From Yinghuangia soli (GTDB lineage: Bacteria; Actinomycetota; Actinomycetes; Streptomycetales; Streptomycetaceae): DNA of 42,054 nucleotides. The stretch is taken from assembly GCF_021502675.1 (NCBI RefSeq), contig NZ_JAKFHA010000006.1, positions 184,466-226,519 on the forward strand, given 5' to 3'. Below are positions 1 through 42,054 of the stretch, piece after piece. How positions within the stretch are numbered: position 1 is the stretch's first letter; the number at the start of each line of letters is the position of its first letter. Both the position numbers and the translations under genes were made by a program. Below the pieces are notes generated by a model. The model searched no databases. It was not told the origin of the DNA and saw only the letters and a program-made list of their open reading frames with translations.

Positions 1-90
1 GGGGGGGGGGGGGGGGGGGGGGGCGCGGGGCGGGGGGGGGGGGGGGCCCCCCCCCCCCCGGGCCCCCCCCCCGCGGCGCGCGCACGCAGC
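1..90. repeat. G/C homopolymer edge
   Basis: The first 90 bases are almost only G and C: a run of 23 G, then a run of about 16 G followed directly by about 13 C, then another C run. The G-run/C-run junction is a perfect inverted repeat. Such long homopolymers are unusual even in GC-rich actinomycete DNA and sit at the window edge, so a sequencing or assembly artefact at a contig end is likely. No gene is visible here. Confidence 0.7.
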
Positions 91-171
91 GTGATGCGCG
101 TCGTACCGATGTGCGGGCTTTGGTGGCAGCATCGGACGGGCAGGCGAGCACCGTGCCCGGAAGGGGAGGCC

Positions 172-1215
172 ATGACGGCCACAGATCTGACGTCCACTCA
201 AAAAGCCTCGGCCCCTGATCTGTTCGATCCGACCGTGGCCGCGCCGCCGGTGGTCGACGTGGCCGAGTACGGCTTCGAGGGGCGGCTGGACGCGCTCGCC
301 GAGGACTGGTCCGCGGACGCCCGCTACTGGGAGTACACCAAGGCCGCCAACCCGATCGGGTCCGGCTTCACCACGCCCGTCCCGGCCGTGCAGTTCCCCG
401 CCGCACTGCACGCCGGCGGCGAGACGCGCGTGGTCCCGCTCGACCTCGCCGGACCGATGCGCATCGAGGGCGGCCCGGCGACCAGCCCGGCGCTGCTGGC
501 GAACTTCGTCCGCATCAACCGCGGCGACCGCCTCGCCCTGCGGACCAACGCCACCTCGCAGCTGTACTACGTGATGTACGGACGCGGCACCTCGGTCGTC
601 GACGGCCGCGTCGCCCGCTGGGAGAAGGGCGACTTCCTCGTCCTGCCCGCGGTCGGCGAGGCGGTCCACCACGCGGACGCGGACACCGTCATGTACTGGG
701 TGCACGACGAACCCCTGCTGCGCTACCTCGGCGTGGCCCCGACCGGCCCGCGCTTCAAGCCGACCAAATTCGCCCGCGAGCGCGCGGTCGCCGAACTCGA
801 CGCGATCGCCAACGCCCCCGGCGCGAACAGCAAGAACCGCGTCAGCGTGCTGCTCAACAACGCCGAGCAGGACCAGACCCTGACCGTCACGCACGTGCTG
901 TGGGCGATGTTCGGGCTGCTCCCGGTCGGCCAGATCCAACGCCCGCACCGGCACCAGTCCGTCGCGCTCGACCTGATTCTCGACTGCAAGCCCGGCTGCT
1001 ACTCGCTGCTCGGCGACCGCCTCGACGAACGCGGCGAGATCGCCGACCCGGTACGCGTGGACTGGGAACCGGGCGGCGCGTTCGTCACCCCGCCCGGCAA
1101 ATGGCATGCCCACCACAACGAATCAGGCGCCCCCGCACACCTGATCCCGATCCAGGACGCAGGCCTGCAGACGTACCTGCGCAGCCTCGACATCCGCTTC
1201 ACGGACCGCAAGTAG
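172..1215 (+). CDS. Bicupin dioxygenase-like protein (gentisate dioxygenase type)
   Basis: The protein has 347 residues and two cupin barrels, the architecture of gentisate 1,2-dioxygenase and 1-hydroxy-2-naphthoate dioxygenase. Those are cytosolic Fe(II) enzymes that cleave aromatic rings. The first barrel (about residues 90-200) contains LYYVMYGRGTS and a GDFLVLP turn. The second (about 260-330) contains PHRHQSVALDL and GKWHAHHN, with several candidate metal-binding histidines. The ATG at 172 follows a strong AGGGGAGG ribosome site; an upstream in-frame ATG at 91 lies next to the homopolymer edge and was rejected. The gene converges on a flavin reductase across a shared terminator. The substrate cannot be told from sequence, and a non-catalytic cupin is possible. 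Family confidence is good, exact function low. Confidence 0.75.
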   Translation: MTATDLTSTQKASAPDLFDPTVAAPPVVDVAEYGFEGRLDALAEDWSADARYWEYTKAANPIGSGFTTPVPAVQFPAALHAGGETRVVPLDLAGPMRIEGGPATSPALLANFVRINRGDRLALRTNATSQLYYVMYGRGTSVVDGRVARWEKGDFLVLPAVGEAVHHADADTVMYWVHDEPLLRYLGVAPTGPRFKPTKFARERAVAELDAIANAPGANSKNRVSVLLNNAEQDQTLTVTHVLWAMFGLLPVGQIQRPHRHQSVALDLILDCKPGCYSLLGDRLDERGEIADPVRVDWEPGGAFVTPPGKWHAHHNESGAPAHLIPIQDAGLQTYLRSLDIRFTDRK

Positions 1216-1234
1216 CGAGACGCAGACGCCGCAA

Positions 1235-1286
1235 CGCCACAGGCCCGCTGCGACCCCGGTACGAGGATCGCGGCGGGCCTGTGGCG
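1235..1286. terminator. Bidirectional terminator between bicupin and flavin reductase
   Basis: A perfect 14-bp inverted repeat (1235-1248 with 1273-1286) extends inward by about five more pairs including one G-U, leaving a 14-nt loop. It lies between two converging stop codons, so it probably ends transcription both ways. There is no T-tract, as is common in actinobacteria. Confidence 0.75.
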
Positions 1287-1387
1287 TACTCGGCGGCTCC
1301 CGCGGGAACAGGGGTGCCCGCGGTCTGCCGCCGTCGCCCCGCGGACCGACCGTCCCTCGGCCGCGGGTGGCTCTTGTGCGGGTGCGG

Positions 1388-1873
1388 TCAGCCGGCGAGG
1401 CCGGCGTACGCGCCCTTGTAGAACAGCAGCGGTTCGGCGTCGCGCGGCAGTTCGAGCGCGGACACCTTGCCGATGACGATCTCGTGGTCACCGCCGGGCA
1501 GCACGTGCTCGACGTCCGCCTCGATCCAGGTGATGCTGCCGCCGAGAAGCGGAGCGCCGTTCGCGCCCTTCTCCCAGGCCACGTCGGCGAACTTGTCGCC
1601 GCCGCTGCGGCCCATCGCGCGGCATACGTCCTGCTGGTCCGCGGCGAGGATGTTCACCGCGAACTTGTGCGCGGCCCGGATCCGCGGCCACGTGGTCGAG
1701 GACAGCGCGGGCGCGAAGGAGATGTAGGCCGGTTCGAGCGACAGCGACGTGAACGACTGGCAGGCCATGCCGACCGGCTCGCCGTCGTGCACCGCGGTGA
1801 TCACCGTGACACCGGTGGCGAAATGCCCCATGACCTGGCGCATGCGCGCGGGGTCGATCGTGACGCTGGACAT
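1388..1873 (-). CDS. Flavin reductase family protein (HsaB/HpaC-like)
   Basis: This 161-residue protein is a flavin:NAD(P)H reductase-like domain, the small component that supplies reduced flavin to two-component monooxygenases. It shows the family order: MGHFATGVTVIT near the N-terminus, then GMACQSFTSLSLEP, FAVNILAADQQD, DKFADVAWE, GGDHEIVIG and PLLFYKGAY. From memory the pattern is close to HsaB, the reductase for 3-hydroxy-9,10-secoandrostatrienedione hydroxylase in steroid breakdown, but related reductases serve 4-hydroxyphenylacetate and other phenols. The ATG at 1873 was chosen because homologues begin just before this point; an in-frame start at 1963 would run through the promoter palindrome. 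No oxygenase partner is next to it, so its partner must be encoded elsewhere. Confidence 0.85.
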   Translation of the reverse strand: MSSVTIDPARMRQVMGHFATGVTVITAVHDGEPVGMACQSFTSLSLEPAYISFAPALSSTTWPRIRAAHKFAVNILAADQQDVCRAMGRSGGDKFADVAWEKGANGAPLLGGSITWIEADVEHVLPGGDHEIVIGKVSALELPRDAEPLLFYKGAYAGLAG

Positions 1874-1894
1874 GGCGGCCCCAGTATCGGCAGA

Positions 1895-1915
1895 ACGACT
1901 ATGACTAATAGTCGT
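1895..1915. promoter_or_regulatory. Palindromic operator candidate upstream of the flavin reductase
   Basis: ACGACTAT and ATAGTCGT form perfect 8-bp arms around GACTA, 22 bp upstream of the flavin reductase start. The A/T-rich palindrome stands out in the surrounding GC-rich DNA. Size and position fit a repressor site of the MarR or TetR type. The remaining gap to 2109 holds the terD promoter region, with a run of degenerate GAACC/AACCAG repeats at about 2068-2092 and the GGAGG of terD. Confidence 0.5.
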
Positions 1916-2109
1916 ATGACTTTTCGTTGCGTCTATGACACGGCATTTCCGAGGACCCGTCAAGAGTTCGCACGGAACGTGGCGGGCGACACTCCGGAGC
2001 GGGAACCTCCGGACCCCTCGCGACGTCCTGCTGATGGCAGTACCTTCGGTGCGGAAACCGGAGAAATCCGAACCAGAACCAGAACCTGAACCCTCGGAGG
2101 GATTCCCCC

Positions 2110-2691
2110 ATGGCTGTGAGCCTCAGCAAGGGTGGCAACGTCTCGCTCACCAAGGAGGCTGCGGGCGGCACGCTGACCGCCGTCGTCGTCGGCCTGGGCT
2201 GGGACCTGCGCACCACCACCGGCGAGGACTTCGACCTGGACGCCAGCGCCATCGTCGTCGACGCCGGCGGCCGCGTCGCGTCCGACCAGCACTTCGTCTT
2301 CTTCAACAACGCCTCCACCCCGGACGGCACCGTCGTGCACACCGGCGACAACAAGACCGGTGAGGGCGAGGGCGACGACGAGCAGATCAAGGTCAACCTG
2401 GCCGGCCTGCCCGCCGAGATCGACAAGATCGTCTTCCCGGTGTCGGTGTACGACGCCGAGAACCGCCGCCAGTCGTTCGGCCAGGTCCGCAACGCGTTCA
2501 TCCGCATCGTGAACCAGGCCGACAACACCGAGCTGGCCCGCTACGACCTCTCGGAGGACGCCTCCACCGAGACGGCGATGCTGTTCGGCGAGATCTACCG
2601 CAACGGCGCCGAGTGGAAGTTCCGCGCGCTGGGCCAGGGCTACGCGTCCGGCCTCGCGGGCATCGCGAAGGACTACGGCGTCAACGTCTGA
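2110..2691 (+). CDS. terD: TerD family stress/tellurium-resistance protein
   Basis: This 193-residue protein matches TerD-family proteins over its whole length. It starts MAVSLSKGGNVSLTK and carries the conserved GLGWD, DFDLDASA, FFNN, HTGDN, GEGEGDDEQI and FPVSVYD segments. TerD proteins are cytosolic calcium-binding beta-sandwich proteins found in tellurite, phage and general stress loci; their molecular activity is not settled. The acidic clusters that bind calcium in characterised members are present. The ATG follows CGGAGG at normal spacing. The next gene is a von Willebrand A-domain membrane protein, and vWA proteins often accompany Ter proteins, so a shared envelope-stress role is plausible but inferred. 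Confidence 0.95.
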   Translation: MAVSLSKGGNVSLTKEAAGGTLTAVVVGLGWDLRTTTGEDFDLDASAIVVDAGGRVASDQHFVFFNNASTPDGTVVHTGDNKTGEGEGDDEQIKVNLAGLPAEIDKIVFPVSVYDAENRRQSFGQVRNAFIRIVNQADNTELARYDLSEDASTETAMLFGEIYRNGAEWKFRALGQGYASGLAGIAKDYGVNV

Positions 2692-2757
2692 CGCTCCTCG
2701 GCAGCACTTCTGCTGCCCATCCGCACAGCGGGCATCGCTCCCGCTGCTTCGGACCAC

Positions 2758-2795
2758 CCGGACCCGGCAGCCGCCTCCGCGGCCGCCGGGTCCGG
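2758..2795 (+). terminator. Hairpin terminator after terD
   Basis: Arms of 11 bp (2758-2768 and 2785-2795) pair perfectly around a 16-nt loop, followed by CGTTTCC. It lies 67 bp after the terD stop. The rest of the gap up to 2978 shows no gene; a CACCGGAGG ribosome site precedes the next start. Confidence 0.6.
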
Positions 2796-2978
2796 CGTTT
2801 CCGGGCTCCGCGGCCATCCGGCGGGGCGGTCCGGCGGACGGCAATCGAGGGATTTCCCCTCCCCCGGCACCCTCGCGGCCGACACACTGGGTTGCGAAGT
2901 GCACAGGGGCCGGGGGAAGAACGCTGCCTTGCCGCCGGCGTCCAGTCGAAACAGCGGTCGCACCGGAGGCGTTGTCGC

Positions 2979-5549
2979 ATGCCATTAACGAGAGTCCGAG
3001 CACAACGAGCGGATCGATGGCGGAAAGCGATGCTGGTCGCCGCGGCCGCACTGGTCCTGTTCGTCTTCTGGGCCCCGGCCGCGTCCGCGGCGCCGAAGCG
3101 CACGATCATCCTGGTCGTCGACACGTCCGACTCGATGAACAGCGACAACCGGCTGGAGCAGGCCCAGTCCGCGCTGCGCAGCACCATCGGCTCGCTGGCC
3201 GGCAGCGACGTCGTGGGGCTGCACGAGTTCAGCGGCGACTGCAGTGACGGCGGCGAGCTGACCGTCCAGCCGGGCACCGGCAACCGCGCCGAACTGCGCG
3301 GCCAGGTCGACCGCCTCCAGACCAGCGGCGGCACCCCGACCCCCGCGGCGATCCGGAAGGCCGCGGAAGGGTTCCCGAAGGACTCGTCGCAGAAGGTCCT
3401 CATCCTCGTCTCGGACGGCGCGAGCACGTGCGGCGACCCGTGCCCCGAGGTCACCAAAGTGCAGGAAGAACTGGGCATCAAGTTCGTCGCGCACACCGTC
3501 GGCTTCGACACGCAGGGCGTGGCCAACACCCAGCTGAGCTGCATCGCCGACGTCACCGGCGGCAAGTACTTCGCGGCCACCGACGAGGAGGGCATCACCT
3601 CCAGCCTCGCCGAGGCGCTCAAGCCGATCGTGGGCGAGGACGTCTCGACCATCCTCAACTCCCTGCCGACGCCCAGCGACGTGCCGCTGGACGCGGAGAG
3701 CGTCGGCAAGACCGCACTCCTCGCGGGCGCGCTCGTGCTGCTGATCGGCTTCCCCGCCGAACTCTTCAACCGCACGCTGGAGGCGAACCAGAAGCGCATC
3801 TCGCGCTGGTGGCGGCGGCGCGGCACAGGCGGCATGCCCGGCGCGACCGGCGGTGCCGCACCGGCCGCCGCGGGCGGGCCGTTCCCGCCGGGCGGCGCGG
3901 GCATGCAAGGCGGCCCGAGCGGTGCCGGATCCGGGCCGTACGCGCAGCACGGCGGAGATGCGGGCGGCCCCATGGCCCAGCACTCCGGCTCCGGTTCGTA
4001 CGCACAGCACTCCGGCGGGGGCTTCGGTCCCGGCGGCAGCGCCGGAATGCAGGGCGACCCGAGCGGCGGCGGCGCGTTCGGCCCCGGCGGCAGCGCGGGC
4101 ATGCAGGGCGACCCGAGCGGTGCCGGATCCGGGCCGTACGCGCAGCACTCCGGCAGCGGCTACGGCCCGGGCGGCAGCGCAGGCATGCAGGGCGACCCGA
4201 GCGGCGCCGGCAGCGGCGCGTACGGGAGCGCCGGCATGCAGGGCGACCCCTCCGCCGCGGGCGGCTTCGACGCCTCCGGCAACTACCGGCAGCAGGCCGG
4301 CGGTTCCGGGCCCTACCCGGCAGCCGCCGTACCGGGTGCCGGTGCGGTCCGCTCGCTGTGGGCGTCCCCGTGGATCCTGCCGATCTTCGTGCTGCTCAGC
4401 GCACTGGCCTCGACCTTCGTCGACCCGGACTCCGGCTTCGACGCGAAGTCCGGCATCCTGCTGCTCGGCTTCCTGATCGCGGCCCCGGTGATCCTCTTCG
4501 CGTACGCATGGCCGAACGAGCAGGTCGCCAAGCGCGCGTCGAACATCCCCGCAAAGCTCAAGACGGTCCCGGCGGCCCTCGCCCTCGCGGTCTTCTGCAC
4601 AATGCTCTCGCGCTTCTCGGACTTCGTGCCCGGCTACGTCTTCGGCCTGGTGCTCGGCTACGTCGCGCTGCGCGAGCGGCGGCTCAGCCGCGCCGCCGAG
4701 GGCAAGGGCGTCCTCTTCGGTGCGCTGACCGCCCTCGTGGTCGCGGCCGGCGCCTGGGTGGGGCTGGAGTTCGTGCACGAGGACGCCACCGCGGTCGACG
4801 CCAACGTCGGCCTGGTCATCGCCGACACGATCCTGGGCACGACCTTCATCCTGGGCGTCGAGACGGTCATCTTCGGCCTGGTCCCGCTGCGCTTCATGGA
4901 CGGCAACAAGCTGCGGAAGTGGAACACCTGGATCTGGCTGGCCACTTATGCCCTCGCCGTCCTGCTGTTCGTCCACGTGCTGGTGCTCAACTCCGGCCAG
5001 GGCGGCTCCGATTCCGAGACCTCGCTGACCGCCGCGCTGATCCTGTTCGCGGGCTTCGGCCTCGCCGCCGCGCTGTTCTGGGCCTGGTTCAAGTACATCC
5101 CGGACCCGGCGCTGCACCCGCACCTCGCGATGATCGGCATGCCGCAGCCGCGTACCGCGCCGCGCACGCCTCGCGCACCTCGCGCGGTTCAGAACCAGCA
5201 GGGCGGCTGGGGCGGTACCTACGCCCCGACCGCTCCGCCGGCACCGCCCGCGACGGGCACGTACGCGCCTGCCGCACCGCCGCAGCCGTCGGCCACGGGC
5301 ATGTACGCACCGCCGCCCCAGCCCCCGACGGGCGCGTACGCCCCGCCCGCCCCGCCCACTCCGCCGCCGCCCGCGGCCCCGACCGGCTACTACGGCACCC
5401 CCGGCCCGGGCGCGATGCCCCCAACGCCCGTCCACCAGCCGCAGGCCCCGGAGTCCCGGCCCTACGCGCCGCCGACCCCGCCGACCCCGCCCCCGCCCTC
5501 CGCTCCCCCGCCGCAGGCGGCACCCGCGGACCGGCCGCAGGACCAATAG
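2979..5549 (+). CDS. Von Willebrand factor A-domain polytopic membrane protein
   Basis: This is an 856-residue envelope protein. A signal or anchor helix (about residues 17-38) is followed by an extracytoplasmic vWA domain (about 42-220) with an intact metal-ion site: the DTSDS motif at residues 48-52, the threonine loop GGTPTP and LVSDGAS. A transmembrane helix (about 245-262) and a basic stretch lead into a Gly/Ala/Gln-rich repeat region (about 300-440). At least seven hydrophobic segments follow (about 455-700). The tail (about 745-856) is proline-rich with repeated TYAP/MYAP/AYAP units. The ATG at 2979 sits behind CACCGGAGG. vWA domains bind protein partners through a metal ion; the rest suggests a scaffold spanning the membrane. 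It follows terD and precedes two small paralogous proteins, perhaps partners. Function is otherwise unknown. Confidence 0.88.
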   Translation: MPLTRVRAQRADRWRKAMLVAAAALVLFVFWAPAASAAPKRTIILVVDTSDSMNSDNRLEQAQSALRSTIGSLAGSDVVGLHEFSGDCSDGGELTVQPGTGNRAELRGQVDRLQTSGGTPTPAAIRKAAEGFPKDSSQKVLILVSDGASTCGDPCPEVTKVQEELGIKFVAHTVGFDTQGVANTQLSCIADVTGGKYFAATDEEGITSSLAEALKPIVGEDVSTILNSLPTPSDVPLDAESVGKTALLAGALVLLIGFPAELFNRTLEANQKRISRWWRRRGTGGMPGATGGAAPAAAGGPFPPGGAGMQGGPSGAGSGPYAQHGGDAGGPMAQHSGSGSYAQHSGGGFGPGGSAGMQGDPSGGGAFGPGGSAGMQGDPSGAGSGPYAQHSGSGYGPGGSAGMQGDPSGAGSGAYGSAGMQGDPSAAGGFDASGNYRQQAGGSGPYPAAAVPGAGAVRSLWASPWILPIFVLLSALASTFVDPDSGFDAKSGILLLGFLIAAPVILFAYAWPNEQVAKRASNIPAKLKTVPAALALAVFCTMLSRFSDFVPGYVFGLVLGYVALRERRLSRAAEGKGVLFGALTALVVAAGAWVGLEFVHEDATAVDANVGLVIADTILGTTFILGVETVIFGLVPLRFMDGNKLRKWNTWIWLATYALAVLLFVHVLVLNSGQGGSDSETSLTAALILFAGFGLAAALFWAWFKYIPDPALHPHLAMIGMPQPRTAPRTPRAPRAVQNQQGGWGGTYAPTAPPAPPATGTYAPAAPPQPSATGMYAPPPQPPTGAYAPPAPPTPPPPAAPTGYYGTPGPGAMPPTPVHQPQAPESRPYAPPTPPTPPPPSAPPPQAAPADRPQDQ
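3895..4262 (+). repeat. In-frame GMQGDPSG repeats in the vWA protein
   Basis: Five degenerate copies of a unit with core AGMQGDPSGAGSG, several followed by PYAQHSGSG, lie in tandem within the coding sequence. The nucleotide copies are nearly identical in places, for example the two GGTGCCGGATCCGGGCCG stretches, which suggests recent expansion. The encoded region is low-complexity and probably disordered, on the cytoplasmic side if the preceding helix is a true membrane segment. Confidence 0.8.
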
Positions 5550-5583
5550 GACGGCCAGGGACCGCCCAAGACGTGCTGAGCGC

Positions 5584-5600
5584 GGGCGGCTCAGCCGCCC
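5584..5600 (+). terminator. Weak hairpin after the vWA gene
   Basis: GGGCGGC and GCCGCCC pair around TCA, 35 bp after the vWA stop codon. It is short, so termination may be partial and the next gene could be read through. Confidence 0.35.
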
Positions 5601-5646
5601 CGCACGCCTCCCGGACGGCCCGGGAACCAGTGACGATCGGCCAACA

Positions 5647-5658
5647 TCCGTATACGGA
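5647..5658. promoter_or_regulatory. 12-bp palindrome upstream of the small anchored protein
   Basis: TCCGTATACGGA is a perfect palindrome 41 bp upstream of the GTG at 5700. The embedded TATACG could also be a -10 element. It is either a promoter with a symmetric core or an operator; the sequence does not decide. Confidence 0.3.
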
Positions 5659-5699
5659 AAGGGGAAAGCGGGCAAAGGAGTCCTCGGAGAGGAATCGCT

Positions 5700-6254
5700 G
5701 TGTCCATAGTTCTGATCGTCATCGTGGGCGTGGCCGTGCTTGCGGCGGCGGGCGGGCTGGTGGTCGGCCGCCCGGTGCTCCGCAGTCGGCGGCTGCGGCA
5801 TCGTTTCGGGCCGGAATACGACCGTGCACTCGGGCAGTTCGGTAGCCGCCGGGAAGCCGAACGCAATCTCGCAGAGCGCCAGCGCAGGTACCGCGACCTT
5901 GACATCCGCGACCTTCCCGCGGAGACCAAGACGAAATACGAAGCGGCGTGGAGCGCGCTGCAGGAGCGCTTCGTGGAATCGCCCGCGGACGCGTTGGCTC
6001 AGGCCGACGCGCTCATCACCCGAGTGATGCACGAGCGCGGGTACCCGACCGGGGCCCGGGAGAAGCGCATGGAGATCTTGTCCGTCGCACACGGGCGTTC
6101 CCTGGACCGCTACCGGCAGGCCCAGGAGATCGACCGGCTGCGCGAGGCGGGCAAGGCCTCCACCGAGGATCTGCGCCAGGCGCTGCTGTACCACCGCACG
6201 CTGTTCGCCGAACTGCTCGGCCGCACACCCGACGCGTTGTCGCAGGGGAAGTGA
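5700..6254 (+). CDS. Small membrane-anchored protein, paralogue of the next gene
   Basis: The product has 184 residues: one N-terminal transmembrane helix (about 2-22), a basic stretch and then a soluble, mostly helical, highly charged domain. I do not recognise a named family. The segment FVESPADALAQADALITRVM and, further on, TEDLRQALLYHR recur in altered form in the next gene, so the two share a fold. The GTG start follows GGAGAGG at good spacing; codons before it are non-coding in character. It lies 7 bp before the next gene and downstream of the vWA protein, suggesting an operon. A helical adaptor at the membrane is possible but not shown. Confidence 0.75.
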   Translation: MSIVLIVIVGVAVLAAAGGLVVGRPVLRSRRLRHRFGPEYDRALGQFGSRREAERNLAERQRRYRDLDIRDLPAETKTKYEAAWSALQERFVESPADALAQADALITRVMHERGYPTGAREKRMEILSVAHGRSLDRYRQAQEIDRLREAGKASTEDLRQALLYHRTLFAELLGRTPDALSQGK

Positions 6255-6261
6255 GGACGCC

Positions 6262-6744
6262 ATGACCCAATCGACGAACAAGTCCGCCGAGGAAGCCCCG
6301 GTCGTCGAGCGCGACGAGCGCGACCGGGCCGCCCGCCAGGCGCGGGTGACCGAGAAGACCGGGTCCGCACTCAAGCCGCCCCCGCCGGGTTCGATCCCGG
6401 CGCCGCCCGGTCCGGTGAGCACCGGACGGCCCGCCCGGCAGCCCGCACACGCGGCTCCGAGCACGGGCGCGGAAGTACTTCCACCCCTGCTGGGCAAGTC
6501 GGTTGCCGACGGCTACCGCAAACGCATGCGCGAGACACTGGCCAACTTCGTGGACGATCCGGGTGACGCGGTCGCCGGTGCCGACGCACTGTTCGGCGAG
6601 GCGATCACCGCCCTGAACCAGGCTCTGCTGCGCCGCCAGGAGGAGATGGCCCGGCAACGCCAGGGCAGTTCGGGCGACACCGAGCAGTTGCGGCAGGCGC
6701 TGCTGCGCTACCGGGCGGCGATCGAGGCCGTGGTGACGCTGTAG
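6262..6744 (+). CDS. Soluble helical protein, paralogue of the preceding gene
   Basis: This 160-residue protein begins with a charged, proline-rich and probably disordered half (about 1-75, with KPPPPGSIPAPPGP). It ends in a helical domain with FVDDPGDAVAGADALFGEAI and TEQLRQALLRYR, which align with the same positions of the preceding protein. It lacks the membrane helix of that protein. The ATG is 7 bp after the previous stop with AGGACGCC upstream. The pair looks like a duplicated domain with one membrane-bound and one soluble copy. No enzymatic motif is visible and the function is unknown. Confidence 0.75.
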   Translation: MTQSTNKSAEEAPVVERDERDRAARQARVTEKTGSALKPPPPGSIPAPPGPVSTGRPARQPAHAAPSTGAEVLPPLLGKSVADGYRKRMRETLANFVDDPGDAVAGADALFGEAITALNQALLRRQEEMARQRQGSSGDTEQLRQALLRYRAAIEAVVTL

Positions 6745-6770
6745 GACGCACCTGAAGCACGAGCAAGTCG

Positions 6771-6800
6771 CGGGCCCGGTCGGCACATCGGCCGGGCCCG
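6771..6800 (+). terminator. Hairpin terminator
   Basis: Twelve-base arms (6771-6782 and 6789-6800) pair with one G-U around a 6-nt loop, 26 bp after the stop of the small helical protein. Confidence 0.65.
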
Positions 6801-6844
6801 TACTCATGCCCGCCGGCTACCTGCCCGGCAGGCCCGTACGTACC

Positions 6845-6860
6845 TGAGTAGTTCCACTCA
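6845..6860. promoter_or_regulatory. Inverted repeat TGAGT-N6-ACTCA
   Basis: Perfect 5-bp arms lie about 75 bp upstream of the small membrane protein at 6936, in a locally A/T-richer patch. This may be its promoter or operator region. The call rests on symmetry and position only. Confidence 0.3.
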
Positions 6861-6935
6861 TGTCGCGGCGCAGCCCTTCGCGAAGACTGGTGGCATCGGA
6901 AGAAGCACCGGATCCGCACGGACGGGAGACGCACC

Positions 6936-7319
6936 ATGTACGGACCGTACGCACCTCAGGGGCAGGCACACATGGCCCCGCCCATGTGGATACCCCCGAC
7001 TCCGGCACCGCGCCGCGACCGCCCGGTGTTCATCGCGCTGGCCGCGGTGCTGTGGTCGGTGACCGCGATCGCGCTGGGCATCGTCCTGCTCACGCTGGCG
7101 TGGATCGGCGTGTGGATCTGGGCGGACGGGCAGAACGTGATGCCGCTGGTCGCCGTCACCGGCGGCGCGCTGGCCGGCGCGGGCCTGCTGCTGACCGCGG
7201 TGTACCACGCGCCCGGGTTCCGCAAGCTGGCACCGAGCGTGCGACTCACGATCCTCGGTGCGGTCGCCGCTGCGACGCCGCTCTACTTCGTGGTGCGCAT
7301 CATGACGTACTCCGGCTGA
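6936..7319 (+). CDS. Small three-helix membrane protein
   Basis: The product has 127 residues: a short proline- and methionine-rich N-terminus (MYGPYAPQGQAHMAPP) and three hydrophobic segments at about residues 31-57, 67-88 and 100-122. It resembles the many small uncharacterised membrane proteins of streptomycetes; I cannot assign a family. GGGAG precedes the ATG. It has its own upstream spacer and ends against a terminator shared with the converging hydrolase, so it is probably monocistronic. Confidence 0.7.
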   Translation: MYGPYAPQGQAHMAPPMWIPPTPAPRRDRPVFIALAAVLWSVTAIALGIVLLTLAWIGVWIWADGQNVMPLVAVTGGALAGAGLLLTAVYHAPGFRKLAPSVRLTILGAVAAATPLYFVVRIMTYSG

Positions 7320-7338
7320 CCGGCACCCGCCGAGCTCG

Positions 7339-7376
7339 CGGCCCGCACCCGCGCCGCACGCGCCGCGTGCGGGCCG
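7339..7376. terminator. Bidirectional terminator
   Basis: Ten-base arms (7339-7348 and 7367-7376) pair perfectly around an 18-nt loop in the 58-bp gap between the converging small membrane protein and alpha/beta hydrolase. Confidence 0.55.
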
Positions 7377-7377
7377 G

Positions 7378-8148
7378 TCACTTCAGGAACTCGGCCAGAA
7401 GACCGCCAACTTCGTCGGCCTTCTCGACGACCACCAGATGCGCGGCGTCCTCGACCACCGCGAGCCGGGCGCCCGGGATGCCGGCCGCGACCTCCTCGGA
7501 CAGCGCCAGGGGCGTCGACGGGTCCCGGTCGGCGCCGACCACCAGCGTCGGCGCGGTGACCGCGGCCAGGCTCGCCCGCACGTCGTAGGTCGCGATCGCG
7601 TCGCAGCAGGCCGCATAGCCCTCGGCGGAGCCGGTCCGGAGCATCTCCAGGGTGGCCGCCGCGACCTCCGGCTCGCGCTCCGCGTACTCCGGGGTGAACC
7701 AGCGGCCCAGCACGGCCTCGGCGACCGCGTCCAGGCCGGACGCCCGGACCTGTGCGGCGCGCTCGTGCCAGGCGGCGGTCTCGCCGAGCTTCGCGCCGCT
7801 GCACAGCACGGCCAGCCGGTCGAGGCGCTCGGGGGCGTCGAGGGCCAGCGTGAGGCCGATGGCACCGCCGAGCGAGATGCCGGCGTACGAGAACCGCTCG
7901 ATTCCGTACCCGTCGGCCAGCGCCAGCACGTCCCCTGCCAGGTCGGTCAGCGTCGGCGCGCCGGGCGGCAGCTCGGAGCCCGCATGGCCGCGGGCCGCGA
8001 AGCGCAGCACCCGGTGCCGCACGGCCAGCGCCGGGACGAGGGCGTCCCACACGCGGCCGTCCGCGCCCAGCGGGGAGCCGAGGACGAGGACGGGAGCGTC
8101 CTCCGGTCCGTCGAAGCGGTGGTCCAGGCGGGCGGGGCGGGTGGTCAT
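7378..8148 (-). CDS. Alpha/beta hydrolase, 3-oxoadipate enol-lactonase-like
   Basis: This 256-residue protein is a complete alpha/beta hydrolase. The nucleophile elbow is GISLGG with Ser92. The acid residue is likely the Asp in VVGADRDPST and the base the His in EDAAHLVV. The oxyanion region LVLGSPLGAD and overall length match PcaD-type enol-lactonases, which open the lactone in the beta-ketoadipate pathway. No other pca gene is present, so the substrate may differ. The ATG at 8148 has GGAAGG upstream; an in-frame ATG at 8232 overlaps the control region and is not used here. It is divergent from the SRPBCC gene, with one TGACG-type palindrome between them that could control both. Confidence 0.8.
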   Translation of the reverse strand: MTTRPARLDHRFDGPEDAPVLVLGSPLGADGRVWDALVPALAVRHRVLRFAARGHAGSELPPGAPTLTDLAGDVLALADGYGIERFSYAGISLGGAIGLTLALDAPERLDRLAVLCSGAKLGETAAWHERAAQVRASGLDAVAEAVLGRWFTPEYAEREPEVAAATLEMLRTGSAEGYAACCDAIATYDVRASLAAVTAPTLVVGADRDPSTPLALSEEVAAGIPGARLAVVEDAAHLVVVEKADEVGGLLAEFLK

Positions 8149-8231
8149 GCGGCAGCCTTCCGGAGGGTTCCTGCGGCCGGTCCGGAGATCGGGCGGCCCA
8201 CTGTGCATCATCGCGGGTGCGGTCGGGTTCA

Positions 8232-8260
8232 TTGAGAGTCTGACGGGTCGTCAATAACCT
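8232..8260 (+). promoter_or_regulatory. Promoter with operator in its spacer, for the SRPBCC gene
   Basis: TTGAGA (8232-8237), a 17-bp spacer and TAACCT (8255-8260) form a plausible promoter 36 bp before the start. The palindrome TGACG-GGT-CGTCA at 8241-8253 fills the spacer. Read on the other strand it is followed by GAC, matching four other sites in the window. A repressor here would block both divergent genes. Confidence 0.55.
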
Positions 8261-8295
8261 GGGCCGTCCGTCCCCTCATACGCCCGGAGGATCCG

Positions 8296-8799
8296 GTGAA
8301 GTACTCGCTGCGCCCCGAACCGATCGAGTTCGTGCAGACCGCGCCGAAGCGCCGCGCCTGGTCGGCCGACCTGGCCGCGTCCCCGAAGCAGGTCTTCGCC
8401 GCGCTGACCGACGATCCGGACACCTGGAAGCACTGGTTCCCCAACTTCAAGGGCGGCGGCTGGCTCTCCGAGGCGCCCGAGGGCGGCCACGGGGTGGGCG
8501 CCCGGCGCGAGGTGCGGCTGGTCAAGCCGGTGGTGTTCCACGAGACGGTGATGGCGTACGAGGAGCCGACCCGCTGGGCGTACCGCATCGACGGGCTCAC
8601 CGTGCCGATGTGCCACGCGCTCATCGAGGAGTGGCTGATCGAGCCGCGCGGCACCGGGTCCCGGGTCACCTGGACGTTCGCCGCCGACCCGATGCCGATG
8701 ATCGCCTTCACGCTGCGGTTCATGCCGTGGGCGATGAGCTCGACGTTCCGGCGCGCGATGAAGAACCTCGACCGGCGGCTGGCCCCGATCTCCGCCTGA
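8296..8799 (+). CDS. SRPBCC family protein (polyketide cyclase/START-like)
   Basis: This 167-residue protein has the SRPBCC helix-grip pattern. An N-terminal strand (RRAWSADLAASPKQVFAALTD) leads to DPDTWKHWFP, a run of beta strands (GARREVRLVKPVVFHETVMAY, shown in part) and a long C-terminal amphipathic helix (SSTFRRAMKNLDRRL). Members bind hydrophobic ligands in a deep pocket; many are lipid or polyketide binding proteins without known catalysis. The GTG start is preceded by CGGAGG. A TGACG-type palindrome in the promoter suggests co-regulation with the divergent hydrolase and the distant acyl-CoA genes, consistent with binding of a hydrophobic catabolite. That role is inferred. Confidence 0.8.
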   Translation: MKYSLRPEPIEFVQTAPKRRAWSADLAASPKQVFAALTDDPDTWKHWFPNFKGGGWLSEAPEGGHGVGARREVRLVKPVVFHETVMAYEEPTRWAYRIDGLTVPMCHALIEEWLIEPRGTGSRVTWTFAADPMPMIAFTLRFMPWAMSSTFRRAMKNLDRRLAPISA

Positions 8800-8896
8800 C
8801 CGCGCACTCCCTGCGGCCGCGGGGCATCCAAAGGGCGAAATGATCATATTTGCCCGAAGATGAGACAAACTGTGGCCAACATAGGGAGTCATCGTC

Positions 8897-9412
8897 ATGG
8901 GAGCCGCGAACCTGGGGGGTCTCGGGAACCTGGGCAGCCTCGGCGGCCTGCTGGGCGGCCTGCTCGGCGGGTCCGGCGGCGGGCAGAACCCGCTGCTGAA
9001 GGTCGTCCTCGGGATGCTGCAGGGCGGCGGGTCCTCGGGCGGCACCGGGGGCGCCGGCGGGCTCGGCGGCCTGCTGGAGCAGCTGCAGGCGGGCGGCCTC
9101 GGCAGCCAGGCCAAGTCGTGGGTCGACAACGGCCGCAACCAGCCGGTCAGCGGGCAGGAGATCACCACGGCGCTGGGCGAGCAGGAGCTCGACCGGCTGG
9201 CCGGAGAGGCGGGCATGACGCGCGAGGAGACCGCGGCCGGCATCGCCGCCGCGCTGCCGCAGGTCGTCAACGCGGTCACACCGGACGGCGAGGTGCCCCC
9301 GGAGAACGATCTGGACCAGGCCCTCGGCCAGTTCCTCAGCGAGACGGGCGGTGCGCCAGCGGCCGGCGCGCCGAACCCGGACGGCGGTGGGAGCACCGGC
9401 GAGACCGGCTGA
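8897..9412 (+). CDS. YidB/DUF937 family protein
   Basis: The product has 171 residues. It begins with a glycine/leucine-rich segment (GGLGNLGSLGGLLGGLLGG) and continues with LLEQLQAGGLGSQAKSWVDNG, NQPVSGQEITTALGEQELDRLA and a helical end. This matches the YidB family (DUF937), small helical proteins of unknown biochemical role. A glycine-serine-rich loop and a short disordered tail flank the helical core. The ATG at 8897 has a moderate ribosome site (AGGGAG). A perfect hairpin follows the stop. No link with the neighbours is evident. Confidence 0.85.
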   Translation: MGAANLGGLGNLGSLGGLLGGLLGGSGGGQNPLLKVVLGMLQGGGSSGGTGGAGGLGGLLEQLQAGGLGSQAKSWVDNGRNQPVSGQEITTALGEQELDRLAGEAGMTREETAAGIAAALPQVVNAVTPDGEVPPENDLDQALGQFLSETGGAPAAGAPNPDGGGSTGETG

Positions 9413-9470
9413 GCCGCCGGACCCCGGGCCGGAGAAGACGGCCGGGACGGCTCGTACGCAGTGCATGCCC

Positions 9471-9510
9471 GCGGGGCCGCTGCCGACCGGAGAGTCGGCG
9501 GCGGCCCCGC
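9471..9510. terminator. Bidirectional terminator between YidB-like gene and P450
   Basis: Seventeen-base arms (9471-9487 and 9494-9510) pair with a single wobble around a 6-nt loop. It lies between the converging YidB-like and P450 genes and should serve both. Confidence 0.8.
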
Positions 9511-9519
9511 GCGCTGCGC

Positions 9520-10866
9520 TCAGGCGCCGGTGCCGGTGCCCGTCCGGGGCGGGCTCGGCGTGAAGGTGCAGTCCATGTGCTTGATGCCGTTGATGAAGCT
9601 GGAACGCAGCCGCTGGGGCTCGCCGGACATCCGGATGTCCGGGAGCCGGCCCAGCAGTTCGCGGAACATGATGGTGATCTCGCGTCGGGCCAGATGCGCA
9701 CCGAGGCAGAAGTGCGGACCCGGACCGCCGTATCCGACATGCGGGTTGGGGTCGCGCGTGATGTCGAAGCGCTCGGGGTCCGCGAAGACCGCGGCATCGC
9801 GGTTGGCGGACCAGTAGTACATCAGCAGCTTGTCGCCCGCGGAGATCTCGCGGCCGCCCAGCTGCGTGTCCCGGGTCGCGGTACGCCGCATCCACACCAC
9901 GGGCGACGCGCAGCGCACGATCTCCTCGACCGCGGTGGGCGCGTAGCGCTCGAAATCGCTGAGCCACAGGTCGCGTTGGTCGGGATTCTCGGTCAGCAGC
10001 CGGAGTCCGTGCGAGACCGCGTTGCGGGTGGTCTCGTTCCCGGCGACGACCAGCAGGATGAAGAACGACGCGATTTCCTCGGCGGTCAGGCGCTCGCCGT
10101 CGATATTGGCGTTCACCAGGGCGGAGATGACGTCGTCCGCCGGATTGCCGATCCGGTGCGCGGCCAATTCGGTGAGCAGTGCGGCCAGTTCGCCGCCTGC
10201 GGTGAGGAGCACGGTGATGTGGTCGGCGTCCTCCGGGACGTATTCCGGGTCCGCGACGCCGATGATGGTGTTGCTGCGGTCCAGGATGAAGCCGTAGTCC
10301 TTCTCCGGGACGCCCATCATGTCGCAGATGACCTTGAGCGGCAGGCGCGAGGCGACCTCGGTGACGAAATCGCAGGAGCCCAGCCCCGCCACCTCGTCCA
10401 CGATGCGCGCCGCGGCGAGCTCGACGTCCTGCTCGAACTTCTTGATCATGCGCGGCGTGAAGGTGCGCGAGACGATCCGCCGCAGCCGGTGGTGGCGCGG
10501 GTCGTCCATCTCGATCATCGAGCCGAAGAACTCGGCGAACTCGGTCGGGAAGTCCGGGATGTGGGTGGCGCCCTGGCCCGAGCAGAAGTCCTCGGGCCGG
10601 CGGCTGACCTCCAGCAGGTCGGCGTGCCGGGTCACCGCCCAGTAGCCCGCGCCGGCCGGCAGCGGGCTGGCCGGCTCGGGGTAGTAGGGCAGCGGCCACT
10701 CGGTGCGCAGCCGGGCGAAGCCGGTCTCACGCTCCGCGAACGGGCCCGCCCAGAACTCCATGTCGGACAGGTCGACCCAGTCCGGCGCCGCCTTGTGCGG
10801 CGACTCGTGGTGCGGTGCGTGCGGCGCGGCCGGCGATGCCGGCCCGACGCCCTCGGAGCCCGTCAT
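9520..10866 (-). CDS. Cytochrome P450, CYP124-like
   Basis: This 448-residue soluble P450 has all signature elements. The I-helix carries AGNETT (275-280), the K-helix E315-I-V-R318, and the heme loop GYGGPGPHFCLG with Cys387. Long stretches such as IASFFILLVVAGNETTRN, YAPTAVEEIVR and FINGIKHMD agree with my memory of mycobacterial CYP124, an omega-hydroxylase of methyl-branched lipids and cholesterol. The oxygen-activating position is G-N-E-T-T rather than the commoner G-x-D/E-T-T with a preceding acid, and CYP124 shares this. The ATG at 10866 begins a sensible reading; a longer in-frame extension lies in a repetitive region and is rejected. No ferredoxin gene is adjacent. Substrate assignment is inference from similarity. 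Confidence 0.9.
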   Translation of the reverse strand: MTGSEGVGPASPAAPHAPHHESPHKAAPDWVDLSDMEFWAGPFAERETGFARLRTEWPLPYYPEPASPLPAGAGYWAVTRHADLLEVSRRPEDFCSGQGATHIPDFPTEFAEFFGSMIEMDDPRHHRLRRIVSRTFTPRMIKKFEQDVELAAARIVDEVAGLGSCDFVTEVASRLPLKVICDMMGVPEKDYGFILDRSNTIIGVADPEYVPEDADHITVLLTAGGELAALLTELAAHRIGNPADDVISALVNANIDGERLTAEEIASFFILLVVAGNETTRNAVSHGLRLLTENPDQRDLWLSDFERYAPTAVEEIVRCASPVVWMRRTATRDTQLGGREISAGDKLLMYYWSANRDAAVFADPERFDITRDPNPHVGYGGPGPHFCLGAHLARREITIMFRELLGRLPDIRMSGEPQRLRSSFINGIKHMDCTFTPSPPRTGTGTGA

Positions 10867-10928
10867 GCGCGCTACCCCCCGGTAGGGATCGGGATTTGCG
10901 CTCAGACAACCACGAACACCCGGGACAG

Positions 10929-10943
10929 GTACAGGGCTTGTAC
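10929..10943. promoter_or_regulatory. Palindrome GTACA-N5-TGTAC upstream of the P450
   Basis: Perfect 5-bp arms lie 63 bp before the P450 start codon, in the only A/T-containing patch of the spacer. It is a candidate operator or part of the promoter; no adjacent regulator is obvious. Confidence 0.35.
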
Positions 10944-11046
10944 ACCTATCGCGGTACGCACACGCCGAGGACGCCCCGTACGCACCCCGCGCCCGGCCCC
11001 GCAACGGCGGCGGATGCGCGGTCAGCCGGGGCAGCGCGTGGGGGCC

Positions 11047-11278
11047 GGCACGCCAAGCGCGCTGCGGCGGGGGCGCTTGGGCGGGGTGCACCAAGTGCGC
11101 TACGGCGCGGGCGACGAGGCGGGGCGCGCCACGCGCACCGGCGCTGAGACTGCGGGTGTCCCCATGGTCCCGGGGCAGGGCGGGTGCCCCAAGTGTGCTG
11201 GGGACGGGGACGCTGATGCGGGGGCGGCGTGCCCCAAGGTGCGCTGCGGGCGCTGAGGCCGTGGGTGCCCCAGCGGCG
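11047..11278. repeat. Degenerate direct repeats, GTGCCCCAAGTGCGCTG type
   Basis: About five imperfect copies of a 20-23 base unit with core GTGCCCCAAGTGCGCTGCGG start near 11047, 11085, 11182, 11227 and 11264. Parts of the spacing sequence (GGCGCTGAG followed by GGGTGCCCCA) also recur. It looks like a decayed minisatellite; no open frame runs through all copies. Confidence 0.55.
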
Positions 11279-11371
11279 CGGGTACGGGGGCGGGCGGCGG
11301 TCGGGGGCGGCGGGGGTTGCGCTGATGTGTGGGGGGCGGCGGCGGGCTGTCGGGGTCCCCCGTCCTTCGCG

Positions 11372-12133
11372 CTACGTGGTCGGGGAGCCGCCGTTGATCT
11401 GCCAGGTCTGGCCGGTGATCCACTCCGCCTCGCGCGAGGCGAGGAAGACGCAGGCGGCGCCGATGTCCTCCGGGGTGCCGAGGCGGCCCACCGGGATGGC
11501 CTTGGCCAGGTTCACGGTCGCGGATGCCTGGCGGCCGCTGGCGGCGGGGTCGATGAGGCCGACGGCCAGCGAGTTCGCGGTGATGCCGTCGCGGGCGTGC
11601 TCGATCGCGAGGTGCCGGGTGAAGGCGATCGCGCCGCCCTTGGCCGCGCCGTACAGCGAGACGCCGATGTTCATGCCCTGGGTGCCGGCCCCGGAGGCGA
11701 TCGTGACGATCCGCCCGAAGCGCCGCGCGCACATGCCGTCCAGCACCGCGCGGGTGGCATTCATGACGCCGAAGAGGTTGATGTCCGCGAAGCGCTGCCA
11801 GTCGGCGGGGTCGGCGTCCCGGAAGCGGGTCGGCCGGAAGCCCTCCGCGCCGCCGTTCCCGGCGTTGTTCACCAGGATGTCGACCGGCGCGACGCTGCGT
11901 TCGAAGGTGCGCACCGCGGCGGCCACCGCGGCGGTGTCGGTGACGTCGAAGGGCAGCGCGTGCGCGGCGCCCCCGGCCGCGCGGATCGCCGCGGCGGCTT
12001 TCTCGGCCCGCTCGGCGACGATGTCGTTCACCGCGACGACGGCGCCCTGGCGTGCCAGCAGCGTCGCGATCCCGGCTCCGACGCCCTGTCCGGCGCCGGT
12101 CACCAAGGCGGTCCTGCCCTCCAGTTCGAACAT
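11372..12133 (-). CDS. Short-chain dehydrogenase/reductase (SDR)
   Basis: This 253-residue protein is a classical SDR. The dinucleotide-binding TGAGQGVG lies at residues 12-19, NNAG at 89-92, and the catalytic triad is Ser147, Tyr161 and Lys165 in SLYGAAKGG. The C-terminal WITGQTWQINGG is typical of FabG-like and catabolic hydroxyacyl dehydrogenases. An Asp at the end of the second strand (VAVNDI) favours NAD over NADP. The ATG at 12133 is preceded by GGGAGG; an upstream in-frame ATG at 12166 has no ribosome site. It is divergent from a MarR regulator with a palindrome between them, so it is probably controlled by it. The substrate is unknown. Confidence 0.88.
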   Translation of the reverse strand: MFELEGRTALVTGAGQGVGAGIATLLARQGAVVAVNDIVAERAEKAAAAIRAAGGAAHALPFDVTDTAAVAAAVRTFERSVAPVDILVNNAGNGGAEGFRPTRFRDADPADWQRFADINLFGVMNATRAVLDGMCARRFGRIVTIASGAGTQGMNIGVSLYGAAKGGAIAFTRHLAIEHARDGITANSLAVGLIDPAASGRQASATVNLAKAIPVGRLGTPEDIGAACVFLASREAEWITGQTWQINGGSPTT

Positions 12134-12192
12134 GCGAACCTCCCGTTCCGGCCCGGAGCAAATCACCGCCTTCGCACAGAGTCAATGGTGGA

Positions 12193-12210
12193 GTCAATCA
12201 AGTGATTGGC
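12193..12210. promoter_or_regulatory. Candidate MarR operator between SDR and marR
   Basis: CAATCA-AG-TGATTG (12195-12208) is a perfect palindrome, extending to 18 bp with one mismatch. It lies 60 bp upstream of the SDR start and 137 bp before the MarR start. A second AGTCAAT half-site begins just upstream at 12180. Size, symmetry and position between regulator and target match MarR-type operators. Confidence 0.6.
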
Positions 12211-12346
12211 GGCTGTCCGGATCCCGCGGCGTGACGGGACGCGGGTCTTCGGCCGTAGACTTCGCGCACCGGACGGCCCCGTACGGTGATCCCGAACGAC
12301 CGCCCCGCCCGCCCCCGGCCGCGGTGGTCCCGACCAGGACGCGGAA

Positions 12347-12880
12347 GTGAGCGTTCCCTTGCAGCCGGACGACCCGAAATCGGCGGACACCGTGGCCGCG
12401 CAGCGCCAGGTGCAGAGCGCCGTCGAGCGCCTGCTGCGGCTCCAGCAGAGCCGCCGCGTGCACGGCGAGCTGATGAACGCCGCACGCGCCCAGGTGTCCC
12501 AGCCCGCCGTGGTGCTGCTGTCCCGGCTGCAGGCCGACGGCGGCCTGACCATCGGCGAACTGGCCCGCCGCACCCACATGGACATGTCCCTGGTGAGCCG
12601 CGAGCTGCGCAAGCTGGAGGCGGAAGCCCTGGTGACCCGCACCACGGACGCCAACGACGGGCGCGTGACGCGGGTCGGCCTCACCCCCAAGGGCCGCGGC
12701 ATAGTGCGGCGCCTCCGCAACGTCCGCGACCGGCACATCTTCGAAGTGCTGTCGTCATGGTCGCCCGAGGAGCTCGTGGCCCTCGGCGGCCTCATGAGCC
12801 GCTTCGTGGACGACCTGCAGTCGGTGCGCTACCAGGACGCCGAGACCGACCCCGGCAGCGGCGGCCCGAGCGCCGGCTGA
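12347..12880 (+). CDS. MarR family transcriptional regulator
   Basis: The product has 177 residues with a MarR winged helix-turn-helix. Helical dimerisation segments flank LTIGELARRTHMDMSLVSREL (given in part), the recognition region, and the wing TRTTDANDGRVTRVGLTPKG with the conserved DxRxxxV/L-type turn. MarR proteins are dimeric repressors released by small phenolic or hydrophobic ligands. The start is GTG at 12347 with only a weak ribosome site; an internal start is possible. It is divergent from the SDR, and a strong palindrome lies between them, so the SDR is its likely target and it may also repress itself. Confidence 0.88.
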   Translation: MSVPLQPDDPKSADTVAAQRQVQSAVERLLRLQQSRRVHGELMNAARAQVSQPAVVLLSRLQADGGLTIGELARRTHMDMSLVSRELRKLEAEALVTRTTDANDGRVTRVGLTPKGRGIVRRLRNVRDRHIFEVLSSWSPEELVALGGLMSRFVDDLQSVRYQDAETDPGSGGPSAG

Positions 12881-12930
12881 CCGTCCGCGGGCACCCCGCC
12901 CGCCGGCACTCCGCCCGCCGGCACCACGTT

Positions 12931-12949
12931 CGGCCTGCCCCGTAGGCCG
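12931..12949. terminator. Weak hairpin between marR and the HPr gene
   Basis: CGGCCT and AGGCCG pair around a 7-nt loop, flanked by GCACC and GGTGC that could extend it across a bulge. It lies in the 76-bp gap between converging genes, which also holds two copies of CCGCCCGCCGGCAC. Confidence 0.35.
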
Positions 12950-12956
12950 GTGCTCC

Positions 12957-13274
12957 TCAGCCCGCGGCGCGCAGCAGACCGCCCAGGGCCCGGACCGCCG
13001 CCTCGGCCTCCGCGCCGCGACCGCGCAGCGTCACCGGCGTACCGGCCCGGGCACCCAGGCCCATGACCTCCAGGACGCTCGACGCGCGGGCGACGCGCCC
13101 GGCGGCGACCAGTTCCACATCCGCCGCGTACCCGGCCGCGGCACGCGCCAGCGCGCCCGCCGGACGGGCGTGCAGGTCCGCGGCGAGGACCACGTCCTCG
13201 GCATAGCGCCCGGCCTCCGCGGCGCCGCCCGCCGGATCCGCCTGGCCGGCCGGGTCCTCAGAACTTCCGTACAT
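12957..13274 (-). CDS. HPr-type phosphocarrier of the Dha system
   Basis: This 105-residue protein is an HPr domain. The active-site histidine is His35 in ADLHARPAG, and the regulatory-serine region is SSVLEVMGLGA around Ser66. HPr passes a phosphoryl group from enzyme I to the DhaM EIIA domain, which then phosphorylates the ADP on DhaL. About 27 residues precede the HPr core; this Ala/Gly/Glu-rich tail may be a relic of a linker or indicate a later start. It overlaps the 3' end of dhaM by 17 bp and shares its orientation, so the two are co-translated. In Escherichia coli this domain is fused inside DhaM. Confidence 0.88.
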   Translation of the reverse strand: MYGSSEDPAGQADPAGGAAEAGRYAEDVVLAADLHARPAGALARAAAGYAADVELVAAGRVARASSVLEVMGLGARAGTPVTLRGRGAEAEAAVRALGGLLRAAG

Positions 13275-13650
13275 CGCGTGCCTCCTCGGCGGCCCGGGCC
13301 ACCGCCTCGAGATCGGCCCCGGACGCCGCGGTGACCGCCGCCGCGACCGCGCCTTCCACGAACGGGGCGTCCACCAGCCGGATCCCGGCCTGCGGCTGCT
13401 CGGCGAGCAGCGCCCGCACGGTCAGCACCGCGCTGCCCAGATCCGGCAGCACCACCACCCCGGCACCCTGCTCGGCGGCCGCGATCGCCTCGGCCACCAG
13501 GCGCTCCGAGGTGCCGAGCCCGCCGTCCGCCCGGCCGGCCGCGACCGCCACGGGCACGTCGTCCCCGCCGATCTGCGCGATCATCTCGCGCAGCCCGCCG
13601 GCCAACGCGCCGCTGTGCGAAACCAGGACGAGTCCCACGAGATTGCCCAC
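13258..13650 (-). CDS. dhaM: DhaM, EIIA-type phosphotransferase subunit of dihydroxyacetone kinase
   Basis: The product has 130 residues. It matches the mannose-type EIIA domain of DhaM: GLVLVSHSGALAGGL with candidate phospho-histidine His12, then GGDDVPVAVAAG, GTSERLVAEAI, GAGVVVLPDLGSAV and a C-terminal helix. It should take phosphate from HPr and hand it to DhaL-bound ADP. Only the EIIA part is present, with the HPr and EI domains encoded separately next to it. The start at 13650 is GTG and lacks a ribosome site; a TAGCAT -10-like element ends eight bases upstream, so the mRNA may be leaderless. It is divergent from dhaK across 79 bp. Confidence 0.9.
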   Translation of the reverse strand: MGNLVGLVLVSHSGALAGGLREMIAQIGGDDVPVAVAAGRADGGLGTSERLVAEAIAAAEQGAGVVVLPDLGSAVLTVRALLAEQPQAGIRLVDAPFVEGAVAAAVTAASGADLEAVARAAEEARDVRKF

Positions 13651-13729
13651 GATCGGGCATGCTACGAGAACAGCCGCGATGCGTCACTCGCGGCGCCACG
13701 CAGGCAGGCAGCCGGCCGAGGAGAAGGTG

Positions 13730-14722
13730 ATGAAGAAGTTCCTGGACGACGCGGACACCGCGGTGGCCGATGCGCTGGCCGGACTGGCCTTCGCGCGGCC
13801 CGATCTGAAGGTCGATCAGGAACTCCGCATCGTGACCCGCGCGGGCGCCGTCCGCCCCGGGAAGGTCGGGCTGGTGTCGGGCGGCGGGTCCGGCCACGAG
13901 CCGCTGCACAGCGGGTACGTCGGCACCGGGATGCTCGATGCGGCGTGCGCCGGCGAGATCTTCTCCTCCCCCACCCCGGACCGCATCCTGGCCGCCACCA
14001 AGGCCGTCTCGGCCGGTGCGGGCGTGGTGCACATCGTGAAGAACTACACGGGCGACAACCTCAACTTCGACATGGCCGCTGAACTCGCGCGCGACGAGGG
14101 CCTGGAGGTCGAGAAGGTCCTCGTCGACGACGACGTCGCGGTGCGGGACTCCACGTGGACGGCGGGCCGGCGCGGCACGGGTGCCACGGTGATCGTGGAG
14201 AAGGCGGCCGGCGCGCGGGCCGAGGAGGGCGGCGACCTCAAGGCGGTGGCCGACATCGGCCGCCGGGTGAACGCCGCGTCCCGCTCTTTCGCGGTCGCGC
14301 TCGGCGCCTGCACCACGCCGGCCGCGGGGCGGCCCGGCTTCGAACTGGCCGAGGACGAGATCGAGATCGGGGTGGGCATCCACGGCGAGCCGGGCCGGGC
14401 CCGCGGCCCGATGCGGCCCGCGCGCGCCCTGGTCGCGGACATGCTCGATGCCGTCCTGGAGGAGCTGCCCGCCTCGGACGACCCGGTCATCGCCCTGGTC
14501 AGCGGCCTGGGTGCGACGCCGCTCCTCGAGCTGTACGTGGTTTACCGGCACGTGGCCGAGGAACTGGACCGCAGGGGTGTCCGCATCGCCCGCAACCTGG
14601 TCGGCAACTACGTGACCAGCCTCGACATGGCCGGAGCGTCGATCACCCTGTGCCGCGCGGACGCCGAGCTGCTGCGGCTGTGGGACGCCCCGGTCGACAC
14701 CCCGGCCCTGCGCTGGGGCTGA
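13730..14722 (+). CDS. dhaK: DhaK, dihydroxyacetone-binding subunit of dihydroxyacetone kinase
   Basis: This 330-residue protein is a full-length DhaK. It contains GLVSGGGSGHEPLH with His56 and GVGIHGEPG with His218, which corresponds to the histidine that binds dihydroxyacetone covalently as a hemiaminal. KNYTGDNLNFDMA and DDDVAV are also conserved. Together with DhaL it makes dihydroxyacetone phosphate for glycolysis in the cytosol. The ATG at 13730 follows GAGGAGAAGG; a GTG directly before it is an alternative with the same protein. dhaL begins 29 bp downstream. The PEP-dependent rather than ATP-dependent form is supported by the EIIA, HPr and EI genes beside it. Confidence 0.95.
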   Translation: MKKFLDDADTAVADALAGLAFARPDLKVDQELRIVTRAGAVRPGKVGLVSGGGSGHEPLHSGYVGTGMLDAACAGEIFSSPTPDRILAATKAVSAGAGVVHIVKNYTGDNLNFDMAAELARDEGLEVEKVLVDDDVAVRDSTWTAGRRGTGATVIVEKAAGARAEEGGDLKAVADIGRRVNAASRSFAVALGACTTPAAGRPGFELAEDEIEIGVGIHGEPGRARGPMRPARALVADMLDAVLEELPASDDPVIALVSGLGATPLLELYVVYRHVAEELDRRGVRIARNLVGNYVTSLDMAGASITLCRADAELLRLWDAPVDTPALRWG

Positions 14723-14751
14723 CAAAGCCGACCGCCGGAGACAGGAGCACC

Positions 14752-15396
14752 GTGCGAGATCTGGACACCGCGGCAGCACTGTCGTGGATGCGCGCCGCGG
14801 CGGCGGCCATCGCCGCGCACGAGGCGGAACTGAGCGCGCTGGACGCGGCGATCGGGGACGGCGACCACGGTGCCAACCTCCGCCGCGGCTTCTCCGCGGT
14901 CGCGGTGACCGCCGAGCAGCTGGTCGCGGACGGCGTCCAGCCGGGCCCGTTCCTGGTCGAGGTCGGCGGCACCCTCATCTCCAGCGTGGGCGGCGCGGCC
15001 GGACCGCTGTACGGCACCGCGCTGCGGTCCGCGGGCAAGGCGCTCAGCGGCCCGGCCGCGGACACCGCGGCGGTCGGCGCGGCCTTGCGGGCCGGGCTCG
15101 ACGCGCTGTGCCGGCTGGGCGGCGCCCAGGTCGGCGACAAGACGATGGTGGACGCGTTCGCCCCCGCGGTCGGCGCCTTCCAGTCCGCCGCCGACCAGGA
15201 CCTCGCGACCGCCGCGCTGCGGGCGGCCGCCGCCGCGGAGGAGGGCATGCGGGCCACCACACCGCTGCGCGCCCGCAAGGGCCGGGCCAGCTATTTGGGC
15301 GAACGCAGCATCGGCCACCAGGACCCCGGCGCGACGTCGACTGCCCTGATGTTCCGCGCCTTGGCCGAGTCCCTGACCCCGAGCCCCGCGGAATGA
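14752..15396 (+). CDS. dhaL: DhaL, ADP-binding subunit of dihydroxyacetone kinase
   Basis: The product has 214 residues and is a standard DhaL eight-helix barrel. IGDGDHGANL (Asp36, Asp38, His39) coordinates the magnesium ions that hold ADP. VGGAAGPLYGTALR, LGGAQVGDKTMVDA and RKGRASYLGERSIGH are family-conserved. In the PTS-type system the ADP is a permanent cofactor rephosphorylated by DhaM. The start is GTG with AGGAGC upstream. The stop overlaps the start of the enzyme I gene by four bases (ATGA), indicating translational coupling. Confidence 0.95.
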   Translation: MRDLDTAAALSWMRAAAAAIAAHEAELSALDAAIGDGDHGANLRRGFSAVAVTAEQLVADGVQPGPFLVEVGGTLISSVGGAAGPLYGTALRSAGKALSGPAADTAAVGAALRAGLDALCRLGGAQVGDKTMVDAFAPAVGAFQSAADQDLATAALRAAAAAEEGMRATTPLRARKGRASYLGERSIGHQDPGATSTALMFRALAESLTPSPAE

Positions 15397-17258
15397 CGGA
15401 CGACGCACCGGCGGATACGGCCGGTTCGGCCGCCGTGCTGCACGGAATCGCCGCAGCGGGAGGCGTGGCGGTCGGCCGCGTACTGAGCGTGGACGATGGG
15501 GATGCAGTGCTTGCGCAGGCACCCCCCGGTACTCCTGGCCAGGCCGCGGACGCGGCACGGGGCGCAGCACCTGGGGCAGCGCCGACCCCGACGCACGACT
15601 CGGCCCCCGTGGTGCCCGGGCCGGTTGCCGACCCGGTGGCCCGCGCAACGCCTGACCCGACGCCCGATGCCGGGCACGATGCGAACGGCCCGCGGCCCAC
15701 CGGCAGTTCCGGCACAGGGGTCGACGCCGCGCTGGCTGCCGTGGCCTCGGAGCTGACTGCGCTCGCCGACGCTCTCCGCAGCCAAGGGCGCAGCGAGCAG
15801 GCCGATATCGTCGAAGTCGGTGCGCTGATCGCGGAGGATCCCGCACTGGCAGGGCTGGCCGCGGAACTGGCCGCGTCCGGACTGACCGCGGCCGAAGCCG
15901 TCGCGGCCGCCGCGAACCGGCATGCCGATGCGCTCGCCGCGCTGGGCGACCCCTTGTTCGCGGACCGGGCCGCCGACATCCGGCAGATCGGCCGCCGGGC
16001 CGCCGGTTGGCTGCACGGCCTCCCCTCCCCCGCGGCGCGGGACGGCGCGGTGCTGGTCGGCACCGAGCTCGCCGCCGCGGACATCCTCGCCCCGGGCGGC
16101 GGTCCGGTCGCCGCGGTGTCCGAGCGCGGTGGTCCGACCGGTCATCTGGCCGTGGTGGCACGGGCGTTGGGCATCCCGCTGGTGCTCGGTGCCGATGTCG
16201 GCGCGCTCCGCGGGGCCGGCACGCAGCGGGTTCTCGTGGACGGCGACCGCGGCCTCGTGGTGCTGGATCCGGTGGTCCGGGACGTGGTGCCGGACTTCTC
16301 GGTGTCCCGGGACCAGGCGGGCAGCGCCCAGGACGCCGAAGTACGGCCGGTGGCGACCCGCGACGGGCACCGGGTGTGCGTGTACGCCAACGTGGGCGGG
16401 CACCGCGAGGCGGTCGCGGCCCGCACGCTCGGCGCGGAAGGCGTCGGACTCCTGCGTACCGAACTGCCTTTCCTCGCCGCGGACCACTGGCCGGACGCCG
16501 AGGAGCACGCCGCCGCCTTGGCCCCCTTGCTCCGCGACGGCCCCGACGGCCCGGTCACGGTGCGCACCCTGGACTTCGCGGCCGACAAGCGCCCGCCGTT
16601 CCTGACTCGCGCCCCCTACGGCCCCGGCGCCCCCATCGGTCCCGGCGGGCCCGACGATCCCGGCGATCCCGGCGATCCCGGCGACGCGAGGTCGGACACC
16701 CTCCTGCGCACCCAGTTCCACGGCATCCTCACCGCCGCCGCCACCGCGTCCCGCCCGGTGCGGATCATGGTCCCGATGGTCGCGGACGCCGCCGACTTCG
16801 CCCGCTGCCGCCGCGTCCTCACCGGGGTCTGCCACCGCCTCGGCGTACCCGCCCCGCAGTTCGGCGCGATGGTCGAACTCCCGGGTGCCGTCGCGGACGC
16901 CGACGCGCTGGCGGCCGCCGCGGACTTCCTGTCCCTCGGCACCAACGACCTCACCGCGGCCCTGCTCGGCCTGGCCCGGGACGATCCGCGGCTGACCCCG
17001 GACCGGGCCGCCGAACCCGCGGTGCTGCACGCGGTACGCCGCGTCGCGGAGTGCGCGCACGCCCGCGGCCTGCCGGTCTCGGTGTGCGGCGACGCGGCCG
17101 CGGATCCGCGCGTACTCCCCCTACTGGTCGGGCTCGGCATCGACGCGTTGTCGGTCGCCCCGCCCGCATTGGAGCGGGTCCGCGAGCAGGTGCGCGCTCT
17201 CGACCGGGTGCGCTGCGCCGAGCTGGTCCGCGAGCGGCTGGCCGCGCCCCGGGCGTGA
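15393..17258 (+). CDS. Enzyme I-like PEP:protein phosphotransferase of the Dha system
   Basis: This 621-residue protein has the PTS enzyme I order. An HPr-binding helical region leads to the swivel domain with phospho-histidine His251 in ERGGPTGHLAVVARALGIP, then the PEP-binding barrel with GAEGVGLLRTE (Arg355), RTLDFAADK, RIMVPMV, GAMVELPG, SLGTNDLT and the catalytic Cys565 in VSVCGDAAADP. It should phosphorylate the adjacent HPr. Two features are odd. An Ala/Pro/Asp-rich insert occupies about residues 41-108 near the N-terminus. The stretch after the DK motif, where enzymes I normally carry an ENPxLGxRxxR-type segment, is replaced by a Gly-Pro-Asp repeat (about 411-433). The key active-site residues remain, so activity is likely but not certain. 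Confidence 0.88.
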   Translation: MTDDAPADTAGSAAVLHGIAAAGGVAVGRVLSVDDGDAVLAQAPPGTPGQAADAARGAAPGAAPTPTHDSAPVVPGPVADPVARATPDPTPDAGHDANGPRPTGSSGTGVDAALAAVASELTALADALRSQGRSEQADIVEVGALIAEDPALAGLAAELAASGLTAAEAVAAAANRHADALAALGDPLFADRAADIRQIGRRAAGWLHGLPSPAARDGAVLVGTELAAADILAPGGGPVAAVSERGGPTGHLAVVARALGIPLVLGADVGALRGAGTQRVLVDGDRGLVVLDPVVRDVVPDFSVSRDQAGSAQDAEVRPVATRDGHRVCVYANVGGHREAVAARTLGAEGVGLLRTELPFLAADHWPDAEEHAAALAPLLRDGPDGPVTVRTLDFAADKRPPFLTRAPYGPGAPIGPGGPDDPGDPGDPGDARSDTLLRTQFHGILTAAATASRPVRIMVPMVADAADFARCRRVLTGVCHRLGVPAPQFGAMVELPGAVADADALAAAADFLSLGTNDLTAALLGLARDDPRLTPDRAAEPAVLHAVRRVAECAHARGLPVSVCGDAAADPRVLPLLVGLGIDALSVAPPALERVREQVRALDRVRCAELVRERLAAPRA

Positions 17259-17291
17259 ACCCGGGTGCGGCCCGGCCACCCGCAAGGCGGG

Positions 17292-18335
17292 TCAGCGCGA
17301 CGGGTCGAACAGCACCTTGAGGCAGCCCTCGGTGCGGTCCGCGAACACCTCGTAACCGCGGGCCGCCTCGGACAGCCCGAGCCGGTGTGTGAAGACGTCG
17401 ACCGGGGTGAGCCGGCCGTACCGGATCAGCGGGATGAGCTCGGCCCAGGTGGCCGCGACCGGCGCGGTGGTGAAGCGCACCGTGACGTTGCGGATGAGCA
17501 GCAGCGGCGCGGCGATCGGGAAGGCGAAGTTGGCGTTGACGCCGACCACGGAGACGGTGTGCGAGGTGCGCACCGCGTTGAGTGCGGCGGTCAGTGTGGC
17601 GTCGTGGCCGACCGCCTCGATGACCGCGTCGGCGCCGAGTCCGCCGGTGGCGGCCAGCACCTGCTGGGCGATGTCGCCCTGCGACGCGTCGATGGGCTCG
17701 GCACCGAGCGCCTCGGCCATCGCGAGGCGCTCCGGCACCCGGTCGGCGGCCAGCACGCGGCCCGCGCCGAGCACCTGGGCGGACTGCAGCGCGTACAGGC
17801 CGACCGGCCCGAGGCCGATGACCAGCACCGTGGCGCCGGGGCGGATGTCGGCGCGGGTGGCCGCGGTCCAGCCGGTGGGCAGCGCGTCGGTGAGCAGGAC
17901 CGCGTTGTCCACCGAGATGTCCTCGGGGATGGGCAGCAGGGCCATGTCGGCGACCGGGATCTCGACCGCCTCGGCGTGCCCGCCGGGCAGGTCGGCGCCG
18001 CTGCCCAGCACCCGGAGGCCGCCGCCGGTGCAGTCGATGCCGTTGCCCGCGGCGCAGCCCGCGCACTTGCCGCAGCCGAAGACCGGCGAGACCAGGACCC
18101 GGTCGCCGGCCTTGACGCGCGACACCTCGCGGCCGGTCTCCAGGACGGTGCCGACCACTTCGTGCCCGGGGCGCAGCCCGCTGACCGCGAAGTCGCCCTC
18201 GTAGAAGTGCAGGTCGGAGCCGCACAGCGCGCTCGCGGTGACCTGCACGATGGCGCCGCCGGGGCCGCTGAGCACCGGATCGTCGACCTTCTCGACGGTG
18301 ACGTCGCGGGTTCCGTTGATGACCACGGCGCGCAT
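17292..18335 (-). CDS. Zinc-dependent medium-chain alcohol dehydrogenase
   Basis: The product has 347 residues and belongs to the medium-chain dehydrogenase superfamily. Catalytic zinc ligands are Cys38, His58 and Glu59 (ALCGSDLHFYEGDF, RPGHEVVG). The structural zinc lobe has Cys88, Cys91, Cys94 and Cys102 (FGCGKCAGCAAGNGIDC). The NAD-binding fold contains VIGLGPVGLYA. It resembles threonine, sorbitol and formaldehyde-type dehydrogenases; the substrate is not fixed by the sequence. The ATG at 18335 was chosen over an upstream in-frame start at 18362 that lies in the operator. It converges on the Dha enzyme I gene with a 33-bp gap, and a triose or polyol substrate is possible but speculative. 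A palindrome upstream suggests TetR-type control. Confidence 0.9.
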   Translation of the reverse strand: MRAVVINGTRDVTVEKVDDPVLSGPGGAIVQVTASALCGSDLHFYEGDFAVSGLRPGHEVVGTVLETGREVSRVKAGDRVLVSPVFGCGKCAGCAAGNGIDCTGGGLRVLGSGADLPGGHAEAVEIPVADMALLPIPEDISVDNAVLLTDALPTGWTAATRADIRPGATVLVIGLGPVGLYALQSAQVLGAGRVLAADRVPERLAMAEALGAEPIDASQGDIAQQVLAATGGLGADAVIEAVGHDATLTAALNAVRTSHTVSVVGVNANFAFPIAAPLLLIRNVTVRFTTAPVAATWAELIPLIRYGRLTPVDVFTHRLGLSEAARGYEVFADRTEGCLKVLFDPSR

Positions 18336-18355
18336 CGGCTGCTCCAGACACGTCA

Positions 18356-18368
18356 GTAACACTGTTAC
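18356..18368. promoter_or_regulatory. Palindrome GTAAC-ACT-GTTAC upstream of the alcohol dehydrogenase
   Basis: Perfect 5-bp arms, 21 bp upstream of the start codon, overlap where transcription should begin. It has the form of a TetR-family operator and differs from the TGACG palindrome found at five other promoters. The rest of the 182-bp divergent gap holds the acyltransferase promoter (TAGCGT near 18505). Confidence 0.5.
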
Positions 18369-18517
18369 AGGGATCGGGGTGAATCTAACCCAACGTCAGC
18401 GTCGGCGGCAGGGTCGCGGATTGCGAACGCCCGGCCCGCAGGACCGGTGCCGGTACCGGCGTGAGTTTCGTCCCACCGGCCGCCGCGCGGCGAGACGATC
18501 TCGCTAGCGTGGGCGCC

Positions 18518-19252
18518 ATGTCGATCGCTCGAGCCCTGCGCGCCCGCGGCCGCCGAGCCGCCTCGCGGGCGCTGCACCGCGGCTGGGAGGCGGTGCGGAA
18601 AGCCGGTGCGGTGACCGCCGAACAACCCGGCCTGCTGCATTTCGGCGCACTCGGCCCGGGCGCCAAATTCGCGTTCCCGACCGGCACGATCTTCGGCGAG
18701 CGGTGGATCCGGATCGGTGCCGAGACCGGCATCGGCGACCACGTGAGCCTGTCCGCGGGACTGGCCCCCGGACACGACCTGGGCACGCGCCCGATCGTCA
18801 CCATCGGCGAGCGCTGCACGATAGGCCGCGGCAGCCACATCGTCGGCCACCACTCGATCGTGATCGGCGACGACGTGTGGACCGGCCCGTACGTCTACAT
18901 CACCGACCAGAACCACAGCTACGCCGACCCCGACCAGCCGATCGGCCGGCAGTGGCCGGTGAACGACACGGTCGAGATCGGCGACGGCAGCTGGCTCGGT
19001 GCCGGGGCGATCATCCTGCCGGGCGCCCGCCTCGGCCGGAACGTCGTGGTGGCGGCCGGCTCGGTGGTCCGCGGCGTGGTCCCCGACCACAGCGTGGTGG
19101 CCGGCGTACCGGCGAAGGTCGTGCGCCGGTACGACCCGGCCACCGGGTGGGACCCGCCGCTGCGCAACATCCCGGTGGGCATCCCCGAGGGGGTCACCCA
19201 CGAGCAGCTCGTGGCGCTGATCGAGCAGGCGGAGAGCCGCACTTCGGACTGA
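18518..19252 (+). CDS. Left-handed beta-helix acyltransferase
   Basis: This 244-residue protein has a hexapeptide-repeat beta-helix (about residues 60-205) with repeating I/V-G units such as IRIGAETGIGDHVSL, VTIGERCTIGRGS, IVIGDDVWTG and VEIGDGSWLGAGAIILPG. The likely catalytic His lies in TDQNHSYADPDQPI, and VVAGVPAKVV is the usual end of the helix. Relatives transfer acetyl or other acyl groups to sugars or antibiotics in the cytosol. The ATG at 18518 is preceded closely by TAGCGT, which looks like a -10 element of a leaderless promoter; a longer GTG start at 18461 lacks support. The acceptor is unknown and no sugar genes are adjacent. Confidence 0.85.
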   Translation: MSIARALRARGRRAASRALHRGWEAVRKAGAVTAEQPGLLHFGALGPGAKFAFPTGTIFGERWIRIGAETGIGDHVSLSAGLAPGHDLGTRPIVTIGERCTIGRGSHIVGHHSIVIGDDVWTGPYVYITDQNHSYADPDQPIGRQWPVNDTVEIGDGSWLGAGAIILPGARLGRNVVVAAGSVVRGVVPDHSVVAGVPAKVVRRYDPATGWDPPLRNIPVGIPEGVTHEQLVALIEQAESRTSD

Positions 19253-19334
19253 TCCGGGGCCGCGGACGACCCGGTGCGATGCGTCCTGCGCGATCGGCAG
19301 CCCTGCGGGCCGCGGCGCGGACCGGGGCCGGCTA

Positions 19335-19367
19335 CCGGGGGCGGCAGAGGTGCGATGCCGCCCCCGG
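19335..19367. terminator. Bidirectional terminator between acyltransferase and SurE-like gene
   Basis: Twelve-base perfect arms (19335-19346 and 19356-19367) enclose a 9-nt loop in the 157-bp gap between converging genes. Confidence 0.7.
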
Positions 19368-19409
19368 CATCTCCAGCACCGGTCCCCGGCACCGGTGGTC
19401 AGTCCCCCG

Positions 19410-20360
19410 TCAGGCGGTCAGACCGTTCAGCCGCAGGCGCAGCGCCAGCGTGTCGAGGATCGACACGATCTGGCCCAGCTGCCAGCCCGGCGCGGTCCAG
19501 TCGCCGTCCAGCAGCGACATCGAGACGCTGCCGTTCGCGATCGCGGTGGTGTCCGCGTTGCCGACCGGCTCTTCCTGGTCCGGGTTGACGCCCAGGTCGA
19601 TGCGGTAGCAGGTGGCGCACTGGTCGGGCGCCGGCAGGTACTTCGCGATCACGGCCTCGGCGCGGCCGACGTTGGTCATCTCGACCTTGCCGGTGGGCGC
19701 GACGGGGTAGTTGACGTTGATCGTCGCGTGGTTGTTCATGATCGCACCGGACTTCGGCGCGGTCGCGATCAGCTTCTCGACCAGCTTGGCGGTGAAGCCC
19801 ACCGCCTTGGCGACCTGCGGGAACGGGTTGGTCGGGTTGCGCACGTCGTATTCGGCGCTGACCGCGATCGACGGGACGCCGCGCTCGGCCGCGGTGATCG
19901 CCGCGCCCACGGTGCCCGAGTGGGTCGTCGTGGTGCCCATGTTCTGGCCCGCGTTGATGCCGGAGATGACGAGGTCCGGCTTCTTGTCGGTGAACACGTT
20001 CAGGATGCCGAACGCCACCGAGTCGGCCGGGGTGCCCTCGACGGACCAGATGTCCGGGGCGGTCTGCGCGGCCTTGAAGACCTGGCCGGGCTTGGCGGTG
20101 AAACCGGTGCCCTTGCCGGACTGGTCGGTCAGCGGGGCGACGATGACGGCGTTGTGGCCCGCGGCCTTCAGCGCGCCCTGCAGGGCCCGGATGAAGGGGA
20201 ACTGGTAGCCGTCGTCGTTGCTGAGCAGGATGTTGAGGCGCTTGGGCGGCGCGGGGGCCGCCTCGGCCGCGTTCGCGGCCGGAGCGGTGAGGCCGAACAG
20301 CGTTGCGCCGACCGCGATTGCGGCCATGAGTCTTACGGGCTTGATGCCGAACCGTGCCAT
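19410..20360 (-). CDS. Exported SurE-like 5'/3'-nucleotidase
   Basis: The product has 316 residues: an N-terminal signal peptide (basic start, hydrophobic core, likely cleavage after PAANA) and a SurE domain. Metal ligands lie in ILLSNDDG (Asp49, Asp50) and SGINAGQNMG, and HSGTVGAA is the usual following motif. SurE proteins are metal-dependent phosphatases acting on nucleoside monophosphates; most are cytosolic, so a secreted form may scavenge phosphate or nucleosides outside the cell. The ATG at 20360 was chosen because it begins the signal peptide. The C-terminus carries a short CATC pair. The gene stands alone between a terminator and a long upstream spacer. Confidence 0.9.
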   Translation of the reverse strand: MARFGIKPVRLMAAIAVGATLFGLTAPAANAAEAAPAPPKRLNILLSNDDGYQFPFIRALQGALKAAGHNAVIVAPLTDQSGKGTGFTAKPGQVFKAAQTAPDIWSVEGTPADSVAFGILNVFTDKKPDLVISGINAGQNMGTTTTHSGTVGAAITAAERGVPSIAVSAEYDVRNPTNPFPQVAKAVGFTAKLVEKLIATAPKSGAIMNNHATINVNYPVAPTGKVEMTNVGRAEAVIAKYLPAPDQCATCYRIDLGVNPDQEEPVGNADTTAIANGSVSMSLLDGDWTAPGWQLGQIVSILDTLALRLRLNGLTA

Positions 20361-20692
20361 CTCTCGGGCCTCCGTCGTACGAAGAGGTAAGTTGCCGAAG
20401 AATTGCGGCGGCACCCGGTGGACGGTACGGGCAGCGCGGATTAGCGCGATCTATTTCCCCCATGGGGTGGCACGCAGTAGCCCTGCACCGGACACGTGTC
20501 ACCCATCGGTGAGCGAAAATAAGGTCAAGCCGCGGACATTTCAATAGCGGAATGCCTGCTGTCCGCAACCGGTTCCGGGGCGCCGGCAGGCGTCGGCGGC
20601 CGGCCCGGATCCGGCGCAGCACCGCAGGTCGGCGGCCCATGACGGCTTGTCGCCGGGTCGACAAAACCGCCCGGTCGGCGTTCGACCGGGGT
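20361..20692. other. 332-bp spacer upstream of the SurE-like gene
   Basis: No coding frame is convincing. It contains two perfect 10-bp palindromes, CCCCATGGGG (20458-20467) and GACACGTGTC (20491-20500), that could be operators for the SurE-like gene. A/T-rich ATTAGCGCGATCTATTT near 20440 is probably the promoter. The terminator of the next gene lies at the far end. Confidence 0.45.
20670..20690 (-). terminator. Intrinsic terminator of the ADP-ribosylglycohydrolase gene
   Basis: Eight-base arms CCCGGTCG and CGACCGGG enclose a 5-nt loop. On the minus strand CGGTTTTG follows, a true U-tract, which is rare in this window. It begins three bases after the stop codon. Confidence 0.7.
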
Positions 20693-21793
20693 TCAGGCGG
20701 CCGGGTAGCGCTTCGCCCAGTGCGTCTCGGGGGCGTCCGGCGCGTGCAGCGCCGCGGACTGCGTCATCTCCATCGAGAAGTCGTCGGCGAGTTGCAGCAG
20801 CGTTCCCCGGCCTTCGAGTTCGGCCACCAGGTCGGCGGGCAGCGCGGTCTCGCCGTGCATCGCACCGAGCAGGTTCCCGCAGATCGACCCGGTCGAGTCG
20901 CTGTCCCCGGAGTGGTTGACCGCGAGCAGCAGTCCGCTGCGCACATCCGGGGCGACCAGCGCGCAGTACAGGCCGATGGCCAGCGCCTCTTCAGCGGTCC
21001 AGCCCTGGCCCAGTTCCTCCACGCGGCCGGAGTCCGGAAGCCCGGAACGCACCATGCGCAGCGCGGACTCCACGGCCGCCACGGTCTCTTCGTGGCCCTC
21101 GTGCGCCTTGGCCAGTTCCAGCGCCTCGCGTACCCCCGCCTCGACGGTGGCGCCCTGCATCAGCGCGTGCACGAGCACCGCGAAAACCCCCGCGGACAGG
21201 TAGCCGGTGGGGTGCCCGTGGGTCAGCACCGCGCATTCGACCGCGAGTTGGAAGACCAGGTCGGGGCTCCAGCCGACCAGCAGGCCGAACGGCGCGGAGC
21301 GCATCACCGCGCCGCAGCCCTTCGAGTCCGGGTTCTTGGGCGTGTCCAGCGTGCCCATGACCTCGTCGTCGAGGCCGCGCAGGCAGGCATGCCCGGGCGC
21401 CCGCGAGCTGTACAGCCACTCCTCGCGCACGAGCCAGCCCTCGTCGCGGCGTTCGTCCGGGCCCCAGTCGCTCTGCGTGGCCTTCCAGCGCAGGTACGCG
21501 CGGTGCACGTCGGTCGGCGGGTGCCAGGAGCCCTCGTCGCGGCGCACGTGCGCGCGTATCAGGCCTTCCACGGTGAACAGCGTCATCTGGGTGTCGTCGG
21601 TGATCGCGCCGCGCCGGTGGTACGCCGTGACGTACCCCTCCACGCCGCCCGCACCGTGCTGCACCCGGATCTCGTCGAGGGACAGGAACTCGATCCCCGC
21701 GCCCAGCGCGTCGCCGATCGCGCCACCGAGCAGGCAGCCGCGGACCCGGCTGCGGAAGTCCTGCTGCCGCTCCCTGGACCACAGTGCGGCCAT
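20693..21793 (-). CDS. ADP-ribosylglycohydrolase family protein
   Basis: This 366-residue protein has the all-helical ADP-ribosylglycohydrolase fold signatures. GCLLGGAIGDALGAG is near the N-terminus, AITDDTQMTLF (residues 63-73) supplies magnesium ligands, and NHSGDSDSTGSICGNLLGA near the C-terminus supplies the second acidic cluster. The enzymes remove ADP-ribose from proteins or small molecules, reversing ADP-ribosylation. The ATG at 21793 follows GGGAGGG. It lies downstream of fbiC on the same strand, but a 205-bp gap with a TGACG-type palindrome suggests its own regulated promoter. The target of deribosylation is unknown. Confidence 0.9.
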   Translation of the reverse strand: MAALWSRERQQDFRSRVRGCLLGGAIGDALGAGIEFLSLDEIRVQHGAGGVEGYVTAYHRRGAITDDTQMTLFTVEGLIRAHVRRDEGSWHPPTDVHRAYLRWKATQSDWGPDERRDEGWLVREEWLYSSRAPGHACLRGLDDEVMGTLDTPKNPDSKGCGAVMRSAPFGLLVGWSPDLVFQLAVECAVLTHGHPTGYLSAGVFAVLVHALMQGATVEAGVREALELAKAHEGHEETVAAVESALRMVRSGLPDSGRVEELGQGWTAEEALAIGLYCALVAPDVRSGLLLAVNHSGDSDSTGSICGNLLGAMHGETALPADLVAELEGRGTLLQLADDFSMEMTQSAALHAPDAPETHWAKRYPAA

Positions 21794-21925
21794 GGGTTCC
21801 GTCCCTCCCCGTCTCCGGGGGCCCGAGCGGCCGGCTCCCCTCCGGCCCTGCCCCGCGCCCCGTTCGAGTACGTCACGCCTCGTGGCGGCAGCGTACCCAC
21901 ACTCGGGCACCGCCTGTCGCTTTAT

Positions 21926-21938
21926 TGACGATCCGTCA
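21926..21938. promoter_or_regulatory. TGACG-type operator upstream of the ADP-ribosylglycohydrolase
   Basis: TGACG-ATC-CGTCA followed by GAT lies 133 bp upstream of the start codon. It matches four other promoter palindromes in the window, and shares the extended TTATTGACGA end with the site at 8241. The distance suggests a long leader or a promoter well upstream of the gene. Confidence 0.55.
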
Positions 21939-21998
21939 GATTCGCGTTCCGGTTACGGCCGGGGCACCAGGCCCCGGCCGCCGCGCCGGCCCAGGGCC

Positions 21999-24581
21999 TC
22001 AGCCCAGGATCGGCAGCATGATCTTCTCGACCTCGTCGTCGTGCCGCCGCGCGACCTCCTGGCGCTCCGCGCTCACCTCGCCGTAGGTGGTGGTCCGCTG
22101 CCGGGCCCGGCGGCCCAACGACGCGGCCATCGACTCCAGTTCGGCGATCGACTTGCGCGAGCCGTTGTCCGCGCCCGCCATCCGGGAGATGGTCTCCTCC
22201 ATGAGCGTGCCGCCCATGTCGTTGGCGCCGCCCTGCAGCATGAGGTTGGTGCCCTCGACGCCGAGCTTGACCCAGCTGGTCTGGATGTTGGAGATCTTGC
22301 CGTGCAGCAGGATGCGCGCCATCGCGTGCACTGCGCGGTTGTCGCGCAGCGTCGGGCCCGGGCGGGCGATACCGGCCAGGTACACAGGCGCGTTGGTGTG
22401 CACGAACGGCAGCGTCACGAACTCCGTGAACCCGCCCGTCTGGTCCTGGATGCGGCCGAGCAGGCGCAGGTGCGCGAGCCAGTGCGCGGGGGTGTCCACG
22501 TGGCCGTACATCATCGTGGACGAGGAGCGGATGCCCAGCTCGTGCGCGGTGCTCACCACCTCGACCCAGGTGGCCGCGGGCAGCTTGCCCTTGGTGAGGA
22601 TCCAGCGCACGTCGTCGTCGAGGATCTCGGCCGCGGTGCCCGGGATGGTGTCCAGGCCCGCTTCCTTGGCGGCCTGCAGCCAGTCGCGGATGGACATGCC
22701 GGTGCGGGTCGCGCCGTTGACGACCTCCATCGGCGAGAAGGCGTGCACGTGCATCTCCGGCACGCGCTTCTTCACCTCGCGCGCGATGTCGAAGTACGCG
22801 GTGCCAGGCAGGTCGGGGTGGATGCCGCCCTGCATGCAGACCTCGGTGGCGCCGACCGCCCAGGCCTGCTCGGCGCGTTCGCCGACCTGCTCCAGGGAGA
22901 GCGTGTACGCGTCGGCGTCGGTGCGGCGCTGCGCGAACGCGCAGAACCGGCAGCCGGTGTAGCAGACGTTGGTGAAGTTGATGTTGCGGTTGACGATGTA
23001 GGTGATCTCGTCGCCGGACGCTTCCTTGCGCAAGTCGTCCGCGATGCGCGCGAGTTCGTCGAGCGCCGGGCCGTCCGCGTGGAACAGCGCGAGGGCCTGG
23101 TCGTCGGTGAGCAGGGTCGGGTCGGCGGCGGCCTGCCCGAGCGCCGCCTTCACGTCGGCGTCCAGGCGCACCGGGGCGGCCGAGCCGTCCCGGCCGTAGG
23201 TGGCCTGCCCGCGCAGCTCCTCCCAGTCGCCGTAGACCTCGTCGAAGTCGTCGCGGCGGTCCGAGGTGCGGCCGGTGGTGTCGATGGTGACGTGCAGGTC
23301 GGTACGCCCCGACGCGGCCGCGAAAAGGTCCTCCGGCTCCTGCCAGGGCAGCCCCTCGGGGTTGCGGCCCTCGACCGCCATGCCGTCCTCGTCGGACAGC
23401 GCGCGGGTGTGCGGGATGACGCGCGGGTCGATCCACGGCTCGCCGCGCTTGATGAACTCCGGGTAGATGGTCAGGCGTTCACGCAGCGCGAAGCCGGACT
23501 CGGCGGTGCGCTCCGCGAGTTCATCGATGTGCGGCCAGGGGCGCTCGGGGTTGACGTGGTCCGGGGTGAGCGGCGAGACGCCGCCCCAGTCGTCGATGCC
23601 CGCGCGGATCATCAGCGCGAACTCCTCGCCCACCAGGTTCGGCGGGGCCTGCACGCGCATCTTGGGGCCGAGCACGATGCGGGTGACCGCGATGGCCGCG
23701 GCGAGCTCTTCGAGGTCCGCGTCGGCGGCGGAGCGCATCGCGGTGTCCGGCTTGGCGCGGAAGTTCTGCACGATGACTTCCTGGATGCCGCCGTACTGCC
23801 GGGCGATGCGGCGCAGCGCGAAGACCGATTCGGCGCGCTCCTCCATGGTCTCGCCGATGCCGATCAGGATGCCGGTGGTGAACGGCACGTTGGACCGGCC
23901 GGCGTCCTCCAGGACGCGCAGGCGGACCGCGGGCTCCTTGTCCGGGGAGCCGTGGTGCGGGCCGCCGGGCTCGGACCACAGGCGGGTCGCGGTGGTCTCC
24001 AGCATCATGCCCATGGACGGGCTGACCGGCTTGAGGCGCTGCAGGTCGGTCCAGGAGAGCACGCCGGGGTTGAGGTGCGGCAGCAGGCCGGTCTCCTCGA
24101 GCACCCGGATGGCCATGGCGCGGACGTACGAGAGGGTGTCGTCGTACCCGTGCGCGTCGAGCCACTCGCGGGCCTCGGGCCAGCGGTCCTCCGGGCGGTC
24201 GCCGAGCGTGAAGAGCGCTTCCTTGCAGCCCATCGCGGCGCCGTCGCGGGCGATCTTGAGGACCTCGTCGGGGCTGAGGAACATCGAGTGCCCCTCGCGC
24301 TTCAGCTTGCCCGGGACGGTCACGAACGTGCAGTAGTGGCACTTGTCCCGGCAGAGCCTGGTGAGCGGGATGAACACCTTGCGGGAGTAAGTGATCACAC
24401 CCGGACGGCCGACCGCGTCCAGACCGGCGTCGCGCACCCGGGCCGCGGAGGCGCAGAGGTCCTCCAGGTCGGCACCCTTGGCGTGCAGCAGGACCTCGGC
24501 TTCGGAGACGTCCAGCATGACTCCGTCACGGGCCCGGCGCAGCGCGCGGCGCATCGCGCTCTCGGTCGGAGTCTGGGTCAT
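21999..24581 (-). CDS. fbiC: FbiC, 7,8-didemethyl-8-hydroxy-5-deazariboflavin (FO) synthase
   Basis: This 860-residue protein fuses two radical-SAM halves. The CofG half has CRDKCHYC with Cys77, Cys81 and Cys84; the CofH half has CYTGCRFC with Cys540, Cys544 and Cys547. Together they make the FO chromophore of coenzyme F420 from tyrosine and 5-amino-6-ribitylamino-uracil. The fused form is typical of actinobacteria; archaea use two proteins. Glycine-rich [13 protein letters not shown] and [13 protein letters not shown] are conserved. The ATG at 24581 follows GAGGGG; an upstream in-frame start would run across the promoter. An F420-type LLM oxidoreductase lies 2.2 kb upstream, a plausible user of the cofactor. 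A perfect inverted repeat upstream may control it. Confidence 0.97.
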
Positions 24582-24628
24582 GCGACACCCCTCGCTGTCG
24601 TGCTCTTCTTCCGGTGCGTCCAGGAGAT

Positions 24629-24647
24629 TTGGTCCCGAACGGACCAA
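24629..24647. promoter_or_regulatory. Inverted repeat TTGGTCC-N5-GGACCAA upstream of fbiC
   Basis: Perfect 7-bp arms around CGAAC lie 48 bp upstream of the fbiC start. On the minus strand TTGGTCC could double as a -35 element. This is an operator-like site for the first dedicated step of F420 synthesis. Confidence 0.5.
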
Positions 24648-24737
24648 CTGTAGGCGCGCCCTCGCGCCGGTATGTCGACTGGTGTCGCACATCACGCCGC
24701 GGCTCCGGAGACACTTCCGCAACACGCCCGGAACACG

Positions 24738-24774
24738 CCGAGGGCCCGGTCGCACAGTGCGACCGGGCCCTCGG
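24738..24774 (-). terminator. Strong hairpin terminator of the amidohydrolase gene
   Basis: Seventeen-base perfect arms (24738-24754 and 24758-24774) around a 3-nt loop lie 31 bp after the amidohydrolase stop. It separates that gene from fbiC. No U-tract follows. Confidence 0.85.
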
Positions 24775-24804
24775 AAATGCGTCTGCTCAGGGGGTCCTGA
24801 CGGG

Positions 24805-26553
24805 TCAGCCGCCGAAGGTCAGCGAAGCCGGCTCGACGGTGTACGTGTCGCGGCCGGACCGCAGGACCTTGCCCGCCGTCGCGCCGACCGTCTGGCCGTC
24901 GCGGATGGTCTCCACGCCGTTGACGCGGACCGAGACGATGCCCTCGGACTCGGCGGTCAGGCGCGGGCTGTCGCCCGGCAGGTCGTGCATCAGGCGCGCC
25001 GGGCCGGAGTTGACCGTCTCCGGGTCGAACAGCACCAGGTCGGCGTGGTTGCCCTCGGCGATGGTGCCGCGGTCCTTGAGGCCGAACAGCTTGGCCGGGT
25101 CCTGGGTGAGCATCTGCACCGCGCGCTCGAGCGAGACGAGCTTGCGGCCGCGCAGCGTGTCGCCCAGGAAGCGGGTGGTGTAGGTGGCACCGCACATGCG
25201 GTCCAGGTGCGCACCGGCGTCCGAACCGCCCAGGATGACGTGCTCGTTCGTCCAGGTCTCCTGGCGGAGGTCCCACGAGGCCTGGTCGTTGTCGGTCGGC
25301 ATCGGCCACAGCACCGTGCGCAGGTCGTCGTTCGCGCAGATCTCGACCAGCGTCTCGAAGTCGTCCTGGCCGCGCTCGGCGGCGATGTCCGCGACCTGGC
25401 GGCCGGACAGGCCCTCGTTGGCCTCGGAGTAGACGTCGCCGATGACGTAGCGGCCGAAGTCCGACAGGCGGCGGAAGACGCCGGCCTCCGGGCTGGTGGC
25501 CGCGGCGACGAGGCGCTCCTGCAGGCCCTTGTCGCGCAGCGCGGCGATGCGCTCCGGGACCGGCAGCGACAGGGTCGGGCCCCACTCGCCGGGCATGAGG
25601 TTCAGCGCGCAGTAGGTCAGCAGCGACATGTTCATCGGCACCAGCACCGGGAGGGTGAGGATGACGATCTTGCCGCCCGCCTCGGCGGCCTTCTCGGAGG
25701 CGTAGATCTGGCGCGGCACGCGGGTCGGCGCGGCGGAGTCGACGGTGAGGACGTTCCAGTTCATCGGGCGTCCGGCGGTGACCGTCATCTGGGTGAGGAG
25801 GTCGATCTCCTCGTCGGTGAACTCGTCGTTGCAGCCCGCGACGATGACCTCGAGCTGGGTGCCCTCGTGGCGGCCGACCTCGGCGCACAGCGCGAGGACC
25901 TCTTCCGGGGTCGCGTGGCGCGACGGGACGGGCGCGCCGTCGCCGTCGGTGTGGCTGGCGCGGCCGGTGGAGAAGCCGAGCGCACCGGCCTCCATGGCCT
26001 TCTTCAGCTCGGCGACCATGCCCGCGATCTGCTCGGGCGAGGCCTCCTTGCCGACCGAGTCCGGGCCCATGACGTAGCGGCGGATCGCGCAGTGGCCGGC
26101 CATGAAGGCGGCGTTGACGCCGATGCTGCCGTCGAGCTTGTCCAGGTACTCGGAGAAGGTCTCCCAGGACCAGTCGATGCCGTTCTCGAGGGCCGGGAGG
26201 GCCATGCCCTCGACCTTGGCCATCATGCGGCGGGTGTAGTCGGCGTCCTCGGCCTTGAGCGGGGCGAGGGTGAAGCCGCAGTTGCCGCCCACGATGGTGG
26301 TGACGCCGTGGTTGGCGGAGGGGGTCGCGTAGGCGTCCCAGTGCAGCTGCGCGTCGTAGTGCGTGTGCGGGTCGACGAAACCGGGCGCGAGCACCAGGCC
26401 GGTCGCGTCCTCGGTGGATGCGGCTTCCTCGGTGATGCTGCCGGCCGGGCCCACGGCGACGATGCGGCCGTCCCGGATGCCCACGTCACCCCGGAATGAG
26501 GGCGATCCCGTTCCGTCGACGACGGTGGCTCCGGTGATGAGGTGGTCGAGCAT
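24805..26553 (-). CDS. D-aminoacylase/N-acyl-D-amino-acid deacylase family amidohydrolase
   Basis: The product has 582 residues and is a metal-dependent amidohydrolase. The metal motif is DPHTHYD (His63, His65), followed by [12 protein letters not shown], an [11 protein letters not shown] segment, and [13 protein letters not shown] with the catalytic Asp. The small beta domain is built from the ends ([11 protein letters not shown] at the start, [16 protein letters not shown] at the end). Family members deacylate N-acyl-D-amino acids or hydrolyse cyclic amides; this longer version is common in actinobacteria with an unknown substrate. The ATG at 26553 is followed by a clear beta-strand start. 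A TGACG-type operator lies 89 bp upstream, linking it to the acyl-CoA genes. Confidence 0.88.
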
Positions 26554-26641
26554 GACCCGGACTCCCTACTGCTGAGATGCCTGCGATGCCTGGCGGTGCT
26601 GGTGTTTCCCACGGTGACGGGGGCATCGAACCGCGATTTCC

Positions 26642-26654
26642 TGATGGTACGTCA
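26642..26654. promoter_or_regulatory. TGACG-type operator upstream of the amidohydrolase
   Basis: TGATG-GTA-CGTCA followed by GAT lies 89 bp upstream of the amidohydrolase start. One half-site base differs from the consensus. The centre GTA and the GAT flank are the same as in the site at 37516. Confidence 0.5.
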
Positions 26655-26665
26655 GATTCCGCGGA

Positions 26666-26750
26666 TGGCGAGGGGCCCGGGGTCGTGAGTTGAAACTCAC
26701 CTTAGGCATGCCTAACTCGATTCAGGGCCGTTCCCGGGCCCCACTCGCCA
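26666..26750. other. Three-way-junction inverted-repeat element with TTAGGCATGCCTAA
   Basis: Outer arms 26666-26681 and 26733-26750 pair over 7 plus 9 bp with a 2-nt bulge. Inside are two further perfect inverted repeats: GTGAGT-TGAA-ACTCAC (26685-26700) and the palindrome TTAGGCATGCCTAA (26702-26715). Together they can fold into a three-way junction. It begins 32 bp after the stop of the LLM oxidoreductase, so it may be its terminator or 3' structure. It is also in the leader region of the amidohydrolase. The TTAGG-type palindrome faintly resembles half of an iron-regulator (DmdR/IdeR) box. Confidence 0.5.
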
Positions 26751-26781
26751 CGTGTCGACCGGCGCCCCGCCGGTCCTTCGG

Positions 26782-27732
26782 CTACTTGTTCAGCAGCGGC
26801 GCGACCTGCGTCGAGAACGCCTCGATCTGGTCGAGCAGCTCCTGCAGCGTGCGGTTGCGGAAGCGGATCTGGATCTGGTTGGCGCCCTGCTCGCCGTACC
26901 AGCGCAGCGACTCGGCGATCTTCTCCGGGCTGCCGGACAGCGTGTGGTCGCCGACCTCCCAGTCCGGGGTGCCGACGTAGAGCATCTCGGTGATCGCGCC
27001 GATGTCCATGCGCTCGTCGCCGCGGCCGCACTCCTCGCGCAGGCGGCGCAGCTCGGCGACCTGGTCCGGGTAGGTCGCCCGGGGGCTGCCCTGCGGGAGC
27101 CAGCCGTCCGCGAGCCGCGCGACGCGCTTGAGGGCGGGGCCGGCCGAGCCGCCGATCCAGATCGGCGGGCGCGGGCCCTGCACCGGGCGGGGGCGCTGGC
27201 CCATGTCCTCGACCTTGAAGCGCTTGCCCTCGTACGTCACGAACTCCTCGCGCAGCGCGAGGTCGAGCAGCTCCAGCGACTCGTTGAGCGCCGGACCGCG
27301 GTCCTTGAAGTCCAGGCCGAGCATCTCGAACTCGGCCTCGACGTGGCCGGCCCCGGCGCCGATGATCGCGCGGCCCTTGGAGATCACGTCCAGCGTCGCG
27401 AACGCCTTCGCGGTCATCAGCGGGTGGCGGTAAGCCAGGATCGCCACGTGGCTGACCAGGCGCACGTTGGTGGTGATGCCGGCCAGCCAGCCGAGCGTGG
27501 TCATGGTGTCCCACCACTCGGTGCCCATCATCGGGGCGTGGCTGCGCGGGATGGCGGTGTGGTCGCAGACCGCGATGTAGGCGAAGCCGCCGCGGTCGCA
27601 GGCCTGGGCGATGGCGGCCAGGTCGTCGGGGCCGGCGTTCTCCTCCCACGCCTCGGCGTAGATCTTGCTCTGCGACTGGATCGGCAGCTGCATGCCGTAG
27701 TGCAGGACGCCGGGGGGCAGGATCGCGGCCAT
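26782..27732 (-). CDS. LLM-class F420-dependent oxidoreductase
   Basis: This 316-residue protein is a luciferase-like TIM-barrel enzyme. It shows YGMQLPIQSQSK near the start, AIAQACDRGGFAYIAVCDH, MMGTEWWDTMTTLGWLAGIT, RLVSHVAILAYRHPLMTAKAFATLD in part, GAGAGHVEAEFEMLG and a PIWIGGSAGPALKRVARLADGW segment. In actinobacteria such proteins mostly use F420H2, with substrates ranging from alcohols to lipid intermediates. F420 rather than FMN use is inferred from the family and the nearby fbiC. The ATG at 27732 follows AAGGGAG. It is divergent from a crotonase with one TGACG-type operator between them, so both may act in the same catabolic route. Confidence 0.88.
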   Translation of the reverse strand: MAAILPPGVLHYGMQLPIQSQSKIYAEAWEENAGPDDLAAIAQACDRGGFAYIAVCDHTAIPRSHAPMMGTEWWDTMTTLGWLAGITTNVRLVSHVAILAYRHPLMTAKAFATLDVISKGRAIIGAGAGHVEAEFEMLGLDFKDRGPALNESLELLDLALREEFVTYEGKRFKVEDMGQRPRPVQGPRPPIWIGGSAGPALKRVARLADGWLPQGSPRATYPDQVAELRRLREECGRGDERMDIGAITEMLYVGTPDWEVGDHTLSGSPEKIAESLRWYGEQGANQIQIRFRNRTLQELLDQIEAFSTQVAPLLNK

Positions 27733-27788
27733 CGGGGACTCCCTTGTCTCACCTTGTGTCATCTGAAGACCGGTCACATACTCCGATC

Positions 27789-27801
27789 TAACGCACCGTC
27801 A
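27789..27801. promoter_or_regulatory. TGACG-type operator between LLM oxidoreductase and crotonase
   Basis: TAACG-CAC-CGTCA followed by GAC lies in the 107-bp divergent gap, 39 bp before the crotonase start and 57 bp before the LLM start. It can serve both promoters. One base of the left half differs from the consensus. Confidence 0.5.
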
Positions 27802-27839
27802 GACAAGACCGATCGGGCGCCGACCGAGGGGACAGGCAC

Positions 27840-28673
27840 GTGATCAACACCACCGATCCGAGCATCGAGGCAGGCCAGGAGCGCATGAGCCTGCACGTCG
27901 CGGACGGCATAGGCACTGTCACGCTCTGCCGCCCCGAGAAGCTGAACGGGTGGAGCTGGGAGTCCAGCCGGCAGCTCGGCATCATGGCCGACCGCATCCG
28001 CTTCGACCCGGAAATCCGCGTCGTCCTCCTGCGCGCCGAGGGCCGCGCCTTCTGCGCCGGCATCGACGTCACCGCCCCCGGCGGCAACATCACCGGCCGC
28101 TCCGGCGCCGAGCGCACCCGCAACTACTACGAGGGCCTCCGCTGGGTCCACGAGCGCTTCCGCGCCTTCGCCCGGCTCCCCCAGCCCATCGTCGCCTCCG
28201 TCCAGGGCTACGCCCTCGGCTTCGGTTTCGAACTCGCCCTGCTCGCCGACATCCGCATCGCCGCCGACGACGCCGTCTTCGCCCTCCCCGAAGCCCAGCT
28301 CGGCGTCGCCGTCGACGCCGGCGGCGACATGCGCATCGCCCGCGAGGCCGGCGCCGGCTGGGCCAAATACCTCGCCCTCACCGGCCGCCGCATCGACGCC
28401 CCCACCGCCGAGCGCCTCAACCTCGTCCAACTCGTCGTCCCCCGCGACGACCTCGACAAGACCGCACTCTCGGTCGCCACCGACATAGCCGCCAACGCCC
28501 CCCTCGCCGTCCAGGGCATCAAGCGCAGCATCGACTCCTACGCCGACGCCGCCCTCGACACCGCCCTCGCCCAGACCGCCATGACCGCCGCAGTAACCCT
28601 CGCCTCCGAAGACATCACCGAGGGCTACACCGCCAAGGCCCAAAAGCGCCAGGCCACCTTCGAGGGCAAGTAG
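27840..28673 (+). CDS. Enoyl-CoA hydratase/isomerase (crotonase) family protein
   Basis: This 277-residue crotonase has an oxyanion-hole segment AEGRAFCAGIDV and GYALGFGFELALLAD. Glu131 and Glu151 (ALPEAQLGV) stand at the positions of the two catalytic glutamates of classical hydratases, so hydration of a 2-enoyl-CoA is likely. The GTG start at 27840 follows GAGGGG. Codon third positions are almost all C, more so than its neighbours. The gene is divergent from the LLM oxidoreductase and shares a TGACG-type operator with it. Its acyl chain specificity cannot be read from the sequence. A second crotonase at 37624 lacks both glutamates. Confidence 0.9.
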   Translation: MINTTDPSIEAGQERMSLHVADGIGTVTLCRPEKLNGWSWESSRQLGIMADRIRFDPEIRVVLLRAEGRAFCAGIDVTAPGGNITGRSGAERTRNYYEGLRWVHERFRAFARLPQPIVASVQGYALGFGFELALLADIRIAADDAVFALPEAQLGVAVDAGGDMRIAREAGAGWAKYLALTGRRIDAPTAERLNLVQLVVPRDDLDKTALSVATDIAANAPLAVQGIKRSIDSYADAALDTALAQTAMTAAVTLASEDITEGYTAKAQKRQATFEGK

Positions 28674-28698
28674 CTCCCACACGAGCCAAACGACGAAG

Positions 28699-28734
28699 AG
28701 CCCCGCGGCCGCCCGGTCGGGCGGCCGTGGGGCT
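28699..28734. terminator. Bidirectional terminator
   Basis: Sixteen-base arms (28699-28714 and 28719-28734) pair with one G-U around GGTC. It lies in the 102-bp gap between the converging crotonase and the 403-residue protein of the DUF4365 cassette, and marks the left edge of the accessory stretch. Confidence 0.8.
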
Positions 28735-28775
28735 GGCAAGCCCGACTGGGCGCGGAAGCTCCTCGCTTCCGCGTC

Positions 28776-29987
28776 TCATTCGACGCTCGAGTCCGAGTCC
28801 ACAGCCGCCGACTCACCTTGCTGTGCCGCCGACAAATAGCGCAGGAAACTGGGGTCGACCTGTACGTCGCCTGTGAGCCGCCAAGCCCGGCGCTCAAACG
28901 CCAGGTCACCGCTCACGGTCAAGGGAACCTTCAGGCTGTACGCCTCGATCGCCCACTGGTGGTCCTGCCCGGCCAAGGTCACGTGCACGCTGCGCGTACG
29001 GCCGCCGATTTCGGCCATGAGCGTCACGGTGGCCACCTCTTCGCCGGGTGCGCCGGGCACCGAATCCTCGCGAGCGAGCGCCTTGACTACGCCCACCACC
29101 GTTTCCCGACGGGGTGGTTCCTCTTGCCTTACCAAACGCTCACGCACGCGCGGCAGTCCGGCTTTGGTATCGCGGTCCAGCAGGATCGGCGCGAGTCCGA
29201 CACTTGGCTTGGGCTCGGCCACTGCCCAGTCGAAGGACAGATCCATCGACCGCAGCGAGTCAGGCTGGACCATGTCCTCGACGGCTTCGACCATCGCCGC
29301 GCTGAGCCCCTGGTCCGCCGCTTCGGCGAGCATCGCCTCGTCCCATGCGGAGGCCAGCCGCTTCGTCGTCTCCAGCCCGTGGGCCAAGGTCTCCATCACG
29401 CGGCGAGGGAAAGCCGGCTGCCCGGATTCCGCAGCGATCGGGACCGGCTCGCCCAGGCGGGTCACAACGGTGAAGACGAAGCTGCCGCGCTTTGTGTGGC
29501 CGAGACGTACGCCGTCCTCCAGAAAGTCCGACACCGCAGCCGGACGTCGGCCCCGATGAGAATGTCCGGGGGCAGCCGCGCTGGTCGCCGCAGCTTTCAG
29601 CAGCTTGAGCAGGGCTTGCAGGGTGCTCTCTGCCTGCTGGAAGGGGATCGTGCCGTCCGTCATCGGCTGGTCCAGGCGAACGTGGAACAGGTCCGCGCGA
29701 GTCGCGGCAATGCGCTCCAGCAGCTCCGCTGCGTCCCAGTCGTGGATGTGCCCCAGCGCAGTCAGTGTGTCCGTGAATCTCTGGCGGTAGTCCACATACT
29801 CGGTCGCCAGGGGCAACATGATCCGTTCGACATGCCGACCTTCGGCTTCCGGTGAGCGCCAGATCTCCTTGATTCGTTCCTGGCGCGTCTCCAGTTCCCA
29901 GTCGTGCGCCGCCAGAAACTGCGCGACGGCGGGGGGCGTCAGCGATGCGGCCGCGTCGCGGAAGCCGGCTCGACTCGCTGCAGTCAC
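28776..29987 (-). CDS. Uncharacterised partner of a DUF4365 protein
   Basis: I do not recognise this 403-residue protein. The first 140 residues look helical and charged (FLAAHDWELETRQERIKEIW, given in part, then YVDYRQRFTDTLTALG). The middle holds a beta strand pair (RGSFVFTVVTRLG) and helices. The last third is rich in beta strands (EVATVTLMAEIGGRTRSVHVT, in part; then KVPLTVSGDLAFERRAWRL). No catalytic motif, membrane helix or signal is seen. The GTG start overlaps the stop of the DUF4365 gene by four bases (GTGA), so the two are coupled and probably form a complex. Codon use is less GC-biased than in flanking genes, suggesting acquisition. A defence role is possible but unproved. Confidence 0.75.
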   Translation of the reverse strand: MTAASRAGFRDAAASLTPPAVAQFLAAHDWELETRQERIKEIWRSPEAEGRHVERIMLPLATEYVDYRQRFTDTLTALGHIHDWDAAELLERIAATRADLFHVRLDQPMTDGTIPFQQAESTLQALLKLLKAAATSAAAPGHSHRGRRPAAVSDFLEDGVRLGHTKRGSFVFTVVTRLGEPVPIAAESGQPAFPRRVMETLAHGLETTKRLASAWDEAMLAEAADQGLSAAMVEAVEDMVQPDSLRSMDLSFDWAVAEPKPSVGLAPILLDRDTKAGLPRVRERLVRQEEPPRRETVVGVVKALAREDSVPGAPGEEVATVTLMAEIGGRTRSVHVTLAGQDHQWAIEAYSLKVPLTVSGDLAFERRAWRLTGDVQVDPSFLRYLSAAQQGESAAVDSDSSVE

Positions 29988-30553
29988 CTGGCCCCTCCCT
30001 CGTCATCGCCGATGGCCCTCATGATGCCGAGCAGCTGGTCACGTTCAAAGAGGTTGCCCCGCGGCAAATGGACTGTCCGAGTATCGCCTAGTTCATCGGA
30101 CGTCGCGATTTCCGACGCTGCCTGCCAATACATCCGGCTCTTCGTCATCAGCCGGTCATCGTCCACGGACAGCCAAGGCTCCGGAGCCTCCGGGATGACC
30201 AGGACACCCAAGTAGGCCGGGACGTAGCGCGGACCATTGGTGAGCTTGCGGAAGGGCTTGGCCTTCATCCGCCATGCCATGTGGTCGGCCTTGAGGTAGT
30301 TGCGCTGCGTCGTGCACTTCATCTGCAACTCGAACTGCGGCGCGATCCAACGGTCGTAGCGAGCCGACGAAACGATGGTCACGTCGACGCCGTCGTAGTC
30401 CGTCTCGTGGGTCTTGATCGAGCACCCCGCCTCGTAAACGATCATGCGCAGGAACGCGAGACTGAAGTGCTCCTCGCGGGCGGTGATCGGCAACTGCCCG
30501 TCGACCAAGTCGTCAGGACCGACGCCTTCACCCGCACCTGCGGCCGCGCTCAC
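29984..30553 (-). CDS. DUF4365 domain protein, PD-(D/E)XK nuclease-like
   Basis: This 189-residue protein has the N-terminal DUF4365 pattern. REEHFSLAFLRMIVYEAG is a helix; DYDGVDVTI contains Asp57; FELQMKCTTQ gives the E75-x-Q77-x-K79 strand. This spacing matches a PD-(D/E)XK active site, so DNA or RNA cleavage is likely if the motif is active. The second half (YVPAYLGVLVIPEAP, LMTKSRMYWQAAS) is typical of the family. The start is GTG at 30553 with a weak GGGGG upstream. It is the first gene of a two-gene operon with a partner of unknown fold. DUF4365 proteins often occur in accessory DNA; defence or restriction is a hypothesis. Confidence 0.8.
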   Translation of the reverse strand: MSAAAGAGEGVGPDDLVDGQLPITAREEHFSLAFLRMIVYEAGCSIKTHETDYDGVDVTIVSSARYDRWIAPQFELQMKCTTQRNYLKADHMAWRMKAKPFRKLTNGPRYVPAYLGVLVIPEAPEPWLSVDDDRLMTKSRMYWQAASEIATSDELGDTRTVHLPRGNLFERDQLLGIMRAIGDDEGGAR

Positions 30554-30774
30554 GATGCCCCCAACTCGCCTTGGACAACCACCCGCTTGGGCTACGCCCG
30601 GAACCTAGTAAGCCATGGCGATCACTCGTGGCGAATGCGTGCTTACGTAACGCGATCGAGATGCAGTGTTCGAAGCCAGCGGACTGGCGCGAGCGTGCGG
30701 AACGGACAGCAGGGCCTGTGCGCACCAGATCACCTGCAAAGAGCTGTGTGGGTGCGGGGTGCCAGGGTGTGGGG
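30554..30774. promoter_or_regulatory. Divergent promoter region of the DUF4365 cassette
   Basis: This 221-bp gap is A/T-richer than average. It contains the palindrome TTACGTAA (30643-30650) and an inverted repeat GTAAGC/GCTTAC (30608-30613 and 30641-30646) flanking a 27-bp spacer. These are candidate control sites for the divergent cassette and the + strand hypothetical gene. No small gene is convincing. Confidence 0.4.
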
Positions 30775-31599
30775 GTGCCGATACGTGATGACCAGTCTCT
30801 TGGGGCCGATGACGCGTGCTCGTGGGACTACCGCGACGAGGACGACCCTTACGAGGACGACGACTTCGAGCCGCCGGTGTCCTTCGCCGAGGATCTGGTC
30901 GCTTCGCTGCCGGGGTTCTGGGCGAACCACCTCAACTACTTTGCAGATCCGCGCGCGTGCCATCCGGAGTTCCATTGGCTGGGCCTCGACGTCGAGGACG
31001 CTGCGGAGAGCGCGCTGAGGGACGGCGATCGGTGGCCGGTGATACGGGTGCCCTTCGGCGGCGGGCACTCGGTCCAGGTGCACTGGGGCAACATGCCTGG
31101 CGAGGCCACGATGGACTGGCTGGTCGTCCATGCGGATTGGCACCAGTACGGCTTTCTGGCCACCCTCGACGGCCACAACGCCGGCCCCGGACTCGCCTGG
31201 CGCGAACTCCTGCACATCGCACGGACGCCGGACCTCGCCGCGGAGGGTCTGCACGACCCGCACGAGCGCCTTCTGCTGCTGATCCCGGCCCTCGGAGACA
31301 GCGAGGTGCCGGACGAGGCCGCCGGGATCGTGACCGAGGCGCTGCGGCACGTCGGCGTCCCCGAGGTGATCGCGCCGGCCATGGCCGAAGGACTGCTCGT
31401 CGGGGCCTGGCAGCCGACCACGTGGCGAGTGCCTGAGCCGTCTGCGGTTTCGGGTGGGACTGCGGAGGCGCCGCCGGCGATTCTCGTTTGCGATACGCGG
31501 CGGAGCGCCCGGAATGGAATTGCCCTGGCGCTCGGCGTCTCGCGGGAGCAACATCTGGCACTTGCCGCGGCGTTGGGGATGAGCGTTCCTGTGGGCTGA
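30775..31599 (+). CDS. Hypothetical acidic protein
   Basis: This protein of about 274 residues is of unknown family. A strongly acidic start (DYRDEDDPYEDDDFEPP) is followed by a globular region with aromatic-rich FWANHLNYFADPR and HPEFHWLGLDVED. Then come VQVHWGNMPGEATMDWLVVHADWHQYGF (seen in shorter pieces) and helical HERLLLLIPALGD. The start is uncertain: in-frame GTG codons at 30748, 30769 and 30775 are all possible, and upstream codons back to 30571 lack coding character. No signal peptide or membrane helix is seen. It is divergent from the DUF4365 cassette and converges on the membrane protein at 31611. A link with either neighbour is not shown. Confidence 0.6.
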   Translation: MPIRDDQSLGADDACSWDYRDEDDPYEDDDFEPPVSFAEDLVASLPGFWANHLNYFADPRACHPEFHWLGLDVEDAAESALRDGDRWPVIRVPFGGGHSVQVHWGNMPGEATMDWLVVHADWHQYGFLATLDGHNAGPGLAWRELLHIARTPDLAAEGLHDPHERLLLLIPALGDSEVPDEAAGIVTEALRHVGVPEVIAPAMAEGLLVGAWQPTTWRVPEPSAVSGGTAEAPPAILVCDTRRSARNGIALALGVSREQHLALAAALGMSVPVG

Positions 31600-31610
31600 G
31601 CGTGTGCAGG

Positions 31611-32216
31611 TCAGCGGAAGGTGTCGATGGCGGCGCAGCCTTCGGTCACCAGGCCGGGTGGGACCGGGAGGCCTGGGCCTTCGTGGGCTTCGAGTGTGGC
31701 TGCGGCGCGTTCCGGGGTCGGGGGGCCGGTGAACTCGATGTGGACGTTGCGGGGCCAGGGTCGGTTGCCGCCCTCGAAGATGAGGGGGCCGGTCACCGTG
31801 AAGATGCGGACGACGCGGCCGTCGCGTACGAAGACGTAGGCGGGTGGCGGGTTTTCGGACGACGACGGGACGCGTGCCGCCTCGCCGAATCTGGCCACCA
31901 GCCATTCTTCGTCCGCGTAGAAATAGACCTCGTCCCACGCGAACTTCGCGGCGTCCGCGAGCCGCAGTGATCCGTCCTTGCAGAGGCCGGCGTAGGCGCG
32001 GTCGTGGAAGCCCCTGTCCGTGTCGCCCGTGATCTGGCGGTTCACGAATGTGCGGAAGTCTCCGTAGGCCGCGTACAGCACGAGTACGACGGCCAGCGGC
32101 ACGCCGACCACCCATGCGACGGCTCGGATGGCTTCGCGTGCGAACCGTGCTCCCCGCCGCCGTCGCCGCTGCGGCGGTTCCGCGCCCGTCTCCGTACTCA
32201 CGTGTTCGGCAGCCAT
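31611..32216 (-). CDS. Membrane-anchored protein, candidate immunity protein
   Basis: This 201-residue protein has a basic N-terminus (PPQRRRRRGARFAREA), one transmembrane helix (about residues 30-50, AVAWVVGVPLAVVLVLYAAY in part) and an extracytoplasmic domain. That domain has aromatic motifs such as DEVYFYADEEWLVARFG and two cysteines (CKDG, EGCAA) that could form a disulfide. I know no family for it. Its start overlaps the end of the WXG-DUF6973 gene by 19 bp. A small gene directly after a secreted toxin-like gene is the usual place for an immunity gene, so immunity in the envelope is the leading guess. The evidence is positional only. Confidence 0.6.
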   Translation of the reverse strand: MAAEHVSTETGAEPPQRRRRRGARFAREAIRAVAWVVGVPLAVVLVLYAAYGDFRTFVNRQITGDTDRGFHDRAYAGLCKDGSLRLADAAKFAWDEVYFYADEEWLVARFGEAARVPSSSENPPPAYVFVRDGRVVRIFTVTGPLIFEGGNRPWPRNVHIEFTGPPTPERAAATLEAHEGPGLPVPPGLVTEGCAAIDTFR

Positions 32217-33328
32217 ATGTCCCGCGGCGGGTCGTAGGACTTCGTCACCGGTTCGCGATCAGGCAGGTACGTCTGCCCAGGTGCCACCTGGTCGCTGTAC
32301 TGAAGGTTGCCGTTCCCGTCCATGACGACCGTGCGGCCGGAGCGCACCGCAGCCTCGACCTTGTCCGCCAGGTCGTCGTACGGCACGCCCTTGGACTCGA
32401 TCGCGATGGAGCGGCCCACTTGGTTGTTGTAGAGGTCCATCGACTCCGCAGTCTGTATGCCCGGATTCTTGTCCGCGGTCAACTCGTGTGCCGTGGTGTA
32501 CTTTTCGGCCCATTCATTGCCGAAGTACCGTGAGAGCATCACGTTCCAGTAAGTGTGCCGGAACGCATCGGCGTGGCCGTCGAGTTCACCCTGGTCCGGG
32601 AACCGGTTCCGGCATTCTTCCCAGGCCTTGTTGGCGATGATCTGGAAGACGATCTGGTCCTGGGTGCTCAGCTTGGTGAACATGTCCTGCTCGGTACCGG
32701 GCCGTTTGACGTCGGCACCCGGGAGGAGGTGCTCCTCGAAGAGGGTCCCCTCGTAGGCCTCGCTCTGGCGAGGATCGTCCGGGACCTGATAGCTCTCGGC
32801 GATCTCCGAGGGCGGGAGCTTCATCGCGTTCATGAAGGCGTTTTCGGCGGCCAGCGCGGCGATCTTGGCCTGGTTGAACACGGTGAAGAACTGCTCGACC
32901 TGCTCGGCCCGATAACGCAGTTCGGCCTCGCTCGCGGGTCCCTTGCCGGGCGGGATCGTCTCCATGACGGCCGCATCGAACGCAGCCTTCTGCACCGTCT
33001 GCCAGGGCGCCCCGAGCCGGGCCGCGATGTCGAGGCACTCGTACGCGCTGCGCTGTGCGCCCTCGATTCCTTGCGCGTAGTCGTTGAGCGTCTGGGTGAA
33101 GTGCCCCACCTGGGCCATGATGTCGTCGAGTCGGCGCTGTGCCGCGGTCAAGGACTCGCGGAAGCCAGCCGCGGAGGTTCCCTGCCATGCGGCGGTCGAC
33201 TGCTGTACCGCAGTGAGGTGTTGCCCCGCGTAGCCGCTCTGCACGGCCTCCATGAAAGCCTTGTCCGCGAGGGCGCGCAGGCCGACCGGGTCCCCGGGGA
33301 CGATTTCCTGGACGTCGGCCATGGTCAC
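32198..33328 (-). CDS. WXG-domain protein with C-terminal DUF6973, candidate type VII secreted toxin
   Basis: This 376-residue protein has an N-terminal helical hairpin resembling ESX/WXG100 substrates, with AAWQGTSAAGF (W48-Q-G50) at the turn. A long helical middle leads to a C-terminal domain (about residues 225-330) of the DUF6973 type: DGHADAFRHTYWN (His252, Asp254, Arg257, His258), TAHE (His281, Glu282) and MDLYNNQVG (Asp298, Asn301, Asn302). The conserved His/Asp/Glu set looks like a metal-dependent active site. The 45-residue tail is proline-rich. It has no signal peptide, as expected for type VII export. GTG at 33328 overlaps the upstream stop by four bases; ATG at 33322 is an alternative. 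Toxic activity is inferred from architecture. Confidence 0.78.
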   Translation of the reverse strand: MTMADVQEIVPGDPVGLRALADKAFMEAVQSGYAGQHLTAVQQSTAAWQGTSAAGFRESLTAAQRRLDDIMAQVGHFTQTLNDYAQGIEGAQRSAYECLDIAARLGAPWQTVQKAAFDAAVMETIPPGKGPASEAELRYRAEQVEQFFTVFNQAKIAALAAENAFMNAMKLPPSEIAESYQVPDDPRQSEAYEGTLFEEHLLPGADVKRPGTEQDMFTKLSTQDQIVFQIIANKAWEECRNRFPDQGELDGHADAFRHTYWNVMLSRYFGNEWAEKYTTAHELTADKNPGIQTAESMDLYNNQVGRSIAIESKGVPYDDLADKVEAAVRSGRTVVMDGNGNLQYSDQVAPGQTYLPDREPVTKSYDPPRDIWLPNT

Positions 33329-33630
33329 CCCAGCGCGTCTCGGATGATTTGCGACTGCACGCGCCGCTGTTCGTCGGCATACGCGTACGCCTCGGCGTTC
33401 GCGGCCAGGGTCCCGGCGATGCCGTCCATGCGGTTCGCCAGCGCGCGGAACACTTCGCTCAGCCGGTTCCGTTCCCGGTCCAGCGTCGTCTGCGCACGTG
33501 CGGTGCCGGTCTTGGCGGTGCCGGCGGTGGAGATGCCCACACCGGTCGTCCGGACGATGAGTGAGGCATCGTCGATCTTGGTCTTCCCTGCCTTCAACTC
33601 GTCGGGTGGAACGCTGAATCCGTCGGACAT
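33325..33630 (-). CDS. WXG100/ESX-type small helical protein
   Basis: This 101-residue protein is helical throughout, with VPPDELKAGKTKIDDAS at the start and ERNRLSEVFRALANRMDG in the second helix. It resembles EspC-like and other ESX-associated proteins, which pair with larger type VII substrates, though a strict W-x-G is absent. The ATG at 33630 has a GGGGG upstream. Its stop overlaps the start of the WXG-DUF6973 gene (GTGA), so it is probably the secretion partner or chaperone of that protein. The operon is thus partner, effector, candidate immunity. Confidence 0.7.
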   Translation of the reverse strand: MSDGFSVPPDELKAGKTKIDDASLIVRTTGVGISTAGTAKTGTARAQTTLDRERNRLSEVFRALANRMDGIAGTLAANAEAYAYADEQRRVQSQIIRDALG

Positions 33631-33777
33631 ATGACCCCCGTCATCCGATCTGGAAATGCTGCTTTGGCTATCAACTCACCTTTGCCTCAGGCGTCTTGCT
33701 CCAAGAGTAGGACAGGCGGCAACCGGATGGACGGATCCCTGCACGCATCGCGGATCGGGGCGGGCGGCAGAGCCGGA

Positions 33778-34779
33778 TCACCGGGTGGGCGCCGGGGCGT
33801 CCGCTGTGCCGATCGAGGTGATGAGGGCGCGCGCCGATTCCAGGGCCGGGGTGACGCCTTCGGCGGTGGTGCCCTCGGCGGGGCGCTGGTTGATGACTGC
33901 GGCGATGACGAGGCGGCGTACGCCCTCGATTTCGCGTTCGGCGGCGAAGACGAGGTTGGCGCCGGCCGGGGTGGTGAAGCCGGTCTTGCCGCCGATGACG
34001 CCGTCCTTGCCGAGGAGGGTGTTGCCGTTGGGGCGGGGCTCGGGAGTGCCGGGCTCCTTGATGGATGCCGTGGCGACGATCTGCCTGAACGCCGGGTCCT
34101 TCATCGCGGCGGCGAACAGTTTGGCCTGGTCGGCGGCGGTGCTCCTGGTGGTGGGGTCGAAGCCGCTCGGGTCCGTGTAAGTGGTGTCCTTCATGCCGAG
34201 TTCGCGCGCGATGCCGTTCATGCGCTCCACGAACTTCGCATCGCCGCCGTCGACCCAGCGGGCGATCTCGTGGGCGATGTTGTTCGCGGAGACGACCATG
34301 AGGGCTTCCAGCGCCCGGCGTTGGGTGAACTTCTCGCCGGCGGTCACCTTGGCCAGGCTCTCGAAGCGGGCCACGCGCGTGCCGTACGCCGCGGCCTCCT
34401 CGGCGGAGATCGTGTACGTCGGGCCGGAGGCGTCCGCGGCCAGCGGCTGCGCCTTGAGGAAGGCGTACGCGGTCATCACCTTGGTGACGCTGGCTATCGG
34501 GACCGGAGTGACCGGGCCGTTCGCCTCGCTGATGCCGAGGCCGTCGACGAGCAGAGCCGCCTGGCCGCCGGCCGGCCACTGCGGGGTGAGCTTGGGCGGT
34601 GCGGGCGTGGTCGGCGGAGCCGAGGTGCCCGCTCCGGCCGGCGTGACCGCAGCGGCACGCGGCGTCGAGGACGTCGAGCACCCCGCGGCGGCCCCCACCG
34701 CGAGCACCGCGGCGAGTGCGGCGGCAGCGGCGCGGGAGGAGCGGGTCAGGCGGCTCGTACGGCTCTGGCGACTGTGCAT
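33778..34779 (-). CDS. D-alanyl-D-alanine carboxypeptidase family lipoprotein
   Basis: This 333-residue protein is a low-molecular-mass penicillin-binding protein. The active-site triads are S97-V-T-K100, S164-A-N166 and K265-T-G267. A lipobox (VGAAAGCS, Cys34) after a basic and hydrophobic start indicates an exported lipoprotein; an Ala/Pro/Thr linker follows. It would trim the terminal D-Ala from peptidoglycan peptides outside the membrane. The ATG at 34779 begins the signal peptide, with a poor ribosome site; a TTG 33 bp upstream is in frame. It stands alone between T7-type genes and an excalibur lipoprotein. Confidence 0.92.
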   Translation of the reverse strand: MHSRQSRTSRLTRSSRAAAAALAAVLAVGAAAGCSTSSTPRAAAVTPAGAGTSAPPTTPAPPKLTPQWPAGGQAALLVDGLGISEANGPVTPVPIASVTKVMTAYAFLKAQPLAADASGPTYTISAEEAAAYGTRVARFESLAKVTAGEKFTQRRALEALMVVSANNIAHEIARWVDGGDAKFVERMNGIARELGMKDTTYTDPSGFDPTTRSTAADQAKLFAAAMKDPAFRQIVATASIKEPGTPEPRPNGNTLLGKDGVIGGKTGFTTPAGANLVFAAEREIEGVRRLVIAAVINQRPAEGTTAEGVTPALESARALITSIGTADAPAPTR

Positions 34780-34882
34780 GGAATTCAAAGTGCCAGCCGC
34801 ATGACCCCGCAATTGCTCGAAATGTCGGCGGTTTTGTCACAGCGTTGCCGGCCGGGCCCAAGGGCTCCGGCGCGCAGGGACG

Positions 34883-34928
34883 TTGGTCCTGAACCACTTC
34901 ATATCTGGATGATCATGTTCGGGACCAA
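34883..34928 (-). terminator. Hairpin terminator of the excalibur lipoprotein gene
   Basis: Twelve-base arms TTGGTCCTGAAC and GTTCGGGACCAA pair with one wobble around a 22-nt loop, 26 bp after the stop on the minus strand. The long loop makes it weaker than most here. Confidence 0.45.
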
Positions 34929-34953
34929 GCCCCGGCCTCATGCTGTGAAGGCG

Positions 34954-35616
34954 TCACTCCCCGACCGGCGGCAGCTCGCACGCGATCCCGTCGCCGTCCC
35001 GGTCGAGATGCCCGCCGTAGCCGGGTTGCCCCCTGAAGATCGGTGCCGCTCCGGCGGCGCGCACCTCGTCGCAGTTGCTGTACTTCGGCGAAGCCTGCGT
35101 AGGCACGGTGCTCGGCACGGACCGCCCCACCTCGCGCATCGTCGTCCCGGCGATCGCGCCGCCCAGGACGGTGTACGTGCCCTCGTAGTAGCGGTGGCTC
35201 CCGTCGGTCTGGGTGACGTCCATGGCCGCCCGGACGACTCCGCCGCCGATGCCGAGCACGGTCAGTTCGTAGTGCGCTTTGGTCGCGTGGTCGGCGACGA
35301 ACTGCTCGTACGTGGCAGCAAAGGTCCGTCCGCCCAGCGCCCACGCCCTCGCGTAGTCGCGCGCGTTGACGGCATCGAAGTAGGCGTCGAGCACGCGCAC
35401 CGGATCCGCCGCGGCGGCCGAGGACGTGGCCACAGGTGGTGGCGGGGTACTCGTCTCGGTGGCCGTGGCGGTCTCGGTCCGCGTCACCGTCGCGGTGACC
35501 TCGGATGGCGGCGGCGAACCCGAAGTCGATGCACCCTTTTCGCCTCCACAACCGGCGACGGCCCCGCCTGCCCCGGAGAGAAGGATCGCAAGTACCCAAA
35601 CGGCTCGGTGGTGCAT
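34954..35616 (-). CDS. Excalibur calcium-binding domain lipoprotein
   Basis: This 220-residue exported protein has a lipobox (GAVAGCGG) after a short signal. A Thr/Pro-rich linker (about 35-70) leads to a small alpha+beta domain (about 75-165, with LDAYFDAVNARDYARAWAL in part, an NTF2- or DUF4878-like pattern). It ends in an excalibur domain: YSNCDEVRAAG and DRDGDGIACE, with two cysteines and an EF-like calcium loop. Excalibur domains are extracellular and often occur with nucleases or cell-wall enzymes, but no catalytic domain is evident here. The ATG at 35616 follows GGGAG. The role is unknown. Confidence 0.85.
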   Translation of the reverse strand: MHHRAVWVLAILLSGAGGAVAGCGGEKGASTSGSPPPSEVTATVTRTETATATETSTPPPPVATSSAAAADPVRVLDAYFDAVNARDYARAWALGGRTFAATYEQFVADHATKAHYELTVLGIGGGVVRAAMDVTQTDGSHRYYEGTYTVLGGAIAGTTMREVGRSVPSTVPTQASPKYSNCDEVRAAGAAPIFRGQPGYGGHLDRDGDGIACELPPVGE

Positions 35617-35790
35617 GTCCGTCACTCCCGGCACAACCGTCACCCGTGCCGCGCCTCGCCGGGAGGCGGGACGTCCGGGAACAGGCCAGGCCCGGGCGGG
35701 GGTTGCGGATTCGCGGCTTTCCGGGCGTCCGCTCTTTCCAGCGTGCGCCTCCGGCCGGTACGGGACAACCCGGGCCGCCGCCGCGACGAG

Positions 35791-35828
35791 CGCTGCTGCC
35801 GTCCCTCGAAGAGGGGACGGCAGCAGCG
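35791..35828 (-). terminator. Strong terminator of the acyl-CoA ligase gene
   Basis: Fifteen-base perfect arms (35791-35805 and 35814-35828) around TCGAAGAG start six bases after the ligase stop codon. Confidence 0.85.
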
Positions 35829-35833
35829 GCAAG

Positions 35834-37462
35834 TCACTTGGCCTGGGCGGCGAACTCCTCGGCGGCCTGGGCGCGGAGTTCGAACTTCATGACCTTGCCG
35901 GTCGGGTTGCGCGGGAACTCGGTGACGATCTCGACGTACCGTGGCACCTTGTAGTTCGCCATCTCCTTGCGGCAGAAGTCGATGATCTCGTCGGGAGTCA
36001 CCGTCTCGCCCGCGCGCAGCAGCAGGTACGCCTTGCCGACCTCGCCCATGCGGGCGTCCGGGACGCCGATGACCGCGGCCTCGGACACCGCGGGGTGCCC
36101 GGCGAGGACCGACTCGATCTCGGCCGGGTAGGCGTTGAAGCCGCCCACGATGTACATGTCCTTGATGCGGTCGGTGATGCGCAGGTTGCCCTGCTCGTCG
36201 AGGATGCCGACGTCGCCGGTGTGCAGCCAGCCGTCCGCGTCGACCGCCTTGGCGGTCTCCTCCGGGTCCTCGAAGTAGCCCTTCATGATGTTGTAGCCGC
36301 GCACCCAGACCTCGCCCGCCTCGCCCGGTGCGGTGGGCTTGCCGGCCTCGTCCACGGTGATCAGCTCGACGCCGTCGATGGCGCGGCCCGAGGTGGCCGC
36401 GATGATCTCGGCGGGGTCGCCCTGGCGGCACATGCTGACCGTGCCGCAGGACTCGGTCAGGCCGTACGCGGTGAGGACGGTGTCGAAGCCGAGGTCGGTG
36501 CTCATCCGGGTGACGAGCGAAAGCGGCACGGAGGCCGCGCCGGTGACCGCGAGGCGCAGCGACGACAGGTCGTACTTGCCGCGCGTGCCGGAGTCGAGCA
36601 GGGACGTGTAGATGGTCGGCGCGCCCGGCAGGACGGTGACCTTCTCGGCCTGGATCTGCGCGAGTGTGGCGTCCACGTCGAAGACGGCCTGCGGGATCAT
36701 CGTGGCGCCCTGGATCAGGCTCGCCAGGATGCCGGCCTTGTAGCCGAAGGTGTGGAAGAACGGGTTGACGATCAGGTAGCGGTCGCCCGCGGTGAGGCCG
36801 ACGGTGCTCGACCAGGCCTCGAACACGCGCAGCGACTGGCCGTGCGTGGTCATGACGCCCTTGGGGCGGCCGGTCGTCCCCGAGGTGAAGATGATGTCGC
36901 CGTAGTCGTCGCCGTTCACCGACGCGGCGCGCTCGGCGGCCGCCTCGGCGGAGACGGACTCGCCGGCCGCCAGGAAGTCGGCCCAGGTCGTGCACGTGTC
37001 GGGTGCGCTGTCGGCGAGCACGACCGCGGTCTTCAGGTGCGGCAGCGCGGCGAACGGCTGCCCGGGGACGCCCTCGCCGGCCGAGGAGCGCAGCATCGCG
37101 ACGTACGAGGCGCCCAGGAAGGTGCCGGAGACGAAGAGCAGCTTGGCGCGGGTCTTCTCCAGGACGTACTGCGCCTCGGCGCCCTTGTAGCGGGTGTTCA
37201 TCGGGACGATGACGCCGCCCGCGGCCAGTGCGCCGAGCGCGGCGGTGATCCAGTCGCGCGAGTTCGGGGCCCAGACCGCGACCCGGTCGCCCTTCTCGAC
37301 GCCGGCCGCGATGGCCGCGGCGGCCGCGGCGCGCACCCGGTCGCGCAGCTCGGCGAAGGTGACGCGCACGACGCCGTCCACGACGGCCTCGCGGTCACCG
37401 AAGCGCTCGGCCGCGCTGTCGACGAGAGCGGGAATGCTGCCCCACTCGAGATCACCCTGCAT
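35834..37462 (-). CDS. Acyl-CoA ligase, FadD3-like
   Basis: The product has 542 residues and is a class I adenylate-forming enzyme. It has FTSGTTGRPKG (phosphate loop), YGLTESCG, the hinge region WLHTGDVG and ITDRIKDMYIVGGFN, and a C-terminal catalytic lysine in NPTGKVMK. NPFFHTFGYKAGILASL and TVLPGAPTIYTSLLD agree with my memory of mycobacterial FadD3, which activates the steroid-ring remnant HIP. That assignment is tentative because no other steroid-ring genes lie here. The ATG at 37462 begins the gene. It is divergent from a crotonase across a gap with the best TGACG-type palindrome, so both are likely repressed together until their acyl-CoA inducer appears. Confidence 0.88.
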   Translation of the reverse strand: MQGDLEWGSIPALVDSAAERFGDREAVVDGVVRVTFAELRDRVRAAAAAAIAAGVEKGDRVAVWAPNSRDWITAALGALAAGGVIVPMNTRYKGAEAQYVLEKTRAKLLFVSGTFLGASYVAMLRSSAGEGVPGQPFAALPHLKTAVVLADSAPDTCTTWADFLAAGESVSAEAAAERAASVNGDDYGDIIFTSGTTGRPKGVMTTHGQSLRVFEAWSSTVGLTAGDRYLIVNPFFHTFGYKAGILASLIQGATMIPQAVFDVDATLAQIQAEKVTVLPGAPTIYTSLLDSGTRGKYDLSSLRLAVTGAASVPLSLVTRMSTDLGFDTVLTAYGLTESCGTVSMCRQGDPAEIIAATSGRAIDGVELITVDEAGKPTAPGEAGEVWVRGYNIMKGYFEDPEETAKAVDADGWLHTGDVGILDEQGNLRITDRIKDMYIVGGFNAYPAEIESVLAGHPAVSEAAVIGVPDARMGEVGKAYLLLRAGETVTPDEIIDFCRKEMANYKVPRYVEIVTEFPRNPTGKVMKFELRAQAAEEFAAQAK

Positions 37463-37515
37463 GATCGCTCCTGAGAGGTCCGACGGTGGCCGCCAGTGCC
37501 GTTGCTAGTCTGACC

Positions 37516-37528
37516 TGACGGTACGTCA
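37516..37528. promoter_or_regulatory. TGACG-type operator between acyl-CoA ligase and crotonase
   Basis: TGACG-GTA-CGTCA is a perfect palindrome that extends outward to CTGA and TCAG with short interruptions. It lies 54 bp upstream of the ligase and 96 bp upstream of the crotonase. On the minus strand CTGACG, 16 bp and TAGCAA could be the ligase promoter, placing the site on its -35. It is the most symmetric of the five related sites. Confidence 0.6.
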
Positions 37529-37623
37529 GATCAGGGCGGCGAGGGAAGCAGCCGACCGGGAGACCGACACCACGCCGGGACGCGTCCCGGCCGGTTCGCG
37601 GGGCCGATACGGAGGATGGCAGC

Positions 37624-38400
37624 ATGCGCAAGTTCGACACGCTGGGGTACGAACAGGCCGACGGCGTCGCCTGGGTCACCCTGAACCGGCCCGACCGGCA
37701 CAACGCGTTCGACCTGGTGATGATCGAGGAGCTCCACACCCTGTGGCGTGAACTCCGGCACGACGACGACGTGCGTGTGATCGTCCTCACCGGGGCGGGC
37801 GACAAGGCTTTTTGTACCGGTATCGACCGTTCCGTCGACATTCCGCAGCCGAAGTCGCCGTACATGATGGACGACCCGATGCTGAAGATCGGGCCGAAGT
37901 TCTCCGACCTGTGGAAGCCGGTCATTGTCGCGGTCAACGGCATGGCCTGCGGCGGCGCGTTCTACCTGCTCGGCGAGTGCGAGTTCATCATCGCCGCCGA
38001 GGAGGCCACGTTCTTCGACCCGCACACCACGTACGGCATGGTCTCCGGCTTCGAGTCGATGCACCTCGCGCAGCGGATGCCGCTGGGCGAGGTCATGCGC
38101 CTGACCCTGCTGGGCAACGCCGAGCGCATGAGCGCGCAGCGCGCGTACGAGACCGGCCTGGTCTCCCAGGTCGTGCCCGCCGCCGACCTGCACGAGACCG
38201 CGAAGTGGGCGGCCGAGGTCATCGCGTCCTACCCGCCGCACGGCGTCGAGGGCTCGGTCCGCTCCATCTGGGCGGCCCGCGACATGACCCGCGCCCAGGC
38301 CCTGACGATGGCCCCGCACATGATCACCCTGGGCAACCTGGACTGGTCCGAGCAGGCGGGCCTGTTCCAGCAGCGCAGCAAGGAGTACCGCATCCGCTAG
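37624..38400 (+). CDS. Crotonase family protein lacking both hydratase glutamates
   Basis: This 258-residue protein is a crotonase by fold: VTLNRPDRHNAFD, GAGDKAFCTGID (oxyanion hole) and VNGMACGGAFYLLGE. At the positions of the two catalytic glutamates of enoyl-CoA hydratase it has Tyr114 and His134 (FFDPHTTYGM). Classical hydration is therefore unlikely. Isomerase, hydrolase, C-C lyase or another enolate reaction is more plausible, with Glu118, Asp132 or His134 as candidate acid/base. The ATG at 37624 follows GGAGG. It is divergent from the FadD3-like ligase and shares its operator, so it probably acts on that ligase's CoA product or a later intermediate. Confidence 0.88.
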   Translation: MRKFDTLGYEQADGVAWVTLNRPDRHNAFDLVMIEELHTLWRELRHDDDVRVIVLTGAGDKAFCTGIDRSVDIPQPKSPYMMDDPMLKIGPKFSDLWKPVIVAVNGMACGGAFYLLGECEFIIAAEEATFFDPHTTYGMVSGFESMHLAQRMPLGEVMRLTLLGNAERMSAQRAYETGLVSQVVPAADLHETAKWAAEVIASYPPHGVEGSVRSIWAARDMTRAQALTMAPHMITLGNLDWSEQAGLFQQRSKEYRIR

Positions 38401-38414
38401 CGGTGAGGCGAAAC

Positions 38415-38457
38415 CGGCAAGAGCGGGCGATCAACCGCCGATCGCCCGCTCTTGCCG
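38415..38457 (+). terminator. Strong terminator after the crotonase
   Basis: Eighteen-base perfect arms (38415-38432 and 38440-38457) around a 7-nt loop, followed by TTCT, start 15 bp after the stop. It is the longest perfect stem in the window. Confidence 0.9.
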
Positions 38458-38479
38458 TTCTGGCGTTGCTCGATGGACA

Positions 38480-38491
38480 CGTTATGTAACG
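38480..38491. promoter_or_regulatory. Palindrome CGTTA-TG-TAACG upstream of vapB
   Basis: Perfect 5-bp arms lie 35 bp before the antitoxin start; the embedded TATGTA could be a -10 element. Antitoxins of this class usually repress their own promoter, so this may be the autoregulatory site. Confidence 0.4.
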
Positions 38492-38526
38492 CCTCGACTG
38501 CAATCCGGAGGCAACGAAAGAGGCTC

Positions 38527-38742
38527 ATGAGCAGGATCGAAGTCGAGGTCGACGACGCAGTTCTGGCCGAGGCCATGGCCCTGCTGGGCACCGAGACCCC
38601 GGACGGCACGGTGAACGAAGCACTGCGGACAGTCGCCGCCTACCAGCTCCGCCGCCACGCGATGGCGCAGCTCCGGCAGATGGCCGCCGACGGCGCCATC
38701 GACATGGAGCACCTGAGCGACAAACGGAATTACCGGAGCTGA
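38527..38742 (+). CDS. VapB-type antitoxin, no toxin gene adjacent
   Basis: This 71-residue protein resembles actinobacterial VapB antitoxins. A short beta strand (RIEVEVDD) leads to ribbon-helix-helix-like AVLAEAMALLGTETPDGTVNEA (seen in parts) and a helical tail ending HLSDKRNYRS. VapB normally binds DNA as a dimer and blocks the PIN-domain RNase VapC encoded just downstream. Here the next 34-84 bp hold no gene and the next frame encodes a secreted peptide, so no VapC is present. The ATG has AGAGG upstream. It may be an orphan remnant, or act on a toxin elsewhere. Confidence 0.75.
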   Translation: MSRIEVEVDDAVLAEAMALLGTETPDGTVNEALRTVAAYQLRRHAMAQLRQMAADGAIDMEHLSDKRNYRS

Positions 38743-38826
38743 CCGCAACCTGCGCACGAGCGTCGGCGCGCCGCCTTGCGAGTGAAGATGCACCGGTTGG
38801 TTGGCTGTGGGTGCTATCCCCTATTC

Positions 38827-39270
38827 GTGACCAGTCGTCCGCGGCTACGTGCCGCTCTCGTTGCCTTTGCCGCGCTGCCGGCCTTCCTGTTCGTGGGGCC
38901 CGCTGCCTTTGCGGAGCCCTCGCCCGATGGCCAGGGGGCCCCTGGCTTTCTGGTCGGGCCGCATGGGGAGAGGCCCACGCAGTGGGGTGTCGTCGCTGTG
39001 CCTCTGGGCGACGGGAGGGGGCGCTCGGCGGTGGCTCCGCGGATTGTCGAGGATGTGGGCGGCGGGACCTGGAACCACGGGACTGCGTCGGCGGATTCGC
39101 TGAACAAGAGCTGCTACTCCAATTACGTCCATCCGAAGAAGGACCATTCCTCCACGGCGATCATGGCCAGCGGAAACGACAAGGGGTACGCGAAGCCCGG
39201 CGCGTGGTCCAAGGCCTCGGTGACGGCCGGTGCCGCCCACACGTGTTACGCGTACTGGGCGGTGTACTGA
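38827..39270 (+). CDS. Lactococcin 972-family bacteriocin-like peptide precursor
   Basis: This 147-residue precursor has a signal peptide (about 1-29, ending AAFA) and a C-terminal lactococcin-972 domain (about 78-147): GGGTWNHGTASAD, CYSNYVHPKKDHSST, GYAKPGAWSKASV and an aromatic end, YAYWAVY. The pattern matches lactococcin 972 from memory (its EGTWQHGYG, YSNYHH and HSATV). Lactococcin 972 is secreted and binds lipid II, blocking septum formation. Two features differ: about 48 residues separate the signal from the domain, and there are two cysteines (Cys96, Cys140) that could form a disulfide. GTG at 38827 was chosen as the start of the signal peptide; GTG 38782 and ATG 38788 are alternatives. 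The ribosome site is weak. Confidence 0.8.
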   Translation: MTSRPRLRAALVAFAALPAFLFVGPAAFAEPSPDGQGAPGFLVGPHGERPTQWGVVAVPLGDGRGRSAVAPRIVEDVGGGTWNHGTASADSLNKSCYSNYVHPKKDHSSTAIMASGNDKGYAKPGAWSKASVTAGAAHTCYAYWAVY

Positions 39271-39329
39271 GCAGCGGTAGGATCGCGGCCCGCCTTTCGG
39301 GTTGCGACATAGGGGAATTCCGGCGCCTC

Positions 39330-39932
39330 GTGCTATCTCCACATTTTCGTTTTCCGGCCGTACTCGCGGCGGGGGCGGCGCTGGGAGTCGCCGCCCCGCT
39401 CGCCGCCAGGGTCGGCGGTACGCCAGGCCACGCGGCGCATCTCGTCCTGAGTGCCGGGTGGGCGTGGGCGGCTCTCGCGTTCTGCGCCGGCTTGCTCCAC
39501 GAGTCGCGGATCAGGGCCGCCGGCACGGCGACCGCAGCCCTGTGCGTGGCGGTGATTTCGTATTACCTGACGAAATCCCAGTACGGCGACTTCGTCACCG
39601 TCGACATGTCCGATGCTTCAGGAGCGACCACCTATTTCTCGTACGGTGAGCTCTTTTCGAACATGCTGATGTGGCTCGGGCCGGCCTGCCTTTTCGGCCC
39701 CGTCCTGGGAATCGCCGGGCATGCGGCGCGCCGCGGAGGATTCCGTACCCTGCCCGCCCTGCTCCTGGTGCCCGCGGTGGCCGTCGTCGAGTCGTCGATG
39801 CGGCTGCGTACCGAGGCCTCGTTGCAGCCGCCGGTGGCGGCGGCGACCTGGACTGCCGTCGAGTGGACGGCGGTCGCCGTGATGGTCTGCCTGGCCGCGT
39901 GGGTCGCGACGGCCCGGCGGGTCCCGGGGTAG
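39330..39932 (+). CDS. Polytopic membrane protein next to the bacteriocin gene
   Basis: This protein of about 200 residues has about six transmembrane helices (near residues 9-28, 37-57, 65-83, 112-132, 143-158 and 172-192). A conserved-looking loop, YYLTKSQYGDF to FSYGELFSN, lies between the third and fourth. It may belong to a small family of actinobacterial membrane proteins (DUF6518-like); I am unsure. The GTG at 39330 is the first plausible start, with AGGGGAA 14 bp upstream. It follows the lactococcin-like gene by 59 bp in the same direction, so it could be an immunity or export component. The evidence for that is positional only. Confidence 0.65.
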   Translation: MLSPHFRFPAVLAAGAALGVAAPLAARVGGTPGHAAHLVLSAGWAWAALAFCAGLLHESRIRAAGTATAALCVAVISYYLTKSQYGDFVTVDMSDASGATTYFSYGELFSNMLMWLGPACLFGPVLGIAGHAARRGGFRTLPALLLVPAVAVVESSMRLRTEASLQPPVAAATWTAVEWTAVAVMVCLAAWVATARRVPG

Positions 39933-39944
39933 GGCTGGCCCTAC
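39929..39944. promoter_or_regulatory. Palindrome GTAGGGC-TG-GCCCTAC before the permease gene
   Basis: Perfect 7-bp arms overlap the stop codon of the preceding gene and lie 60 bp before the permease start. It looks like a response-regulator or repressor site at a separate promoter, though it could also form a short hairpin in the mRNA. Confidence 0.45.
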
Positions 39945-40004
39945 ACCCGGTCGGGGCGATCGCACCATGCCGTCGAAATACCCCCGGCCGGTTGACTCTT
40001 CGGC

Positions 40005-41906
40005 ATGGGGAAACGACGGTACGCAGACCTGGCCGGCAGCTTCGCGACCTTGGTGTTCGGGGTCGCGATCGTGGCGATGATGCTGCTGGCACTGGCCTCG
40101 TCGGCGACCGCCGACGGCTGCGGTGACGACAGCGACGCGCTGGTCACGACGAACGCGCTGACCGGTACGGCAGTCGGCACCACCACCTTCGCGGCGGTCT
40201 TCGTGGTCGCGTCGACGTTCTCGTTCGCGGTGGCCCGGCGGCGCCGGGAGTTCGCGCTGCTGCGCAGCATCGGGGCGACGCCCCGCCAGGTGCGCCGGAT
40301 CGTGATGCGCGAGGCGCTGGCCGTGTCGGTGCCGGCCGGGGTTCTCGGCTGCGTGCTCGGACGGGCGGCCGCGGGGCCGTTCGTGGACTGGCTCGGCAAT
40401 GCCGGCCTCGCGCCGGAGTGGCTGACGCTGCGGGACGCGATGTGGCCGCTGTACACCGCCTTCGCGGTCGGGGTCGCGGTGGCCCTGGCGGGCGCGTCGG
40501 TGGCCGCCCGGCAGGCGTCCGGGGTACGGCCGGTCGAGGCGCTGCGGCAGGCGTCGCTGGACAGTGCAGGCGGGTCGCGGGTCCGGATCTGGATCGGTGC
40601 GCTGGTGCTGGCGGCGGCTTTCGGGTTCCTCCTGTGGACGGCGGTGGTCACGCCCGGGGAGGCGGTCCACCGCAAGCACCGCACTCTGGCGCCGATGCTG
40701 ATCGTGCCCGGCGTCGCCCTGCTCGCACCGGTCCTGGTCGGGCCGCCGCTGCGGGCCCTGGGCCGACTGGTCGGCCGCCGCGAGCCCGTGGCACTCGAAC
40801 TCGCCCGCTGCGGCGCAGCGTCCACGCCCCGGCGGACCGCCGCGACGGTGGCTCCGGTGCTGATGGCGGTGGCACTCGCGACAGGGCTCTTGGGCGGCAC
40901 CGACAGCGCGGAGGACGCCGGGGCGCGCGATGCGGCCGACCGGCTGAACGCCGAACTGGTCGTCACCGCGCGGGACGGCGCCCTTGATCCACAAGCTGTG
41001 GACGACCTGCGCACGGTGCCCGGCACCGCCGTGGCCGCGCCGGTCCCGACGGACATCAAGCTCCTCGCCCCGGGCGACGTGTGGATCAATGCCAAGGCCT
41101 GGACGCTCGACCCCCGTGACCTGGCTCGCACCATGAACCTGCCGCTGGTCGGCGGGCAGCTCGAAGCCCTCGCCGACGACACCGTCGTGGTCACCGACGA
41201 CTGGGCCCGGCCCGACGTCGGCGGCATGCTGGCGGTCCGGCTTCCCGACGGCGCACGGCACGAGCTGCGCATCACGGCAACCGTGAAAGAGGGCATGGGC
41301 GGCACTCCGCTGCTGCTGACGTCCCGTCATGCCCCGGCGGGCGGGAGGGCGTTCGCGGCTTTCGTCGACCTGCCGGAGGAGCCCGCCGCAGCCGCGGCGG
41401 CGGAGCAGGCGGTACGGGAGGCGGCCGCGCGGCACGGCGTGACCGTGCAGACCAAGAAGGAGTGGGCGCGCGGCGGCCAGGGCCCGGAGGTCGAGGAACG
41501 CCGGCGCAATGCGGTGTACGTCGTCCTGGGCATCGTCCTGCTGTACGCCGCCTTCGCCATCGCCAACACGGCGGCGGCCTCCGCGGCCGACCAGGCCCCG
41601 GCCTGGCGCGCGCTGCGGCTGGCCGGTGCCACGCGGGCGCAGGTGCTGCGTACGGCGGCGCTGGAGTCGGTGCTCATGGTGGCGCTGGGCCTGCTGCTGG
41701 CCGGAGTTGCCGCAGCCGCCACGCTCGGGCCGCTGTGGCTGGCGCTGCTACTGCTGGTCGGCCCGATCGGCCTGACGGTGCCGTGGGGTGCGATCGCGCT
41801 GATCGCGGCGGCCTGCGCGGCGGTCGCGGTGCCGGCGGGAGTGGCAGCGGCCTCGGTGACGCTGCGGCGCTCCGCGGGCGAGATGTCCGCCGCGACCCGG
41901 GGCTGA
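40005..41906 (+). CDS. FtsX-like ABC transporter permease
   Basis: This 633-residue protein has the duplicated FtsX/MacB permease layout. The first half has a membrane helix (about 9-32), only a short outside loop, and three more helices with the coupling motif RREFALLRSIGATPRQVRRIV. The second half has helices near 195-217, 226-250 and 280-298, then an extracellular domain (about 299-495). It ends in four hydrophobic segments after AWRALRLAGATRAQVLRTA. The first half lacks the usual large outside domain. A permease of this type needs an ABC ATPase, and none is in the window or directly upstream. The ATG has no good ribosome site. A palindrome upstream suggests separate control from the bacteriocin gene. 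Confidence 0.88.
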   Translation: MGKRRYADLAGSFATLVFGVAIVAMMLLALASSATADGCGDDSDALVTTNALTGTAVGTTTFAAVFVVASTFSFAVARRRREFALLRSIGATPRQVRRIVMREALAVSVPAGVLGCVLGRAAAGPFVDWLGNAGLAPEWLTLRDAMWPLYTAFAVGVAVALAGASVAARQASGVRPVEALRQASLDSAGGSRVRIWIGALVLAAAFGFLLWTAVVTPGEAVHRKHRTLAPMLIVPGVALLAPVLVGPPLRALGRLVGRREPVALELARCGAASTPRRTAATVAPVLMAVALATGLLGGTDSAEDAGARDAADRLNAELVVTARDGALDPQAVDDLRTVPGTAVAAPVPTDIKLLAPGDVWINAKAWTLDPRDLARTMNLPLVGGQLEALADDTVVVTDDWARPDVGGMLAVRLPDGARHELRITATVKEGMGGTPLLLTSRHAPAGGRAFAAFVDLPEEPAAAAAAEQAVREAAARHGVTVQTKKEWARGGQGPEVEERRRNAVYVVLGIVLLYAAFAIANTAAASAADQAPAWRALRLAGATRAQVLRTAALESVLMVALGLLLAGVAAAATLGPLWLALLLLVGPIGLTVPWGAIALIAAACAAVAVPAGVAAASVTLRRSAGEMSAATRG

Positions 41907-41934
41907 CCCGGGGCTGACCCGGGGCTGACCCGGA
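41894..41934 (+). repeat. 11-bp tandem repeat across the permease stop codon
   Basis: GACCCGGGGCT is repeated three times exactly with a partial fourth copy. The first junction forms the TGA stop of the permease (41904-41906). Because 11 is not a multiple of three, changes in copy number upstream of the stop would shift the frame, although copies after the stop are neutral. Confidence 0.85.
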
Positions 41935-41958
41935 GCGTGTCCTCCGGGACGCACAGAC

Positions 41959-41993
41959 GTGCGGCCGGGCGTTGTCGGGACGCCTGGCCGCAC
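41959..41993 (+). terminator. Hairpin terminator after the permease
   Basis: Thirteen-base arms GTGCGGCCGGGCG and CGCCTGGCCGCAC pair with one wobble around a 9-nt loop, about 50 bp after the stop. The final 60 bases hold a run of about 12 G at 42004-42015 and no gene. Confidence 0.7.
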
Positions 41994-42054
41994 ACCTCCC
42001 CGGTGGGGGGGGGGGAGGGCACACCCCCAACGGGGAGGGTGGACCATGCCGCCC

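Follow-up and report, generated by a model that had tools for sequence, protein, structure and literature searches.

A palindromic operator of the Streptomycetaceae and a TetR_C_38 protein as its candidate regulator

The palindrome TGACG-N3-CGTCA, which recurs in the promoter gaps of a 42,054-nucleotide stretch of the Yinghuangia soli genome (the window), looks like a real operator, as judged by computation from its over-representation, its spacer specificity, its location in gaps and its conservation. We consider it reasonably probable that it is the operator of one global factor of the Streptomycetaceae, most likely a TetR-type protein with a TetR_C_38 domain, which would control acyl-CoA and steroid-like catabolism together with other promoters. 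The kind of system, a TetR-type regulon, is known, and its identity and scale are new. No published report of TGACG-N3-CGTCA was found in the open-access literature, and TGACG, CGTCA and TGAC have no match in PMC4482099.

An earlier note on the window had described five such sites in promoter gaps, each followed by GAY and three of them in divergent gaps. All five palindromes are present in intergenic gaps with their GAY, and the gene order confirms the three divergent gaps (Table 1), but only three of the sites are exact, and those at 26642 (TGATG...) and 27789 (TAACG...) carry one mismatch each. An additional exact copy that the note did not contain, at 41317, lies within the FtsX-like gene 40005-41906 and is probably a chance occurrence. 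The window thus holds four exact copies versus 0.06 expected from shuffled sequence; with up to one mismatch there are 6 versus 2.8 expected, a count that 6 of 100 shuffles reach, so that chance is excluded for the two imperfect sites by their orthologues and not by the window. The GAY flank, which had been taken as a separate mark against chance, carries less weight than claimed, as it is part of a longer symmetric extension with the consensus ANC-TGACG-NWN-CGTCA-GNT (106 non-internal sites); GAY stands on one or both sides of 28 of the 130 exact sites in the genome.

Table 1. Operator sites and putative target genes in the window
Feature	Position	Strand	Context or assignment
Exact operator, TGACGACCCGTCAGAC on minus strand	8241..8253	-	divergent gap PcaD-like hydrolase // SRPBCC
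Exact operator	21926..21938	+	tandem gap, fbiC end to ADP-ribosylglycohydrolase start; weakly conserved
One-mismatch operator, TGATGGTACGTCA	26642..26654	+	upstream of amidohydrolase
One-mismatch operator, TAACGCACCGTCA	27789..27801	+	divergent LLM // crotonase gap
Exact operator	37516..37528	+	divergent FadD3 // crotonase gap; upstream of FadD3
Exact palindrome	41317..41329	+	inside FtsX-like gene
3-oxoadipate enol-lactonase PcaD, putative target	7378..8148	-	TIGR02427, 264.9 bits (cut-off 255.85)
SRPBCC / Polyketide_cyc2 protein, putative target	8296..8799	+	Pfam
ADP-ribosylglycohydrolase, putative target	20693..21793	-	Pfam
FbiC / CofGH, FO synthase of F420 biosynthesis	21999..24581	-	neighbour of site 21926
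Amidohydrolase (Amidohydro_3), putative target	24805..26553	-	Pfam
F420-dependent LLM oxidoreductase, putative target	26782..27732	-	TIGR03619, 209.4 bits (cut-off 166.9)
Crotonase / enoyl-CoA hydratase, best-supported target	27840..28673	+	Pfam and orthologous loci
FadD3-family acyl-CoA ligase, target	35834..37462	-	NF005801, 771.9 bits (cut-off 657)
Crotonase, putative target	37624..38400	+	Pfam

In the whole 9.7-Mb genome, the exact palindrome occurs 130 times and its reversed-pattern control 4 times, and spacers of N4 to N8 together give 58 copies (11.6 per spacer length) versus 130 for N3. According to gene calls by our own script in the 956,027 bp examined around the sites, 101 of the 130 lie outside called genes and 29 inside, and as noncoding DNA makes up just 173,243 bp (18%) of this sequence, the motif is far from being as frequent inside genes as in promoters. 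Divergent gaps are over-used by the sites (41 vs 28.2 expected) and convergent gaps under-used (8 vs 16.4); a -10/-35 phase relative to the site was looked for and none was found. A dense stretch of contig C56 was picked after the sites had been seen, and one stretch of contig C2 is equally dense.

Conservation upstream of orthologues, an obvious check on the proposed regulon, was found for the crotonase, FadD3 and amidohydrolase sites. At the crotonase site 27789, 24 of 32 orthologous loci from Yinghuangia, Embleya and Streptomyces have the palindrome with at most one mismatch and a drifting centre (34 loci were returned, L318 and L319 were dropped), versus 0 of 32 for three controls. The FadD3 site 37516 is held in all five testable homologues from two families, and the amidohydrolase site 26642 is the same imperfect palindrome in all four homologues. 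For the crotonase 37624..38400, the one of four homologues with a site upstream is the one that shares the gene order. The ADP-ribosylglycohydrolase site 21926 is the least conserved (one of four homologues), and the membership of this gene in the regulon is therefore doubtful outside this genus. The upstream region of FbiC itself has no site with up to one mismatch, neither in the window nor in four homologues. These comparisons (FadD3, FbiC, LLM and others) covered homologues of at least 45% identity and half length, leaving out FadD3 in L286-L288 (locus end), FbiC in L376 and LLM in L325 (both partial). A regulon of acyl-CoA and deazaflavin-linked genes, as had been proposed, thus holds as a regulon but not as a small set: it comprises about 100 promoters whose targets lean modestly to acyl-CoA, SDR and F420 genes. 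SDR genes make up 10 of 128 targets versus 3 of 128 control genes (Fisher P = 0.08), and two acyl-CoA dehydrogenases and two thiolases occur among the control genes as well. Target names without a Pfam or NCBIfam match (chaplin-, WhiB-, thiolase-, DUF35-like etc.) were read by eye.

No TetR gene was found in the window, in line with the earlier note, neither by a local TetR profile among all called genes nor by Pfam among 30 of the 38 called genes, which detected a MarR gene at 12347-12880. The regulator had been expected to act from elsewhere, and the likely regulator indeed lies outside the window, though on the same contig and a mere 22 kb past the window end (G000:C56:248557-249201). Its C-terminal ligand domain is PF19352 TetR_C_38 (211 bits, cut-off 23.9), TetR_N scores 23.0 bits at the N-terminus, just under the cut-off of 24, and no NCBIfam family matches at 1e-10. 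The structure model (pLDDT 92.7) is all-helical, and EthR accounts for all of its 25 top-scoring PDB matches. When 34 orthologues (32 of family f1, 2 of f3) are aligned, identity reaches 90% or more in 51 of the 59 columns that make up the DNA-binding part (4-62), compared to 59 of 153 in the remainder. Of 61 genomes searched at an E-value of 1e-20, 51 have the gene, comprising 37 of 37 in f1 and 14 of 14 in f3, with one copy per genome and two in G022, and in the other 10 it was not found. The motif is enriched throughout the Streptomycetaceae with 11-315 sites per genome; its density reaches 1.16 per Mb or more in each of the 51 genomes with the gene and does not exceed 1.11 per Mb in any of the 10 without, a split that only just separates the groups and is confounded by lineage.

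Sites cluster around the TetR_C_38 gene. In 20 neighbourhoods of about 20 kb, which represent the 52 matches at roughly one per genus, there are 19 exact sites, 18 outside genes and 1 inside, whereas the density of sites in the respective genomes would predict 4.98, and without three genomes in which nearby sites were already known it is still 13 versus 4.68 (P = 0.001). The effect is strong in site-poor genomes with up to 60 sites (11 vs 0.75; 5 vs 0.45 without the same three genomes, P = 1e-4) and weak in genomes with more than 60 (8 vs 4.23, P = 0.07), and 10 of the 20 neighbourhoods have no exact site, among them those of the site-richest genomes G004, G015 and G027. KstR neighbourhoods, taken as a control without locus L282 of another family, contain 9 sites versus 1.85 expected, of which 5 are coding within kstR, and as the 4 outside kstR still compare with 1.85 (P = 0.12), some enrichment may be a general trait of lipid loci. 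In the upstream regions of 30 of the 52 matches, the gene order ECH // SDR-tetR occurs with 11 orthologues, and in all 11 the gap has the palindrome with at most one mismatch, in the form ATCTGACTGATCGTCAGAT in 6 of 6 orthologues of the window's genus and genus g4. The ECH gene, which matches the NCBIfam model PRK07938, is presumably EchA20-like. The other 19 lack an exact site in the 1.5 kb upstream of the TetR gene, one of them having a one-mismatch site at -78. Plasmid homologues (38-47% identity; 6 of 34 records) lend no support: the roughly 8.5 kb read from each record contain no exact site, and one-mismatch sites were found at -76 in one record and at -1073 in another. A TetR-type repressor had been suggested as the reader, and the conserved TetR_C_38 gene with its clustered sites supports this. 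We infer that TetR_C_38 binds the palindrome and represses, and that its ligand is an acyl-CoA: a dimer would occupy the palindrome, which in most cases lies 30-150 bp ahead of the start codon, and block transcription until an acyl-CoA or related lipophilic intermediate from FadD3-type ligases enters the pocket and releases the TetR.

What defines a TetR-type regulon, a palindromic operator in promoter gaps that is kept upstream of orthologues, is found here for the predicted operator, and several known systems are similar in part. KstR, whose box has the pattern T..AAC..GTT..A, is likewise a TetR with a lipid regulon, and 44 of the 61 genomes have its gene, but this is a separate gene, the promoter gap of which contains such a box in 8 of the 10 loci inspected, and its apparent TGACG site, which in G009 might have indicated autoregulation, is coding sequence for LTERQE that is common to relatives; KstR was rejected as the general regulator for these reasons. 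EthR shares the fold of the candidate's model (TM 0.80 by query length), but the identity is low (19%) and the sequence match is confined to the DNA-binding end; the EthR operator and neighbours also differ from those of the candidate. Another similar system is KstR2, the regulon of which in mycolic-acid actinobacteria includes fadD3, echA20, fadA6 and fadE30; the KstR2 operator is AnCAAGnnCTTGnT, and the KstR2 regulon is smaller than the one described here. Here, predicted operators lie at FadD3 and in the ECH // SDR gap, as given above. As in the case of KstR2, a repressor with HIP-CoA as its effector (PMC5380842), a TetR would stand beside and over genes for FadD3, enoyl-CoA hydratase, SDR, thiolase and acyl-CoA dehydrogenase, but the candidate may differ from it, as it matches TetR_C_38 and no NCBIfam model at 1e-10. 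MftR and BkaR are mycobacterial TetR proteins tied to acyl-CoA or keto-acid metabolism, and their operators, T-N2-GGCA-N5-TGCC-N2-A and GTTA(N)T(N4)A(N)TAAC (PMC8728441 and PMC3920632), differ from TGACG-N3-CGTCA.

The sites of some other genomes share few targets with those of Y. soli. In G009 and G013, 23 of 26 sites were scored outside genes, one of the 23, in kstR, being actually coding, and only a thiolase is clearly common to their targets and those of Y. soli. G040 and G044 have 51 and 52 sites, and of the 40 examined, genes contain 16; the targets of the 24 that lie outside genes include no match to a target of Y. soli, which is why the motif in genera g20 and g21 may be partly background. 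The ten genomes of genus g19 (f3) have the TetR_C_38 gene and only 177 sites in total, with 57 for the reversed control.

It is possible, though unlikely, that the operator is real but read by another family-wide regulator, TetR or of another class, that is not autoregulated. The TetR_C_38 gene has no site nearby in many genomes and half of its neighbourhoods are empty, and the search route reached only regulators adjoining a site or the candidate; yet no other regulator gene is common to more than 8 of the 20 neighbourhoods (the top one is sigma-like, by eye), where the candidate itself is present by construction. Two other TetR genes with a site upstream, P0001 and P0002, are not family-wide, and these two and a MarR were rejected as the general regulator. 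Matches to P0001 (L048) at 1e-30 occur in 19 of the 61 genomes, 6 of which have a close one (at least 76%), its presence does not track the number of sites, and among its 19 loci (L166, at a contig end, is not placeable) that of the window's genome alone has an exact site, and G002 has one with a single mismatch. The MarR of L188/L211 has a site upstream in two f3 genomes, and its best match among the loci fetched from the window's genome is at about 30%. In the latter genome, GntR P0003, MarR P0004 and two IclR genes also have a site in their own gap.

It is very improbable that BldD-(c-di-GMP) binds these sites as BldD boxes. The palindrome formally satisfies TNAC(N)5GTNA and the scale is similarly global: in S. 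coelicolor, some 167 transcription units are under BldD control (PMC4151990), and the box crystallised with it, TCACG-CTG-CGTGA, likewise has G and C beside the centre. The fifth base is also the most tolerant position in one-mismatch sites (16 of 33 noncoding), and TGAC-N5-GTCA minus the exact sites has 17 noncoding copies versus 9 at N4 and 5 at N6. A BldD box would, however, accept any base at position 2, whereas G is strict here: the symmetric N3 forms TCACG, TTACG and TAACG have 0 noncoding copies versus 101 for TGACG in the 956 kb chosen around the sites, and TNAC-N5-GTNA other than TGAC...GTCA (17 of 34 noncoding) shows no excess over N6 (22 of 27). The conserved targets are metabolic and not developmental, namely FadD3, crotonase, thiolase-like and acyl-CoA dehydrogenase genes, and among the 128 targets one WhiB-like and two chaplin-like genes were recognised by eye and no further developmental gene.

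The KstR-like TetR P0002 of L066 can hardly be expected to be the reader. Its own gap has the only site of the Y. soli genome with GAY on both sides, the exact site with an identical palindrome is found in 5 of 5 orthologues, and the KstR model gives 93 bits (cut-off 280), but at 1e-25 it occurs in only 5 of 61 genomes and is absent from G002 of the same genus (155 sites) and from G004 (315 sites); P0002 would rather be a second reader, or one of the targets. The possibility that the motif acts as an RNA hairpin, a terminator or a structural DNA word can practically be dismissed: TGACG and CGTCA are able to pair and 8 sites lie in convergent gaps, but there are no compensating stems, as symmetric one-base variants have 0-3 noncoding copies, about the other-spacer background, versus 101, and the preference for divergent over convergent gaps also speaks against it.

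Returning to the EthR-fold TetR_C_38 protein, it may tentatively be regarded as a candidate for an undescribed master regulator of acyl-CoA and steroid-like catabolism. Its operator set would have started at a local FadD3 / thiolase locus and expanded to 100-300 promoters, those of citrate synthase, ETF, methylmalonyl-CoA mutase and F420 enzymes among them, and would differ widely from genus to genus and also inside a genus. The FadD3 / thiolase locus is the part that is still seen in a Catenulispora-like relative. If this holds true, precursor supply in the main antibiotic-producing family would be under global control via acyl-CoA, TCA-entry and F420 genes, the number of operators per genome (11 to 315) would make regulon growth and loss measurable, and the question of how beta-oxidation is controlled in Streptomyces would come down to one testable gene.

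The palindrome TGACG-N3-CGTCA is predicted to be an operator, and it is a real, conserved and genome-wide one. In the window, four exact copies stand against 0.06 expected, and six copies with at most one mismatch against 2.8, and the statistical support from the window alone covers the exact sites only. The earlier note, which had seen five sites in promoter gaps and proposed an acyl-CoA and deazaflavin-linked regulon, was right in substance, but not in exactness, as the sites at 26642 and 27789 carry one mismatch each, and not in scale, as the 9.7 Mb draft genome holds 130 exact sites. About 118 of these are in excess of chance, since the spacers N4-N8, all five together, amount to only 58 copies genome-wide. 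The 130 sites were taken with 4 kb per side where the contig allowed (those in the window being read there), and genes were called by script. With a noncoding share of 18% in the fetched sequence, 101 sites lie outside called genes (40 in divergent, 53 in tandem and 8 in convergent gaps) and 29 inside, five of the latter being overlapped by the called start codon. By a second neighbour rule, applied to 105 sites, 41 sites fall in divergent gaps, where gap length predicts 28.2, and 8 in convergent gaps, where it predicts 16.4. A start codon is found at 100-150 bp from 29 of 92 sites (13.6 expected), the remaining distances being near expectation. The flanks widen the symmetry to ANC-TGACG-NWN-CGTCA-GNT, none of the symmetric half-site variants is enriched, single-half variants are enriched (33 noncoding versus 9.3 at other spacers), and the word is read strictly, in the way a protein would read it. 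The window is part of a site cluster on its contig C56, where 192.7-247.6 kb, a stretch picked post hoc, contains six exact sites versus 0.74 expected; contig C2 also has a stretch of equal site density. The motif was not found reported in the open-access literature searched, which was covered in part by motif letters.

The window's crotonase shares 92% identity with its Yinghuangia seranimata counterpart and 72-80% with the next closest ones, from Embleya and Streptomyces, which places the host among the Streptomycetaceae, near Yinghuangia. Upstream of the crotonase gene, the palindrome (at most one mismatch) occurs within 100 bp in 24 of 32 orthologous loci, 14 times exactly, versus 0/32 for each control at the same tolerance (spacer N2, spacer N4, a coding stretch). 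The middle triplet differs between species and so does the precise distance, as would be expected of an operator. FadD3 has the site in 5/5 homologues with upstream DNA (four exact, one with one mismatch; 56-76% identity), a set that includes one genome of a second family and excludes three further homologues ended by the locus end. The amidohydrolase has it in 4/4 homologues, each with the same single departure as in the window, and the LLM gene in three of four at one mismatch, the fourth having two. The ADP-ribosylglycohydrolase and the second crotonase have it in 1/4 each, and four FbiC homologues have no site at one mismatch or less.

The 128 putative targets comprise 173 Pfam families, most commonly SDR (10), AMP-binding (4), ABC (4), LLM (3) and sigma-70 (3), followed by families found twice, among them CoA-transferase III and crotonase. 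Among 128 control genes, drawn randomly from 582 non-targets in the same loci, there are 163 families, with SDR 3, acyl-CoA dehydrogenase 2 and thiolase 2; AMP-binding, LLM, CoA-transferase and crotonase are absent from the 25 commonest of these, and the SDR difference has a Fisher P of 0.08. The full form RTCTGACG-N3-CGTCAGAY occurs at eight sites in 15 other genomes, five of which adjoin LLM, acyl-CoA dehydrogenase, AMP-ligase, SDR or ChsH2-like genes by eye. By these family counts, the single Pfam targets (see table) and the neighbours of the full-form sites, an acyl-CoA theme is present among the targets, yet the target set is broad.

Features and their positions (bare numbers, window coordinates; L, fetched loci; G000:C56, the window's genome and contig, with the window at 184466-226519)
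Feature	Position	Remark
Exact palindromes	8241, 21926, 37516, 41317	
Crotonase	27840-28673	
Second crotonase	37624	
Candidate TetR (TetR_C_38)	G000:C56:248557-249201; L136:5025-5672	22 kb past window end
Acyl-CoA dehydrogenase + thiolase	L135	putative targets (Pfam), one common gap
ETF	L046	putative target (Pfam)
Cysteine-rich 4Fe-4S protein	L084	putative target (Pfam)
Citrate synthase	L121	putative target (Pfam)
Methylmalonyl-CoA mutase	L068	putative target (Pfam)
ChsH2-like protein	L112	putative target (Pfam)
AMP-binding ligases	L067, L137	putative targets (Pfam)
KstR-like TetR	L066:3362-3961	orthologues L171-L175
MarR orthologues (g20, g21)	L188:2196-2663, L211:3355-3804	
MarR	12347-12880	
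HPr-like, DhaK (Dak1), DhaL (Dak2), PEP-utilising enzyme I-like	12957-17258	
Plasmid TetR homologues	L378-L383	NZ_CP023976.1, NZ_CP107773.1, CP109208.1, NZ_CP134205.1, NZ_CP066832.1, NZ_CP119146.1

The best explanation, and a moderately probable one, is that the palindrome is the operator of the candidate TetR_C_38 repressor, which came to light when the surroundings of the sites were searched with a TetR profile. Its gene lies downstream of an SDR gene, and the gap between SDR and enoyl-CoA hydratase carries a site. With a threshold of E 1e-20, it occurs in every one of the 37 genomes of the Streptomycetaceae and in each of the 14 of family f3, always singly except for two copies in G022; the remaining 10 of the 61 genomes have no match. 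The sites number 11-315 per genome in the Streptomycetaceae, 51-91 in the f3 genera g20 and g21 (4 genomes), 10-25 in the f3 genus g19 (10 genomes), and 0-6 in the remaining ten. Where the hydratase gene is divergent from SDR-tetR, 11/11 orthologues have the palindrome in the gap (at most one mismatch). In 20 TetR neighbourhoods of about 20 kb, about one per genus, there are 19 exact sites (18 outside genes) versus 4.98 expected (P = 1.3e-6), and 13 versus 4.68 (P = 0.001) when three genomes known beforehand are left out. The signal peaks in site-poor genomes (2 versus 0.04 in both G009 and G038) and is weak in site-rich ones. By eye, sites recur in FadD3 // thiolase-like gaps (G003, G006, G038) and acyl-CoA dehydrogenase // thiolase-like gaps (G003, G006, G008, G010, G014, G023). 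Around KstR, taken as a control, there are nine sites versus 1.85 expected, five of them within kstR, which leaves four versus 1.85 (P = 0.12).

That an unseen regulator reads the operator is rather unlikely. The regulator-like gene next most shared in the TetR neighbourhoods, a sigma-like one, is present in 8/20, the 20/20 of the candidate being by construction. Against the candidate, 10 of the 20 neighbourhoods are without the signal, and in 19 of 30 orthologues examined the genes are arranged differently and the 1.5 kb upstream of the TetR gene contains no exact copy. The BldD box TNAC(N)5GTNA (PMC4151990, PMC4282423) formally includes the palindrome, but position 2 is strict in these sites and the conserved targets are catabolic. 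Two TetRs with a site in their own promoter were rejected as general regulator, being confined to few genera, and so was KstR, promising in G009, since its site is coding and its own box is present (8/10 loci). At the kstR N-terminus (L242-L285), the codons of LTERQE often spell the palindrome exactly or nearly so, a chance effect of the coding sequence that may lead a motif search astray.

The candidate TetR itself has a TetR_C_38 domain (211 bits), with TetR_N slightly below the cut-off, and in an alignment of 34 of its 52 matches, 51 of the 59 columns in the 4-62 region reach 90% identity or more, versus 59 of 153 elsewhere. Its AlphaFold2 model has a pLDDT of 92.7, and the best 25 PDB matches are all EthR (17-19% identity, TM 0.74-0.80 by query length), a TetR repressor whose pocket takes lipophilic ligands. 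Most likely, a dimer would repress from an operator of 13-19 bp that lies close to promoters or overlaps them, and an intermediate made by FadD3-type ligases, either an acyl-CoA or a steroid acid, would release it. KstR2 works likewise on the same kinds of genes, with HIP-CoA as effector and fadD3, echA20 and fadA6 in its regulon (PMC5380842), a likeness by analogy.

Some further genes were observed along the way. The KstR-like TetR is divergent from a CoA-transferase-like gene in the window's genome, where this gap has the sole site with GAY on both sides; five genomes from two genera carry its palindrome unchanged. The MarR orthologues of g20 and g21 are 80% identical, both with the palindrome upstream, and are perhaps a different reader in the second family. 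In the window, the grouped HPr-like, Dha and enzyme I-like genes, adjoined by a MarR gene, are probably a PTS-type dihydroxyacetone kinase set.

Large Streptomyces plasmids also encode homologues of the candidate TetR (38-47% identity). Of 34 matching plasmid records six were read; all six keep TSPATFYQYF of the recognition region, and four have an NAD-dependent DNA ligase gene nearby. These homologues might act on the host regulon. Within genera the number of sites differs several-fold, being 33, 46 and 131 among the g6 genomes (G007, G021, G031) and from 68 to 164 in g2 (G003, G019, G029, G036), which suggests that the regulon expands or shrinks rapidly. The putative TetR regulon is of a known kind and of unusual size.
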